A DNA stretch of 64,000 nucleotides from Xanthostigma xanthostigma (Eukaryota; Arthropoda; Insecta; Raphidioptera; Raphidiidae). A program made the translations under genes and the position numbers. The notes beneath the pieces were generated by a model. That model ran no database searches. It saw nothing but the letters and a program-made list of their open reading frames with translations, and had not been told where the DNA came from. This document shows, in pieces, positions 1 through 64,000 of the stretch. The first letter of the stretch is position 1; each line of letters begins with the position of its first letter. The stretch is from positions 5,890,001-5,954,000 of the forward strand of contig OY754464.1 in assembly GCA_963575645.1 (NCBI GenBank). Direction: 5' to 3'.

Positions 1-149
1 CTTCGAAATCACATTCTAAAGTTTGACACCAACCATACCCCTATATTGATACTGCAGAAAATTAATGCTTCTATAAAGAAAGTTTGTGGACATTTTGTAA
101 GTACAGGCGCTATATAGAACAGCGATTCTCAACGTGGGTCTTTTTACGG

Positions 150-341
150 TTCCCAAGGATCCGATCCGCTTTCGCCCGAATTTGTAGATTGCCACCGTTT
201 TTTCGTCGACTTGCGTTGCAAAGGCTGAAGGTCTATTCTAAATATTGGCGTAAAAATTTTTGAAATCGGATGAGTAGTTTAGAAGATTACCTCCTGCATC
301 CAAACGTAGAAACTTTCCTTTTTATAATATTAGTATATAGA
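150..341 (-). mobile_element. Helitron, 213-bp family, decayed
   Basis: On the minus strand it starts TCTATATACTAATATTA after an A, the Helitron 5' pattern. It ends in a CGGGCGAAAGCGG region matching the better copies at 53162-53374 and 54076-54311. The terminal CTAG is lost. Its last 8 bp are duplicated around the hAT-like element that follows, so that element inserted into this Helitron. Confidence 0.6.
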
Positions 342-502
342 TCAGGGGTGGCAAATATTTTGATCGTCGGGCCACATTGCGGATGAAAATTTGACCGTGG
401 GCCAAACAATTTATAGCTTTTTTGAAACAACAATTTCAAGTTTTTAAACACCATTTACTATTTTTATGCGCCAATTTATATTGGCAAACAGTAATATTTT
501 TG

Positions 503-940
503 AAATAAATAAAATTGTCGACCAATTTTTCTCAGACCAATATATTGACAAAAAATAATAAAATTACAAATCAATATAACACAAGATGACGTTTCGATCC
601 GGATTTGGATCTTCTTCAGAAATATCTAAAAATATAAAAATTAATTAGTATTAAGTCATTTATTATCTAATAATAAATAACTTAATATTAATTATTTTTA
701 TATTTTTAGATTATATATTTTTATATTATTATTTATTATTAGATAATAAACAACTTAATACTAATTAATTTTTATATTTTTAGATATTTCTGAAGAAGAT
801 CCAAATCCGGATCGAAACGTCATCTTGTGTTATATTGATTTGTAATTATATTATTTTTTGTCAATATAGTGGTTTGAGAAAAATTGGTCGACAATTTTAT
901 TTATTTGAAGAGTTCTATTCAGACGTTAATCAAAGATTTG
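503..940 (+). mobile_element. Penelope-like snapback element, copy P1
   Basis: Two inverted arms of about 155 bp (503-657 and 752-906) flank an AT-rich loop. A one-sided 34-nt tail (907-940) follows the right arm. Flanking AGTAATATTTTTG occurs at 490-502 and 941-953, a 13-bp target duplication. Each arm carries a hammerhead-like core. Inverted terminal repeats with a short one-sided extension and variable duplications are described for Penelope-like elements; the assignment is inference, supported by a Penelope coding remnant at 26322. Confidence 0.7.
790..821 (+). ncRNA. Hammerhead-ribozyme-like core in P1 right arm
   Basis: CTGAAGA (790-796), then a GATCC/GGATC hairpin (798-813), then GAAAC (814-818) and GTC (819-821). 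This matches the conserved CUGANGA, helix II, GAAAC and GUC order. One extra A (797) sits before helix II and stem I pairing is weak, so cleavage activity is uncertain. A mirror copy lies on the minus strand at 588-619. Confidence 0.4.
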
Positions 941-1224
941 AGTAATATTTTTGCTTTTAATAATCACTTATAAAATGATTCGCGGGCCGGAGAAAATTCT
1001 ACTGCGGGCCGGATCCGGCCCGCGTGCCACCATTTGCCCAGGCCTGGTATAGATTGTCTTCACCGTACTACTAGCGCTGCTAGTGAGAAATTTTTCGTAC
1101 TTTATCAATAACCTCTTTTTAAGTCGGTTCAAACACACACAGCTGACATATTTTTTACCAACTAAGACCGACCGTAAAGAAATAAAAAAAAGGTCAGGGG
1201 TAAAAAAAAGGTTGAGAAACACTG

Positions 1225-1616
1225 CACTAGAAAACGACGCACGTACGAACAAGAAACACTGAAATCTCCCCACAGTTGACAACCAAGTTCCGTGTTGTAT
1301 CATTAATCATTTGGTTACAACTTGCAATTTTATTCTCGCCAAAAAAAAAATATCTCTTCACATCGTCGCATTTCCTGATGACTATGGTGATTACTTCTTC
1401 ACTCGGATCACTCCCATATACATATTTGAAACAATGACCGAATCAAACACGGCTTAATAGAGTAGATTAAAGACCAACCGCCCATTTGCGGTCAGACATT
1501 TTTAACCCCTCGACCAACAAGAGAAATGTTGTGTTATGACGTCATAGCTCTTGATTTCGATAGTTTTCTTTCGACATATAAAAATATCATTTTTAGTATT
1601 CCGTGCAAAATGGAAC
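1225..1616. other. No gene seen
   Basis: AT-rich DNA without a recognisable repeat end, coding remnant or tRNA-like signal. Confidence 0.5.
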
Positions 1617-1630
1617 ACTTATGGAACTAT

Positions 1631-1796
1631 TCAATAAATAAAATTATCGACCAATTTTTCAGACAAATATATTAACAAAAAATACAAAATGTCAATGTAT
1701 TAATTTTTATATTTTTTGTTAATATATTTGTTTGAAAAATTGGTCGATAATGTTATTTATTGAAGAGTTCTAATCAGACGTTAATCAAAGATTTGA
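1631..1796 (+). mobile_element. Penelope-like snapback, copy P2
   Basis: Short inverted arms (ATAAATAAAATTATCGACC and complement) around a small loop, followed by the same 34-nt tail as P1 (1762-1795). ACTTATGGAACTA (1617-1629) and ACTTATGGAATTA (1797-1809) form a 13-bp duplication with one mismatch. The hammerhead-like core is deleted. Confidence 0.7.
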
Positions 1797-1976
1797 ACTT
1801 ATGGAATTACTTGGGAGTCCGTCCGTCCGTTTGTCATAAGCGATTATCTCTGAAATTGTTAGACGCAACAATTTGAAATTTAGCACATAGGTAGTGTGTG
1901 GTCCAATTTCAGACATGAAACGTAAAAATTTGAATTTTGATTCTGGAAGTTAATTTTTAGGGGTAAATTGGGAAAT

Positions 1977-2090
1977 GAAAAATAGAAATATTTTTGAAGT
2001 TGGAATGGTCTCTTCGCTTAGTTGGCTAGAATTTGTTTTTAGCAGGATTGATGTAAAATTCTGCAATGCCTTTCTTATCAAGAAATTAGT
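1977..2090 (+). repeat. Partial copy of composite tRNA-like repeat
   Basis: The stretch around GGAATGGTCTCTTCGC-TTAGTTGGCTAGAA resembles the tRNA-like head seen at 9702-9775 (minus) and near 61320-61350. The cloverleaf is not complete here. The short open frame across it is not credible as a gene. Confidence 0.35.
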
Positions 2091-2162
2091 GTGGTTACAA
2101 TCTAAGGTCATTGTTAAACCAGAATTTTTGACAAAAATTCGTTTTTGCAGTCTAGCATAATA

Positions 2163-2694
2163 ATATTAGCTCTGTTCCAACCTCTCTGCGAACGCTAATA
2201 TTGTCGTCACAGTCATGCACAGTGGCTAAAACATGTTCCAACCGGTTCTAGAACTGTCCTTTAAGTCACAAAACACTGCAAAGTCGACGCATGCGCACAA
2301 AACCGATACAAGAAAAAGTGTGTGTGTCAGCTACGACGCACTACTGGAGATTACTCCTTAGATACGCCGTGTAATGTATTCCATCTCATTTTTTCGCACG
2401 TTAAATCCTACAGATATATATGTTTGTCCCTTTTGTATTCCATCTCACTCTTTGGTACGTTAAATCCTGCAGATATATATGTTTGTCTCTTTTGAAGCGG
2501 ACGAGCGTAACGCCACACTTGAAGCGGTGGAGCGTAACGCCTCGCCAATTGATTTTACTAGATACTCATAAAATTTCCGTACCGGGCCTTATAACTCAAA
2601 ATCGTTTCTTAAGGAGTAAACTCCAACAGTTTCGTTTTAGCTACTGCGACGATAATTATTACCGTTCGCAGAGAGGTTGGAACATAGCTATTAT
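2163..2694. mobile_element. DNA transposon with about 35-bp inverted ends
   Basis: The left end TTAGCTCTGTTCCAACCTC continuing to GCGAACG matches the reverse complement of the right end over about 35 bp with few differences. The interior holds a tandem duplication but no transposase. No clean target duplication was seen, so the superfamily is unassigned. Confidence 0.55.
2376..2494. repeat. Two-unit 59-bp tandem duplication
   Basis: Two units starting GTATTCCATCTCA at 2376 and 2435, about 90 percent alike. It lies inside the inverted-end element. Confidence 0.8.
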
Positions 2695-2818
2695 ATCTAT
2701 GCGAGTGTCGGTTCACACGCAGTGGGTATAAGGTGTAATATAAATAATGTTGTATAAATTAATTGTTGTATAAAGCGGGACGCGTTGTGGTCTGGACAGG
2801 CGTGCAGAGAGCAGAACT

Positions 2819-3045
2819 ATGGAGGATGTGTCCCCAGTGTATTGTTCTGTGAAGAACTGCGGCATGTCTCAGGGTCGAGCATGTCGAGTGCTCTTTAAAC
2901 AGCAGAAGGGAGCCCGACAATACGACAGCGTTGGCTCGATTTCATCATACCTCACTCCTTAAGAATGAGCCCTTATTGGACGCCGAGTCCATTTCAAAAT
3001 ATTCAATATGGCCGTTTTTGCATTGACAGTATATCTGGTGCCTAA
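2819..3045 (+). pseudogene. Degenerate THAP-like zinc-finger remnant
   Basis: From the ATG at 2819 the reading starts MEDVSPVYCSVKNC, resembling the first cysteines of a THAP domain, followed by LFK. After frame changes it continues as RQRWLDFIIPHSL, then LKNEPLLDAESISKYSI, then RFCIDSISGA. All three frames are used in turn, so at least two frameshifts separate the pieces. THAP domains are DNA-binding modules of many transposases and some host factors. The remnant ends where the next Helitron begins. Whether it came from a transposon or a host gene cannot be told. Confidence 0.5.
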
Positions 3046-3051
3046 GTTTTA

Positions 3052-3821
3052 TCTATACTAATATATAAAGCAGAAGAGTTTGTTTGTTTGAACGCGCTAA
3101 TCTCTGGAACTACTGGTTCGAATTGAAAAACATTTTTTTTTGTTGGATAGCCCATTTATCGAGGAAGGCTATAGGCTATATAATATCACGTTACGACTAA
3201 TAGGAGTGGAAAATCAATGAAAAATGTTGCAGAGTGTCAGTCAACATTTTTCACCATATACTTATATTCAGGTGAAATGCCCTAACAGAATAACCCAATA
3301 TTAGCGGCGCACGTACCGGATCTCGGTTAGCTCAGTCGGTAGAGCGCTCGGCTCTTAATCTCAGGGTCGTGGGTTCGAGCCCCACCTTGGACGAATATGT
3401 TTTTAATGTTTTTTTTTTATTTTCTACATTGCTTTTTTCTAAGGCTATCATTTTTTATTTTAGTTTTATTTACAACTAATTAAAATTAAATAAATCTAAA
3501 TAATAGCTCATTTGAAAACTATTACAGTACCTATATATAAAAATAAATTTCCTACAGTGTTTTCAATTAAATATTTATTATATTTTATTAATTATACAGT
3601 AATTATTGATTTAAAAGAAATAATTATTACTTAAAAAAAATATTTTCATCAAAAATGGAGGTTTGAGTTTAACATAAGTAATAAAGCAGGGAACTGCCGA
3701 AAACTGCAAAAAATTTGGACCCAACATTCATCTCGGTAAACTAATATGAATGTGCGTACTCATGTCCCTTCCGTCCCCATTCGTTCTTTTGCACCCGGGT
3801 GAAACCGGACGGGACCGCTAG
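3052..3821 (+). mobile_element. Helitron carrying a tRNA-like module (H1)
   Basis: Starts A|TCTATACTAATATATAAAG and ends GGGACCGCTAG|T, with a CCCGG/CCGG hairpin just before the terminus: the standard Helitron layout without inverted ends or target duplication. It matches the 354-bp copies at 44369-44722 and 33565-33918, but about 420 bp containing a tRNA-Lys-like segment lies in the middle. A second copy with the same module is at 57061-58890. Confidence 0.75.
3321..3393 (+). tRNA. tRNA-Lys-like pseudogene (CTT) inside Helitron
   Basis: TAGCTCAGTCGG (A box) and GGTTCGAGCCC (B box) are intact. The T arm pairs and the anticodon loop reads CTCTTAA, anticodon CTT. The acceptor ends do not pair and the anticodon stem is broken, so this is not a working tRNA gene. 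It may act as an internal RNA polymerase III promoter. Confidence 0.65.
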
Positions 3822-3986
3822 TTTAAAATATATTTCCTGAGCAAGATGTTTGCCGGTGTCGTTCAAAACGTAATTATATTGAAGGGAAAATAATTGGCAG
3901 AATAATTGATGCAAACTGTACTGATAAGGTAAACTTTGTTGCTTTCTGCAAGCCAACGTCAAATTTGAAAGAGAAACCGCATGAAA

Positions 3987-4091
3987 TCAGCGGTGTATAA
4001 AGCGCTGACAGCTGTCGTTTTCCAATTTAATAATTTTTATATCAACATTTGCACTTGATCTACTAACACAATTAGGTACTGCACACCTCAT
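3987..4091 (-). pseudogene. THAP-like N-terminus, 34 codons
   Basis: The minus-strand frame from 4091 starts MRCAVPNCVSRSSANVDIK and stops at 3987. CAVPxC matches the first zinc-binding cysteines of THAP domains, but the rest of the domain is missing. The relative at 62164-62223 begins MCCAVPSCVSKS. Agreement at protein level suggests descent from one coding element, probably a transposase. Confidence 0.5.
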
Positions 4092-4245
4092 TTCATGCTT
4101 CTTCTTCGATTTTTCAAATGATGCGTGTAACTTCCGTAATTGTAAGCAATAAATGTTTCTAAAAAGGCTTTACTATGAGACGCTTCGCATAGGATAGTTC
4201 GCTGAAGTGCTGAGTAGATAGCGCATGGTCGAAGTAAAATCTTAA
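3987..4245 (-). repeat. THAP-bearing dispersed repeat, copy 1
   Basis: On the minus strand this reads GGATAGTTC-like leader sequence (as complement) and then a THAP-like start. Related DNA is at 14725-14800, just beside an LTR insertion, and at 62025-62223 in the opposite direction. It appears to be the 5' end of a transposon family. No terminal repeat was resolved. Confidence 0.55.
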
Positions 4246-4424
4246 TAGAATCACTTTGTTGTCTGTCTGTTTGTCCGTCAAGCTTCTACCTCGATGCAAC
4301 AAAAAGGTACCACTTTTAACTGCATTGTCGATACACGGCAGTAAGTGAAAGTGTCGCCATCCTACATAATAATTGGGAACTAAATTGTTATAACGGTACG
4401 AAACTCTCAAGACGCAAGATCTAC

Positions 4425-4983
4425 CTACTAGGGATGTCGGAATGAAAAAAAATATCGATATATCGATGCATCGATATATATAAAAGTATCAATATCGACG
4501 TCGATATATCGAGGAAAAATATCGATATATCGGTTAAATTTTCAAAAGATTTTGCGTTTTTAAAATAATAGTGTATTTAGCTTAATATTATCAATAGTAA
4601 TTTTTATACAAAATGTACATTATTTTAATGTACAAAAATCTCAATAAAAATGAAGGTATTTTTACCAGTATTTCTTTTTATTAGGCAATATAATAATTAC
4701 AAAAATACCAAAAACTAAAAAGCTATCTTCTAGCTAACATTTTTAAACCTATTTATTGTATTAGGAAAACCAGTATTTGTCCGGTAGCGAAAGTATCCTT
4801 TACGGTTTTGGATTCTAGTGACTTTAGTTACATAAATTTAAAAAAAAAACGTTTTTGATACAATTTTCGATATTGGATAGTTTGTATCGATATATCGGAT
4901 CAAAATATATCGGCTAAAAATATCGATATTTTGAATTAAAAATATCGATACATCGATATATCGATACTTTTTCAACATCCCTA
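4425..4983. mobile_element. hAT-like element rich in ATCGATA
   Basis: Ends TAGGGATGT (4429) and ACATCCCTA (4983) are inverted, with extensive TATCGATA-rich sub-terminal repeats on both sides. AGATCTAC (4417-4424) and AGGTCTAC (4984-4991) look like an 8-bp duplication with one mismatch, though 4 extra bases lie beside the left end. No coding remnant. Confidence 0.65.
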
Positions 4984-5051
4984 AGGTCTACTCATACTTA
5001 ACTGTTTTTATTAATTTGTCACTCGGAATCACTTTTGTCTACCGCGCTTAA

Positions 5052-5950
5052 GGACGTAGTCTGGTGTTCGGGTTTTGAAAAAACGAATTTATTTTTTTTA
5101 CATTTTCAGTAAGTATATAATTGAGAAAATATTGTAAAAATTTTAGACCGAAATATTAAATATTAACAAAGCTATAGCATATAGTCGAGAGCAGCAACGG
5201 TCTTACGGTAAGACTTACCTGCTCTTACCTCTCAATTGTTATCACGTTACCCTTATACTCTCGCAGAGTAGAGCAAATAAATTAGCAGAAAACGATGCCT
5301 TTGAAGAAACGGAAGGTTTACTACTATATACACCAGGCATAGCTCATTAGTGTAAATATTCATTTTTATTTTTTTGTAAGAAATCTGAAATTAAAACTTT
5401 AAACGCGTTTTTCTCAAAACTACGTTTTTCTAAAGCGGCGCGGGTGATTGATACAATTGTATACAACCGATTGCTTTCAGTTTTGCACAGGGTATTCTAC
5501 ACAACAATAGCTCTGTCCGGTACTAGAATTACTTAATTATAAAAATTATTTCTATTTTTTTTAATCGATTTTCAACGAAAAAATCACGATTTTCTCGTTG
5601 TTTTTTTTCTAAAACCCGCCATTTTGGTATTTGTCAATAAAAATGTTTATTTCTAGTACGGGATAGAGCCACAAGCCTACGAAACAATAACCAATTTAAT
5701 TTTTATAATTCAGTTGACTCCAAGTGAAGTTATCACCCGCGCTACCCACCTACCTCTATTTAAGGTTGTCTACTTTAGGTTAAAAAACAATTATAAAATG
5801 GCGTAAAATTAAGCAAAAAAATTTTTTTTTCTTAGTTTACGATGTCAGTAAAAACATGTAACAAAATTGAAAACATCGTACATTATTTTGATATTAAAAA
5901 AAAATTCTGAAATAACGGTTGAAAACGAGCCTGAACATAGGACTACGTCC
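5052..5950. mobile_element. TTAA-flanked element, GGACGTAGTC ends
   Basis: GGACGTAGTC at 5052 is inverted as GACTACGTCC at 5950, and TTAA lies immediately outside on both sides (5048-5051, 5951-5954). TTAA duplication is the piggyBac signature, although typical piggyBac ends begin CCC or similar. The 899-bp interior has no transposase. Confidence 0.6.
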
Positions 5951-5954
5951 TTAA

Positions 5955-6396
5955 AGAAGTTTCAAAAAAGTAGAATTTCATAAAAATGTACCCGAGTTCG
6001 TATCTGTACCATTATTCTCGTATACGCACAATCGTGCGAGTCTTTTGTGACCAAATAGATCGAGGGTGTCTGTGCGGAAGACAATGTACTAGGTTCTAGT
6101 CGGGAAATATAATAGGGGAAACTAACGCTCTTGTTGATAATGTGAAAGATTGAAATTAACCTTACGACTTGGATCGCCTAGTCTGGTTCATTGACTTACA
6201 GAATGGACTGCGCCTTTAGTATTGCCGCCGACATGAGATTTTTCCCCCGTTTCGTGTTTTGAGACGAGATCGACATACAATTGTCGATATCTCGTCACGA
6301 AATGGGTAAGTATCGAGAGGAGAGCAGTGAAATATCGACACGCAGACTAGAATGGCAATTTTTCGGCGCGTTTTCTATCTACAAATGTTTGTGTAA
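5955..6396. other. No gene seen
   Basis: Unassigned AT-rich DNA; no repeat boundary recognised. Confidence 0.4.
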
Positions 6397-6520
6397 CGAG
6401 GAGAATATTCCACTCGCGTGTTACCGCACTCGCTACGCTCGTGCGGCAAATTGCACGCTCATGGAATCTTCTCCTTCTCTCACTAGTCGCACAATATACT
6501 ATTATTTAATTAATAGATAA
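6397..6520. repeat. Dispersed repeat with near-palindromic ends, copy 1
   Basis: GGAGAATATTCCACTCGCGT and, further on, TGGAATCTTCTCCTTCTCTC recur at 12354-12450. The inner part here has an extra CGCACTCGCTACGCTCGTGC hairpin that the other copy lacks. Confidence 0.6.
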
Positions 6521-6524
6521 CGTT

Positions 6525-7003
6525 ACACATCTACTGTAAGACTCGCTCATTTTTTCAAAAGAGACTTTTTCTGACTCGTTACACCGTCTAATTCATTAAC
6601 TCAATAGTCTGGTCGACTGGTGCAATAATTCCTATTGTCTGCAGTAAACCGAGTTCACTTATGCGATTGTCACTATAACTCACTATAATACTATATCGGG
6701 TGTCAGCTTCGGAGTTATTTTGAATTAAAAACGTTTTCGATAAGTTAGTTATCGCTCGCCCGAAACTTTTGTTCAAAAAGCTCACTTGTAGAATTTGCAG
6801 TGTAAATTTTGGCCTTTCATTTAGCGTTTACCTGAACACTTTAAAAATAGCGTCGGGAGAGCTGTAACCGTTTTTAGGCAAGGGAAAACATTTTGTATGA
6901 AGAGCGCGAGGGGTATTTCTAAGTAGCATATTTTTTACTCTTTAGTTAAGATCAGATTTCTGTCAAAACCGGTTTGAATAGGAGTAAAGTTTTGGATATA
7001 GGC
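6525..7003. other. No gene seen
   Basis: No coding remnant or repeat end recognised. Confidence 0.4.
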
Positions 7004-7007
7004 TATT

Positions 7008-7140
7008 CTATTACATAAAGAAGTATAATTTGTATATTTGTAGAGGATAATCTCGGTAACTACTGATTTTTTTCTAAGAAATTTTTTACTAATAAAAAGC
7101 TACACTATCCATGAGTAATATAACCTATATTTTAGTTTAA
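7008..7140 (+). mobile_element. Helitron 5' fragment
   Basis: TCTCGGTAACTACTGATTT followed by AAAGCTACACTATCCATGAG resembles the 5' half of common lepidopteran Helitrons. It matches the fragment at 21354-21480. Both termini are missing. Confidence 0.4.
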
Positions 7141-7483
7141 TAAAAAATAAAAACCTCAAATAAACTGACTTAAATTGAGTACGTGGTGGAAGTACAGTAA
7201 GTTTATGGTGGAACCACGGGTATATAAAAAGTCCATGTGCGCTCCGCTCGAGAAAACTAATGTGGTGAAGCCAAAGGTTCCAATACTGTTGTTGCTGTCG
7301 AATGACTCGCAATTGGGCTTTTGAATGAAATTTTTTTTTGTCATAAATGGAAAGATCGTATATAAGTTTTATAACAAAACTTTTTTTCTTTTTTTTATTT
7401 TCGTTATAATTCAAAAGTTATATCAAATTAAAAATAAATTTTTGTACCCAGTTCCGAGAACGCGCGACATTTCCGGAACATAA

Positions 7484-7571
7484 TGTGACGTCATAATGTT
7501 TTAGTCAATACACATGTAGAAGCCAGTGATAGTATACTGCGTATATACATTTTACCATTATGACGTCACAA
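7484..7571. repeat. Inverted repeat with CRE-like TGACGTCA
   Basis: TGTGACGTCATAATG at the left is inverted as CATTATGACGTCACA at the right, about 58 bp apart. It could be a small MITE. Each arm contains the palindrome TGACGTCA, which is also a CREB/ATF consensus; any regulatory role is speculation. Confidence 0.55.
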
Positions 7572-7574
7572 CTG

Positions 7575-8560
7575 TCAAAAACAATTTTAGTGCGTTTGCA
7601 GTCACGTGATTTTTTTAAATATTTTATCAATTTTAAATTGCTTATAATTAATTTAAAAAAAGTTTTTTGAAAGTTTTTCGCATCGATTATCAATATTATT
7701 TATATTAAAGTTTTAAAATACAATAAAAACATCAATAATTATTTTTTTTCAAAAGCCTAATTAAGGATTGTTCCCGGGAATTCCCTGAAAATTGCATCTC
7801 CTTCAGTACCGGGAAATGAAACCAATTTCCCGGGAATTCCGGTACCTACTACAAAAAATTGAACTAATTTAAATGTTTTAACTATTTTTTTTCAAACTGT
7901 AAATGCTGTAATCGTCGCCGGTGATTTGAAACATAACGTTTTATTTAAGTAAATAACACCCATGTGACCTTACCTCAATTTCTTTCCGCTTTACTGTCTA
8001 TTACGACTATACGAGTTTCTGTTAAGGTACGACTACGAGTTTAGAATTTTTGTGAATTTTTCAAAACCAGACTGAATAGCTACAATTTATAGACCAGTAA
8101 TAATAGCAAAAAAATCGGTTTTTTGCATTTTTTTCGAAAAATTTTTAGGTTAGGGTAAAAATGGTTAATACAAAAGATGTAAATCTTTTTATTATCTACA
8201 ACTTTTACATTTAACTTTTTTCGATAGAATGCATCTTTTAGCCAGAAATCGCGAAAAACTGATTTCAACCCCTAAAAAGCCACCCCATTCCACCCCGGAT
8301 ATCAGCAGACCTTATGGATTTATTTTTCCCTCTTTTAGAATATCTTATTCTACAATATCCCGGTGTCGGATTACTGTAACGAATTTTTTTGTTGTTCGAA
8401 CCCTATTATGACTGGCCTATTAATAAATTTTCATGACAAGAATGAATGAATTTTTGTTAAAGTTGAGTTAAGATAATACTTAATACTAAATTTGTTGATT
8501 ATCAAAGATTGTTATTAAGACTGATTGTAATATTTAAAGTTTATTGAATTGCGTAGGCTA
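7575..8560. other. No gene seen
   Basis: About 1 kb with a CCGGGAATTCC-type short palindromic patch near 7770-7850 but no coding remnant or bounded repeat. Confidence 0.4.
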
Positions 8561-8638
8561 ATGTAATGTAATAGTTTATTTGTATACTAAATATAGTTAC
8601 AAAAATAGTCAAATATATAAAATTTACAAAAATAAAAT

Positions 8639-9089
8639 TTACAGGAAATCTTCAAAATTATATAGACACAAATCATTTAGCAACTTTTTTATTTGTCTTG
8701 TAAATGCAGGTTGTGACAATTCTCTAGTAGCTATGGATAATTTATTATAAAATTTTGGAGCCCAAAAGTTGGGACCATTTGTTAATTTATTAAGCCTGTA
8801 TGAAGGGATTCTAATATCCTCTCTACTTCTGATGCTATAAGAGTGTACGCTCTCAACAATTTCAAATTTGACTATATTATCTTTGATATATTTCAAATTT
8901 TCTAAAACAAACAGGGAATATAAAGTTAAAATGCCATGTTCTTTAAATAATGGTTTGCATGTGGCCCTGAAATTACTTTTTGTTATTATGCGTACCTATA
9001 GCCTTTTCTGTAGTCGAAACACTCTTATAGCATCGGGAGCAGCTCCCCATAATTCAGTGATTTGTATTGTGATTAAACTTCTTCAAAAC
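8639..9089 (-). pseudogene. LINE ORF2 C-terminal remnant
   Basis: Minus-strand translation contains ELWGAAPDAIRVFRLQKR, then (after an in-frame TAG) VRIITKSNFRATCKPLFKEH and GILTLYSLFVLENLKYIKDN, and closes with FYNKL and CLYNFEDFL before a stop. This order (xLWG, FxLQKRxxRII, C+xLFKE, LTLxSLxxxE, FYNxLP-like, closing Y-x-EDFL) is the C-terminal region that follows the reverse transcriptase in jockey/CR1-type non-LTR elements. The downstream end is short and finishes in ATTACATTACATTA. The 5' side is cut off by a stop near 9089, as expected for 5' truncation. Clade is not certain. Confidence 0.85.
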
Positions 9090-9158
9090 TATTTCCAACA
9101 TTTTATTTCACGCACAACAAGCATTTAACACATTTTTCTCTAGTACCGAAAATATCGA

Positions 9159-9195
9159 ATTTCTCGGTACTGGATCTGCCCCAGTACCGAGAAAT
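9159..9195. repeat. 15-bp hairpin
   Basis: ATTTCTCGGTACTGG (9159-9173) and its exact complement (9181-9195) are separated by 7 nt. Likely debris of an inverted-end element. Confidence 0.6.
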
Positions 9196-9199
9196 ACAA

Positions 9200-9700
9200 A
9201 TTCGATTTCAGTATCGAAACTGCAAACCCTAGTCGCAACCCCGCGAGGTAAGATTCTTGTTGTCGCTGCTATGTTTCATCTCAACGGCGTGCGAAGGCGC
9301 TGGTAAAGGCTACTATTGTTATAAATTATAACCTTTTTGTGCGAGCAGAATGTGGCCAGTTTTTTTTTTTAATATAAAACCGGCGTAGGCTGATGGTTTG
9401 TAGCACTTTTATGTGTATTACAATTTATTTAGTACACAGGCATTCCAATTATTATTAATCTCTTTGAATAAAAATTTAATATAACAAAGAGTAGCGTTTG
9501 TAAAACATAAAGCTATTATAAAAATGTGCTGGAATGTCATGCAAACGCTATACAACATAATAACAAAATATGAAGCGTTTATTTTATAAGAGGGCGGCTT
9601 TTTGTTTTCATTCTGCCATATCTGCCGAAATGCTTCTAGAACAAACGTTCCCCAAACGTTTTTCTGTCGCGACATATTTTGGTTATTATATTATACAGTA
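9200..9700. other. Little recognised; decayed Helitron 3'-like end
   Basis: GCGTGCGAAGGCGCTGGTAA-AGGCTACT at 9279-9314 resembles a decayed Helitron 3' end of the kind at 35871. The rest is unassigned. Confidence 0.35.
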
Positions 9701-9701
9701 T

Positions 9702-9775
9702 GAGTCGGGAGAATCGAACCAAACTCCTGAAGTGTATTCTACAAGAAATATTCCAGCCAATTAGGCGACGGGACC
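9702..9775 (-). tRNA. tRNA-like pseudogene heading composite repeat
   Basis: On the minus strand GCC-TAATT-GGC forms a D arm and GGAG...GGTTCGATTCTCC a T arm with B-box sequence. The acceptor stem does not pair and no anticodon stem is convincing. Best read as a SINE-type tRNA-derived head. Confidence 0.45.
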
Positions 9776-10200
9776 ATTCCAACTTCAAAAATGTTTACAT
9801 TTGATTATAATAAAGAAAATAAAATTTCTGATATCGCGTGAGGTGACGCGGGTAATGAGCAGTATTCAATATGATATTTGCTATACGTTGCCATAGTTAC
9901 CTACAATATATGTTCCACGTCATGTAAAAATTAATCAAAGCATTTCTGACAGATCTACAAATCAAAAGAACAGCTGATTTTTTTTATTTTCAAATAATTT
10001 CCGAAATTATAAAGTTTGGAAAAAAAATTTAACGAAATTTTCTTGAAAAAATAAGTAGAATAATAAGCCGTTATGAAAAGTATAGCATTATTATATAGAA
10101 AACAACGTTATAGCATATATCTCTTCTGCGCATGCGCCGATTTTCCCCAAAAACAATAGGGCTCTTCATATTTGCAAATCACTTGTGGGTTGGAATGGTA
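9702..10200 (+). repeat. Composite tRNA-like repeat, copy a
   Basis: Runs from a tRNA-like segment through GCGTGAGGTGACGCGGGTAA to a GTGGGTTGGAATGGTA end. It aligns with 40392-41050 and, reversed, with 59637-61345. This copy lacks the 210-bp module found inserted in the last one. Confidence 0.7.
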
Positions 10201-10378
10201 AAATAGTTTCAAAAAATCATGTATTATTATCTGAAACAAACACCATATTGGCATATTCAAAATTGGAATATTGTCATTTTGTAACACTTTAAAAAAATAA
10301 AATACGTTATAAAATCGTAACGAAAATGAGCATTATAATGATTGTTTCCAATACACTGGCTTTAACACACATGCAGTA

Positions 10379-11062
10379 CAGTGGCGGTTCCTCTATGAGT
10401 TCTGCAGAGCTGCAGAACAACCAAAATCTTAGGTAGGTACTTCATAATTTAAGAATGAATTATATTTTCCATATTTAACCATTATTTAATGTTAGGAAAT
10501 TGTGTAATAGTTACACAATCAACGTTAAAGTTTATCAGCCACAGTGGAAACCACAAAACTGGTGTTCGTTCTGTGTGGCAGACTTTCTTGCGTTCAGGCG
10601 CTGTTCTGCATTCCGAAGCAGCACATGAAACGTCATCATTAAATACCCTCGGTGTACACCGTGCAACACCTGATCCGCAAATTATAGCGTGTTATTTAGA
10701 TCGACTTTGAACTGCATTTACCGTCAGCTCGTATAAGCATCTATCACTGTCATATGTTAGAAGTGTTCACTGAATCTACCTCATTCAGTTAACATTTTTG
10801 ACGGCTTTGACTCGGCGGTGCGTATGTTGTACACATACATGATACACGACAAACGGCTTATGGCAGTAGTGACGAGTGTTACAGTGTGTATTGTAGTTTG
10901 TTGTTAGCATGCAGTGTTTGAAAAAAGATAATAATTGAAACATCATAAAAATGGATGTGATACTTAATTTTATTACCCCCCTCCCATTCCTAGGCCGTGT
11001 TAGAAAGTACTTTCGATTGACTCTGCAGAACACCCATTTAAAATATTCACGAGCCGCCACTG
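10379..11062. mobile_element. hAT-like element with CAGTGGCGG ends, copy 1
   Basis: Starts CAGTGGCGGTTC and ends GAGCCGCCACTG, with a repeated TCTGCAGA motif inside each end. A shorter relative in the opposite direction starts at 17707. The 8-bp flanks do not match, so no duplication is visible. The open frames inside are not transposase. Confidence 0.6.
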
Positions 11063-11069
11063 AAGATAT

Positions 11070-11650
11070 GTGTATTTTTAAAAGCTTTTTATGAAATAAA
11101 TTCACTATTGTTCATAGCTGCTGGGCATGATATTCATTTGTAGAGTCGTATATATAAAAATGTTAACATTGTAGGTGGATCACAGAAAAACGGGATAAAC
11201 CGTTTTTTTTTTAGTTTTCCGCACCAAAATGAAATCAACTCAATGTCTGTTAGTCTGTGTATCATTTTTCTCAAAGACGGATTGAAATAGAAAATTGAAA
11301 TTTGAGTAGTATGAAAGTGGTGGCTCCAATTACAGACGTGAATTTTTATTTTGTAGACAATTTTGGGGGGGAATGAAAGGTACAACAAGTTTTTTAACAT
11401 TCCAACAACTGCACTAATTGGCAATACCTGCAGTAACTTTATTTTTTCGTTTTTAGGTGCCTCAAGTTCAAAAATTCTATTCGTCTGATTTTTATTTTAA
11501 TTTTTCGACTAGTCGGCTTATTCCGTTTTTTGTCGTGTCCTCACTTCGTGGTTTAAACAAAACAGCAAAATATGACATTACCCAGGACACAGAATATTTT
11601 GTGAGTTTGAATAGCGTATCGCTATATTTTTTTCACATTTTTCGAGTTCT
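11070..11650. other. No gene seen
   Basis: Contains low-copy transposon-like text (GTCTGTTAGTCTGTG near 11246) but no bounded element. Confidence 0.35.
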
Positions 11651-11654
11651 CCAC

Positions 11655-11888
11655 TTTTTTCTCTGTAAATTCATGTAAAATTTTCATATTTTACATAAGA
11701 AAATATTCGAGATTTGTTAATTAAATACACAGTAATACCTAATTATTTTTCATAGCACTCCACACATGCGAAAATTATTAAAAATAATAAATTATTACTG
11801 GGTATTTAATAAATAAATTGAGAACGCTTTTCTCGAATATTTTCTCATGTAACCTTTATAAAAATTTTATGTGAATTCACAGAGAAAA
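11655..11888. repeat. Foldback repeat, TTTTTCTCTGTAAATTC arms, copy 1
   Basis: Arms of about 60 bp begin TTTTTCTCTGTAAATTCATG and end in the complement, around an AT loop. The same arms occur at 19645-20375 and, single-sided, at 43180-43240. Confidence 0.65.
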
Positions 11889-12048
11889 TTTAAAAAAAGA
11901 TATATGTTGCATTTCAAAGTTTCCGATAATAAATCTCTGCATAAATATAAAATGTGAATATTTGATCACAATCTAAAGTCATTGTTCTGCAACCCAGCAT
12001 TAACATTTAACATCCTTTATTCAACACGCGTGAGTAATATATAATTTC

Positions 12049-12301
12049 GGGGCCCTGCTAAATTCGAGAGAAATAATAAATTACTTCATGTTGACGCGTA
12101 GAGTGCTAATAATGAGCCGAAACTGTACGATAATGTATTACTGCATAGTTTCTGGACCAATAGGAACGCGGTAACGATTTGTATATATGAAAACAGCATC
12201 GCAATTCAGCGAAAGTCAGGGCCATCTTGTGTGCATCGAAGGCGGTGGGTACGTCAATCAATGAAGTGATTTATTATTTTTCCGTCTTTTATCAGGGCCC
12301 C
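12049..12301. mobile_element. MITE with GGGGCCCTG ends
   Basis: GGGGCCCTG at both ends in inverse, followed by a shared AAATAATAAAT and ACTTCAT on each side, giving imperfect inverted ends of about 48 bp. No target duplication resolved and no coding content. Confidence 0.6.
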
Positions 12302-12353
12302 GATTACATATTACTCGTGCTAGTTGAATAAAGTATTATGTGCGACTATTGAT

Positions 12354-12450
12354 CGAAGGAGAATATTCCACTCGCGTGTTACTTCACGCTCATGGAATCT
12401 TCTCCTTCTCTCACTAGTCGCACAATATACTATATTATTTGATAAATTGA
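12354..12450. repeat. Dispersed repeat, copy 2
   Basis: Shares GGAGAATATTCCACTCGCGT and GGAATCTTCTCCTTCTCTCA with 6397-6520, but lacks the inner hairpin of that copy. Confidence 0.6.
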
Positions 12451-12451
12451 T

Positions 12452-13080
12452 GAAGAAAAAATGTACAAAGGTAGGTATGTTCAAAACTTTCCCAGCTATT
12501 AATTACTTTAAAGTTTTAGAAAACAATAAGTTTAATATCTTATTGCCTCTCAGATTATAATTTGTGTGAAACTTGAGCGTAGTTAATTTGGAATTGCAAA
12601 TACCACCTTCTTAAAATATGATATATTAATGTTCGGTAAATTTAACATTGTATAATAGAATATAAAGGGTTTATATAATGAAATCTTGCTGAGCAAGGGT
12701 CCCCAACTTGTTAATTATGCAGAGTAAACTTTACGTTTCGAAGCAGGTCAACCGAATCGACCGTAACAAGCGCGTCGTCCCGCTATTTTTTTATTGCATC
12801 GTCAAATATCTCATTCCTAACCAAGAATATCTTATGGAGAAATTGTACGTTCACCGAATTCTTATTTTTGAGAAGACAAAATAAATAAATTATATATTTA
12901 TATAATAATTCATATACCTATTTTTATCTAATAAAATTAAAAATAAATAAGCCAGATCATTTGGTCGGGTCTAAATGTATGCCAGGCGGTTTCAAAACTT
13001 CACCGTGGACATATGTGTCCACCGTGTTCACCACGGTTGTATCTGCGTTTCAATATATTGAAATACAAATATTGTGTTGT
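12452..13080. other. No gene seen
   Basis: A short stretch near 12950-13000 (CCAGATCATTT, GGCGGTTTCAAAA) recurs near 42905-42950. Nothing else recognised. Confidence 0.4.
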
Positions 13081-13085
13081 GTCTA

Positions 13086-13671
13086 ATGCCCATATTCACC
13101 GAACACTATAAAAGATAGTACCTAGTTACTAATCATGGAAGAAATTTATTCGTTAGAATAAAATTTACTTTCAATTCATCAAGCAAAATATCAGGTAGAA
13201 AAGCTAGTTAAAGAATAAATATACATTGCATCATACTCCTTGCTCTTTTTGTTGAATATTTTGACGTTCACCCAAAATCCGACCGATGGCATTAGTGTAG
13301 GTAAACATAAAAAAAACAGTTTCGCAAAATAATATTTTTTTATCCTAATTCCTAACCCAATTGCACACAAAACTTCCACTAACGTTAATGTTTTACTTCA
13401 CAAAAGGTTCATAAACAACACATAAATAAATTCACAAGAGCAAACTGTAGATATAATAATCCACGTAGGTATTATGATCTATGTGGCGGCCATTATTATT
13501 TATCAGGCGAATAAATATTTATAGCCTCGAAGTAAGACAGAATAGATTTAGACTTGCGTAAACATAATTATGTTTGGAGAATTGAATTATCGCTATTTAT
13601 TCGGAGGAATAGCTATCAGAAGAACAAATGAACCGAATAAATAACTACTTACGTTCGGTGAATATGGCCAT
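13086..13671 (+). mobile_element. TA-flanked MITE, copy 1
   Basis: Inverted ends ATGGCCATATTCACCGAAC (left copy slightly mutated) with TA outside each end (13084-13085, 13672-13673), consistent with a Tc1/mariner-type element. Family members at 16197-16705 and 41530-42102 (reversed). The 586-bp interior has no transposase. Confidence 0.75.
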
Positions 13672-13674
13672 TAA

Positions 13675-14125
13675 TCAGTCTAAACCGTCATAAAATCCAG
13701 CGTCACAGCACGCTTGAATTCTAGCAGCGTGTCTAGCGGCAAAACCCCAGCCTCGTTTACAGCGAGTGTAAACCTTAGGGTACGTTGCTTTCGTAAAATG
13801 CGTAAATCAGGCGCGTTTCATTATTTCGTGTCAGTGCAGTGTAATTATTAACTTTGTTCCAACGTCGACGACGAACCGCTTCATAATCATTAATAATCAT
13901 TTCGACTAGGTATGCAATTTGGATTGACGATGAATTCTGAGCAATTTAATAATTTTATTCTGTAATTACTGAATATGATATTTATTTAATATTTATACTT
14001 ACCGTATTATGTATTTGTTTTTGTGATAATGGCCTTAGTTGCTGATTCACTTATTTTGTTTTTTAAAATTAAAAAAAAAAAATTTTTATATCACCATTTA
14101 CAATTGATCTACTAATACGCAAAAC
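13675..14125. other. Mixed repeat debris
   Basis: 13690-13780 recalls the CACACGAG inverted-end family (CCAGC, TCTAGC, CAGCCTCGT). 14075-14125 matches DNA beside the THAP start at 4030-4070 and is cut by the following LTR. Confidence 0.4.
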
Positions 14126-14129
14126 ATAT

Positions 14130-14709
14130 CATAACAAAACTGTTTTAGTCCGTGATTGAAATTATTTACTTACAATAATAAACGTTTATCAAAACAGTTA
14201 AACACACAACGAAAGCGTACTTCTTTAACAAACAGTAATAATAACGTTAACAGAAACAAAATTACGACAGTTCTAAATAATAAATAGAAGACTAAGTAAC
14301 AGAAGAATATAAAGTCACTAATTATGTACACAAAATATTTACAATACAGGAACACATACTTGTCTATTAACTATATAGTACACACTATAATTTACAAAAA
14401 GTTTTTTATGTTAAACAAGATTGCACTTAATGATTTATCTTACAACGCACTCGCACTGTATAAACACATGAACGCCTCATGAACAACTGACTGACTGATA
14501 GACTTGCCAACCACTCCGCTCGCATTTTATAGCTTCGTCCCCCCGCCTTGGAGAATGTTCTAGAAGCATCGAGATCCTTTCTTTACATGTATTGGTTTCT
14601 CCAGCCAATTCTAAGAAGGTCGGGTTTTCTTGGCTAGCTGTTTTCCATTGTTGTTATTGCTAGAAGATTCTACAGAATCCATAGTCGTCCCAACAGGGAG
14701 CGCGCAACA
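14130..14709 (-). mobile_element. Solo LTR with heat-shock elements, copy A
   Basis: On the minus strand it starts TGTTGCGCGC and ends GTTTTGTTATG, matching copies at 18229, 27449 and 53425, which end TTACA. Flanks are ATAT (14126-14129) and ATAC (14710-14713), a 4-bp duplication with one mismatch. No coding DNA adjoins either end, so it is a solo LTR. The 4-bp duplication with alternating A/T-rich target suits a Ty3/gypsy-type element. It interrupts the THAP-bearing repeat. Confidence 0.8.
14525..14565 (-). promoter_or_regulatory. Heat-shock element and TATA box in LTR A
   Basis: Minus strand TTCTAGAACATTC (14553-14565) is a perfect three-unit heat-shock element (TTCnnGAAnnTTC). TATAAAA follows 21 nt downstream (14525-14531). 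A second site, GAAGATTC plus GAA, lies at 14663-14677. This is the layout of heat-shock gene promoters; inducibility is inferred, not shown. Confidence 0.7.
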
Positions 14710-14714
14710 ATACG

Positions 14715-15070
14715 TAGTGCTTTACTATATGAGGCGTGTCGCATAGGATAGTTCACTGAAATGCTGAGTAGATGGCGTAAGGTCGAAGTAAAATCCCAAT
14801 TTTTTGGAATTGCTTAACTATTCTTATAGAAGCAACGACCGATATTGTTGAAGTTGTTGAAACGAAAACGGCATGCAGTGATAAAATAACTAAGGCACTG
14901 CCTATTATTACACCTAATAATTCTTATTAGTATTACACGTGAAGTAGTTGAACGGTTAATTGGGGTTGTGAGAAAATACATTTTTAATTAGATGATATAC
15001 CTATATACTTCTATACCCACATTTCTGCGATGCATATTTGACACGAAATATATGTTTAGGCGATAAAGTA
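14715..15070. repeat. THAP-family repeat tail and unassigned DNA
   Basis: 14725-14800 (GGATAGTTCACTGAAATGCT and following) matches 4180-4250 and the reverse of 62025-62110. The remainder is unassigned. Confidence 0.5.
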
Positions 15071-15071
15071 A

Positions 15072-15574
15072 TATATATATTAATACGCTAAGGTTTAAGA
15101 TGTTTGCCTCCCTTTTTAGAAAAAACCTCACAATTTTTCCACATAAATTATATATCATTTTACAGATAATTGCTTGCTCTACTGACATCGACAACTAAAA
15201 AATTTATTATTGCTTTTGTTTTTGTAAATTAATTAAAATACAGCAACGCTGAACAACGTCTGCCATCTGACGGCTTTAATTTTGAAACAGCGAGCAACGC
15301 CGAACAACGTCACAGCAATGCTGTATGATGCTTTCTGACGGCTTAGCTCAACGCTTTTGCTACTTGCGCCTCTATATGACAATTTTAGTAAAATATTTCT
15401 TCGATCTGTCATCTGAGCTTCATATTGTAATACAACAAAAAGAACGTTATAAGCAGTGTGCAAAATATTAGAAACGAATTGAATACCTGCAATCATATTT
15501 AAAAAATAATTTTGTAAAGTGATAATTATTATACCTACTTATTTAGTGCGAATAATTCGCACAGGTCACTCTAG
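15072..15574 (+). mobile_element. Helitron with GTGCGAA hairpin, copy 1
   Basis: The 3' end has a 7-bp hairpin GTGCGAA-TAA-TTCGCAC (15546-15562), 8 nt, then CTAG and a host T, the Helitron terminus. It aligns with 50375-51168 on the other strand. The two copies share long open frames only because the DNA is shared. This copy keeps the uninterrupted site CTTATTTAGTG beside GATAATTATTATA that is split by a Penelope-like insertion in the other. Confidence 0.75.
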
Positions 15575-15589
15575 TCTTATATAATTTAA

Positions 15590-15660
15590 CTAGTGGCACT
15601 GTCCGGCTTCGCCCGGATTTGTAGAATCTCTCGGAGTATAGACTTTATAAACATTTTTAC
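15590..15660 (-). mobile_element. Helitron 3' end, 213-bp family
   Basis: Minus-strand CTAG ends at 15590 and is followed by T; ATCCGGGCGAAGCCGGACAG lies upstream. Only the last 70 bp remain. It faces the other Helitron end 15 bp away. Confidence 0.6.
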
Positions 15661-15664
15661 CATA

Positions 15665-16195
15665 ACTACCGTTTACTTTTCACAACTAACCATTGAAAGG
15701 TTTAACTGTCCAAAATGAACTGTTTTTGAATTCTTGTTTATAATTTGACATAAGAATGGCGAAATTAGTTTACATTATTTGTTTACGAATGGCAAATAAC
15801 GGACACTATTCAAAATTACCGAATTCTGACAGGTGTAACGGAGGCCGTTGCGTAACGGCGCATGATTTGTATAAAATGAATAATCACCTGAGCGAAGTCG
15901 CGGCGCTAGAGGCACACGGCGGTCGGTGACAATGACAGTGATAGAGTTTTGTTTTGTCAGTTCACCGGAATGAGACCGGGACACATTCTCTATTTCACCC
16001 TCATCGTTGTCCCCGTGATAAATGGTTTTCTGGATGACTTGCAGACTGCTTTATTTTGCTAATACGTTTTTAAATAGCCGGTACTTTTTGTATATACATC
16101 TAATACAGGGGACTTGTCTGTCAGTTTCATGATTTGACACTTTAGCTTGTCTTGTAAGAAAATTCGTTGAAGGTACTTTTTGTTTAGGTTTATTT
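15665..16195. other. No gene seen
   Basis: GCGAAGTCGCGGCGCT near 15894 resembles a Helitron terminal hairpin but has no CTAG end. Otherwise unassigned. Confidence 0.35.
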
Positions 16196-16196
16196 A

Positions 16197-16705
16197 CGTT
16201 GGCCATGTTCATCGAACACTATTAAAGATAGAAATTACTAATCTTGAAACAAATTTATTCGCTACAAAAAAATTTACTTTCAATTCACCAACCAAATTAT
16301 CAGGTAAAATAGTCGAAGATTATATACACACTGCACTATACTCCTTGGTATTTTTATTGAATATTGTGACACTTACCCAAAAATCCGATCGATGGCGTTA
16401 GTGTAAACGTCAAAATAAAGTTTCATTAAAATAATAATGTTTTATTCTAACCCAATTGCACACAAAACTTCCACTAACTTTAATGTTTTACCACTACTTA
16501 TACAGTTCACGGAAGGTTAATAAAGAACCCATAAATAAATTCATAAGAGCAACTGCAGATATAATACTCCACATTTATAGGTTAGGTATTGACAGAATAG
16601 ATTTATACCTGCAGTAAACATAATTATATGAATTGAATTATAGCTATTTATTCGCAGGAATGAAACAAATGAACCGAATAAATAACGTTCGGTGAATATG
16701 GCCAT
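16197..16705 (+). mobile_element. TA-flanked MITE, copy 2
   Basis: Ends TTGGCCATGTTCATCGAAC and GTTCGGTGAATATGGCCAT, with TA at 16195-16196 and 16706-16707. Same orientation as 13086-13671 and about 80 bp shorter. Confidence 0.75.
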
Positions 16706-16739
16706 TAGCGAAACAGATGCTAACCAGTAATATCTACAC

Positions 16740-17125
16740 TGCTGGGATTTACGCTGGCTGGCGCGCTGGCTGCGAGGATGAAATTGACGTCACTGTGGGC
16801 TCGCGTACGAAGTCACAACATGGATTAGTAAATTAGAACCGGAGCTATTTTTCGTGCTTGTTTTGAGCAAGAACCAATCAGGAAACAGTATCTTGCCGCG
16901 TGGACGACACGGGCAAACGCCCACAAACAAACATGGCGTCATAGTGTGGCAATAAACGTCCACTTTTGTTAAGATTCGAACTGTCATTGCTCGCGCACCA
17001 AATCCATCTACAAAGCAAGCTTCAATACAGGCGTCGTGTGAAGCGAACACAAAATCCATCACCAAAACCAGCGCTACAGCAGCCAAATCTAGCGACAAAA
17101 TCAGCCTCGTGTGCAGCGGTCTTAA
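16740..17125. mobile_element. CACACGAG inverted-end element, copy 1
   Basis: The right end CCTCGTGTGCAGCGGTCTTAA is the complement of ends at 48825 and 52437. Internal text such as AGAACCGGAGCTATTTTT and CAATAAACGT is shared with 48890-49020. The left end is not clear. GC-rich composition feeds several false open frames. Confidence 0.5.
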
Positions 17126-17129
17126 AACA

Positions 17130-17700
17130 TCGGTTTAAACAGACAGTTATCAACTGAAATATTCTATTGGTTGAGACCAACAACCTCTGCTCTTTGTCTT
17201 GGCAGCTTAAAGAAAATAATACGCCTACCTAATATTATTTCGTTTTTAAATTGAGTCTGCTCAAAGCGCTCGCGTCTTTTTAAAGCCGTAGACCGTAGTA
17301 CATACTAATACTTCTGTCTATTATTGATATTCCAAGAAACATTCTTTATGTAGATTAGACATATTAAATTTAAATTTATAAATAGAATGTTTAACTGCAA
17401 ACCTATTGCTTTAACTTTGATAAAGCAGGCTCAGCTGTGCCACAGAATTCAGCACTTATACATATTTTGTCTTTCATTCTGTCAGTCTGCCACAAAAAGG
17501 ATTTCAAATCCTCGCAGAAAAGCGTTCAACCGTTTATATATAAGAAATAATATTTGTCATTGGCGTCTCGATAATTTTAAATACTTTGCAATAAAGTATT
17601 TGTCAGCGTGATTGGTAAATATTAATAATGACCGGTTATTATGAGTAATAACCAAAGTATCCTGTTGAAGTGATAAAAGGTATGATTCATCAAACTAACC
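17130..17700. other. No gene seen
   Basis: No bounded repeat or coding remnant recognised. Confidence 0.4.
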
Positions 17701-17706
17701 GGTTAT

Positions 17707-18110
17707 CAGTGGCGGCGCGTGAACATTTTAAATGGGTGTTCTACAGGATCAACCGCTAGTACCTCCTAACACCAGCTAGGAATGGAGTGCGGATAATTAA
17801 ATTATGAAGCACATCCATGTTTATGATGTTTTAATTATTAACTTTTTTCAAAGATTGTTGATGACAAATTACAATATACACTGTAATACTACTCACTACT
17901 GTCATAAGCCGAGTGTCGTTTATCATGCATTTCGCATGTACGACATACATACCACGCGTCGTGTCAAATCCGTCAAAGGTGTTGACTGACTGAGATAGAC
18001 TCAGTGAACACTTCTAGCATATGACAGCGATAGATGCTTGTTTGTACTAATGTGCTGCAGTAAATATAGCTCAAAGCTGCTCTAAATAGCGCGCTATAAC
18101 TTGTGGGTGG
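17707..18110 (-). mobile_element. hAT-like CAGTGGCGG element, copy 2, partial
   Basis: Starts CAGTGGCGGCGCGTGAAC and runs as the reverse of 10379-11062 through AGTGAACACTTCTAGCATATG and GCGCGCTATAACTTG. The far end is missing. Confidence 0.6.
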
Positions 18111-18228
18111 TAGCTTATTTTTATGCGTTCATTCTGGGGCTGCCTTACTCCTCGTGTCCACCATCTTGATGAAGTCATCCGTGATCTTGGCTGGCAGTCG
18201 ACCTTGAAATAAAACTAGGTTTTGATAC

Positions 18229-18788
18229 TGTTGCGTGCCCTTGATGGGATGACTATGGAATTCGGTAGAAACTACTAGAAACAACACATGTAAAGGAAAG
18301 GATCTCGATGCGTGGAGAACATTTTAGTGCATAGACCGAAAACTATAAAAAGGCGAGCAGAATGGGCAAGTCAGTCAGTCAGTTATTGGAGCTGTTCGTG
18401 AGTTGTGTTGACACAGTGCTCTGGCATTACTACATAAATTATTCAGTTATACTGTGAAAATAAATAACTTTAGTGAGTGCAATTTATATAAATCTGTTTA
18501 AATAACTTTTTGTAAATACAAGTGTGAATCAGCTACTGTACTAGCTAAACTTTGTGTTGTGTTCCTGTGTTGTAAACATTTTGTGTATATAATTTAGTGA
18601 CTCTATATTCTCTGTTACTTTAGTCTTTTATTTTTATTATTTAGAACTATTAGTTTTGTTTCTGTTAACGTTATTATTTCTGTTAAGTTAAAGAAGTACG
18701 CGTTCGTTTGAGTGTTTTAACTGTTTTGTTAAACATTTATTATTGTAAATAAATAATTTCCGCCACGGACTACAGCAGTTTTGTTACA
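18229..18788 (+). mobile_element. Solo LTR, copy B
   Basis: Starts TGTTGCGTGC and ends GTTTTGTTACA, so it has TG...CA ends. ATAC lies on both sides (18225-18228, 18789-18792), a perfect 4-bp duplication. TATAAAAA is at 18344-18351 and a decayed heat-shock element (GAACATTTT) is 24 nt upstream. No internal region adjoins, so it arose by LTR-LTR recombination. Confidence 0.85.
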
Positions 18789-18799
18789 ATACGATGCGT

Positions 18800-19190
18800 T
18801 GTAGAAATAGTCCAGTACGATTGACCCATTGGGTCGCGACGCTGGATTTAAGTAAAGAGAAAGAAGGAACGGTTTAAGAAAGGCGAGCCACCGACTAACG
18901 CCCATCGCCCAGGTCTGTTCCTTCTCCAGACTAAATATTCAAATTAAGTAAGTGAGCTATAAAATGAAACAACTAAGTAAATATTCAGATTACACGATAT
19001 GACATCTGCTACCTATAAGCTATTTTATATACAGAACACACAACCAGTTGCCAGTTGCAACAATAGCGGCTAACTTTTGGTATGATCGTCAGGCGATTGC
19101 CGAACAATACAGTGCGTTCATCGAAAGTGGTAACAGTGAATAATTCGTGAATCCTAACTAGATACAAAAAAAAGTTTAAATAGTTTTTGA
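18800..19190. other. No gene seen
   Basis: No primer-binding site follows the LTR. No coding remnant recognised. Confidence 0.4.
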
Positions 19191-19197
19191 CGTGATA

Positions 19198-19387
19198 ACG
19201 TCTTATAAATTGATGAAACGCCAGCTGCACGCACGAAAAAGTGTAACGTTCCGCCTGACCCTGTGCGTGCAAGCGAGAGCGCAGTATGCTTCGGCCCAAG
19301 TTTGACAGCTACTAAAATTTAGGTTATGTATTACGGAATACGTTATCACGTAAAACTATCGTCCGTAAACCGACTTTACAGACAACC
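19198..19387 (-). repeat. 210-bp GACGTGATAACGTC module, copy 1
   Basis: Plus-strand text runs TGACGTGATAACGTC ... CAGACAACC. Copies at 55568-55776, 62829-63016 and split at 59978-61063. It has no inverted ends; both ends sit in A/T runs, and ACGTGATAACGT occurs near both ends. Confidence 0.75.
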
Positions 19388-19444
19388 AATTTTTTGTTCA
19401 ACTCTAGATTTGCTATCGGAAACCTCTGAGCCCTGTGGTATATT

Positions 19445-19590
19445 ACCATTCCAACCCACTAGTGGGGAATGGTAGATACTTGTTTAGGTCAAAATTCGCT
19501 TTTCAAAATACAAGCCATTACCCGCGTCACCTCACGCGATATTAAATTTTCTTTTCTTTATATCTTAAATGTAAATATTTTTTTAAGTTG
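19445..19590 (-). repeat. Composite tRNA-like repeat, terminal pieces
   Basis: The hairpin ACCATTCCAACCCAC/GTGGGGAATGGT is followed directly by CCATTACCCGCGTCACCTCA, pieces that are about 1 kb apart in fuller copies, so an internal deletion joined them. Confidence 0.55.
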
Positions 19591-20450
19591 GAAGTGTACA
19601 TGCAGTTTTTTTTCAACCGGCAACATATTTTACATTTTAGAAACTTTCATTTTTTCTCTATAAATTCATATAAAATTTTAATAAGGTTACATAAGAAAAT
19701 ATTCGAGAATATAAACGTTATCGACTTATTAATTAAATACACAGTAATATATTTATCTTTATAAAATGGCGGTGTCCCTGTGATCGTTATTCTCTTTTCC
19801 TAAACGGCTTGACCGATTTTGATGAAATTTTTTTTGTACTTATGTGGTCATTTAAATGGTTCTTTGCTATGGGTGGACTCGATAAGTGGCGCTGTTGTCC
19901 AGATCAAGACATTTTTGTTTTTATTTTCCGACCAAATTATTTTCAAATTTTTGATTTCTCACATAAAAAAACATATAATTTCAAATTTTCAGCCTCCCAG
20001 TACTTCTCAATATTTAATTCAGAGGTAGAGTAAGTTTGGATGTAGGAAGTAATCTCTGAAACTACTCATCCGATTTCAAAACATTTTTCACAATTTAGAA
20101 TCGACCTTCAGGATGGACATAGGCTGTATATTATCACGTTAAAATAATAGCGCTTTTCGTGGAGACCATTTTTGCGACGTAAGTCGACTTAAAAACGGTG
20201 GTAATCTACAAATTCGGACGCAGCCGGACCGGGCCGCTAGTTATTAATAATTTACACATGTGCGGAGTTTTATGGAAAATAACTATTACTTTGTATTTAA
20301 TTAATGAATTGATGACGTTTTTCTCGAATATTTTCTTATGCAACCTTACGAAAATTTCATATGAATTTATAGAGAAAAAATTATGATTTCAAAAATATGT
20401 TGCCATTTGAAAAAAATGCATGTACACTTCCGGTTGAGTATGAAGTTCAA
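19590..20450. repeat. Foldback repeat, copy 2, interrupted
   Basis: AAGTGTACATGCAG-to-ATATTCGAGAA at 19590-19708 is inverted at 20315-20440 (CTCGAATATTTTCTTATG ... GCATGTACACTTCCGG). The 600-bp middle holds other debris, including a Helitron end. Confidence 0.6.
20030..20240 (+). mobile_element. Helitron, 213-bp family, 5' end lost
   Basis: Ends GCAGCCGGACCGGGCCGCTAG followed by T. Upstream text matches 53162-53374 in reverse. The TC 5' end is not visible. Confidence 0.65.
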
Positions 20451-20454
20451 AAAA

Positions 20455-20925
20455 ATATACCTCAGCAATTTTCGATAGTAAATCTCGAGTTGAAGAAAAA
20501 ATAACCTTTTGAGTATTGCATAATAAACTCTAGTAACGTCGCTGCATTTGAATTACAAAATGCATATTTAATTTTAACTTCAGGCACAAAATGTCCTTAT
20601 AACGACTCTGTGATTGGTATCTGATTATTCAAGTGTGCATCTCCGGTAAAAATTGCTGACAACACTACATTTCAAAATCGAACAGTGAAGACTTATTCTC
20701 CGACAGTTCTTGCGTACGATTGCATCACGTAGAACCCTTGTGTTTAAAGTTTCAGACGTCGTAGTTTATCAGATCACACATTTTATTGATTCAATCGGAC
20801 TATGAGATATGACATGTGACAAAAATCTCACTTTTATTCCACTTATATCTACTTAAGCTAGAGCCAGACATGGCTGGCCCCATAGTCATTGGGTAAATAT
20901 TTGCTTCAAATCTCGTTTTCACCTA
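20455..20925. other. No gene seen
   Basis: No bounded repeat or coding remnant recognised. Confidence 0.4.
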
Positions 20926-20928
20926 GGC

Positions 20929-21255
20929 CAGGGGTTGGCAACCTGGAGCTCTTTTGATGTAAATTGCGGCTCTCCAATTCCATACGCAAAAAATAATTAT
21001 TTTATTATATAAACCCTTAAAAATCGTCCAATCGATCCATCATTGAGTACCATGTCTATCTCTCAGCCATTTCCACTCGCGTCTCACCCGCACCGCCCCT
21101 GTCGCGACGTGTCGTCCTCGGATATGTATATTATACCTATATAAGCAAATACTGTAATTCTGAAACGAAAATGTTAAGTGGCTCTTTAAAAACTGGGAAA
21201 TTTTGTAAATTGTATAACTTTTGGCTCTTCCGTCTCAAAAGGTTGCCGACCCCTG
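20929..21255. mobile_element. hAT MITE, 327 bp, copy 1
   Basis: Starts CAGGGGTTGGCAACC and ends GGTTGCCGACCCCTG. Flanks acctaggc and acgtagtc agree at 6 of 8 positions, an aged hAT duplication. A reversed, left-truncated relative is at 54385-54675. Confidence 0.8.
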
Positions 21256-21353
21256 ACGTAGTCCAATGACTTGAAGCTGACTACAAATTGACCCAGCTTG
21301 ACATTGTTCTACAAAACTTAACCTCAAATATTTTGCAGTTGGTAATAGTGCAA

Positions 21354-21480
21354 TCTATACTAAATATTATAAAGAGAAAAAAATGGTATTTTTGTTTGTA
21401 ATGAATAAACTCAAAAATTACTGGAGCGAGTTTAAAAATTCTTTCACTAACAGAATGCTACATTATCACTGAGTATTCTA
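21354..21480 (+). mobile_element. Helitron 5' fragment
   Basis: A|TCTATACTAAATATTATAAAG, then TTCTTTCACTAACAGAATGC-TACATTATC, the conserved 5' start. No 3' end follows. Confidence 0.6.
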
Positions 21481-21484
21481 ATAA

Positions 21485-22390
21485 AACTTTGAAAGCTCGT
21501 TCCTCTTTCAATTTCGAGTTTTGATAAAAAAAAAGTCACTTGAAATATTTGTTCGTCTATTTGATTTATACACGCTCTTAAAAAAAGAATCAACTCAAAC
21601 ATCATTCTGTATATTATAATATGAGATCTTAGAAGGTAGTTCGTATTCGAACCGGTTAATTATCTAATATTATTAGAAGCATAGAAAATAGATGGCAACA
21701 TATAATTGGTTACTAATGTAAATTATGTATTGCATAATTGATCATAATTTTATTTGAAACTTGATTTATCGTGCTTATCTAAAATCGCATAGTCAGGCAG
21801 TATTGAAAAACGTGGTTTATTGATGGGGTGTGAACAGTTAAACGTTACAAAAAGTGAATATTTTTTGTAAGTGTGTAAATAATAATTATTTAGTGTGTTT
21901 TTGTACATTTGTTATCGTTTAATCGTGTCCCATTTCCATTGAGATTGTGACTTTTGGAGCTGTACGATAATGACATTTAAGGAAATTAGATTCATTTTTA
22001 GATCATCAGTATAATTTCGTATTTTCTTTCTTGAAATCACAAATGATCCTTCTAGTTACGGAGTTGATGCGCAAAAAAAAACATGTCGTCCCAACTGTCT
22101 GCCGCCTGGTATATAAGTTATTTAAGTAATTTAGAGCATTTTTCTTATATGATATATAGGCTGAATCTGGACCCATTTTAAGATGGGGGGGGATAATAAA
22201 TGTCAAAGAGTAAAAATTGGTTGAAATTAAAAAAAAATGTCTGCCGCTTCATTTTTACGTTGTGTTAGAGCCAAATGACCGGGAAATACATGCAATTACA
22301 TTTACCTTGAAAAAACGAAATTTTTTACCAATTGCGCCCTCCCCAATCCACTCCTAAAGTAGATTTATTAACCATAAAATTTTTGACCAA
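21485..22390. other. No gene seen
   Basis: About 0.9 kb of unassigned AT-rich DNA. Confidence 0.4.
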
Positions 22391-22392
22391 TT

Positions 22393-22451
22393 GCGCACTC
22401 CCCAAGAAAGTGTATTTATGAACCATAAATCCATTTTCTTGGGGAGTGCGC
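22393..22451. repeat. 17-bp perfect hairpin with upstream partial copy
   Basis: GCGCACTCCCCAAGAAA (22393-22409) and its exact complement (22435-22451). A diverged direct copy, CCAATTGCGCCCTCCCCAA, lies 62 bp upstream. Confidence 0.65.
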
Positions 22452-22454
22452 GAG

Positions 22455-22955
22455 ATTGGCTAGAAGTGAATCTTAAGAATTAAGATTAATGAGGTATAAT
22501 TTTTAAAAAAGTGGTACAGGAAAAACTAGAATAGGTGCCTTTATCCTGCTTTCATTTTTATTTTTGTCGTGATTGTGTAACTGTAATGTGTATAAAGAAC
22601 AACAATTACGCTTGGTGCAATTTAAACCCGCTGTTCATTATTTAGAGTGTTTGTTTTTGGTCGCAAGTCAACCTTCAATGAGTTTGTATAACAATTTAGA
22701 AACCTCAGTTTGCAGTATAATACCTGTCACCTACTATTTAAAATTAAAAAAAAAAAACAAATACCGGTGCAGTGGCGGATTTAACAGCAGTCTGAGTAGG
22801 CTTGAGCCTAGGGCGGCAGATTTTAGGAGCGGTAAATTTTTTCCTTTAATTGTAGTCGGTTTAATTACGTCTAGCGAATGTACATTATTGTGTAAGTAGC
22901 AAAGATTACCATGCCTAATTAGTTAGCTTTGATTAGATCAGAAATATACCCAAAA
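22455..22955. other. No gene; hAT terminal scrap
   Basis: CAGTGGCGGATTTAACAGCA at 22770 resembles a hAT end, with no partner found nearby. Confidence 0.35.
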
Positions 22956-22956
22956 A

Positions 22957-23424
22957 CTATTGTTTGTGCAATTTTAACCAAATTGTTGGACTGTAAAAAT
23001 AATCTAGGAACTGACAATTGTAGAACTGACAATTAGAGCGTTTGTGGTGAGCACTAGGGGAAACTTCAAACTCAAATTTTCCGTATGTCAGTGAGCAATG
23101 TTTATTAAAAGTGAAAATAGTTGTAATTTTATAAAGTTTTTTAATTACAAAGAAAACACGGACAAAACCAGGCGATCTGAAAATGCTTGTTGTGTAACGG
23201 GTTGTTGAGCTGAAATAAAGATCATTCGCGCCATATTTTGACGTTACGCTGTCACTGTAAACAAAGTAATTATTTATATATTGTACGTCATAATTGACAA
23301 ATAAATAATTCTCAAGTATCTTTTGTGTTATGCTATTTATATAATGGTTTACAATCTGAATTTTATTGTATATAAAATTAACTGCAGTTTTCCCTATTAC
23401 TTTTTTTTGACACATCAAAACCAA
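22957..23424 (-). other. 155-codon open frame, probably chance
   Basis: The longest open frame in the window. Its translation is rich in N, Y, F, K and I, as expected from AT-rich DNA, and shows no motif, signal or repeat that I recognise. I do not assign a product. If real it would be a small unknown protein. Confidence 0.12.
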
Positions 23425-23529
23425 CTAAAATTTATGACTTATCATCATAGAAACATGTCGCGATTTCCATAAAAAGTGAGTCAAATAATTATCTATTACC
23501 CACTAGCGGCGCTAGTAGACTTCGTACAG

Positions 23530-23620
23530 AATAATGTTCTCTGACAAATAAAATGAATCTTTTAAAATGCCTGACACCTCGAATATGTTCGACATATTTT
23601 ATTTGTCAGAGAACATTATT
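23530..23620. repeat. 25-bp inverted repeat
   Basis: AATAATGTTCTCTGACAAAT-AAAAT (23530-23554) has an exact complement at 23596-23620. Probably a small MITE; the loop is 41 nt. Confidence 0.7.
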
Positions 23621-23624
23621 TTAG

Positions 23625-24485
23625 CGTTTTGGTTGAAGTTTTTAAGCTATCCAATTAAAAAAACAAACAGTATCTATAAATTTTTACATGTCGTCAAAAC
23701 GACATCTTTCGGAAAATTTAGAGGGAAAACGCCCCAAAATCAAGAAAAGTCATAGAGGAAATAGGTGTCAGACTAGGCCTAATGAAGCCATATACAAAGT
23801 TTGGGGAGAGTATGTGTCAATAAAATTTTTGCCGACGGACACTCTGACTAATATATTTTCCATAAGACTACATGTAAAAGTTTCTTTTAATTTTTAACTT
23901 TATAAATTTCCTAACGATTTTGGATTTTTATAGAAAATTTTGTCATACAAAAATCTATTAAAAAAACTTTATTTCAGATTTTTTCATTATTTTCGTTTAA
24001 TGCCTCAATCTTCTTAATGGCTCTTTTCTGATTGTGCAATATTTGTCGGTGAACACACTGTATAAAAATGTAAGATATACTCTGCGGTTGCATACATTTT
24101 GTTCATAGGAGCGATAATAAAGAGAATTCAAGCGACACTTAAATACGCCGTGTACCTCTCTATATGGGAAGCAAATGTTATGCAGTATTCACACATCTGT
24201 GTACGCCACTGATGCGTACATAATGTACTACAGTTGCATATCGATTCCTCCAAGATACTCAAAATTGGGGGTCCAGTGCGATAACTCGATGTGCTCAAAT
24301 TTTGACTTTTTTTCAAGTCATAGAAAACGCTAAATTTTGACGTTCAAAAAAAGCCTTGCGGATTATTCACAAATTTCCTCGAAAATACGAAAAAACTGTT
24401 CGTCTTTCACTGTCATTTTTTTAATCCAACCAGTCAGAAATCACATTATACATAGCGACTGGAGTAGAATTACTGTATTACTATC
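23625..24485. other. No gene recognised
   Basis: A 69-codon frame from 23688 starts MSSKRHLSENLEGKRPKIKK and is basic, but it has no family resemblance that I can support. Confidence 0.3.
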
Positions 24486-24486
24486 T

Positions 24487-24640
24487 CACTTTGTATACAC
24501 GACCTCGTAATTGTTTTTTAAAGAACTTCCACCAAACGCCATCCCCTTTTCACTGCGGCAAAATAACTCCATCGCATCGACACGACCCCGTAATTGTTTT
24601 TAAAGGACTCCCTCGAAACGCCTTCCTCATTTCACTGCGC
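24487..24640. repeat. Two-unit tandem, CCCGTAATTGTTTTTAAA
   Basis: CGACCTCGTAATTGTTTTTT and CGACCCCGTAATTGTTTTTA head two units of about 97 bp, each with TTTCACTGC. The reverse of the same unit is tandem at 29925-30153. Confidence 0.55.
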
Positions 24641-24739
24641 AAAAAAATTAATTTTTATAAATCAATTTTCCGCTCTTAAAACTAATAATATTATACAAAA
24701 TGTTGGAAGATTAAAAAGGAAGAATCCTGGTGGCATAGG

Positions 24740-24840
24740 ATCGATGAACAAAGCAAATACTGAAGGTTTTTATTGCATTTTATTGTCTGACGTTTCGGCA
24801 CTCTTTATGCCATCTTCGGAGAATCAATGCTGTCTGTTTT
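24740..24840 (-). mobile_element. Penelope-like terminal-repeat fragment with hammerhead-like core
   Basis: On the minus strand CCGAAGATGGC, AGAGTGCC, GAAACGTCAGA repeats the core order seen at 44165-44250, with GGC/GCC as helix II and TCT/AGA beside it as stem I. The first core base is mutated (CCGA for CTGA). No inverted partner is present. Confidence 0.4.
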
Positions 24841-25112
24841 CTCAGTATTGTTGTTATGTATAAAGTAAATTAAAATAAAAAATGTCATGAACGGGTATTA
24901 AAATTACTATTTTTCTTGAAAGAACGACTAGATTTTTACTGAAAACTGTATAAATGTGTCTGTTACTTGTTTAAAAATTATACTTTAACATTTAACATTT
25001 GGACAGGATCATCATCTCTCTAAATTATTAGAGTTATCTTTCACAATTATACAAAATAATAATTATATTATTATCCGATGGATATTTTGCACATCTAGTT
25101 ATCGTGCTCTAA

Positions 25113-25300
25113 CCTAGAATTCGCCCGAATTTGTAGATTACAGCCGTTTTTTCGTCGACTCGCGTTGCATAAATTGGTCGTCACGAAAAGCGCTTATTAA
25201 TTTAACGTAATAATACTTATGTAACGTAATAATACTTATGTAGCCTGTGTCCATCTTCCAAGTTCATTCTAAACAGTTTTTCAAATAGGTCCAGTTATTC
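25113..25300 (-). mobile_element. Helitron, 213-bp family, decayed
   Basis: TTCGCCCGAATTTGTAGATT, then TTTTTTCGTCGACTCGCGTT as in other copies. Both termini are damaged; a 22-bp unit (ACGTAATAATACTTATGTA) is duplicated inside. Confidence 0.55.
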
Positions 25301-25390
25301 CGGACATTAACCTCCACACTCACACAGTCTGATTTGCGTGTGTTGTTGTTACGTTCAACAGATGGCGCTCCCGTTGACGTAAAATTTTAC

Positions 25391-25699
25391 TTTAAATAAT
25401 TATAAATAGCGGGATGCGGACACATAGGTATAATTCTTTTCTTTTTATTGCTAACGTTTCATCAGAATTTCTGACTTTTTCAAAGCTCAAAAAACAATTT
25501 TTAATATTAGAAAATAAAGTTTAACATAAAAATTTATTTTCTACTTTAGAAAAAATCTTTTAATTTTTTTTATTAAAAAGTCAGAAATTCTGATAAAACG
25601 TTAGCAATAAAAAGAAAAGAATTATACCTATGTGTCCGCATTCCCGTTATTCATAATTATTTAAAATAAATATTACGGACTTTAAAATGGAAAATAATA
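25391..25699 (+). mobile_element. Penelope-like snapback, copy P5
   Basis: Arms of about 86-90 bp (25391-25478 and 25575-25665), then a one-sided 34-nt tail (25666-25699). GTAAAATTTTAC flanks at 25379-25390 and 25700-25711, a perfect 12-bp duplication. Arm sequence differs from P1-P4, so this is a separate family with the same architecture. AACGTTAGCAATAAAAAG replaces the clear ribozyme core. Confidence 0.7.
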
Positions 25700-25711
25700 G
25701 TAAAATTTTAC

Positions 25712-26320
25712 CTTCACATTTTTTTTTTGTATATTTCAATTTGTGCAATAAAAGGAGATTTATAAATAAATAAATAAAATAAATCGAAACGTTTCAAAAT
25801 CGAGACTGTACTGTACAAACTAGGGGTGCATTTCCTTTAGTTGTTCTTGTGAAAAGTGACACATGCGAAAGATTTGATCTTAACACGAGGATTGCAGCAG
25901 GTATTATGTGCGCACGTAGCAATTGTTTTAAGTACCACTAAGTAAGTGTTAACAGAATGTGGGAAAACAATGTTGTTGAATTTATCAAAGTATTATGCAG
26001 AAAAGAGAGACTGTATGTTTTACACTACACACTACAGAAATAACACCATTATTTTTTTATCCCGCATGAATTTTTATTTCGCTTAAATGTAATCGTTTTA
26101 AAGGATAAAATAGCACTCAAAATTTGGATATAAAAGTTGGAGCGAAAACACGAGACGCCATATTTACTTACTGTGAAATATGTGAAAATATTTTGTTATT
26201 ATAACAATATGGGTCTCAAATAAAAGCTAGTAAATAGCCAATTACTACAAAAAAAGTAAAAAAAAAGTCGATCGCATAAAAATGACTAACTAAAAGAAAG
26301 AAAATAAAAATTAATCTATA
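25712..26320. other. No gene seen
   Basis: AT-rich; could be decayed upstream part of the Penelope-like frame that follows, but no motif is readable. Confidence 0.3.
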
Positions 26321-26321
26321 A

Positions 26322-26504
26322 TACATTATTGAATACGACCATAAAATTAATTGGGATAGTGTTAAAAATTTAGATAATGAAAGTAATTATTTTAAAAGAA
26401 GTATTTCGGAAATGTTATATAGTATAAAATCTAATAACAACTCTCTTAATGCTCAATTAGATACGGAAAATTTAAGTAATATTTATGATATTATTTTGAA
26501 ATAA
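26322..26504 (+). pseudogene. Penelope-like element protein, C-terminal remnant
   Basis: Translation gives EYDHKINWDSVKNLDNESNY, then FKRSISEMLYSIKS, then LNAQLDTENLSNIYDIILK and a stop. H-x-I/F-NWD-x-V-K-x-L-D-x-E-S-N-Y-x-K-R-x-ISEM, ending in LDTExL, is the conserved tail following the GIY-YIG endonuclease of Penelope-like retroelements. The upstream frame is stopped at once, so only the last 60 codons persist. It supports Penelope origin for the snapbacks. Confidence 0.8.
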
Positions 26505-26536
26505 TATTTTGTTTTTTTTAAATAATCAAAGATTTT

Positions 26537-26700
26537 TATGTATAAAACTCAAAATTTGCCCGTTCGACAAAATCCGATCATCATGAAATTTGGACACATT
26601 ATTCATCTCGGTAAACTAAGATGAACGTGCATACTCACCCCCCCCCCGCCATTCGTTCTTTTGCACCCGGCATCCAGATGAAACCGGGACAGACCGCTAA
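26537..26700 (+). mobile_element. Helitron 3' part, 354-bp family
   Basis: Matches 44560-44722 from AAACTCAAAATTTGCCCGTT to GAAACCGGGACAGACCGCTAA followed by T. The terminus is CTAA. A 10-bp C run interrupts it near 26640. Confidence 0.7.
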
Positions 26701-26704
26701 TTAT

Positions 26705-27440
26705 TTAATAAAACAAAAAATCTCATACAAAAAATGAAATTATTCACTGATGTAGCGGGTTGGAGATCCATTCATCCATTCAAAATCAAAAGAAAAAAAA
26801 AATAGGTCTCGACCTGCTGAGATTTTCAGACTTATTTTCCTCTTTTTATTAGTTATTTATTTCATTTTTGTGCAGTCGGGTTTCTGATTTGTTTTTAACA
26901 GCGGGTAGTTAAAAACTACCAACTATAACAATTGAATTGATGTGCAGATTTGGCAATAAAATACAGTCCTTTCCGTTTGGCAAATCGCACGTGAAGCACA
27001 TCTTTAATATAACAGGTATTGTGACGCCTTGATCGGATATTACAATCTTTGAATCAGTGCTTTCAGTAAAGAAACGATAAATATAGTACAGGTGCGGCAT
27101 AATTTGTTACAATTTATAGCAATACGCTACGAGAGTGAGATGGTAAGAACGTGGGCCAGTACCTTTACAACTATTCGCTGTATTCGTCAAACGAGCATTT
27201 ATCAAATAACTAATAATAATTAAACGAAACCTTTAATTATCGAAATTTTTACACCCAGTTAAGGAGATATAGTGTTTAAATATTGTTTCACAGAGACAAA
27301 CAGATTGAGTGTAATAATTATTTGGAAAAATCTAAATGAAATATATTATTCAACATTTACCTTCACGAAGACTGGCGGGACAATTGAGCGGGATTGAACT
27401 GCCTTGTTATTATTGTTTTAAACCGTGAAGCTTCTTAATA
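26705..27440. other. No gene seen
   Basis: No bounded repeat or coding remnant recognised. Confidence 0.4.
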
Positions 27441-27448
27441 AATGATAT

Positions 27449-28136
27449 TATTGCATGCCCCTTGATGGGACGCCTATGGAATCGGTAGAAACTACTTGAA
27501 CCAACAACAATGGAAACAGGTAAAAAAACACCCGACCTTGGAGACACACATACACGTAAAGGAAGAGATCTCGGTGCGGGAAGCAGGTAGCGAAGTTAGA
27601 CCCGATTTCTTAGAATTGCTTGGAGAGAACAATAGATGTAAAGGGAGAAATCTCGATTCGTTCAGAACATTCGATAGAAGCGTGGACCGAAACTATATAT
27701 AAGGCGAGCAGAGTGAGCGAGGGAGTCAGTTATTGGGACTGTTCGCGAGTTGTGTTGACACAGTGCTCTGGCATTACTATATAAATTATTCAGATATACT
27801 GTGAAAATAAATAACTTTAGTGAGTGCAATTTATATAAATCTATTAAATAATTTTTTGTAAATACAAGTGTGAATCAGCTACTGTACTAGCTAAACTTTG
27901 TGTTGTGTTCTTGTGTTGTAAACATTTTGTGTAAGTATATAATTTAGTGACTCTATATTCTCTGTTACTTAGTCTTTTATTTTTATTATTTAGAACTATT
28001 AGTTTTGTTTCTGTTAACGTTATTATTTCTGTTAAGTTAAAGAAGTACGCTTTCGTTTGTGTGTTTAACCGTTTTGTTAAACATTTATTATTGCAAATAA
28101 ATAATTTCCGCCACGGACTACAGCAGTTTTGTTACA
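27449..28136 (+). mobile_element. Solo LTR, copy C, longest
   Basis: Starts TATTGCATGC (first G mutated) and ends GTTTTGTTACA. ATAT flanks both sides (27445-27448, 28137-28140), a perfect 4-bp duplication. GAACATTC (27665-27672) is two heat-shock units, with TATATATAA at 27694-27702. At 688 bp it has more upstream sequence than copies A and B. Nearly identical to copy B downstream of the TATA box. Confidence 0.85.
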
Positions 28137-28140
28137 ATAT

Positions 28141-28310
28141 ATATCTCTGAAATTGCTAAATAGGTGAATCTCGGTAAAAAATACTCTTAATTAACTTAGA
28201 AACATATTCGACGGTCTTTTGAACACACTATCCGAACGGGGTGGGGATGGATTTTTTATATAAAAGAAATTAACTATACCACGCGGACGAAGTCGCGGAC
28301 AAACCGCTAA
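28141..28310 (+). mobile_element. Helitron 3' end interrupted by LTR C
   Basis: Ends GCGGACGAAGTCGCGG-ACAAACCGCTAA followed by T. The fragment begins exactly at the LTR's duplication, so the LTR landed in this Helitron; I could not match the other half upstream. Confidence 0.6.
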
Positions 28311-28314
28311 TATG

Positions 28315-29750
28315 ATGTAAGCAAATAGAAGTCGTCGCGACGATGGCCGTTCATATTTGAATACAAGCCCGTAGCGCATCGTCATAGTACGATAGGAGAA
28401 GAAAAGCACAGTCAATATTTGTTAGACACTTTCATATTGAACGCACCGGAATAATACATGCGCGTACATTCTCTTTTCATTATCTCTCTCCGGCTCTCTC
28501 TCTCGCTCTCCCTCACTCTCTCTTTCTCGTTCGTCGTTTGTCTGAACGGCCGTTGCGTTGAGTCGGTTTCACAGCGAGGTTGTGATAAATCGATCAAGCC
28601 TGTTTTCTCACTACTGTGTATTTTCTTCAGACTAATAAGTTTGTTTTAATATTGATCCGCCATGATGGTTTGACGTGTGACGTCAGACTTGTAGTAAACA
28701 CACATATACCGATACAAACACACAACACGCACGTGAGTAAACACTAAACGATCCTCGTGTAAACAATACCGATCCTTATTTGCACGTGTTTGTATACTAC
28801 AAGAATGACGTCACTGTAAACATGGCGGCTTGTTTTTTTCGCACCAATGTTTGTATATTTAAAATTTTCAGTGCTATTTTATTCTATAAAACGATTACAT
28901 TTAAGCAAAATAAAACTTTCTGGGGATTAAATACTACAATATGAACATTTTAGGACAAATTAGAAATAAGAGTTAAATAGTCTATTTTAAAGAATTTTTA
29001 ATGCGGAGAAACATGTGCAACTGTATTTGCCTTTACGATTGTTTGTGACAGCTAAATAAATTGTTTTCTTTCTCTCTTTTTAATAAGAAAAATATAATTA
29101 ATGTTTTAATTACCGCCTCAACGAACAAGGAAAAAAAGAGAAAGATGAAACGTTTCCATTTTGAGAAGTGACAAAACAATGGAATGATAAGAATCTTGTC
29201 TTCTGTCGACGTAAAGAGTTGTGCTACGGAGAGTGGTCTGTGTCTTTTGTTTTACGAAGTGGGTCTCCGCCAGCGCCACAGAATGACACATGGGCGTCGA
29301 AAGCTGGAACCTCACTATAAAAAAATTAGGTTATGTATACGTTCGCAAACTTTTTAGTGTATTTTTGCCTATGGGCTATGTGATACTCTTCGTGTGGCGC
29401 TAACTGGTGGTTCTATTTAACATTAATGTTTATAATTGTTACGCAATCAATTGACAGGTCCGCCGGGTGACGTCATCGATCTACTACTATCCAACGGAAC
29501 AAGGCCACTTCTGCAATCTACTAGCCTTGGTTATAACGAGAATAAATTTTATAATAATAAAATGGAGAATTATAAAACGGTCGAATAAAAAAAAAACTTG
29601 GTGACTGATGATGAGATACTGTTTTAATAACTTGAGCGGTATGAAATAGAGTAAGCGAAAAAATAACTAAACTAGCGACAAATATTGGTTAATAATAAAA
29701 TCCAGAACTGGCTTACAAACATTGGGCTGTGAATAACCCATTTGAGATAT
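28315..29750. other. No gene seen; CT-rich microsatellite
   Basis: 28483-28532 is an interrupted CT run. TGACGTCA occurs near 28680 and 28805. No coding remnant recognised in 1.4 kb. Confidence 0.4.
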
Positions 29751-29755
29751 TAAAA

Positions 29756-29815
29756 TAATAGTTGGGTGACTAAATTACTAAGTGAACGACTAAATTACTA
29801 AGTGAGCGACTAGAA
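29756..29815. repeat. Short 20-bp tandem
   Basis: GACTAAATTACTAAGTGAAC is repeated twice, with a third partial unit. Confidence 0.6.
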
Positions 29816-29924
29816 TGCCTTCGGTAATTTTGAAGCAGATATCTTCTTTTGTTTTTACTTTTTATTTTTTTTTTTCACTTTGAGACTACAACTCACATTT
29901 TCATGAAGATTGAAAACCACCGTT

Positions 29925-30153
29925 TTTTTTGATAAACGGGTATGCGAATTGTCTCGCAGTGAAACGAATGGGGCAAAGGGGGAGTTTTTAAAAAAATAAT
30001 TCCGGGGTGAACGATAAACGGGTATGCGAATTGTAATTCCGGGGTGAACGATAAAGGGGTATGCGAATTGTCTTGCAGTGAAACGGGAAGGGGCAAATGT
30101 GGAGTTTTTAAAAAAACAATTCCGGGGTGAACGATAACGGGGTATGCGAATTA
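29925..30153. repeat. Tandem repeat, GATAAACGGGTATGCGAATT units
   Basis: ATTCCGGGGTGAACGATAA and GGGTATGCGAATT recur three times at unequal spacing, with GCAGTGAAACG twice. Related to the reversed tandem at 24487-24640. Confidence 0.7.
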
Positions 30154-30269
30154 AATAGTTAATTGTTTGAATTAGAACTGCGTTTTCTAAAAAATGTATA
30201 TTTAATTGACAGTCAATTAAATATATAATTTTTAGAAAACGCAGTTCTATTCAAACAATTAACTATTAA
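30151..30269. repeat. 119-bp foldback
   Basis: Arms of about 56 bp: TTAATTGTTTGAATTAGAAC ... GTCAATTAA and complement, with almost no loop. It starts exactly where the tandem ends. Confidence 0.75.
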
Positions 30270-30842
30270 CAAAATGCCGCTCAAAATAAAAAATCATTTG
30301 CCAAATTTTGAAAAAAATGCAGGACGTAACGTTGACACTCAAACAAATATTAGGTCGCTCAAATATTATGAAGCTTCCCATTTTGTATTTTAAGTAACTC
30401 AAATGGATGTTTGTCAGTTGCTGTTTTGTTGATTTCTCGTCACGCGCAGTCAGTCGCTCACTTAGTAATACAGTAACCTAAATTGATTATTTTTGTCACC
30501 CAAAATTGTCATTTTCAGTCACTCGTTTAAATACTACCCTAATAAAATTAACCTTTAATTTATTTATTTTTTCATGTTACAAATAGTTGGCAAAACCAAA
30601 AGTGCACATCTCGCAAGTTTTCCACTGTATGATAAAAAAAAAACAATTGAAAAAATATTCTTAAAAAATTTAAAATTGAGATTTAATAATTTAAAGAAAT
30701 AAATAATTGAAAATTGAAAAAATATTTTTTTAAGTTTGAAATAATAAAAAAAAATTAAGAACTATACATAATATAATATATAATTAATATCAAGTGGAAT
30801 AAAGTGGAATAGAAAAAAAAATAAAAATTAATTATTGAGTGA

Positions 30843-30903
30843 GAAATCGAACGCAGGACCTTTTCCTTGTGGATCTAACGGCATAACCATTGCGCCGCGA
30901 AGC
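30843..30903 (-). tRNA. tRNA-like segment, Arg-type resemblance
   Basis: Minus strand GGCGCAATGGTTATGCCGTT (A box) and GGTCCTGCGTTCGATT (B box). No acceptor stem forms. Probably a polymerase III promoter relic. Confidence 0.5.
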
Positions 30904-31380
30904 TTGCTGTGGGTTACGAAGTTATTACGGTATAGAAGTGTAGCACTTGTTTTATGGATTTACACTATATTTACCTAGACAGGAACTATTATATTGTTTT
31001 TTCAAACTATTAGCTGTCAAAAATAATAAAATAAAACTGTTTATAAAAACTAAACTACTGAACACATTTTATTGAATTTAAATAGGGTTCTGGTCTGCTA
31101 GTAAACAAAGTGAATAAAATATAACCCAATGCAATCCGACCAAAATTGCGATCTGTAGAGTCGTGACGTACATACGTACGTACAGACCAACCGACAACTG
31201 CTGTTTGAGATTTTCAATTACAATTTTAATAGTGTTTATGAACTCCAATTGATTTAAAAATGGTTCTGTCTTATAGATCAGAATCTCCTCTTTTCAAAAA
31301 GCTTCAATTTGAATGGATTTCGTGTGATATAACTTCTTATATGAACGAAAGTCAGCTCTGATGCACAAAGCGATAATAAA

Positions 31381-31409
31381 GCACATACCGCTAGTTTAGC
31401 GGTATGTGC
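31381..31409. repeat. Perfect 13-bp-arm palindrome cap
   Basis: GCACATACCGCTA, GTT, TAGCGGTATGTGC. The partner at 38192-38220 has loop AAC, the complement, as expected from opposite orientation. Confidence 0.85.
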
Positions 31410-31723
31410 AATTATTAAACTAGAAGTGGCAGCATTGATTGGCTGTAGTTGACGACCTGTATGTTACATATTATGTTCAAACATCCACGTGTTCTGAACG
31501 TTTCGCGCTTACTAATTCCATCACGACGCGGCATTTCTAAGTCCCCTATCGAATATTTATAAGACCTTTTGAATTGACTTGCCTCCTGCATAGTAAGCCT
31601 TTCGTTTAGCGATTCCAGGTTGGGGTTCGGGTCGTGCATTTTACTGACATAGACAAAACAGTTCCTTTCCAATAAAAAGATGGCGCTGTCCCTGTATTGT
31701 AAAAAGAAATGTTCTAAATAACC

Positions 31724-32195
31724 AGGGCCGGATTAACCCTGTCCGGGCAATGCAATCAGGTCTTTTCAAGTTGATGAAGGGATGTGAGTAACTTTCAGAT
31801 GATCGGCTCCAGGCATCCTGTTACTTCAATGACTTATGTGATGTTGAAACAACATGATTACTTTGACTAGATGCTGCAGCATCGCCTTACCTGGCTCGTT
31901 AGCTTTATTAAAATGGTCTTAATGAATAGGTTATAGATAATTGATGATCCAGGTTTTTTGATAGGTCAGGAAAGAGAAATGAGACGTGACGTAGTTATTT
32001 TAAATTTTATCTTGTTAAATGCAATAAATTACAATAAACAACGAAAGAAAATAATATTGTTGTTGGGAAATTTTATAAAAATTTTCAAATAAAATATTCG
32101 TTCAATGAAAAGTTTTTTTCTTGGTGCGTGCACGGGTCCCTAGTCAATGCGGGGGCTCAAGGCAGTTGCCTACTCTGCCTAATGATTAGTCCGGC
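31724..32195. mobile_element. hAT-like CAGGGCCGGATTAA element, decayed
   Basis: Left end CAGGGCCGGATTAA; right end TTAGTCCGGCACT is its decayed complement. No clear 8-bp duplication or coding remnant. Confidence 0.45.
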
Positions 32196-32259
32196 ACTAT
32201 TATAAAATAACAGAATCTGGAAGAGTAGCAAGAAAGACATTTCAATAATTTCCATTCAT

Positions 32260-32403
32260 TCAAATCTTTGATTAACGTCTGATTAGAACTCTTTAATAAA
32301 TACAATTATCGACCAATTTTTCGGACTGAAACGTTAATGTATTAATTATATATTTTATTAATATATTGTCTGAAAAATGGGTCGATAATTTTATTTATTG
32401 AAA
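32260..32403 (-). mobile_element. Penelope-like snapback, copy P3
   Basis: The 34-nt tail lies on the left (32261-32294, complement of the P1/P2/P4 tail). Arms AATAAATACAATTATCGACC and complement follow. AATTTCCATTCAT flanks at 32247-32259 and 32404-32416, a perfect 13-bp duplication. Confidence 0.75.
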
Positions 32404-32419
32404 ATTTCCATTCATATTT

Positions 32420-33560
32420 AAGTCTTGAAAAGGAACAGAGTTTTGATATTTTGATAATTTCTATTTATTACTTTAGCTTGCAAATTTTTTAAACGAAGAG
32501 TTTTCGTTATAATATTATGTTTAGGTAGGTATCATTATATAGCTATTCATTTGTATAGCAATTTTTCATGTTTCAAGAACCCGTTTTTCGCTTTGCTGGT
32601 TCCTAGGTAAAGAGTGAAAGTTTGACAAGTAAATATCAATATTTTTTTTATTAAATTGCAATTAATGTCCAAATATTTGGGAAATATTAATTTGATCTCT
32701 ATATAGTAGTCTAGATTCAAACTTCTTTCCTCTTTCAGGGTTCCTGTACTGAATTTAAACGCAACGATAATGTCTACACGATCACAGAGACAATGCTCTA
32801 CCTTAAAAATTGCCAACACAGTAATATTTCACCATTTGTAATTTTTAAAATTAGTTCCCTACTTCAAATTTCGTATGCCCTATATTTAGTTCTGGCTACA
32901 TTCCTAGAAAGACCTGTTACTGAGGAACCTGTTCTTTAAAAACATTTTATCTTCTCTAAAAATCACTTTCTTAAGAACCTTTTTTTCAAGGCGTTCTTTA
33001 AAGACTTTGAGATCTTTTTCTCTAAGTACCTGTTCTTTGAGATTTTGTGTTGTAATGTTTAGTATATGATTTGATATATGTGAAAAATGGTGGATTCAAC
33101 ATTACAGTTGGCCTAAACTCCACCCACATTTTTTGTCAAATAGTTTTTCACATGCTAAGTTACTTTATTAATTTTGTCTTACGGAACCTTTTTTTCTGAG
33201 GGACACTTTGGGGAGCACTGTATTACTGATATTAACAACACGTTTTTTTCTATTTCAAAGTTTAAATATGTACTGAAATAAATACAAACAGTTCGATGTC
33301 TTCTAGAGGCTTTGTATATGGTGATAATAGAACAGCGCGATAGAATCATAAAGCAGGATAAACGTGTGACAGATCTCATTATTTGGTTTTGTGCAAACTG
33401 TATACCTCGCATTGGGATATATATATCTATACGCGTGTCCTATATATGTGAATAATATACTGTACGCAGTGAACCATAAGAACCAAGTTCTTGCAAGCGT
33501 TGTGCAATGTTTACACCAAAGACGTAACATATATAAATGGACCTAGCATTTCCTATATTA
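32420..33560. other. No gene seen
   Basis: AT-rich; short repeated GTTCTTTRAG-type words near 32930-33050. No bounded element. Confidence 0.4.
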
Positions 33561-33564
33561 CACA

Positions 33565-33918
33565 ATAGCGGGCCCGCCTGGTTTCACCCGGGTGCTAAAG
33601 AACGAATGGGGAAGGGAAGAACAATAGTACGCACATTCATCTTAGTTTACCAAGATGAATGTTGTGTCCAAATGTCATGATAATCGGAGATACCGTTCAA
33701 AAGTTTTTGTCGGACGGACAAATAAATTTTGAGTTACATTTTGCAACATTTTTCAATGATGCCCCGCTCCTATTGGTCGTAACGTGATATTATATAGCCT
33801 ATAGCCTTCCTGGACAAATGGGCTATCCAACAAAAAAAAAATTAAATTCGAACCAGTAGAGATTAGCGCGTTCAACCAAACAAACAAACTCTTCAACTTT
33901 ATAATATATTATTATAGA
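33565..33918 (-). mobile_element. Helitron, 354-bp family (H4)
   Basis: Minus strand A|TCTATAATAATATATTATAAAG to CGGGCCCGCTAT|T; the usual terminal CTAG has become CTAT. Exactly 354 bp, the size of the copy at 44369-44722. Confidence 0.75.
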
Positions 33919-33919
33919 T

Positions 33920-34960
33920 GTAGTGATGAGAGAGAAGCGCCCGTCTTTTTCTAAAAACCGATAACATTTATAGGTGTGACAGTTAATATGGGGTTTATAA
34001 ATTTTATATTGTTGATAAAAATATATTTTATATTTGTGTAATCAAACTTAATAATAAAAGCTTTGTCAAAACTTATTCTACACCTAAGATAAAATCCCGG
34101 TGAAATGACAGATTGGGATAATTATTTCGTGATTTCTTAAATATTCTTAAAAATCGTGAACATATCTAAATTGACAAAAAAACAGTTATTTATTCACAGT
34201 ATAATCACACTTTCGAAAAACTATTAAAATCATATTCACGTTGTCTCCATGGTAATTTGGCTGCTACAGATTGACAAATCGCAACGCTCAGTAATAAAGT
34301 GTTTCTCATATTCATTATTTTATAACCCCACTAGTTCGTTGTGTCATAGCTTTAGATTGCCAGTTGGTTTAGTTTTCGGTTACTGCCCGATTGTGGAACC
34401 GTTTTTCTAGCTACAAAAGTTTAGAGAAGACGTTCTGTTATTTATGGTTCACTCTGTATATGGACAAAGACATCTCCTCCAAGCAGAGTGATGTACAATG
34501 TATGTGAAATAGGAGAATTTTCTTGGCTGTTTGCATTTTGTGCACATTATGTGCGACTTGTTTGTGAGAAAAAGTATCAACATAAAATGACATTTTTGTT
34601 GTCAAACACGCGTTTCTTACGTTTGCAAACAATCCCTTAAACTTGAACTTCACTTGTTATCTATGTTTTATATATTTTGTCATTTCGTGTTCTCGACTCG
34701 AATTTGGAGACGAGACATTTTCAACCACCATTTTGTTATTTTCTCGAGATTTCTAAAAAAATCTAGTCTCTAGACTCCCAACCTCCTACTTAGAGCTGAC
34801 GAAGTAGAGAAAAAAAGAAATATTATTGAAAAGATTTTTTTGCAATGAAGCTTTTACTGAAATGTAATAAAAAGGGAAAAAAATAATTTTTAATAATTAT
34901 TGGCTAACATTATTATATTTGAAATTTGGTATAGTTACTCCTTTCTCGACATAGACACCC
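33920..34960. other. No gene seen
   Basis: About 1 kb without recognised repeat ends or coding remnants. Confidence 0.4.
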
Positions 34961-34966
34961 AATGAA

Positions 34967-35553
34967 GGCCGCTTCACACGATGCTGGATTTCGAGCTCGC
35001 GTGCAGGCAGCTTTGTACGCTACGCTGCTGGATTCTGACGTCACTGATTGGTCCGCTGCTCGCTATCTTGATATATTAGGGTGATAGGTTCTGTGCTATT
35101 TTTCATGCAGCGCTGCTTGCTAGTTTGAGAATATGACCAATTATGAAGTCGTATTTTACCACGTGATATCGTCTGACATTCGTTAAATATGATGTTGTTT
35201 GAAAAAAGTTTCAAGCGAACAGCGATGGGGCCGAAAGTTGTAAAATCGAAATGTAAATAGATTCGACAAGAAATAAGTTTTCGCTTTGATTTTTCTCTTC
35301 TCTCCCGAAGCTTTTCAGTCATTATTAAAGTCACAGTCCATGACGAATTATTTCTTGCATAACCATTACATCCATATTTAAATTTTAAATATAAGTGTCA
35401 ACCTAGCAAAACAGCAAGGAACAAGCAAGCTGCGTGTGAAGCGAAACTAGCAGCGCTCCGTACCAACCACCAAGCAGGATACCATTCACGGCAGCCTGCA
35501 AGACTTCAAGCAAGCTAGCGAGCAGGAAATCCAGCATCGTGTGAAGGGGCCTT
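34967..35553. mobile_element. Inverted-end element, TTCACACGATGCTGGATTTC
   Basis: GGCCGCTTCACACGATGC at 34967 is inverted at 35530-35553 with one small gap. Related in style to the CACACGAG family. The 64-codon minus frame over the right end is an artefact of this terminal repeat. Confidence 0.65.
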
Positions 35554-35639
35554 AAGAACAGATTTGATACAAATCCTATCCAAAACGGTTTCTTCACCTA
35601 CCATCACATATAGCTGTTACGTGGATGAGAAGGTCAATA

Positions 35640-35871
35640 TAATATTTCCAGAGAAAGAGAGGGATGGAGGAAGAGAGAGAGAGAGAGTATATGTGATGGT
35701 GTGATGAAATATTCGTTATGGATGGGCACAGAACATGTTCTGTGTGGATGGGTTTTGCATAAAATCCGTTCTTAGTGGATGTGTACGTCGTGAAAGGAGT
35801 AACTATGCCAAATAACAGGAACGCATCCGTGTTTCGTCTCAATCGCGTGCGAAGCCGCGGGTAACGGCTAG
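35640..35871 (+). mobile_element. Helitron 3' end
   Basis: Ends CGCGTGCGAAGCCGCGGGTA-ACGGCTAG then T: hairpin CGCG...CGCG with the CTAG terminus. The element's start is uncertain; TTTCGTCTCAATC upstream is shared with 38010-38052. Confidence 0.6.
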
Positions 35872-35874
35872 TAG

Positions 35875-37125
35875 AATGTATAGACAGACGCACGATCTGA
35901 ATTTCAGAGAGAAATCTAAAAGATATGATGCTGATTTACGATATGTATTTTAACGAAAGAATAAAGAACGCTTCAGATCCATTGTGACTATAGGTCGAGA
36001 GTCCTTGTCGCTGTTATATACCTATGGAAAGTTCTTCTTCTTCCCGCGAACCGATGCGCGCTCCAGCGCCATATACCTTTCTCAAATGAATAATGATTCT
36101 GGAAATATTACACGGGGATTTGATGAAAAAATCGTTACTGTAATATAAAATGGAATTTTAATTCTCATTTTACATAAAGAGCCGCAGTAGCATTCATGAA
36201 AATTCGTTGATTTATTTCATTTTTTATCTTAGTTCATTTTTTATAATGAAAATACGTATTATGGAAAGCTTTTATGCCGCAATAATTGGATTCAAACATT
36301 TTTTTTAATGTTCCATTTCGTTCTTTTCTGAAAAGAACAATAAAATTAATTAAATATGAATTAATGGAGCTGAAATGAATTAATTGATGCGTTTATAGCG
36401 ATACGGGAATTCCTATTCGTTTTTGTATTAAAATTTAAAGGGACGCAGAATAAACAGGACCTTTAAAACTTTTCCTGTCTATACATATAATAAACTGTAA
36501 ATCAAAATTTGTCTGCAAATTTCGAATTTTGAAAAAAATTTCTTTAAGGATATAGAGGTAATTATAATTTTCATATCCCTAATTTGAGAAATGGTGGAGT
36601 CTCCATACAAACTTCAGCTTTTCTTTTACAAAAGGTAGCTATGTCCCTCCCAGGGATGCAATCTATCTCTTTGCCAAATTTTATCGAAATCTGTTCAGCG
36701 GTTTATGCGTGAAAAAGTAACAGACAAACAGACAGAGTTACTTTCGCATTTATAAATTAATATGGACTATAATATTCAACGTGTTCGAATGGCTAGGTTT
36801 TGATTTTTTTTGCGCGCAGATGAAGCCACGCCCTGACGTCTTCCAGTTTTAATACCTTTAATATCTAGGTATGTATATTAGGTACATTGTAATAAGTGCC
36901 AAGCTTCACATCATACACAAACTTTACAGTAAAAATTAGCATAGCGACGACAAAGTTGTTTAAGTTTGTTCCACAAGTGTCATTTGAGTTTTCAAATTTC
37001 CCTCCTTGAATAAATGACCTATGGGATATTATGTCTTGTTTCCTGCAACCTTTTCTTTGTCAACTGAAACAAAGTGTAGGTAAGCTTAAATTCGTTACTT
37101 TTTCAATGTTTTTTTAATATATTCG
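35875..37125. other. No gene; scrap of dispersed element
   Basis: 36600-36770 (AATTTTATCGAAATCTGTTC ... GTTACTTTCGCATTTATA) is a common transposon scrap whose reverse is at 52230-52330. The rest is unassigned. Confidence 0.4.
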
Positions 37126-37131
37126 ATTTAA

Positions 37132-37716
37132 GGTAGTTTGGGAGGCGCAATCCCAAGTCAAATAAACTACTTTTTTTTTGTTCCTCAAATAATTACCCAA
37201 ATCATGCTATAATAATTAATAGAAATTCACATGAAAATTTATTTGATTTAATTTAATGCGAATTATAATTAAATAATAATATTATAGTAATGTAATTAAT
37301 AAAATATTAATTGATTAGTACTCAGCTGTCACTAGTCACTGTCACTACAACAACAGAGATAAACAACAGAGATAGATGCCACATGTCAGTATTAAAAAAT
37401 TAATGAAATCGAAAGTACGTGGTAAATTATTCTGAAATTTTTGCAGTGTGTATTTCAGACATCGTTCTCTATCCATTAAAAAGTTTTTTTGGTGGGGTCA
37501 AGTTTGTCAATTTTTTACAAACCCTCAATTTCCGGAGTTATTGAACAAGGACACTCATAAGGGCTTGTGTATTTTTGCATAACTTTAATTAATTATATCT
37601 CTTAAACGTGTGGTAAAAATCTGATTATTTTTCTGTAGGTGTCTTTAATTATAATCTTTTGAATAAATATAAAAAAATGTAGGGTCAAGTGGAAGTCATT
37701 TGGCTACCAAACTACC
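37132..37716. mobile_element. TTAA-flanked element, GGTAGTTTGG ends
   Basis: GGTAGTTTGG and complement CCAAACTACC, each bounded by TTAA (37128-37131, 37717-37720). 585 bp, no transposase. Distinct from the 5052 element but same target. Confidence 0.6.
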
Positions 37717-37899
37717 TTAAATAAACTTGCAAAGAGTAAACATAAGCTAAACCTCGCCTTTGAGTACTAAATCTTAATCTGATTAATTAATTATTATGAT
37801 ACGAATAAATAATAGGCCTGTCCATAATTTTAAGTCTTATCGTGGTAAGTTGTTGTGCTCGAACCCGCGAAGGTTCCTGTCAAAAAAAAAAAGTGTAAC

Positions 37900-38052
37900 A
37901 ATATTGTTTTAAAGTGACACTGCCATACGGTCCTGTACTGTTGTTTCTGTCGAACAGTGCAAGGTAGTAACACGATAGAGCCGAAGGCTCTACTACTGTT
38001 GTCGCTGTTGTGTTTCGTCTCAATCTCGTACGAAGTCGCGGATAACGGCTAG
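37900..38052 (+). mobile_element. Helitron 3' end
   Basis: Ends CGTACGAAGTCGCGGATAAC-GGCTAG then T. Shares the last 45 bp with 35871. The 5' limit is unknown. Confidence 0.55.
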
Positions 38053-38428
38053 TAATTAATAACAAATACAAGAGTAAGAAATTTGCTATTTCTGAAAGAC
38101 AATTGTTTTTTCATCAATTTTTTTTGTTTTTTTTCATCAATTTAATTGTTATTTAAGGTTGAAAGTCGTTTTGGTAATATTTCGTTTTATTGCACATACC
38201 GCTAAACTAGCGGTATGTACTTTATTATCGCTTTGTGCGTCAGAGCTGACTTTCGTTCATATAAGAAGTTATATCTAAGTTAAATTCACACGAAATCCAT
38301 TCAAATTGAAGCTTTTTGAAAAGAGGAGATTCTAATCTATAAAACAGAACCATTTTTAAATCAATTCGAGTTCATAAATACTATTAAAATTGTAATTGAA
38401 AATCTCAAACAGCAGTTGTCGGTTGGTC

Positions 38429-38511
38429 TGTACGTATGTACGTACGTACGTATGTACGTACGTATGTACGTACGTATGTACGTACGTATGTACGTACGTA
38501 TGTACGTACGT
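38429..38511. repeat. TACG/TATG microsatellite
   Basis: Units of TGTACGTACGTA repeated about seven times. Copy 1 has only about 20 bp here (31166-31188). All three forward frames are open because the unit is a multiple of three, giving false TYVC/VRTY frames. Confidence 0.9.
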
Positions 38512-38768
38512 CACGACTCTACAGATCGCAATTTTGGTCGGATTGCCTTGGGTTATATTTTATTCACTTTGTTTACTATCAGACCAGAACCCTATTTAAA
38601 TTCACTAAAATGTGTTCAGTTGTTTAATTTTTATAAACAGTTTTATTTTATTATTTTTGACAGCTAATAGTTTAAAAAAACAATATAATAATTGCTGTGT
38701 AAATATAGTGTAATCCATCAAACAAGTGCTACACTTCTATACCGTGATAACACCACTACACGTATTAG

Positions 38769-38838
38769 GTCGCCGTGGCGTAATGGTTATGCCGTTGGAT
38801 CCCCAATGGCAAGGTCCTGCGTTCGATTCCTTACGAAA
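38769..38838 (+). tRNA. tRNA-like segment, Arg-type resemblance
   Basis: GTGGCGTAATGGTTATGCCG (A box) and GGTCCTGCGTTCGATTCC (B box), 70 nt. The anticodon stem and acceptor are not formed. Same position in the element as 30843-30903. Confidence 0.55.
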
Positions 38839-39497
38839 TCATTGACTTTTTTCTTATTTTTTCTTTTTATTTTTTGTTTTATTTTATTCCACTTGATATT
38901 AATTATATATTATATTATGTATAGTTCTTAATTTTTTTTATTTTTGCAAACTTAAAAAAAATATTTTTTCAATTTTTAATTATTTATTTCTTTAAATTTT
39001 TAAATCTTTTTAAATTTATAAAAAATCTTTTTTAATTGTTATTTTTTTTATCATACAATGGAAAACTTGCGGGATGTGCACTTTTGGTCTTGCCAACTAT
39101 TTAAATTTTGCTAAACCCGGACATTTTTTAAACCCGAACAGAGTCTCAAAACCCAAACGGTTCTGCTCCAAATCATTTAAATTAAAAATAAATTGACGAA
39201 ATGTATTTTTTAAGTTTATTTATATTTAGAAAATATCAGGTGATTTTTTTCATATAAAAACCTGATCTTGCCGCAATCGGATATTTAAATACATACACGT
39301 TAATCTTATTTTACTACAAATCCAACATAAAAGGTTTTGCCTTACGCCCACAGATATTTACCTTTAAAATATTTATGTAATGGCTGTCATACAATGTACA
39401 AAATGTACTTTACATAATATTATGTACTAACTAGGTACATATATGTATAAGGCAAACGTACCAGTTACTGACATCGACCCAGTTTCCTACTTTTGGG

Positions 39498-40326
39498 GCC
39501 GTATTCATAACGACCTGTTAAATCTCTCAATAGTTATTGAATCGTTAACTGTTATTGAACCAATAAGGAAAGTTGGTATTCATGAAGCAAAATTGTCAAA
39601 TATATAACTATTGTCTGGTTAAGATTTGTGTCCTTATTATAAATTGTAAGTTTTTCAGTGGATATCAGGTAAAATGAAATATCCATAAATATCTTATCTT
39701 TTTCACGCTGATGAAAACAAAACAATAATCAAATCTGTGTTAACATCTGATTATATTATATAATAAATAATATTTCTGACAAATTTTCAGATAATCTTTC
39801 GTACTAACCAAATTAACACGTGATCTATGGAGGGTAGAGATTCCTCTGATGTGATCAATAACGCAGCCATATTGGATTAATTGTCAAAAGCCGAAAAGAA
39901 ATTGAATAGAATATATTTTTTTCCTTGTCAAAAACTTAAGTTGTTCATAATTTTAATAAAGATTGTCTGAAAAGTTAGTTCAAAACAATATTTGATCCTA
40001 AAAAAAATGAAACTCCAAAAACATTATCCGAACTTTGTAATTATCTGAAATTATACCTAATAACCAAATTTACATGTGATCAATAACACAGCAGCCATAT
40101 TGAATTAATTGTCAAAAACCAAAAAGAAATGAAATATAATATATTTCTGTCCTTGTTAAATCGTCTAATAAATAGTTTAATAGGTTGATCTTCTACCTAT
40201 TAAATTACTGGATTTAAACATCCAATAGCACTTATATGTTTTTTGTGAATACCAAATCTGTCTATTAGTTGGTTTATTAGTACAATCTACCTGTTAAATT
40301 AGTTATTGCTTCTTTATGAATACGAC
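39498..40326. mobile_element. Inverted-end element, GCCGTATTCATAA
   Basis: GCCGTATTCATAA at 39498 and TTTATGAATACGAC at 40326 are inverted; the inner CTGTTAAAT also mirrors. An internal stretch (AACGCAGCCATATTGGATTA) is repeated about 230 bp on. No coding remnant. Confidence 0.5.
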
Positions 40327-40391
40327 TATTTTAATAAATTGAACTATTATTATTAGCATAAAAAACAGTAGTACAGAAAAAAAATCATATC

Positions 40392-41050
40392 AATTGGGCG
40401 ACGGGACCATTCTAACTGCAAAATGTTGACGTTTGATATAGTATAACAAAGAAAATAAAATTTCTGATATCGGGTGAGGTAACGCAGGTAATGGCTAGTA
40501 TTCAATATGATATTTGCTATTCGTTTCCATGGTTACCTACATAATATTATGTTCCACGTCATGTAAAAATTAATCAAAGCAAGCTTCACTAGTTTATTTC
40601 TGACAGATTTACAAAACAAAAAACAGCTGATTTTTTTAATTTTCAAAATATGACCGAAAATATAGTGTTAAGAAAAAAATTTCTTAACAAAACTTTCTTG
40701 AAAAAATAAATAAAATAATAAACCGTTATGAAAAGAATTCCACTATTATATAAAATACAACGGTGTATCATATATCTCTTCTGCTCATGCGCAGATTTTC
40801 TCCAAAAACAATAGGGCACTTCATATTTGCGTATCAAACATCCTCCCAAAATTTGGTTTCAATCCGTTCATCCGTTTGACCTGTATCGTGCTCACAGATA
40901 AACAAACAAACTGACAGACGGACAGAGTTTTTCCAAAAATATGTTTTTTGGATTCGGGGGACCTCAAAACGAAAAGATGTTTTGAAAAGTGATTTTTGAT
41001 CTAAACTAGTACGAGTACCATTCCCCACTTGTGCGTTGCAATGGTAAAAG
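40392..41050 (+). repeat. Composite tRNA-like repeat, copy b
   Basis: Starts GGGCGACGGGACCATTCTAA, as at 9762, and runs to ACCATTCCCCACTTGTGCG. It carries GACAGACGGACAGAG and AATCCGTTCATCCGTTTGAC near the right end. No insertion of the 210-bp module. Confidence 0.7.
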
Positions 41051-41054
41051 TTAG

Positions 41055-41525
41055 TAAAATGGTACATTTACCTTATATAATATTGTACAGCGTTGTACAC
41101 ATATTATATAATACATAGCTGGAAACTTTTTCCGGTTGGATGTTCACGAGTCACGACCATCAACTTAATGACAAGTGACAGACGAGGAGAAGTCTGCGTT
41201 CCACTTCTTGTTCCGCTTTTCTGCACAACTCTTCCACGATAACGAGCACTGTAGCACCTCCATGGGAATAAATCAGTATAGAAGTAAAAAACAATAAACC
41301 ACTACATATGCTCATGACCAAATAAATAGTTTCAGAAAAGTACTTGCCCGAGAGATAGTTTTTCAAAGGGAACCCGATTAATTGCGTGAGGTGTTTTTTT
41401 AAATAATTTGAACCCCCTTCTCACTTGTTAAGATGTGATCAGTTGCAGTTTGTTTGTTTGTTTTCACCGAGTTCGTTTAGAATTTTGGGGGCTAAGCTAT
41501 ATTCATTTCATTTATTTATCTCAGG
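41055..41525. other. No gene seen
   Basis: No bounded repeat or coding remnant recognised. Confidence 0.4.
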
Positions 41526-41529
41526 ACTA

Positions 41530-42102
41530 ATGGCGATATTCACCGAAGTAGTTATTTATTCGGTTCATTTGTTCTTCAGGTAGCTATTCGTCCGAATAAA
41601 TAGCGATAATTCAATTCACTAACCATAAATATGTGTACTGTAGGTAAAAATCTATTCTGTCGTACTTTGAGGGTATAAATATTTATTCGCTCGATAAAAT
41701 AATAATGGTCGCCTAATACCTAACCTATAAACGTGGAGTATTATATCTACAGTTTGCTCTTGTGAATTTATTTATGTGTTGTTTATTAACCTTTTGTGAA
41801 GCGTGTAGTTGTAAAATATTGAAGTTAGTGGAAGTTTTGTATACAATTGGGTTAGGATAAAAAATTATTATTTTGTGAAACTTTTTTTTGACGTTTACAC
41901 TAACGCCATCGATCGGATTTTTAGGCGAACGTCAAAATATTCAACAAAAAGAGCAAGGAGTATAGTGCAGTGTACCTATATTTATTCTTTAACTTTTCTA
42001 CCTGATATTTTGCTTGGCGAATTGAAAGTAAATTTTATTGTAGCGAATAAATTTGTTCCAAGATTAGTAACTTCTATCTTTAGTGTTCGGTGAATATGGG
42101 CA
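41530..42102 (-). mobile_element. TA-flanked MITE, copy 3
   Basis: Reverse of the 13086 copy: ATGGCGATATTCACCGAA to GTTCGGTGAATATGGGCA, TA at 41528-41529 and 42103-42104. Frames inside are not transposase. Confidence 0.75.
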
Positions 42103-42104
42103 TA

Positions 42105-43100
42105 TAAGAACAATTGAAGAGTCAAGAGAAGGAGCTCCTGCGAAGTAAATTTTTTCTTCCTCAAAAACCCCGCAGGCGTTGATTACAACATTTATTCTTT
42201 GAAACATCCCTTTATTTTTTGTAGATAAATTGAGCATTAGACATTTTTTCGTAATAAAATCAATAGACTGCACACTTAAACGGAAATTCAATTTTGAAGA
42301 CTTTATTACTTTTGTAAACTACATTAAAAACTTGAACTACAACTGAGAAATGAGAAAGAGAGAAACTGGAAAAGCACAGAGCAGAACTTTATTTAAACTT
42401 TATTCAACCACCTGCAGACGTATATTGTTTAAAACTAGATGCAAAATACGAAGATATTCAAAATTAAATTATGCATTCAGATTTTATCTTGTATTTAATA
42501 TAGTGCCCGCGGTGAGAGTTGAAGACAGGCACGTCATCAATAATATGGCAGTGAACGCCTACTTGCCTGCAGACAGTGGCGTGTGGAATAAATTCGACAT
42601 ATCCATTTATAGAGAAAGAATAAAAATAAACACTCGACGCACATGGATCTCCGAAACAGCCAATAGCAAGCTAGAAGGCGGGCGCAATGCGTTCACGTCA
42701 CTATGACGTGGTGGCTTCATCTTTAGCCGCAGTTATTCTATAATACAGTGTCACTTCTATTAATCTAGAGCCTAGGCCATCGAACATTTTTGGGTAAGGG
42801 TAGTGAGGCCTAACCAATTAGCCGGGAATTTATTACTTTGCAAAATTTTATTTGCAAAAATATTCTTGAGGAATTTTGAAATAGATACCTACCTTTAAAT
42901 TTACTATTTAATAAAATTAATAGGCCAGATCATTTAGGCGGTTTCAAAAGTTGAAGTGTCTATTATACGTGAGAGCAAATAAGACGTTACGGGTAGGTTG
43001 AAGTGCGACAGAGGTCAATCGCACCGTAGCACGCTTCAACTCAGCCTATATACGCTCTCTCTTACACTTCAACCTACTATATTTTAATCAATGGTAATAA
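42105..43100. other. No gene seen
   Basis: 42350-42706 has a 118-codon frame without recognisable motifs. 42990-43079 holds a loose GGTTGAAGTG/CACTTCAACC inverted pair. Confidence 0.35.
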
Positions 43101-43104
43101 TTAT

Positions 43105-43360
43105 TTATTTAATAATCTACATATGTGTGGAGTGCTATTGAAAATAATTATTACTGTGTATTTAATTAATAAATTGATAACGTTTTCTCGAATATTTTCT
43201 TATGTAACCTTATGAAAACTTTATATGAATTTATAAGGAAAAAAATGGAGATTTCAAAAATGTAAAAAATATATGTTGCCATTTGAAAAAAATGCATGTA
43301 AACTTCCGGTTGAGTTTGAAGTACAAAAAAATATACCTCAGCAGTTTCTCGAGTTAACAA
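43105..43360. repeat. One arm of foldback family
   Basis: ACATATGTGTGGAGTGCTAT to TGTAAACTTCCGGTTGAG matches 20255-20440. The opposite arm is absent. Confidence 0.55.
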
Positions 43361-43493
43361 AAATGTGTTTAAACTTTTTTTTTGTTTCAAGTAGGATATA
43401 TGTACCAACAAATTATTCACTGTTAAAACTTTCGGTGATAGGACTTCCTGTACAAATTTTCATGCTTCAAAAACCGCCTTAGACTGTGGGTTT

Positions 43494-43620
43494 CTCAGTC
43501 AGTCAGTCAATCAATCAGTCAGTCAGTTAGTCAATCAGTCAGTCAGTCAGTCAGTCAATCAGTCAGTCAGTCAGTCAATCAGTCACTCAGTTAGTCAATC
43601 AGTCAGTCTGTCAGTTAGTC
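43494..43620. repeat. TCAG microsatellite
   Basis: About 32 imperfect TCAG/TCAA units. Confidence 0.95.
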
Positions 43621-43624
43621 TTAG

Positions 43625-44090
43625 AGTTTTATTAAGTAGATGACTACAAAAATCGTAAATTTGAAATCCATCGTATACAGACAAACCATTGACCGAAATA
43701 AATTAAAATCGATAGGAAAATTCGGAAATTAAAATTAATTGAAAAAGCAATACTGGATATGTTTTAATTAAAATTCATGAAAGTAAAATTGCGTCAGTGG
43801 AAATGTCAACCAGACACAGATATTAAATTGACTGAAAATTGTGCTCCAAAACTTTTAGTAGAATTGATGTGTTACACAGTAATTCTTTTCATTGTAATCG
43901 GACTATTTTACCGGTGCAGCTAACCCGAATTAAAATTTTAAATACCTTTTTTTGTCATTTCGCTTGATTAATTTTAAAACAGACCTTTTCAATCACGTTA
44001 AGCAATCTTTGTACTTTTAGTCCAAGCTCTAACCGTACAAAAGCCTACTGGACTGAAAAATGAAATATTAAAAAAATATAAAAATGTAGG
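43625..44090. other. No gene seen
   Basis: No bounded repeat or coding remnant recognised. Confidence 0.4.
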
Positions 44091-44104
44091 TACTTTAATC
44101 TATA

Positions 44105-44361
44105 ATTGGATGGATAAATAGCGGCTATGGATCAATGAATGCTGTACTTTGTATTATTCATTTAATATATTATCTTACGTTTCGGCACATTGTTTATTGC
44201 CATCTTCAGAGATTCTAATTCTAAAAATGTGCCGAAACGTAAGATAATATATTAAATGAATAATACAAAGTACAGCATTCATTGATCCATAGCCGCTATT
44301 TATCCATCCAATTATTTCGATTAAGGATCGCAAATCTACAAATTTTGTAGTAGAAGATAAT
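44105..44361. mobile_element. Penelope-like snapback, copy P6
   Basis: Arms of about 98 bp (44103-44200, 44229-44314) around a core reading, on the minus strand, CTGAAGATGGC ... GTGCC GAAACGTA, with ATCT/AGAT as stem I. Flanks ACTTTAATCTATA (44092-44104) and ACTTGAATCTATA (44362-44374) match at 12 of 13. The tail is 47 nt, not 34, so it is a variant. The right duplication overlaps the start of the next Helitron. Confidence 0.6.
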
Positions 44362-44368
44362 ACTTGAA

Positions 44369-44722
44369 TCTATACTAATATATAAAGCTGAAGAGTTTAT
44401 TTGTTTGTTTGAACGCGCTAATCTCAGGAACTACTGGTTCGAATTGAAAAATATTTTTTTTGTTGGATAGCCCATTTATCGAGGAAGGCTATAGGCTATA
44501 TAATATCATACTACGATCAATAGGAGCCGAACATCGATGAAAAATGTTGTAAAGTGTAACTCAGAATTTGTCCGTCCGACAAAAATTTTTGAACGGTAAC
44601 TCCGATTATCATGAAATTTGGACTCAACATTCATCTTGGTAAACGAAGATGAATGTGTGTACTCATGTCCCTCTCCCTCATTCGGTCTTTTGCACCCGGG
44701 TGAAACCAGGCGGGACCGCTAG
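44369..44722 (+). mobile_element. Helitron, 354-bp family (H2)
   Basis: A|TCTATACTAATATATAAAG to GGCGGGACCGCTAG|T, with CCCGGGTGAAACC before the end. It serves as the reference copy: no tRNA-like module, no insertion. A snapback struck its first 6 bp. Confidence 0.8.
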
Positions 44723-44947
44723 TATATTAATATGTTTCCAGGATCAAATTAATATTGTAAGTGCGAAAGTAACTGTATGTCTGTCTGTAACCGCTGGGCC
44801 GATTGTGATGAAATTTAATATGAAGATAGTTTAAACTCTGGGGAAGAACATGAATTACTTTTTTTTTGAAAATTAACCCCTGAAAGTAAATTCCTTCTCA
44901 TAAATTAAGGTTAAAAATAAGAGTTACGGTACTTTTAATCTAAAATC

Positions 44948-45304
44948 TTGATGCGCCCAAATTTTGTGATGGTACACGTTTCTCATCTGGGTCGAAATAT
45001 TGTTAAGGCTATTATAATTAGTGGCAAATCTAAAGGGGGCAGTGTTTTAATACCACGAATACCAATTATACCAACGGATATGCCTTTTAAATTTGAAAGA
45101 TTACAATTTCCATGCTTTCGGAATAACTATAAACAAAACCCAGGGTAAACATTTAATGTAGCTGGCATTCATTTAGAAAACCCAAGTTTTTCGCACGGCC
45201 AGCTGTAAGTGGCTTGCTCACGTGTATCGAATCCATACAAAATCTTTGTTTTCGCAAAACATGGTAAAACAAAAAACGTCGTTTATAGGGCCGTCGTAAA
45301 TTAG
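44948..45304 (+). pseudogene. Helitron helicase C-terminus, broken
   Basis: The frame reads SHLGRNIVKAIIISGKSKGG, then VLIPRIPIIPTDMPFKFERL and QFP, matching the C-terminal helicase region of RepHel proteins. A +1 slip hides AFGITINKTQG, the PIF1-type motif with TINKxQG. The main frame then resumes as TFNVAGIHLENPSFSHGQL, TAA, VACSRV ... GKTKNVVYRAVVN and the final TAG. HGQL(Y)VACSRV is helicase motif VI. Breaks: stops at 45146 and 45206 and the local slip. The start is truncated near 44940. The stop lies 73 bp before the Helitron terminus, as expected for an autonomous parent. Confidence 0.9.
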
Positions 45305-45339
45305 AATTTTGCTTGAATTTTTGATTTTTTTATCAATTA

Positions 45340-45377
45340 TACATATTCCACGCGAACGAAGTCGCGGGTAAAGCTAG
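45340..45377 (+). mobile_element. 3' terminus of the helicase-bearing Helitron
   Basis: GCGAACGAAGTCGCGGGTAA-AGCTAG followed by T: a hairpin with CGCGAACGAAGTCGCG, then CTAG. The same terminus style as 28310. Confidence 0.8.
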
Positions 45378-45379
45378 TT

Positions 45380-46830
45380 ACAATCTATATTCAAAATGAG
45401 GTTGGGAACATTATTATATTATTTTATCCCTGAAATTTACATATTTCTAAGAGCAATAAATACAATCTGCGTACACTATCACTGTATGACATATCGGGCA
45501 CGTCTGGTACATCAGGCAATCGAACCCATATCGTTAAACAAACCCAGCCCACTGATCTCTAATTACAGGGATTGTGGATACTCGACTATACAACTCCTGA
45601 ATTCTCTTATGCTGAACTGCAGACGGCGTTGTTAAAAAAATGAAGTTGACAATCACCTTAGATTGTGATCATATGGTTACAGTTTTTATACAAGCAACAG
45701 CAGAATGTCGCTGCCAAACTCTCTGTCATGTAGAACATTAGATTGTACTCACAGAAAAACAAATGATTGCGTTTCAAACTAAATTTTGATCCATATATGC
45801 GTGGAAAAATGTTGTCTCGAAGTAGATATTTTTCATTATGTCAAAAAAAGCGATCAATAATATTAAATTAATGATTCGATTAAACGTAAATCGATCTTTT
45901 AATGCTCAATTTGACCGAGAATCGGTTCTATTGGGCGTTCAATTCGAATTGATTTTGATACGAAACAACTATTGGCGCGTTTGGCAGCAAAACCGTGCCG
46001 TGACGGAAACGGGATCACGCTCTCTTATGTCCCCTCTACGCCACCGCTCTCGACTTACCTTGTGTGTTCGCGCGCATATAGGTATACTGTACACTCGTTT
46101 CTTCTCCGTGTGAGCTGTCACAACTCACACAGAGACGCTGCGTATACTGCGTGTGCGACTATAGATGCCTGACACGTTCACCGCTTGTATATTAGTTACA
46201 GGGTCAAATTTAGTTACTTAAAATTTCGCTTTAATGCATGTTTCACATCTGCCAGGCTTCCCACGACGGCCACTAATTTTTTTTTAGATTCGTCTGCTTT
46301 TAAAGTCAACCATCAAATTGTGTTCACACAATGTGATCGCCATACGTAATCCACGTGCTAGAGATCAGTGAAACACCCAAATGGGGCAAAGCAGACCTCT
46401 TTAGGCAATGACATTGATTATGTAATGGTATTGCCTCAAGACCTTTGCTCTGCCCCGTTCTACCGTGTAACCGTCGGCTGCATTTCAATCAGATTGAAAA
46501 TGAAAAATGTATATACGCAGATAGCACGCACACTTGAAATCTTGTATTAACTACATTTCTACTGTATCAAATAAATATTCATTAACATTTTTTAGAGCTA
46601 TAATTTTAAACATTATTGAAGATTTATTGGTGTGAAACATCTATATTAAAATGTGACGGCAAACGGCATGATGCTCTCCCCCTCTCCGCCAGCGCTTTCG
46701 ACTCGTAATTTAGTAACTAGAATTTCACATGCATGTTTCATATCTGCCAAGCGTCCCACGACGGCTAATCTGGAATTATCTGTATTTAGCCGTATTCTAC
46801 TATTTGTGTTCTAATTAATGTTCTTATGGT
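45380..46830. other. No gene; low-copy repeated text
   Basis: Phrases such as CATGTTTCACATCTGCCAGG and GTCCCACGACGGC at 46240-46275 recur at 46735-46762. GCGCGTTTGGCAGCAAAACC near 45975 resembles 54800-54830 and 57015-57050. No ends or coding motif found. Confidence 0.4.
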
Positions 46831-46833
46831 CTA

Positions 46834-47551
46834 AGAGCTGGCTACGGAGGGGTAGGGGTCACTCGGTGCAAAGCTGAAAATTTGCAGAATAATAGGAGAT
46901 AGTACAAGTAAGCAGGGAAAAAATTGCCAGAAGGCTAGGCGGAAGATAAAGAGCCGCCAGAAGGCGCTAATGTTGCGAAAAATCAGTGCACTTCTGGCAA
47001 TTTCTATACTTATTCTGTAATTCAAAACTAGATTATATTATATTATATATAGGTATTATACATTATATAGTTATAGGGGCATACTGAAAATTCAAACATG
47101 ATATAATAATTACATTCGACAAATATTCAAAATTATTATGTAATGTCATTTTGATAGAAATAAAATTAAATAAATTAATAAAATTAAGTTGTTATAACAA
47201 CTTAGGTAATTTTATTAATGAAAATATATGACGATTAATTTTATTTCTATCGAAATGACATTAATAATTTTGAATATTTGTCGAATGTAATTATTATATC
47301 ATGTTTGAATTTTCAATATGCCCTTATAACTATGTAATGTATAATATACCTAATCTAGTTTTGAATTACAGAATAAGTATAGAAATTGCCAGAAGTGCAC
47401 TGATTTTTCGCAACATTAGCGCCTTCTGGCAGCTCTTTATCTTCCGCCTAGCCTTCTGGCAATTTTTTCCCTACTTACTTGTACTATCTCCTATTATTCT
47501 GCAAATTTTCAGCTTTGCACCGAGTCACCCATTTTCTCCGTAGCCAGCTCT
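46834..47551. repeat. 718-bp near-complete palindrome
   Basis: AGAGCTGGCTACGGAG ... CTCCGTAGCCAGCTCT. Arms of about 350 bp meet at AAGTTGTTATAACAACTT (47186-47203) with almost no loop. Mirror-image frames (46831-47025 minus, 47301-47543 plus) give the same peptide only because of the palindrome. No target duplication seen. Confidence 0.85.
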
Positions 47552-47695
47552 CCATCTTTTACGTAACCACAGTGATTATAAAATTTATAAGCACTGTTTG
47601 TAATCATTAATGTTTAACATGCTAGTTGGGTAGTCACTTTGCTTAACAGAATAAAAAACAAACAAAAGTGGTTATTTTGCTAAACACTTGGTATT

Positions 47696-47812
47696 GGCCA
47701 TTCAAGTATAACGTAAGCACCAAAGGGAGGAGGGGGTTTTGCTTACTTTTGCTGACAAGAGGGAGGGGGGTAAAAATTACTAAAATTCTGCTTACGTAAT
47801 ACTTGAATGGCC
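47696..47812. mobile_element. Small MITE, GGCCATTCAAGTAT ends
   Basis: GGCCATTCAAGTATAACGTA and complement TACGTAATACTTGAATGGCC at the ends; 117 bp with a G-rich middle. Confidence 0.7.
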
Positions 47813-47814
47813 CC

Positions 47815-48820
47815 TAGTAGAATAGGATCTGATTGTTTCGATTTTTTTGTTGGGGATGTTTTTGTCTAGAATTATATTATTTCTGGTATACAATTTTTTT
47901 TTGGTAATGCCTATAGGAGATGTTGTTGAAACTTTCTTCCCGGAATAATAATACGAAGATTTTATGACCGGTAACTTTTGATTTAGATGAAAAACAGATT
48001 TTTTATCAATTTTTAGCATGTTTTTAAAAAAACTCCAAAGATTTCGAATATTTCATTTTTACGTGGTTTTAAAAATATTTATTATCTCTAGGAGAGGCAT
48101 TTTTTCATAAAAAATATAGGTAATCATATAATTGGACGTAATGTGCTTTCCGCCATTTAAAACTTTTCGTCTTACAGGTTACAACAAACTGAAATGAAAT
48201 TTATATAATCAATTTTGAAAAAAAAACGAAAATATGACAGAATGTTTTGGCATATTTGACTATGCATAAAAACATTTTTTTTTGTTAATAAAAAGCTATT
48301 TCTGGAAATCGCTTACTTATGTGCGATCATGCAGTTAGGTGATTGCCTAGTTTATTCGTATCAGTGTTGCCAGATGTGTAAAAAATTCCTAGATTTTAAC
48401 TTTCTTATATTCTTTTACAATGATAATCCTCAAACAATCGATTTGTTTGGTGTCGGACTCCAGTTTAAAAAATGTTTACACTTTTGACACTATTGTGTTT
48501 GTTATACAAAAGTGTAACCACGAGTTATATACCTAACACCTTTCAACTCGTACCAATCGGTGTGTGTAAGTTGACTGGCAATAATAAACACACAGACGCT
48601 GATTAACTCAGTTGTTGAGCGTTTACAATCTATATGTATCTAAAGATGTTACACTTTAAAAGTTCCTAATATGGCATCACTGGTTCGGATTCCATATTGC
48701 CAGATCCGCGACTTGTAGGCGGCCAGGCGTTTGCCTGCCAATGCGTGTTTTGACCGATGATCGGTGTCGGATTCGGATGAGCTGTGACAGCTGTGCCCGT
48801 TAACAGAAGCCGCTAAAGGC
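47815..48820. other. No gene seen
   Basis: 1 kb AT-rich stretch without bounded repeats. Confidence 0.4.
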
Positions 48821-48824
48821 CGTT

Positions 48825-49200
48825 GCACACGAGGCTAGTTTTGCCGCTGAAATCATTGCTGCGAAGATGGAAATGCGGGATTGCGTGCGTGCTCACAAGA
48901 TAGATTATAAATAAGAACCGGGGTTTTTTCGCGCTTGTTTATCTGCTTGTTTTCTACAAGAACCAGTCAGGAAACATTATACATATTGTGTGTTCTATTC
49001 AGAGACAATAAACGTTCTTTTTTGTTAACATTCGAAATGTCACTGTGCGCGCATCTATAGCCAGTTTCAATGCACCCATCGTTTGAAATGAAAACATAAA
49101 AAGCATCACGAAACCCAGCGCCCCAGCACGCTTAAAACCTAGAAGCCAAATCTAGTAAGGAACCTGGCGGAAATACCAACCTCGTGTACAGCTGCCTTTA
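48825..49200. mobile_element. CACACGAG inverted-end element, copy 2
   Basis: AAAGGCCGTTGCACACGAGG at 48825 and CCTCGTGTACAGCTGCCTTT at the right end. Shares interior with 16740-17125. Confidence 0.65.
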
Positions 49201-49204
49201 TTCC

Positions 49205-49700
49205 TAGTCTCAACCGTTGTCTTTGTGCTATTGCGTGAAGTTAGCCATTAACAAAGTAATCTTATATGGTGGCTTTATGCTGACTGTTTGAAAACAATAG
49301 CTCTCTATAAGTTGTTATTGTTATGGAAATAATATCACTATTATGTTAAGATATATGTAAATGCCATTAAAACTGACTCTTCACATCTTTAACGTCGACT
49401 TTATAATATATTTCTCCTTTTGTTAATTATCTTTAGTACATAGTATTGTACACTATGTGCTAGGTAATATCTGGAACAAGAGAATTAGTATGCATGTAAA
49501 TCTATAGCATTGGAAAAATATTGATAATATCCTTAAACAATTAAACATATTGTGATGTTTAATAGATAGTCAAGAAATTCGGGTGAAATCGGATCGCGTC
49601 GCTAGTGTAAAGTTTTTTGTGAACTTATACATATGGCGTTTTGGAATCGAGACTGCCCCGGCACAGGGCAGGCCGAATGAGTAACTATCGGAAAAAACTG
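49205..49700. other. Helitron-like 3' end in unassigned DNA
   Basis: GGGTGAAATCGGATCGCGTC-GCTAG ends at 49605 followed by T. No other part of that element was found. TAGTACATAGT/ACTATGTGCTA forms a small hairpin near 49435. Confidence 0.4.
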
Positions 49701-49717
49701 TAACTGAAATACATTAG

Positions 49718-49991
49718 CATTATTTTTTTCATTGTTTGGAATTTTCCTATTTGTTGGCACATTGTTACAAATTTTTTCAATTGTTATGTCGATTTGAGAA
49801 AAAAAAACAAATTACGTTAATAAAATCCTAAAGTAAGATTTACATTATTTTTTTCATTGTTTGGAATTTTTCTATTTATTGGCACATTGTTACAAATTTT
49901 TTCAATTGTCGATTTGAGAAAAAAAAAACAAATTACGTTAATAAAATCCTAAAGTAAGATTTACATTATTTTTTTCTTTGTTTGGAATTCT
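49718..49991. repeat. Tandem repeat, about 121-125 bp, 2.2 units
   Basis: CATTATTTTTTTCATTGTTT starts units at 49718 and 49843, with a third partial at 49964 (mutated CTTTG). Units differ mainly by a 4-bp indel (TTAT). Confidence 0.85.
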
Positions 49992-50164
49992 CGTTATCAG
50001 AAATCATCTTTAGTTCCGGAACGCGTTTCTGTCCAAAAAGGAAGTACCGGAACGACGTTCCGGAGCGTTCCGGCTCGACAACACCACTGGATTGGTTGAT
50101 GTACTTGCATTTAATCTGAATAAAATATCTCTGTTTCAAAAACGTTGTCATTTTCTATGACGTT

Positions 50165-50262
50165 AACATAGGCGTACCCAGCTTTTGGCCCAGGAGGGGG
50201 CAAATTAGAAATTTCTTAAGCCGGGTCCCCCGTGCTTGTTTTGCCCTCCTGGATACGCCAGT
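50165..50262. mobile_element. Small MITE, AGGCGTACCCAG ends
   Basis: TAGGCGTACCCAGCTTTTG and, inverted, CTGGATACGCCAGTG. About 98 bp, no coding. Confidence 0.5.
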
Positions 50263-50374
50263 GCTTACGGCGTAAAAAAAGACAGAAGTATATGTTTGCA
50301 CCCTAATAGTTCGATTGCGATTTTATTTCTATGCTCAGTACCTATAGAATAAAAGTATATGAATATAAATTATA

Positions 50375-51168
50375 CTAGTGTGACCTGTGCGAATTATTCG
50401 CACTAAATAAGTATAATAATTATCAATAAATAAAATTATCGACCAATTTTTCAGACAATATATTAACAATATAAAATTAATACATTAACGTTTCGATCCG
50501 GATCGAAACGTTAATGTATTAATTTTATATTGTTAATATATTGTCTGAAAAATTGGTCGATAATTTTATTTATTGAAGAGTTCTAATCAGACGTTAATCA
50601 AAGATTTGAATAATAATTATCACTTTACAAAATTATATTTTAAATATGATTGCAGGTATTCAGTTCGTTTCTAATTTTGCACACTGCTTATAACGTTCTT
50701 CTTTTTGTTGTATTACAATATGAAGCTCAGATGACAGATCGAAGAAATATTTTACTAAAATTGTCATATAGAGGCGCAAGTAGCAAAAGCGTTGAGCTAA
50801 GCCGTCAGATGGCATCATGCAGCATTGCTGTGACGTTGTTCAGCGTTGCTCGCTGTTTCAAAATTACAGCCGTCAGATGGCAGTATGCAGTATTGCGTCT
50901 GTTGTATTACAATATGAAGGCCAGATGACAGATCGAAGTGTTGACGTTGTTTCAAAATTAAAACCATCAGATGTCAGACGTTGTAAAGCGTTGCTGTATT
51001 TTAATTAATTTACAAAAACAAAAGCAATAATAAATTTTTTAGTTGTCGATGTCAGTAGAGCAAGCAAAATTATCTGTAAAATGATATATAATTTATGTGG
51101 AGAAATTGTGAGGTTTTTTCTAAAAAGTGAGGCAAACATCTTTAACCTTAGCGTATTAATATATGTGA
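50375..51168 (-). mobile_element. Helitron with GTGCGAA hairpin, copy 2, interrupted
   Basis: Minus strand candidate start A|TCACATATATTAATACGC (51168) to the hairpin (50387-50403), 8 nt, CTAG (50375) and T. It aligns with 15072-15574. Insertion P4 splits it near the 3' end. The middle has an extra GCCGTCAGATGGCAGTATGC unit not in copy 1. Confidence 0.75.
50425..50609 (+). mobile_element. Penelope-like snapback, copy P4, perfect palindrome
   Basis: 50423-50576 is a perfect 154-bp palindrome with GATCCGGATC at its centre. The shared tail follows (50575-50608). ATAATAATTATC flanks at 50413-50424 and 50610-50621, a perfect 12-bp duplication; the uninterrupted site survives at 15525-15550. The ribozyme-like core is reduced to CGTTTCGATC fused head to head. 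Confidence 0.85.
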
Positions 51169-51169
51169 T

Positions 51170-51705
51170 GATGGTTGAAATCAACAGTGGCAAATCCGTC
51201 GACTTTTAAATTCTCAGTATACACAAATAAGGATTCGCCGCCCCTGACTGCGCAGTATCCTCTTTGCTCGCTTGGCTATTTAGTAAAAACATATCCACGC
51301 ATAAATGCTTCGCTTATATTATATGTACATTACGTGTTACGCGCCGAATATTACACTTTGATGTGTTTATTTTTAGAAATGTGAAATCACATCAATGCGC
51401 TTATTTTTAGTTTAAAGTTTTTATAAATAATTTACTACGCTACAGAAAAATTAAATATTAAAAAAAACTACGCAGTTTCAAAACCCTCCTAGATTATAAC
51501 CGCGTTTTATTATCAGACTAGTATTTACCTGTGGCTTTGCTCACGGGATTGTTAATTATCCATACTAGTGGTAGAAGAATAATTCTATCACACTTCTGAT
51601 AATTGATACAGAAACAATTAATCCCACTTCAGATAATTGTTAAAGAATAATTATAGCCCACTTCTGAATAATTGATATATGTATATTTATCACTAATTTA
51701 TTCCT
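51170..51705. other. No gene seen
   Basis: 51590-51690 has a degenerate tandem of CACTTCTGATAATTGATA-like units. Confidence 0.4.
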
Positions 51706-51707
51706 CT

Positions 51708-52071
51708 TGTCAGGATGGAAATAAATTTAAATAAACAATCTCGACTTTGTACAACTTTATTTACAATATTTACAGTTTCACTTAACTCTCAGCTTACATT
51801 TCCAACTCCAATCTTCAACTTCAACCTCAACCATCAACTTACTTCAACCAACTATCTCCCACATCACTTACTTACTTACTGACTATCAATATCTTAAAAA
51901 ATCATCTTCACTCATTCAATCCTTTCTCACACACACCCACGATAACCAATCACATTCAAAAACCCTTCAACTGTCATTCTCTCTCAACCAATCATACCAA
52001 AACACATTGCAATTGTCACTCATTCATACATAATTCTTAGAACCCTTTTTTAATTGATTTAGCGTGACAAA
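51708..52071 (-). mobile_element. Candidate solo LTR, G-poor plus strand
   Basis: On the minus strand it starts TGTCACGC and ends CCTGACA, short inverted TGTCA/TGACA ends, with AATAAAG and GTACAAAGTCGAG near the 3' side as in many LTRs. About 250 bp of the plus strand contains only a handful of G. Flanks do not show a target duplication, so the call is tentative. Confidence 0.35.
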
Positions 52072-52229
52072 TTTAAAGCAGTTAATCACTTTTAAGGGTT
52101 AAACTGTCAATCTCAAGTTCTTGAATTTTGTCAACATGTGGCCGATTCTATTTTTGTTCATCTTTCTAAATTCTACAAAATAACTACAGTCATAAAGCAA
52201 TAAAGTAATACATTTTTTTAAAAATTATA

Positions 52230-52436
52230 ACACTAGTAATTTATATAAATGAGAAAGTAACTTTGTCTGTTTGTTACTTTTTCACGCCTAAACCGCTGAA
52301 CAGATTTAGATAAAATTTGGCAAGGAGATAGATTGCATCCTGAGGACGGTCATAGACTACCTTTTGTCTAAAAAAAACCCTGAAAGGGGTGAAATAGGGG
52401 ATGAAAGTTTGTATGGGGAACCCATAATTTCTCAAG
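52230..52436 (+). mobile_element. Dispersed element fragment
   Basis: GAGAAAGTAACTTTGTCTGT, then ACGCCTAAACCGCTGAACAG and AAATTTGGCAAGGAGATAGA, a widespread lepidopteran-type transposon start; reverse scrap at 36600-36770. Terminated by the next element. Confidence 0.5.
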
Positions 52437-52790
52437 TTAAGTCCGCTGCACACGAGGCTGGATTTGCCGCTAGGTTCCTTGCTAGATTTCACTACTATTT
52501 TTCTAGCGCTGGTTTTCTTAATTGCTACTATGTGCTCGCTTCACACGAGACGTCTTTACAAGCTTGCTCTGCATGTAGATACGGTGCGCGCGCAGTGATA
52601 GAACGGTAACAAGAGTGCTTGTTTGAATGCGGGCGTTTGTTCAAATCGCCCACGTGACAGGACACTGCTTCCTGATTGGCTCTTGCTCATACCTAGTAAG
52701 AAAAATAGTACCTGTTTTAATTTAAAAACCTATCTTGTGAGCTAGCAGGCAAGCCCGCAGTGACGTAATTTCCAGCTGCACGTGAATACT
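52437..52790. mobile_element. CACACGAG inverted-end element, copy 3
   Basis: Starts TTAAGTCCGCTGCACACGAG, shares CTTCCTGATTGGCTCTTGCT-style interior with 16740-17125 (reversed). Right end not intact. Confidence 0.5.
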
Positions 52791-52794
52791 CTAA

Positions 52795-53160
52795 CCGGTG
52801 ATCACTGGTCGCTGCTAAAAATCACCGCTACTTGAAAGTAGCTGTTACCAGAGTACCGGTTACCTGAAAGTAACCAATTGACTCATCTCTAATTTTGTTA
52901 CAGCTGTTGACTGACAGAAAAGGCGATTTGTTAAATGCAGTTTACATTGACGTGGTTATTTCAGTGAACTGAATGAAGTAACACACACAAATTACACATA
53001 TGTAATAAATATTACAGGTGATTTTTGAATCAAAACTATTAAAAATAGATGAAATGCATATCTACACACATAAACACTTGCCAATATTTCGTGTTAAAAG
53101 AGAAAATTATTTAGAGTAACTTTCAGCTGCTATAAAATGTAAAGCCTGTTTTCAACTGTA
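52795..53160. other. No gene seen
   Basis: No bounded repeat or coding remnant recognised. Confidence 0.4.
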
Positions 53161-53161
53161 A

Positions 53162-53374
53162 CTAGCGACCCGGTCCGGCTTCGCCCGAATTTGTAGATTG
53201 CCACCGTTTTTCTGTCGACTTAGTAGTAAAATTGGTCTCCACGAAAGCGTTTTTATTTTAATGCTATAGTATATTGCCTATGTCAATCCTGATGAATGAT
53301 GATCTATTCTAAATATTTGTGGAAAAAATTTTGAAATCGGATGAGTAGTTTAATAATAATAATATTAGTATAGA
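53162..53374 (-). mobile_element. Helitron, 213-bp family, complete
   Basis: Minus strand A|TCTATACTAATATTATT to CGGGCGAAGCCGGACCGGGT-CGCTAG|T. Best copy of this family here. Confidence 0.8.
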
Positions 53375-53424
53375 TTTGAAATCGAAATTTTGAGTTTTTT
53401 TTTTTTTTTTTTTTTGTTTTATAT

Positions 53425-53640
53425 TTTGCGTTCTCCCTGTTGGGACGATAATGTGTTCCATAGAATGTTCCAGACCACGACAACAATAACAATGGAAAGC
53501 AGGTAAAAAACCGACCTTCTTAGAATTACCTGGAGAAGGCAATGCACGTAAAGAAAGGTTGAGATGCTTCTAGAACATTGGACAAGCGGGGGACGAAGCT
53601 ATAAAATGCGAGCGGAGTGGACTAGAACAGTTTTGTTACA
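53425..53640 (+). mobile_element. Solo LTR, copy D, internally deleted
   Basis: Starts TTTGCGTTCTCC (first base or two lost) and ends GTTTTGTTACA, with ATAT on both sides (53421-53424, 53641-53644). The upstream promoter part is present, with GAATGTTCCAGA (53463-53474), TTCTAGAACATTG (53568-53580) and TATAAAA (53600-53606). About 350 bp between the TATA region and the last 20 bp is deleted. Confidence 0.8.
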
Positions 53641-53644
53641 ATAT

Positions 53645-54070
53645 GAACCTAAGAAACGATTACGAATTTATGCCTGTATTTAAAACCCATTTCTTAAAAT
53701 CATGAGAAATATTCCCCATTCACTGTATATATTAATGAAATATTTATAAAGTTTGTACTGTGTACACAAAAACAACTCCCATAAAAATACTTCAAAATAC
53801 ATTTTTGTTTATTCGTTATTCGAATAATATAAACAGAATATCAAGAAAGCAGGAATATTTAAGAGTAATTTATGCAATATCAAGTTGTATTTGATCCAGA
53901 CTACATCGTGCGTGTATATCCGGCGTGCTTACAGCTGTCGCGAGCTGAACATTCTGTCAACTGCAACAAGCGCTGAAGTTCGTAGTCATCGGGATCTCGG
54001 GCTAAATGTGCTGTGAAACGCGACCATGACCCAAACACTCGTCCAGTGTTGCCAACACTGCGGCTGTATT
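53645..54070. other. No gene seen
   Basis: No bounded repeat or coding remnant recognised. Confidence 0.4.
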
Positions 54071-54075
54071 AAATA

Positions 54076-54311
54076 CTAGCGAACCGGTCCGGTTTGTTAT
54101 AGATTGCTACGGTTTTTTCGTCGACTTACGTTGCAAGATTGGTTTCACGAAAAGCGCTTTTATTTTAACGCGATAATATTATGTCCATCCTGAACGTCCA
54201 TTCTAAATATTGGTGAAAACTTTTTTGAAATCGAATGGGTAGTTTTGGAGATTATCTCGTACATCCAAACTTACAAAATTTACCTCTTTATAATATTAGT
54301 AGGTATATAGA
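54076..54311 (-). mobile_element. Helitron, 213-bp family
   Basis: Minus strand TCTATATACCTACTAATATT to CCGGACCGGTTCGCTAG|T. The hairpin GGGCGAAGCC is lost, and the base before the start is G instead of A. Confidence 0.7.
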
Positions 54312-54384
54312 CTAGCTTTTAATAGCTGTAGGCATGTAAAGTGTCCCATATTGCACTAGTGCTGTAATGAAAATCAAGACTAAA

Positions 54385-54675
54385 ATTTACAATTTACAAA
54401 ATTTCCCAGTTTTTAAAGAGCCACTAAACATTTTCGTTTCAGTATTATAGTATTTGCTAATAATATAGGCATAATATTATATATATCCGAGGACGACACG
54501 TCGCGACGGGGGCGGTGTGGGTGAGACGGGAGTGGAAATGGCTGAAAGATAGACATGGTGTTCAATCATGGATCGATTGGACGATTTTTAAGGGTTTATA
54601 TAATAAAATAATTATTTTTTGCGTATGGAACTGGAGAACCGCAACTTTAAAAGAGCCGCAGGTTGCCGACCCCTG
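54385..54675. mobile_element. hAT MITE, copy 2, one end lost
   Basis: Right end GGTTGCCGACCCCTG, then the reverse of 20929-21255 through GTGGAAATGGCTGAAAGATA and CCCAGTTTTTAAAGAGCCAC. The left CAGGGGT end is missing. Confidence 0.7.
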
Positions 54676-54679
54676 CACT

Positions 54680-55560
54680 ATCCAGGTCCCGAATAAAAGT
54701 TCGTGTGACACATTGCGGAAGCTATTAAAATTTACTTATATGCACAAAAAACAAAACAACAAAGTTATTATTTTTTGTTATTGATGTGAATCATCTAATG
54801 GCGCGTTCGGTTGGAAGTAAAACCGTGCAATTGGCGCGACACTTTTATGGGACGACATTTTATATGAGGAAGTTACGTTTGTGTGCGTTGGATTAAACAT
54901 GGCTTCAGTTGAAGGCGACATCTAGATAACAGGGCGAAATTTAGATACCAGTATTTCGGTAGAAGATAGCCCGTGACCCTTGCTTTATGTATGCATTGGA
55001 TTATAACTTGGCTTTTGTTAAAGGCGACAACTGGATGACCGTTAATAATTTAGTTACAGGGCGATATTTAGTTACAAGAATTTTGTGAATTGACGAAATT
55101 TAGTTACCTCTACTGGAATTTCGCATAAATTTGTTTACGCACGCGATTGAGCACCAAAAGTAGCGGAGCCTTCGGCTCTACATTATTATAATTTTGTTCA
55201 CGGGACTGCGCCCCGTTCGACAGCGATAAATAAATAATCACCAAATGACGAAAGTTCGTTTTGAATTTAATCAATGAATAATTGACTCTTTTATATAAAA
55301 AGCGAGCTTTGTCTTTCGTATTAATTAACAAAGCTACATTTAGACACCACTTAGAGATTGTAAATATTTAATGACTGTGTTTTAAGAATGAATTACACTC
55401 GACGTACGTACGTAAGTAAAGATTTACAGCTGAAATGTAGAATGAGAAATTGTCTGTGCCAGTGTTTCCCAAAATAAGTTCTTTGAAACCTTTGAGTTCA
55501 CGGAAAAAATCAGGTGTTCCAACTTCAGCGAGATAGGACGAATAAATCGTTAGTTTGATA
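54680..55560. other. No gene; low-copy repeated text
   Basis: 54790-54830 resembles 57010-57060; phrases such as AATTTAGTTAC recur three times. No coding motif. Confidence 0.4.
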
Positions 55561-55567
55561 AAAAATT

Positions 55568-55776
55568 GGTTGTCTGTAAAGTCGGTTTACGGACGATAAT
55601 TTTACGTGATAACGTATTCCGTAATACATAACCTAAATTTTAGTAGCTGTCAAACTTGGGCCGAAGCATACTGCGCTCTCGCTTGCACGCACAGGGTCAG
55701 GCGGAACGTTAGGAACGTTACACTTTTTCGTGCGTGCAGCTGCTGTTTCATCAATTTATAAGACGTTATCACGTCA
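55568..55776 (+). repeat. 210-bp module, copy 2
   Basis: GGTTGTCTGTAAAGTCGG to GACGTTATCACGTCA, complement of the 19198 copy; near full length, with an 8-bp internal repeat of AACGTTAGG. Confidence 0.75.
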
Positions 55777-55779
55777 AAA

Positions 55780-56330
55780 ATAAAAAATTAAATCGTTACC
55801 TACTTAGTTTGTAACTGTACAGTTTTAAAAATTCTCTTGTCACAATTTTGGAAGCGCTTATCTCCGAAAGCACAGAACCGATTTTAATGAAATTTTGTAA
55901 ATGTGTCCTGTTTGGTGCAACTTACGCTATAGGAAGTTTTTATAATGTTTGGTGGAAAATTACGGTGTTTTGTGAAAAAAAAAACTGTTTTAGTAACATA
56001 TAACGACATCTCATAGAATTTACTCAAAGCTATTAGTTCATCAAATTTTACTTGAGGGGGTGAGGATATTTTACCTCGTGTACTCGGTGATCTGTAGCTT
56101 GAACAAAAAAAAAGTTTAGGACAAAAGATATTTTTGTTTGCCCGAAGAACTCGACCCAATAAAAAAATTGGAGTTGCCACTTAAAATTTCGGAGTTACCC
56201 CCTTGGGAGGAATTTTTGTGACCGAAAAATACATTACGAGTTGAGCAACTTTCATTAGCAACATTTTTCAAGAAAACTTAATCTATGAGATATTCAGCCG
56301 TTCCGGGACTTTTGAAACACTCTCTATAAG
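55780..56330. other. No gene seen
   Basis: No bounded repeat or coding remnant recognised. Confidence 0.4.
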
Positions 56331-56336
56331 AAAGCG

Positions 56337-56600
56337 TGTAACCTTCATGCGCAGTTGAAGTAAAACATGCAAACAATACATATTTTGTTACGTTTACACT
56401 GTTTTTAAATGTTATTCAGATAAATAAACAAGAAAAAAATGATGACAACTTAAAATTCGATTTAGAAATCTTTAAAAATCTATAACCCTTTCGCGCCTAA
56501 AGAAGTGTTGCTCCAAAAACTGTAAACCTAAAATATATGTATTGTTGGCATGTTTTACTTCAACCGCGTGTAAAAGTTACACGCACACTTTTATGAATGA
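56337..56600. repeat. Foldback, GCAGTTGAAGTAAAACATGC arms
   Basis: CGTGTAACCTTCATGCGCAG ... AACAATACATAT is inverted as ATATGTATTGTTGGCATGTT ... GTTACACG. A single arm recurs at 59358-59412. Confidence 0.65.
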
Positions 56601-56604
56601 ACTG

Positions 56605-57060
56605 CGCTGACGCATCACTTAAAATTTCTACCAGGTTACCAGAAATGCCATCAAGTAGAGTGTATTACAACTGTGTTTAAAGACAAACGTTTTGGAAATT
56701 GGCTGGGATTTGGCGGAGAAAAAGAAAAAAGTACGCGTAAAACAAATACTAGAAAAAAAAATAGACGATGAAGAAATAATAAAAGAGAATTGTCGGTCTG
56801 TCAGACTGGGGTTGGAAACGTAGGCTGCGCGCTTTGAGATATTTGATAAAATGCTTCTGCGTCTGTTTGCGACAACAAGTTATATCTTTTTTAACGGGTC
56901 AACAGATCTCTGTGTACTGCTGTTGATATACTGCTACGTATCTATATCTGTGCCCACGAAACACAGTAGCTTATGCGAAATTATTGTTATCTTTTGATGT
57001 GAAACATCTAGTGGAGCGTTTCGTTGGGAGTAAGACCGTACAATTGGGGCAAAGGTGTTA
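56605..57060. other. No gene seen
   Basis: Ends in GTGGAGCGTTTCGTTGGGAG, also seen near 54800. Confidence 0.35.
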
Positions 57061-57116
57061 CTTTTTTTAAGTAATAAATTTCTTTTAAATCAATAATTAC
57101 TGTAATTAATAAAATA

Positions 57117-57490
57117 TCGTCGTTGATTCTGTAATAGCTCTTATGTGCATAGTTGGCAGATTTTACGTTTTTTAGATGAAAAGATTCAGGAAACGGAGCT
57201 CTATATACCAGTAATACCTCCAAATAATTTTACAGTAATCAACAAGGGGAAGTAACTCTTATGGGAAAAGTTGTATCAAATAATTCCTCCCATGTGCCAA
57301 TAAATCCGAAATTAACGTTAAATATTTTTTAAGAAAATACTTCGTCTTAATTAAACATGTAGGTATAGTGAAGATAGTATGAATTAGTAATATACCTCTG
57401 AAATTGCTAGTTCTTACCATCCATTGCTGAAATAACCACTTTTTGTTTTTCCTGCAAATTTTACTTTTTGCATTACAGAACCAACGACGA
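57117..57490. mobile_element. TA-flanked 374-bp element, TCGTCGTTG ends
   Basis: TCGTCGTTGATTCTGTAAT and, inverted, ATTACAGAACCAACGACGA (one mismatch). TA flanks at 57115-57116 and 57491-57492. The empty site is H1 near 3565-3590. No transposase. Confidence 0.8.
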
Positions 57491-57631
57491 TATAATAAAA
57501 ATTTAATTGAAAACACTGTAGGATAATTATTTTTATGTAGATACCTATAGTTATAACAGTTTTCAAATGAGCTATTAGATTTATTTAATTATTTTAATTA
57601 GTCGAAAATAAAATTAAAATAATTTTTTATA

Positions 57632-58490
57632 CAGGGTGAGTCAGACCACCCGTATCAGTCGTTTTTTTCGAAAACGGTTAGTCGTAGAGAGTTGTCTCAA
57701 AAATCTGTATCATAAAAGCCCTAATAAAGAATCGAATGGTGATATTTTTTCCCCCCGGAAAGGTCGGATTCCCTGTTAGTTTGCTCCGGAATGTTTAGAA
57801 CTCCGGAATGTTAAATGGCACGATAGGTCAAAAGTGGTATTGTTGAAAAGATCTTAAAAAAATAAGCAAGTTTTGTAGGACATTTTTTTTTGTTACTGCC
57901 ACCCCTGTTAAGTAATATTCGTTTGAAATTATTAAATTAACATGTAAGAATAACAAACTTAATTTTAAAAGTTGGCATTTAAAATCTAGTTACCTAATTA
58001 AACAATGTCACAAATGTTCAATTTACTTCTAAACACTGCAGAGCTCTCCTAGATATGTTATGAGTATCTGGAAGTATTTTCCGACAAAAAAAAAACAATT
58101 GCAATTATTGAAAACTTATTGTGACATTGTTTAATTAGGTAGCTAGATTTTAAATGCCGACTTTTTTGTTATTCTGACATGTTAATTAATAATTTCAAAC
58201 GAATATTACTTAACAGGGGTGGCAGTAACAAAAAAAAAATGTCCTACAAAACTTGCTTATTTTTTAAAGATCTTTTCAACAATACCACTTTCGACCTATC
58301 GTGCCATTTAACATTCCGGAGTTCTGAACATTCCGGAGCAAACTAACAGGGAAGCCGACCTTTCGGGGGGGAAAAAATATCACCATTCGATTCCTTATTA
58401 GGGCTTTTATAATACAGATTTTTGAGACAACTCTCTACGACTAACCGTTTTCGAAAAAAACGACTGATACGGGTGGTCTGACTCACCCTG
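57632..58490. mobile_element. 859-bp foldback element, CAGGGTGAGTCAG ends
   Basis: Arms of about 380 bp (57632-58012, 58119-58490) with few differences, and a 106-bp loop. TA lies outside both ends (57630-57631, 58491-58492). H1 near 3436-3450 keeps the empty site. Confidence 0.85.
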
Positions 58491-58546
58491 TATGTAAGCC
58501 TTGGAAGAAATCAATGTAGAAAATAAAAAAAAATCAAAGATATATT

Positions 58547-58619
58547 CGCCCAACGTGAGGCTCGAACCCACGACCCTGATATTAACAGTCGCATGCTCTA
58601 CCGACTGACCTAACCAGGC
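58547..58619 (-). tRNA. tRNA-like pseudogene (GTT loop) inside Helitron
   Basis: 73 nt on the minus strand. Acceptor GCCTGGT/GTTGGGC pairs through wobbles, the T arm is intact, the D arm has one mismatch, and the anticodon stem pairs at 3 of 5. The loop is CTGTTAA where H1 has CTCTTAA. Overall closest to tRNA-Lys. Confidence 0.65.
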
Positions 58620-58894
58620 TTGTGAATGTACGTCCTAATATTGATATAATATGTAGTTACGGCATTTCACCTGAATAGAAGCTATTTTTGAGATACATTT
58701 TGCAACATTTTTCATTGATGCTCCGCTCCTATTGGTCGTAGCGTGATATTATATAGCCTTTAGCCTTCCTCGATAAATGGACTATCCAACAACTATTTCC
58801 TTTTTTTTTCAATTTGAACCAGTAGTTCCTGAGATTAGCGTGTTCAACCAACCAAACAAACAAACTCTTAGCTTTATATATTAGCATAGATATT

Positions 58895-59410
58895 ATCAAC
58901 AATTTTTTATTTAGGTTGTTTTGTTCAGACAGTGAAATTTTGGTAAATATGCCGGTCGTTTTAATACAGCAATCATCATAGTAAATTTATCGTATATAGA
59001 ATGTAATTTAGCATAAAAAATTAATTAAAATTTGAAATATCAATTAATTATTCAATATGCAACGACGGCGCGTGTATGTGAAATGCCAACAGACAGACAG
59101 ACATTGTATGTGGAGGGATTATAATTGATGACCGCTGGTCAGTGTACACTCAGTGTACTGGGCATCAACGCTAAAATCGTAATGCTAATACGACCGGCCA
59201 CTCCATTTAAATGTATACCAACTAGGCGGCTAATAATTGTGTGGATCAAAATGTATACGCAGTCCACTATACAACTTAAATGTTTGCGTACATTCAATAC
59301 TTGTTAAGCTTCGCATGACCAACCTTCAGTTGGTTACCAAGGGTGGTAAAAAAAAAAGTGGATGTGTAACATTTACGCGCAGTTGAAGTAAAAACATGTA
59401 AACAATACAT
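58895..59410. other. No gene seen
   Basis: 59358-59410 is one arm of the 56337-56600 foldback family. Confidence 0.4.
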
Positions 59411-59414
59411 ATAT

Positions 59415-59592
59415 TCAAATCTTCTTGGTTTCCGGTCTTGTATGCCGTGGTATTTCTACCTGATGTTTCGTCTGCAACTGCGGTAAACATTATCAAAGGC
59501 GATGTGGTAGCGGGCGAAGTGTCCTTCTAGGCTGCTCACAGGTAAGTGTGAGCAGAGAAGCTAGAAGGACACTTCGCCCGCTACCACATCGC
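59415..59592. repeat. 32-bp perfect hairpin beside ribozyme-like text
   Basis: 59499-59530 (starting GCGATGTGGTAGCGGGCGAA) is exactly complementary to 59561-59592, and GCTCACA/TGTGAGC pairs inside. Upstream, minus strand GCAGACGAAACATCAGGTAG (near 59455) has the GAAAC-AUC order of hammerhead-type terminal repeats. Confidence 0.65.
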
Positions 59593-59636
59593 AATAATAA
59601 TATTGCGTTCCTGTAGTGTAACCTACCACAATATTA

Positions 59637-61345
59637 CCATTCCAACCCACAAGTGGGGAATGGTACTAGTTTAGGTCAAAAATCACTTTTCCGTTTTTAA
59701 GGTCACCCAAATCCAAAAAACATATTTTTGAAAAATCTCTGTGCGTCTGTTAGTCTGTGAACACGATACAGGTCAAACGGATGAACGGATTGAAACCAAA
59801 TTTTGGGAGGATGTTTGGTATGCAAATATGAAGAGCCCTATTGTTTTCGGGGAAAATCGGCGCATTCGCAGAAGAGATATATGCTAAAAAGGTGTTTTTT
59901 ATATAATAATGGTATATTTTTCATAACAGATTATTATTCTATTTATTTTTTCAAGAAAATTTTGTTAAAAATTTTTTTGACGTGATAACGTCTTATAAAT
60001 TGATGAATCACCAATATTATAAATTGATAAAACACCGGCTGCATGCACGAAAAAGTGTAACGTAACGTTCCTAACGTTCGTAACGCGTAACGCGTAACGT
60101 TCCGCCTGACCCTGTGCGTGCTTTTCTCGAAAACGGCCCTAACGATTTGGATCAAATTTACTGAAAAGGGATTTTGGGGGGCAAAAAATCGTTTTAGCTA
60201 GGTCTCATCTCTCGAAAAAATCGTTTTCTTACAAATTTTATCATTATAAAAATCAATTTTTTGACGTATGAAAATACTTAAATATTGTAAGTAGGTTTTG
60301 GAATTTTATATTATAAACAGTGAAGCAATTGTTTTATAAATATTATGACAGCTAATCTTTGAGACTTAAACTAAATACGAAATAAAGTTAAAAAAAACAA
60401 TTATTATTATAGGTGGTGAGTATTTTAATACATAAAATTAACCTAAATTTGAAGCGAAAGATGCAATATCATGGATTCGAATTATTATACAAATCTATTA
60501 ATTTTGTGAAAAAATATATGCAGGCAACCCAAATTACGCTGCTGTACTACATATAGTCGATAGCAGGCATTTTCAGTAAAAATTCGGGGAAATTTCGCAT
60601 AATTGAATCTGTGCCTTTATATGCGACTGTTTACTTATGTTATTCTGATTTAATTTTTTTCAATTGTATAATTTTTACTGCACTTTCGGAACTGAATAAT
60701 TAAATGTTTATTTATCGACTGTTAATTGTGTTATTTGTGAGTTGTTTCTTTTTTTATACAAATTTATATAGAAAAATAGCTGTATAAATGCAACATGAAA
60801 ACGGCTGCATTTCTAATGTTTAATTCAATTTTTTGACATTAGTATTTTGTGAAATGCAACGCCTTCTAAGTTAAGTATTGGAATAACTAATTATTATTAG
60901 AACATAATGCTTTGACAGTTGCAAACGTCACTTTTGACATTTCTTATCATTCCGACACCAAGGATAAGCGGATTGAAACCAAATTTTGGGAGGTTTAGGT
61001 TATGTATTACGGAATACGTTATCACGTAAAACTATCGTCCGTAAACCGACTTTACAGACAACCAATTTTTTCCTAAACTTTATAGTTTCAGAAATATTTT
61101 GAAAATAAAAAAAAATCAATTGCTATTTTTTTTTATGGATCTGTCAGAAATAAACAGTTCGGCATGCTTTGATTAATGTTTACATGACGTGGAACATATT
61201 ATGTAGGTAACTATGGCAACGAATAGCAAATATATTGAATACTAGCGATTACCCGCGTCACCTCACACGATATCAAAAATTTTATTTTCTTTATTATAAT
61301 CAAATGTCAACATTTTTGAAGCTGGAATGGTCCCGTCGCCCAATT
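59637..61345 (-). repeat. Composite tRNA-like repeat, copy c, with insertions
   Basis: Reverse of 9702-10200 and 40392-41050: ACCATTCCAACCCACAAGTG to GGTCCCGTCGCCCAATTGG. The 210-bp module sits in its A-rich tract where the other copies are continuous. Confidence 0.7.
59978..60121 (-). repeat. 210-bp module, copy 3, split
   Basis: First part of the module; the remainder is at 60993-61063. About 870 bp of other DNA (60122-60992) separates them. A GTAACGCGTAACGCGTAACG run is expanded here. Confidence 0.65.
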
Positions 61346-61455
61346 GGCTGGAATTTTTTTTTTATGTGTTGGATACACAGTCTATTATGTTATTTTTCTA
61401 CAAAATTAATTTGCTGTCCTGGGAAAAGTTACCAATGTAAGAAATTTATCAAGTC

Positions 61456-61490
61456 CATATAATAATAATAATAATAATAATAATAAATTT
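61456..61490. repeat. ATA microsatellite
   Basis: About eleven uninterrupted ATA units. Confidence 0.95.
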
Positions 61491-61494
61491 ATTA

Positions 61495-62020
61495 TCCTTT
61501 TATACATGCATATAGCAGGAGGATTTGTCACTAGTACATCTAATAAAATAACATATTAAAATACAATGATAGATAAAATTATTACCTAGACGATAATAAT
61601 ATCAATATGTTTTAATTCAAATACGTAGGTTTTTGGGCACACGTTAAAATTGAGATAGGAAGCTCAAATGCTGGAAGCATTTGTTGTCTTTTTAATTTAA
61701 AAACATTTGAAACGCTCCATTTTAATGCTCACCCTATCTATTTTCAATATCTAAACTGTGGCGCTCCGAGTACGTGCCTGCTTCATTGATGTGCAGAGCC
61801 GGTCCTGACGTTAACACATCTCAAGTGTCACTAACAATGCTATTATAACAATACATGGTTGCATTGTATTGTTGTACTATTGTAATCAATTAGGTTATGC
61901 TAAGTTTCCTTATCCAGTTATTCGTAACAATCGTAACACGCATGTCAAAACTGTTCATTTTGCCCATGTATACCCTACACTGTAGGCATTTCAATTATTC
62001 TATGTTGAAGTAAAAAGTTA
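61495..62020. other. No gene seen
   Basis: No bounded repeat or coding remnant recognised. Confidence 0.4.
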
Positions 62021-62024
62021 TTAC

Positions 62025-62223
62025 GATTTTACTTCGGTCATGCGCCGTCTTCTCAGTATTTCAGTGAACTATCCTATACGGCGCGTAAAGCATTGGGCTC
62101 TCCGTATTGCTTACAATTATAGAAATGACACACATCATTGAAAAATCCAAGAAGAAGCATAATATGTGTTGTGCAGTACCTAGTTGTGTTAGTAAATCAA
62201 ATGTAAATGTTAATGTCAAATGA
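62025..62223 (+). repeat. THAP-bearing dispersed repeat, copy 2
   Basis: Reverse of 4030-4245: ATTTTACTTCGGTCATGCGC leader, GTATTGCTTACAATTA, AAGAAGAAGC, then a THAP-like start. Ends abruptly after 20 codons. Confidence 0.55.
62164..62223 (+). pseudogene. THAP-like N-terminus, 19 codons
   Basis: Reads MCCAVPSCVSKSNVNVNVK then TGA. The CAVPxCVSxS start agrees with 3987-4091. Confidence 0.45.
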
Positions 62224-62828
62224 CAGCTATCTGCTATTTATATTCTATCAGTATCTAATCGCAAAAACCACATGAAAATAGGTTGAATAATTTACTAGTT
62301 ATTACGTTCGAACAGACAGACAGACGCTGCCTTTTACATTATAATGTATGGACACAGTTTTAGTCAATGAAACTTAATAATCAACTAGCATCCAAAATTT
62401 CGCTGTGGTATAGATTGTGGAGAACAATTTTATAATATTTAGCTAAAATCGCTGTGCTGTATGTGTTAAAACGTCATGCTTGGACCACTGTGCAGGCCGT
62501 AGCAAGTGTGTTGAACAGTTAACAAGCCTATAGAGTCGAATGATTGATCGAAACGTCGTCTAGGCCTAAGGTACCTTATGGTCATTTTCTGGTAGCCTTT
62601 ATGCCTGTACGTTATAAGTGTCACGTTATATCCTATAAACAATATTATTTTGTCGCACTATTGGCCGTGTGCAGAGTACTTTATAGAGTGGGGACAAGTG
62701 AATCGATCGCAGCGTGGGCTGTGGACTAAATGAGCAATAAATCATTCAACGGTTATAGAGTATGATTTCATGTGGCCGTCAGATGTCGTTTTCGTCGCCC
62801 TCCCTGCCATATCGTTTGTTAAAAAATT

Positions 62829-63016
62829 GGTTGTCTGTAAAGTCGGTTTACGGACGATAGTTTTACGTGATAACGTATTCCGTTCGAATATCATATTTAA
62901 TAATACATAACCTAAATTTTAGTAGCTGTCAGGCGGAACGTGACACATTTCGGAACGTTACACTTTTTCGTGCATGCAGCCGGTGTTTCATCAATTTATA
63001 AGACGTTATCACATCA
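62829..63016 (+). repeat. 210-bp module, copy 4, internally changed
   Basis: GGTTGTCTGTAAAGTCGG to AGACGTTATCACATCA. CGAATATCATATTTAATA is inserted and the CTTGGGCCGAAGCATACTGC part deleted relative to 55568. Confidence 0.7.
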
Positions 63017-63019
63017 AAA

Positions 63020-64000
63020 GCTTAGCGGTTTAAAACAACAATAACAAGGCAGTTCAATCCCGCTCTATCGACCGCTAGCGTCGAATATATTTTTTTTTAC
63101 ATCTTTCCAAATAATAATTATTCTCAATATCAATATCCCCTGCGAGATACAGTAGAGTGAAGTCCTATATGCGAATGTAAAGAGATGGATCCTATATTAA
63201 AGGTAGTATTTATAATCACACGCAAGAAAAAAGAAAAAAATTTATTCAAAAACAGTGACATTTAAAATGCACTAATAAATAAAAACAATGTAAATTATTG
63301 CAGTGTTGTATTGAAATGCGTGATTTGAACGTAGGCACAAAGCAGTGCTTCTTTTCACTCCGATAGCGTTTTGTGTCCGTGACATGTTCTCACCCTAATG
63401 GAACATGCGTGACTTATGTGTAGGCGGGAAGGCACACAGCGTATATTATAGTACCTACTAAAATGACATTCTGAACTATCTCTGGTTCTGGCTGTTTCAC
63501 TTAGGAATATAAATTACTGTAATCATTATTAGGAAGGTAAAGGTTTTGCTTTAAAGCGACCACCATAAATAATTGAATGCCGTCGATGGAGATGAATACC
63601 AAAACTGTCATTATTAGTGCATTTTAGAACCGCAGGTGGAATCGGCGCTGCCGTTCCCAATTAAATTTGAATTCAATTTCTTGGCTGGAATCAGTTCAGA
63701 CCTAATATCGTTTAAAACAATTTTTTATAACAATAAAAAGGACGTGGCTAAATATATTAATTAGTGCAGAAGCCAAAAATCAGTACCTATAAAAAAAAAA
63801 AAAACAATAAAAAGAAGAAAACATTTAGATCAAACACATTATTTTTAAGTTTTTTTGACTGATTTCCAACAAGAAATGCTCAAAACTTTTTTTCGTAAAA
63901 TTGATATTTTTAATGCTATTAATTTTTAAAAATTGAAAAAACTTCTATTTTCCGTTTTTTGACGCCCTGAAAGTATAATAAAAAAAGTATGCATGAGACA
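63020..64000. other. No gene seen
   Basis: About 1 kb without bounded repeats or coding remnants. Confidence 0.4.

Follow-up and report, generated by a model that had tools for sequence, protein, structure and literature searches.

Tailed inverted repeats in the Xanthostigma xanthostigma genome, identified from sequence as Penelope-like element insertions

The window analysed here, a stretch of 64,000 nucleotides from Xanthostigma xanthostigma, contains short insertions that read as duplication, inverted arm, loop, arm, one-sided tail and duplication, which raises the question of what kind of element they are and how their two arms came to face each other. A first-pass annotation had described five such insertions (P1 to P5), all of which we found in place, and had suggested a non-autonomous class that moves as a hairpin of RNA or DNA, with a possible link to Penelope; the link stood up for family A, and the hairpin class was not supported. 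The integration route of Penelope-like elements (PLEs) is still debated: self-priming was proposed in 2013 (PMC3846280), and the excerpted text of a study from 2024 leaves the later integration steps for validation (PMC11167929). One family alone contributes about 15,600 tailed ends to this genome, and sampled copies can often be read at each end, at the junction and at the target site, so that deciding between self-priming and paired priming becomes largely a counting question.

Tailed inverted elements and their Penelope relatives

The following features were identified in the window:

503–940, + strand: P1, family A (diverged subfamily); untailed arm, loop, arm, tail at 909–940; 13-bp duplication at 490–502 and 941–953
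1627–1796, + strand: P2, family A; tail at 1764–1796; perfect 10-bp duplication at 1617–1626 and 1797–1806
25391–25699, + strand: P5, family B; tail at 25666–25699 (34 nt); 12-bp duplication at 25379–25390 and 25700–25711; putative hammerhead-like motif without stem II at 25450–25467 (−), with a changed copy at 25588–25605 (+)
26328–26501, + strand: fragment of a Penelope ORF C-terminus, 76% identical to the C-terminus of the family-A ORFs
32260–32402, − strand: P3, family A; tail at 32260–32292; 13-bp duplication at 32247–32259 and 32403–32415
39729–39782, − strand: decayed family-A tail (7 edits) and arm end (4 edits)
44105–44361, + strand: family C, a third PLE-like element, missing from the first-pass annotation; arms at about 44105–44194 and 44223–44312; tail at 44313–44361 (49 nt); 13-bp duplication with one mismatch at 44092–44104 and 44362–44374; putative hammerhead core at 44179–44209 (−)
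50426–50609, + strand: P4, family A; tail at 50577–50609; 13-bp duplication at 50413–50425 and 50610–50622

The inverted arms are 181 nt long and 97% complementary in P1, 66 nt and 94% in P2, 77 nt and 100% in P4, which has no loop, and 103 nt and 83% in P5. The arms of P3 pair over 34 nt around a 41-nt loop, and this element is therefore absent from the window-wide listing of inverted arms, for which the minimum was 40 nt. Tails are about 33–34 nt in the family-A copies of the window and 34 nt in family B, but the 49 nt of family C contradict the earlier claim of one tail length across families.

Judged by their sequence, P1 to P4 are short insertions of a PLE retrotransposon, and thus ordinary PLE insertions rather than members of a separate class. 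ORF C-terminal sequence was identified in four of 60 sampled loci (L076, L083, L114 and L071, the last being the same as L103/L096). A GIY-YIG C-terminus lies upstream of the family-A pLTR and tail in L076 (Pfam GIY-YIG, 21.5 bits, a little short of the cut-off of 22.6) and upstream of an untailed family-A pLTR end in L083 (23.0 bits, above the cut-off). One ORF-bearing element, with a coding arm, has a single tail, the same as that of the ORF-less copies, and is enclosed by a 13-bp duplication. A fragment in L101 presumably resembles the thumb of a PLE reverse transcriptase (RT), and a Pfam search that included it gave no RT match. The earlier statement that these elements lack coding DNA thus applies to P1 to P5 and not to their family, and the coding relatives that we found are Penelope elements.

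P5 and the family-C element are very probably PLE insertions too. Sampled copies carry inverted pLTRs at their ends, as PLEs do, and the one-sided tail agrees with the published 30–40 bp, a range exceeded by the 49 nt of family C. The GIY-YIG endonuclease domain, a mark of EN+ PLEs of the Penelope/Poseidon type, was found at the ORF C-terminus in family A only; a link to an ORF was looked for in families B and C and not found. No link was recovered between P5 and the Penelope fragment that the first-pass annotation places at 26322; the fragment resembles the family-A ORFs.

The arms also contain candidate hammerhead-ribozyme cores in families A and C, and in family B a similar motif that appears to lack stem II. 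In P1 such a core is located at 790–821 in the right arm, with a mirror core in the left arm, and the centre of P4, a perfect palindrome, is the CCGG of hammerhead stem II. At least four stem II pairs could form in 36 of 42 distinct cores, many of which are related copies, as compared with 4.3% of shuffles. An Rfam search of the window did not return any hammerhead family even at E-values up to 5, and Rfam matches at the palindromes were mainly to microRNA models, below the gathering score.

Fixed outer ends and differing inner ends in family A

The 33-nt family-A tail has 15,642 matches in the 623-Mb genome (at most three mismatches) and the family-A arm end has 31,568, with none for the reversed-pattern control in either case, a ratio that indicates one tail per element. 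In line with this, 12 of 20 arm-selected loci have one tailed and one untailed end; six of these 20, and nine of the 40 tail-selected loci, stayed unresolved. Exceptions are L094 with a partial second tail, L098 without a tail and L091 with an end at +8. In family B, 5 of 23 rows gave a weak match to a second tail beside the untailed arm (with 10 edits of 31 allowed), which we did not count as a tail; in two of the five, L034 and L039, the untailed end directly adjoins the duplication. The untailed ends of L108 and L109 are doubtful (5 edits); both loci were omitted from the 29/40 tally and the reference-free loop check and are included in the set of 34 elements used for the duplications, L109 also in the outer-end and flank-motif sets.

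Duplications of at least 12 bp flank 19 of these 34 elements, as compared with 0.09% of mismatched flank pairs, and duplications of at least 13 bp flank 18 of them and none of the mismatched pairs. Together with the absence of tail matches in the control, this excess argues that the inserts are not chance arrangements. Among the 26 elements chosen for a duplication of at least 12 bp, the length is 13 bp in 17 and 12–14 bp in 25, the untailed end falls at −6 to +3 (median −1), the tail end at +26 to +34 (median +32), and the tail is 27–38 nt long (median 33). Within sampled family A, tail end and duplication thus vary little, in agreement with the first-pass annotation. Both flanks share an AA motif outside the duplication: of the 50 outside flanks, 36 have an A at −3 and 37 have one at −2, against a background of 32.5% (p about 1e-8); in a second set, A was found at −3 in 17 of 24 and at −2 in 14 of 24. 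This symmetric motif matches the published preference of a PLE enzyme for cutting at ATT.

The inner ends behave differently. Of 52 loci or elements entered into the comparison, 40 yielded a pair of inner ends (four ends lay at the edge of the reference), and the two were at least 10 nt apart in 31 pairs and at least 30 nt apart in 19, with a Spearman correlation of 0.28 (p = 0.08). A reference-free, end-anchored alignment that could not cross the centre gave an unpaired middle of at least 10 nt in 34 of 41 sampled copies (median 43 nt), so that the tight snapback form is not the rule. Counterexamples are the equal inner ends in 7 of 41 copies and the perfect palindrome of P4. One inner end, at position −84 in stem II, recurs with partner ends at −84, −110 and −147, as would be expected of an RT pause. 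In the 41-element count, for which L074 was corrected by hand for a nested insertion and P3 was added by hand, the untailed arm was the longer in 24, the tailed arm in 10 and neither in 7 (untailed versus tailed, p = 0.02).

At the junctions, the mapped arms are separated by a gap of at least 6 nt in 17 of 41 cases, some of which are later insertions. Overlap between the arms was not above simulation across all junctions (p = 0.93), which speaks against microhomology as a general feature; an overlap of at least 5 nt was seen in 18 of 24 direct joins versus 25% of simulated joins, but this subset, like the stem II hot spot, was chosen post hoc.

Possible origins of the head-to-head arms

We think it probable that each insert consists of two pLTR half-copies, representing the 3' part of the element, which were started from the two strands at a single cut and then fused in head-to-head orientation. 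A symmetric target, AAY-N13-RTT, would be nicked by the PLE endonuclease on each strand, with 13 nt between the nicks, and each of the two 3' ends so formed would prime reverse transcription of PLE RNA. A start at the inner site would give the untailed arm, and a start about 33 nt further 3' the tailed arm. Each cDNA would have its own 5' truncation point, often within the pLTR and sometimes within the ORF. The 3' ends of the cDNAs could then be joined, partly where they are complementary over a few nucleotides, for instance at the CCGG palindrome in hammerhead stem II, and sometimes with filler, and fill-in would produce the 13-bp duplication. For family A, the anatomy, the PLE identity, the fixed outer and differing inner ends, the symmetric flank motif and the duplication length are established from sequence. 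As the best explanation of these, we infer that the ends represent RT starts and that priming occurs on both strands, and we infer the manner of joining and the sequence of steps. More tentatively, at close to even chances, the head-to-head joining of two cDNAs from a symmetric double nick, one per RNA start site, could be the normal outcome of Penelope insertion, in which case the inverted pLTRs and the one-sided tail would be signatures of the mechanism rather than accidents.

Some observations do not follow from paired priming. It does not predict the excess of elements with a longer untailed arm, nor does it account for one start site per strand, as both sites were used on both strands in vitro in the portion of that study at hand (PMC11167929). 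Two cDNAs made from different RNAs are also not supported, since arms within an element diverge by a mean of 3.4%, and by 5.8% between elements.

The main alternative, which we disfavour and regard as unlikely, is self-priming, in which a cDNA or an antisense RNA forms a foldback at the 3' end and is then copied, so that the resulting head-to-head repeat has a palindrome or loop at its junction. Unequal inner ends alone are compatible with it, because any loop length is permitted, and it agrees with the likeness of the two arms, with the more frequent surplus on the untailed arm and with the palindromic junctions of P4, L062, L065, L122 and L123. It is also how the inverted junctions of Pen2a_Av and other Adineta vaga PLEs were explained, on antisense RNA and with a call for experiments, in the excerpted account (PMC3846280). 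However, copying back the tailed strand should include the tail, whereas the second arm ends about 33 nt short at a near-constant place, and an untailed strand that is copied cannot gain a tail. Neither a surplus now on one arm and now on the other nor the same nick motif at both flanks fits this model, and tight hairpin copying as a general rule is at odds with the unequal inner ends of most sampled copies.

Less probable still, a non-autonomous lineage of PLEs could move in the form of a finished hairpin, much as retrozymes or MITEs do, with the PLE enzyme acting in trans. The copy number is very high, 15 further loci match P4 over almost its full length at 86–95% identity, and PLEs have been reported to mobilise other sequence lying between pLTRs. 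Yet the inner ends are scattered in samples that were not chosen by junction, and the stop at −84 with its different partners resembles an RT pause. Differences between copies and between the arms of one copy fit truncation at each insertion rather than one spreading hairpin, and the earlier hairpin proposal is not supported, though a small lineage that moves as a unit may exist. A foldback or MITE-type DNA transposon with its transposase elsewhere would explain the inverted arms, the shortness, the fixed-length duplication, the many copies and a transposase-like frame (Pfam DUF4817) 3.8 kb from one arm end in L102, but is highly improbable given a tail on one end only instead of symmetric terminal repeats, coding copies that, among the sampled loci, are Penelope, variable inner ends, hammerhead cores, the lack of a second arm or tail between the L102 frame and arm end, and two other foldbacks in the window (46856–47530 and 57629–58493) without a comparable tail by eye.

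Comparison with known systems

In the twin priming of L1 elements, both target strands prime reverse transcription and an inversion results, the second primer starting inside the RNA. The paired priming proposed here would differ in having two fixed start sites, both close to the 3' region. Metazoan type I hammerhead retrozymes are likewise short and ORF-less with hammerhead cores, and a PLE is their proposed candidate helper; retrozymes are tandem repeats, however, and are expressed as circular RNA, whereas the copies sampled here have their arms inverted and a tail at one side, and we do not place them among the retrozymes (PMC7229834).

The Penelope elements of Adineta vaga share with those described here pLTRs that are inverted with respect to each other, an optional tail on one inverted pLTR (31 bp there), flanking duplications, junction palindromes and unrelated sequence carried between pLTRs. 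They differ in the length of the duplications, 8–10 bp in the quoted cases as compared with 13 bp here, and in their low copy number and description mainly from ORF-bearing copies, as compared with about 15,600 tails and many ORF-less pairs. Unlike in the quoted description of Adineta vaga, inner ends were measured here copy by copy in a sample (PMC3846280).

Further parallels are with the Anolis Poseidon/Penelope element PAc, for which the excerpted in vitro results describe cutting and extension of both target strands with ATT as the commonest cut motif, a tail bounded by two RT start sites, each used on both strands without difference, and a hammerhead motif at the pLTR-ORF junction (PMC11167929). 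The family-A copies would resemble PAc in the tail between two start sites, the cutting and extension of both strands, the ATT preference and the hammerhead. That work concerns a vertebrate element in vitro, and its excerpted text contains neither an analysis of head-to-head products nor a strand rule for the start sites; for such an assay, the insect copies suggest a precise prediction, namely a symmetric AAY-N13-RTT double nick with one start site per strand.

Hairpin-like elements in the window and in the genome

The first-pass annotation had described five hairpin-like inserts with inverted arms and a tail, that is, a one-sided extension on one arm. The existence and description of all five, P1 to P4 (family A) and P5 (family B), are borne out by the window sequence. 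A window search for inverted arms of at least 40 nt, a minimum that the arms of P3 fall short of, recovered arms far above chance (181 nt at 97%, 77 nt at 100%, 66 nt at 94% and 103 nt at 83%). Two further features were found.

Additional hairpin-related features in the window
44105-44361: third element (family C); arms of its own, tail of 49 nt, duplication of 13 bp (one mismatch)
39729-39782: decayed family-A end

The window also contains repeats of other kinds. Two long foldback elements (46856-47530 and 57629-58493; termini AGAGCTGGCTACGGAG and ACAGGGTGAGTC), on which a one-sided tail was not seen, look like inverted repeats of the DNA-transposon type, and a similar insert is present in the sampled locus L074. 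One and the same open frame (HTAYNVL...QYEAQMTDRRNILLKLSYRGASSKSVELSRQ) is present twice, at 15233-15538 (-) and at 50650-50928 (+), the latter directly adjoining P4, and represents a repeat. An ACGT-type tandem repeat at 38429-38513 attracts many microRNA-model matches, and ARAGORN calls a tRNA-Asn gene at 58547-58619 (-), where the Rfam score (26.9 bits) is just under the gathering score of 29. An open frame at 8639-8995 (-), for which Pfam gave no supporting match, bears some resemblance to a LINE ORF2 C-terminus.

In the 623-Mb genome, the family-A tail (33 nt, at most 3 mismatches) occurs 15,642 times and the family-A arm end (28 nt) 31,568 times; neither reversed pattern, used as a control, occurred at all. 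The resulting ratio of 2.02, approximate given the different pattern lengths, is that expected if there is one tail per two arms. Matches numbered at least 102 for P5 (40 of 389 candidates scored) and at least 120 for the family-C element (40 of 221), palindromic copies matching more than once. As objects, the elements are ordinary members of the Penelope-like elements (PLEs), present in very large number; their interest lies in the data that they provide on the unsettled mechanism of PLE integration.

Affiliation with Penelope-like elements

The proposed link to Penelope was confirmed for family A. At L076, the family-A pLTR (the 3' part of a PLE, which forms the arms) and tail lie downstream of a GIY-YIG C-terminus, and a related frame at L083 exceeds the Pfam cut-off. 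At L103/L096, two arms stand head to head: a tailed one of about 200 nt, and one that reaches from the ORF C-terminus to the untailed end of the pLTR and is apparently interrupted by a later insertion. A 13-nt duplication bounds the whole element. ORF sequence is also present at L114. A transposase-like open frame at L102 (328-822), in which Pfam finds a DUF4817 helix-turn-helix (E 3e-13), lies 3.8 kb away from an arm end of family A and shows no sign of belonging to the element.

Hammerhead cores with differing stem II sequences were found in family A, family C and other repeats in the sampled loci, while family B has a core without stem II, with CTGATGAAACGTTA retained at 25450-25467 and 25588-25605. 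Families B and C are very probably PLEs as well, as judged by architecture and motif rather than by an ORF. Further hammerhead-like cores, differing in stem II sequence (L002 near 67, L116 near 551, L127 near 2311), point to additional PLE families in the genome. The inner palindrome of P4 (50466-50533) matches the Rfam family mir-2041 (51.7 bits, E 2.7e-7, gathering score 70); since the two share GAAACGTT, the PLE-pLTR hammerhead core, mir-2041 may itself be PLE-derived.

Ends, duplications and target sites

Sampling covered 40 loci of the tail list, in list order (20 + 20), omitting the window's own copies, and 20 from the arm-end list, omitting elements already in hand and a few list places near the end; both samples were drawn among the places listed, 100 per list. 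All are perfect matches and lie on one contig, within its first 10 Mb; they therefore represent young copies from a single region. Of the 40 tail-sample loci, 29 had an untailed arm end within the fetched stretch (L108 and L109 not counted), and that of L071 was located via a neighbouring stretch; L079 was read by eye as having one arm deleted and a duplication of 13 nt, and nine loci have no assigned untailed end. One tailed and one untailed end were found at 12 of the 20 arm-sample loci: L081, L082, L084, L086-L091 (tail cut by the stretch edge in L087 and decayed in L090, untailed end at +8 in L091), L093, L095 and L096 (tail found in L103). The exceptions are L094, with a partial second tail, and L098, without a tail. 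End pairing was not assigned at L083, L085, L092, L097, L099 and L100; a further 4 kb inward gave no family-A match at L092, L099 and L100.

The duplication was at least 12 nt in 19 of 34 elements tested, most commonly 13 nt (14/34), as against at least 12 nt in 0.09% and at least 13 nt in none of the mismatched-flank pairs. Among 26 elements with a duplication of at least 12 nt, the untailed end fell at -6 to +3 and the tailed end at +26 to +34 of the reference, a spread that partly reflects overlap of duplication and element; these ends give a tail of 27-38 nt (median 33). Duplications of at least 10 nt were found in 13/23 rows for family B and 7/8 for family C, among query-selected copies.

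Read towards the insertion, the flanks just outside the duplication tend to close with AA and then, in most cases, C or T. Position -3 is A in 36 and position -2 in 37 of 50 flanks (background 32.5%), a signal repeated in a second set picked by similarity to P4 (17/24 and 14/24). Of 25 elements, 16 have AA on the left side, 10 have it on the right, and 6 have it on both. The missing A at -1 may reflect duplication calling, because the element ends would absorb it; such absorption does not account for the signal at -2 and -3. On the cut strand, the motif corresponds to a nick before (A/G)TT; a purified PLE protein is described as preferring ATT, with both strands cut and extended (PMC11167929). 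A symmetric motif combined with a constant spacing of 13 bp suggests nicking by one and the same enzyme at both ends.

Proposed head-to-head joining and comparison with known PLEs

We consider it probable that one cDNA is primed on each nicked strand and that the two are joined head to head. If reverse transcription began twice, once at each of the two published RT start sites, one tailed and one untailed end would result. Whether joining after a symmetric 13-nt double nick is the normal outcome of PLE insertion is a more tentative proposition, with chances close to even.

The alternative that a single strand primes on itself and is copied back also gives a head-to-head repeat, but seems unlikely. 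The strongest argument for two starts is the tail rule: a strand copied back on itself would have its tail copied as well, and a strand lacking a tail would have no way to acquire one.

Mapping of 52 loci or elements yielded a pair of inner ends, where the arms meet, in 40; the two differ by at least 10 nt in 31, by at least 30 nt in 19 and by at most 3 nt in 7. Reference-free pairing inward from the outer ends left an unpaired middle of at least 10 nt in 34/41 and at least 30 nt in 23/41 (median 43), and mapping agreed on a difference of at least 10 nt in 31/33 mapped elements with such a middle (exceptions L119 and L093). The longer arm is untailed in 24, tailed in 10 and neither in 7 (n = 41; L074 corrected, P3 added), and the two arms within one element are alike. 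These unequal inner ends fit paired priming, but they are also compatible with self-priming with a loop and alone do not decide against it. Inner ends cluster near the 3' strand of hammerhead stem II (13/80 in a 10-nt stretch picked after inspecting the data, 4.5 expected, p 0.0005). Overlaps of at least 5 nt occur at 18 of 24 direct junctions versus 25% of simulated joins; all junctions together show no excess, and some contain filler.

In a search of mostly open-access literature, three papers matched Penelope together with twin priming, none of them, judging by titles and the beginnings of abstracts, on PLE integration; none matched Penelope together with a 34-bp extension. The paired-priming idea for PLEs may already be in print. 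Nothing on structure came from PMC12910113. Elsewhere, minimal hammerheads are reported in PLEs, which have been proposed as candidate retrozyme helpers (PMC7229834), and inverted pLTRs with 3' extensions are mentioned (PMC8969392). Other descriptions are of inverted pLTRs with a 31-bp tail on one pLTR and junction palindromes, for which self-priming was invoked (PMC3846280), and of a tail ascribed to two RT start sites (PMC11167929).
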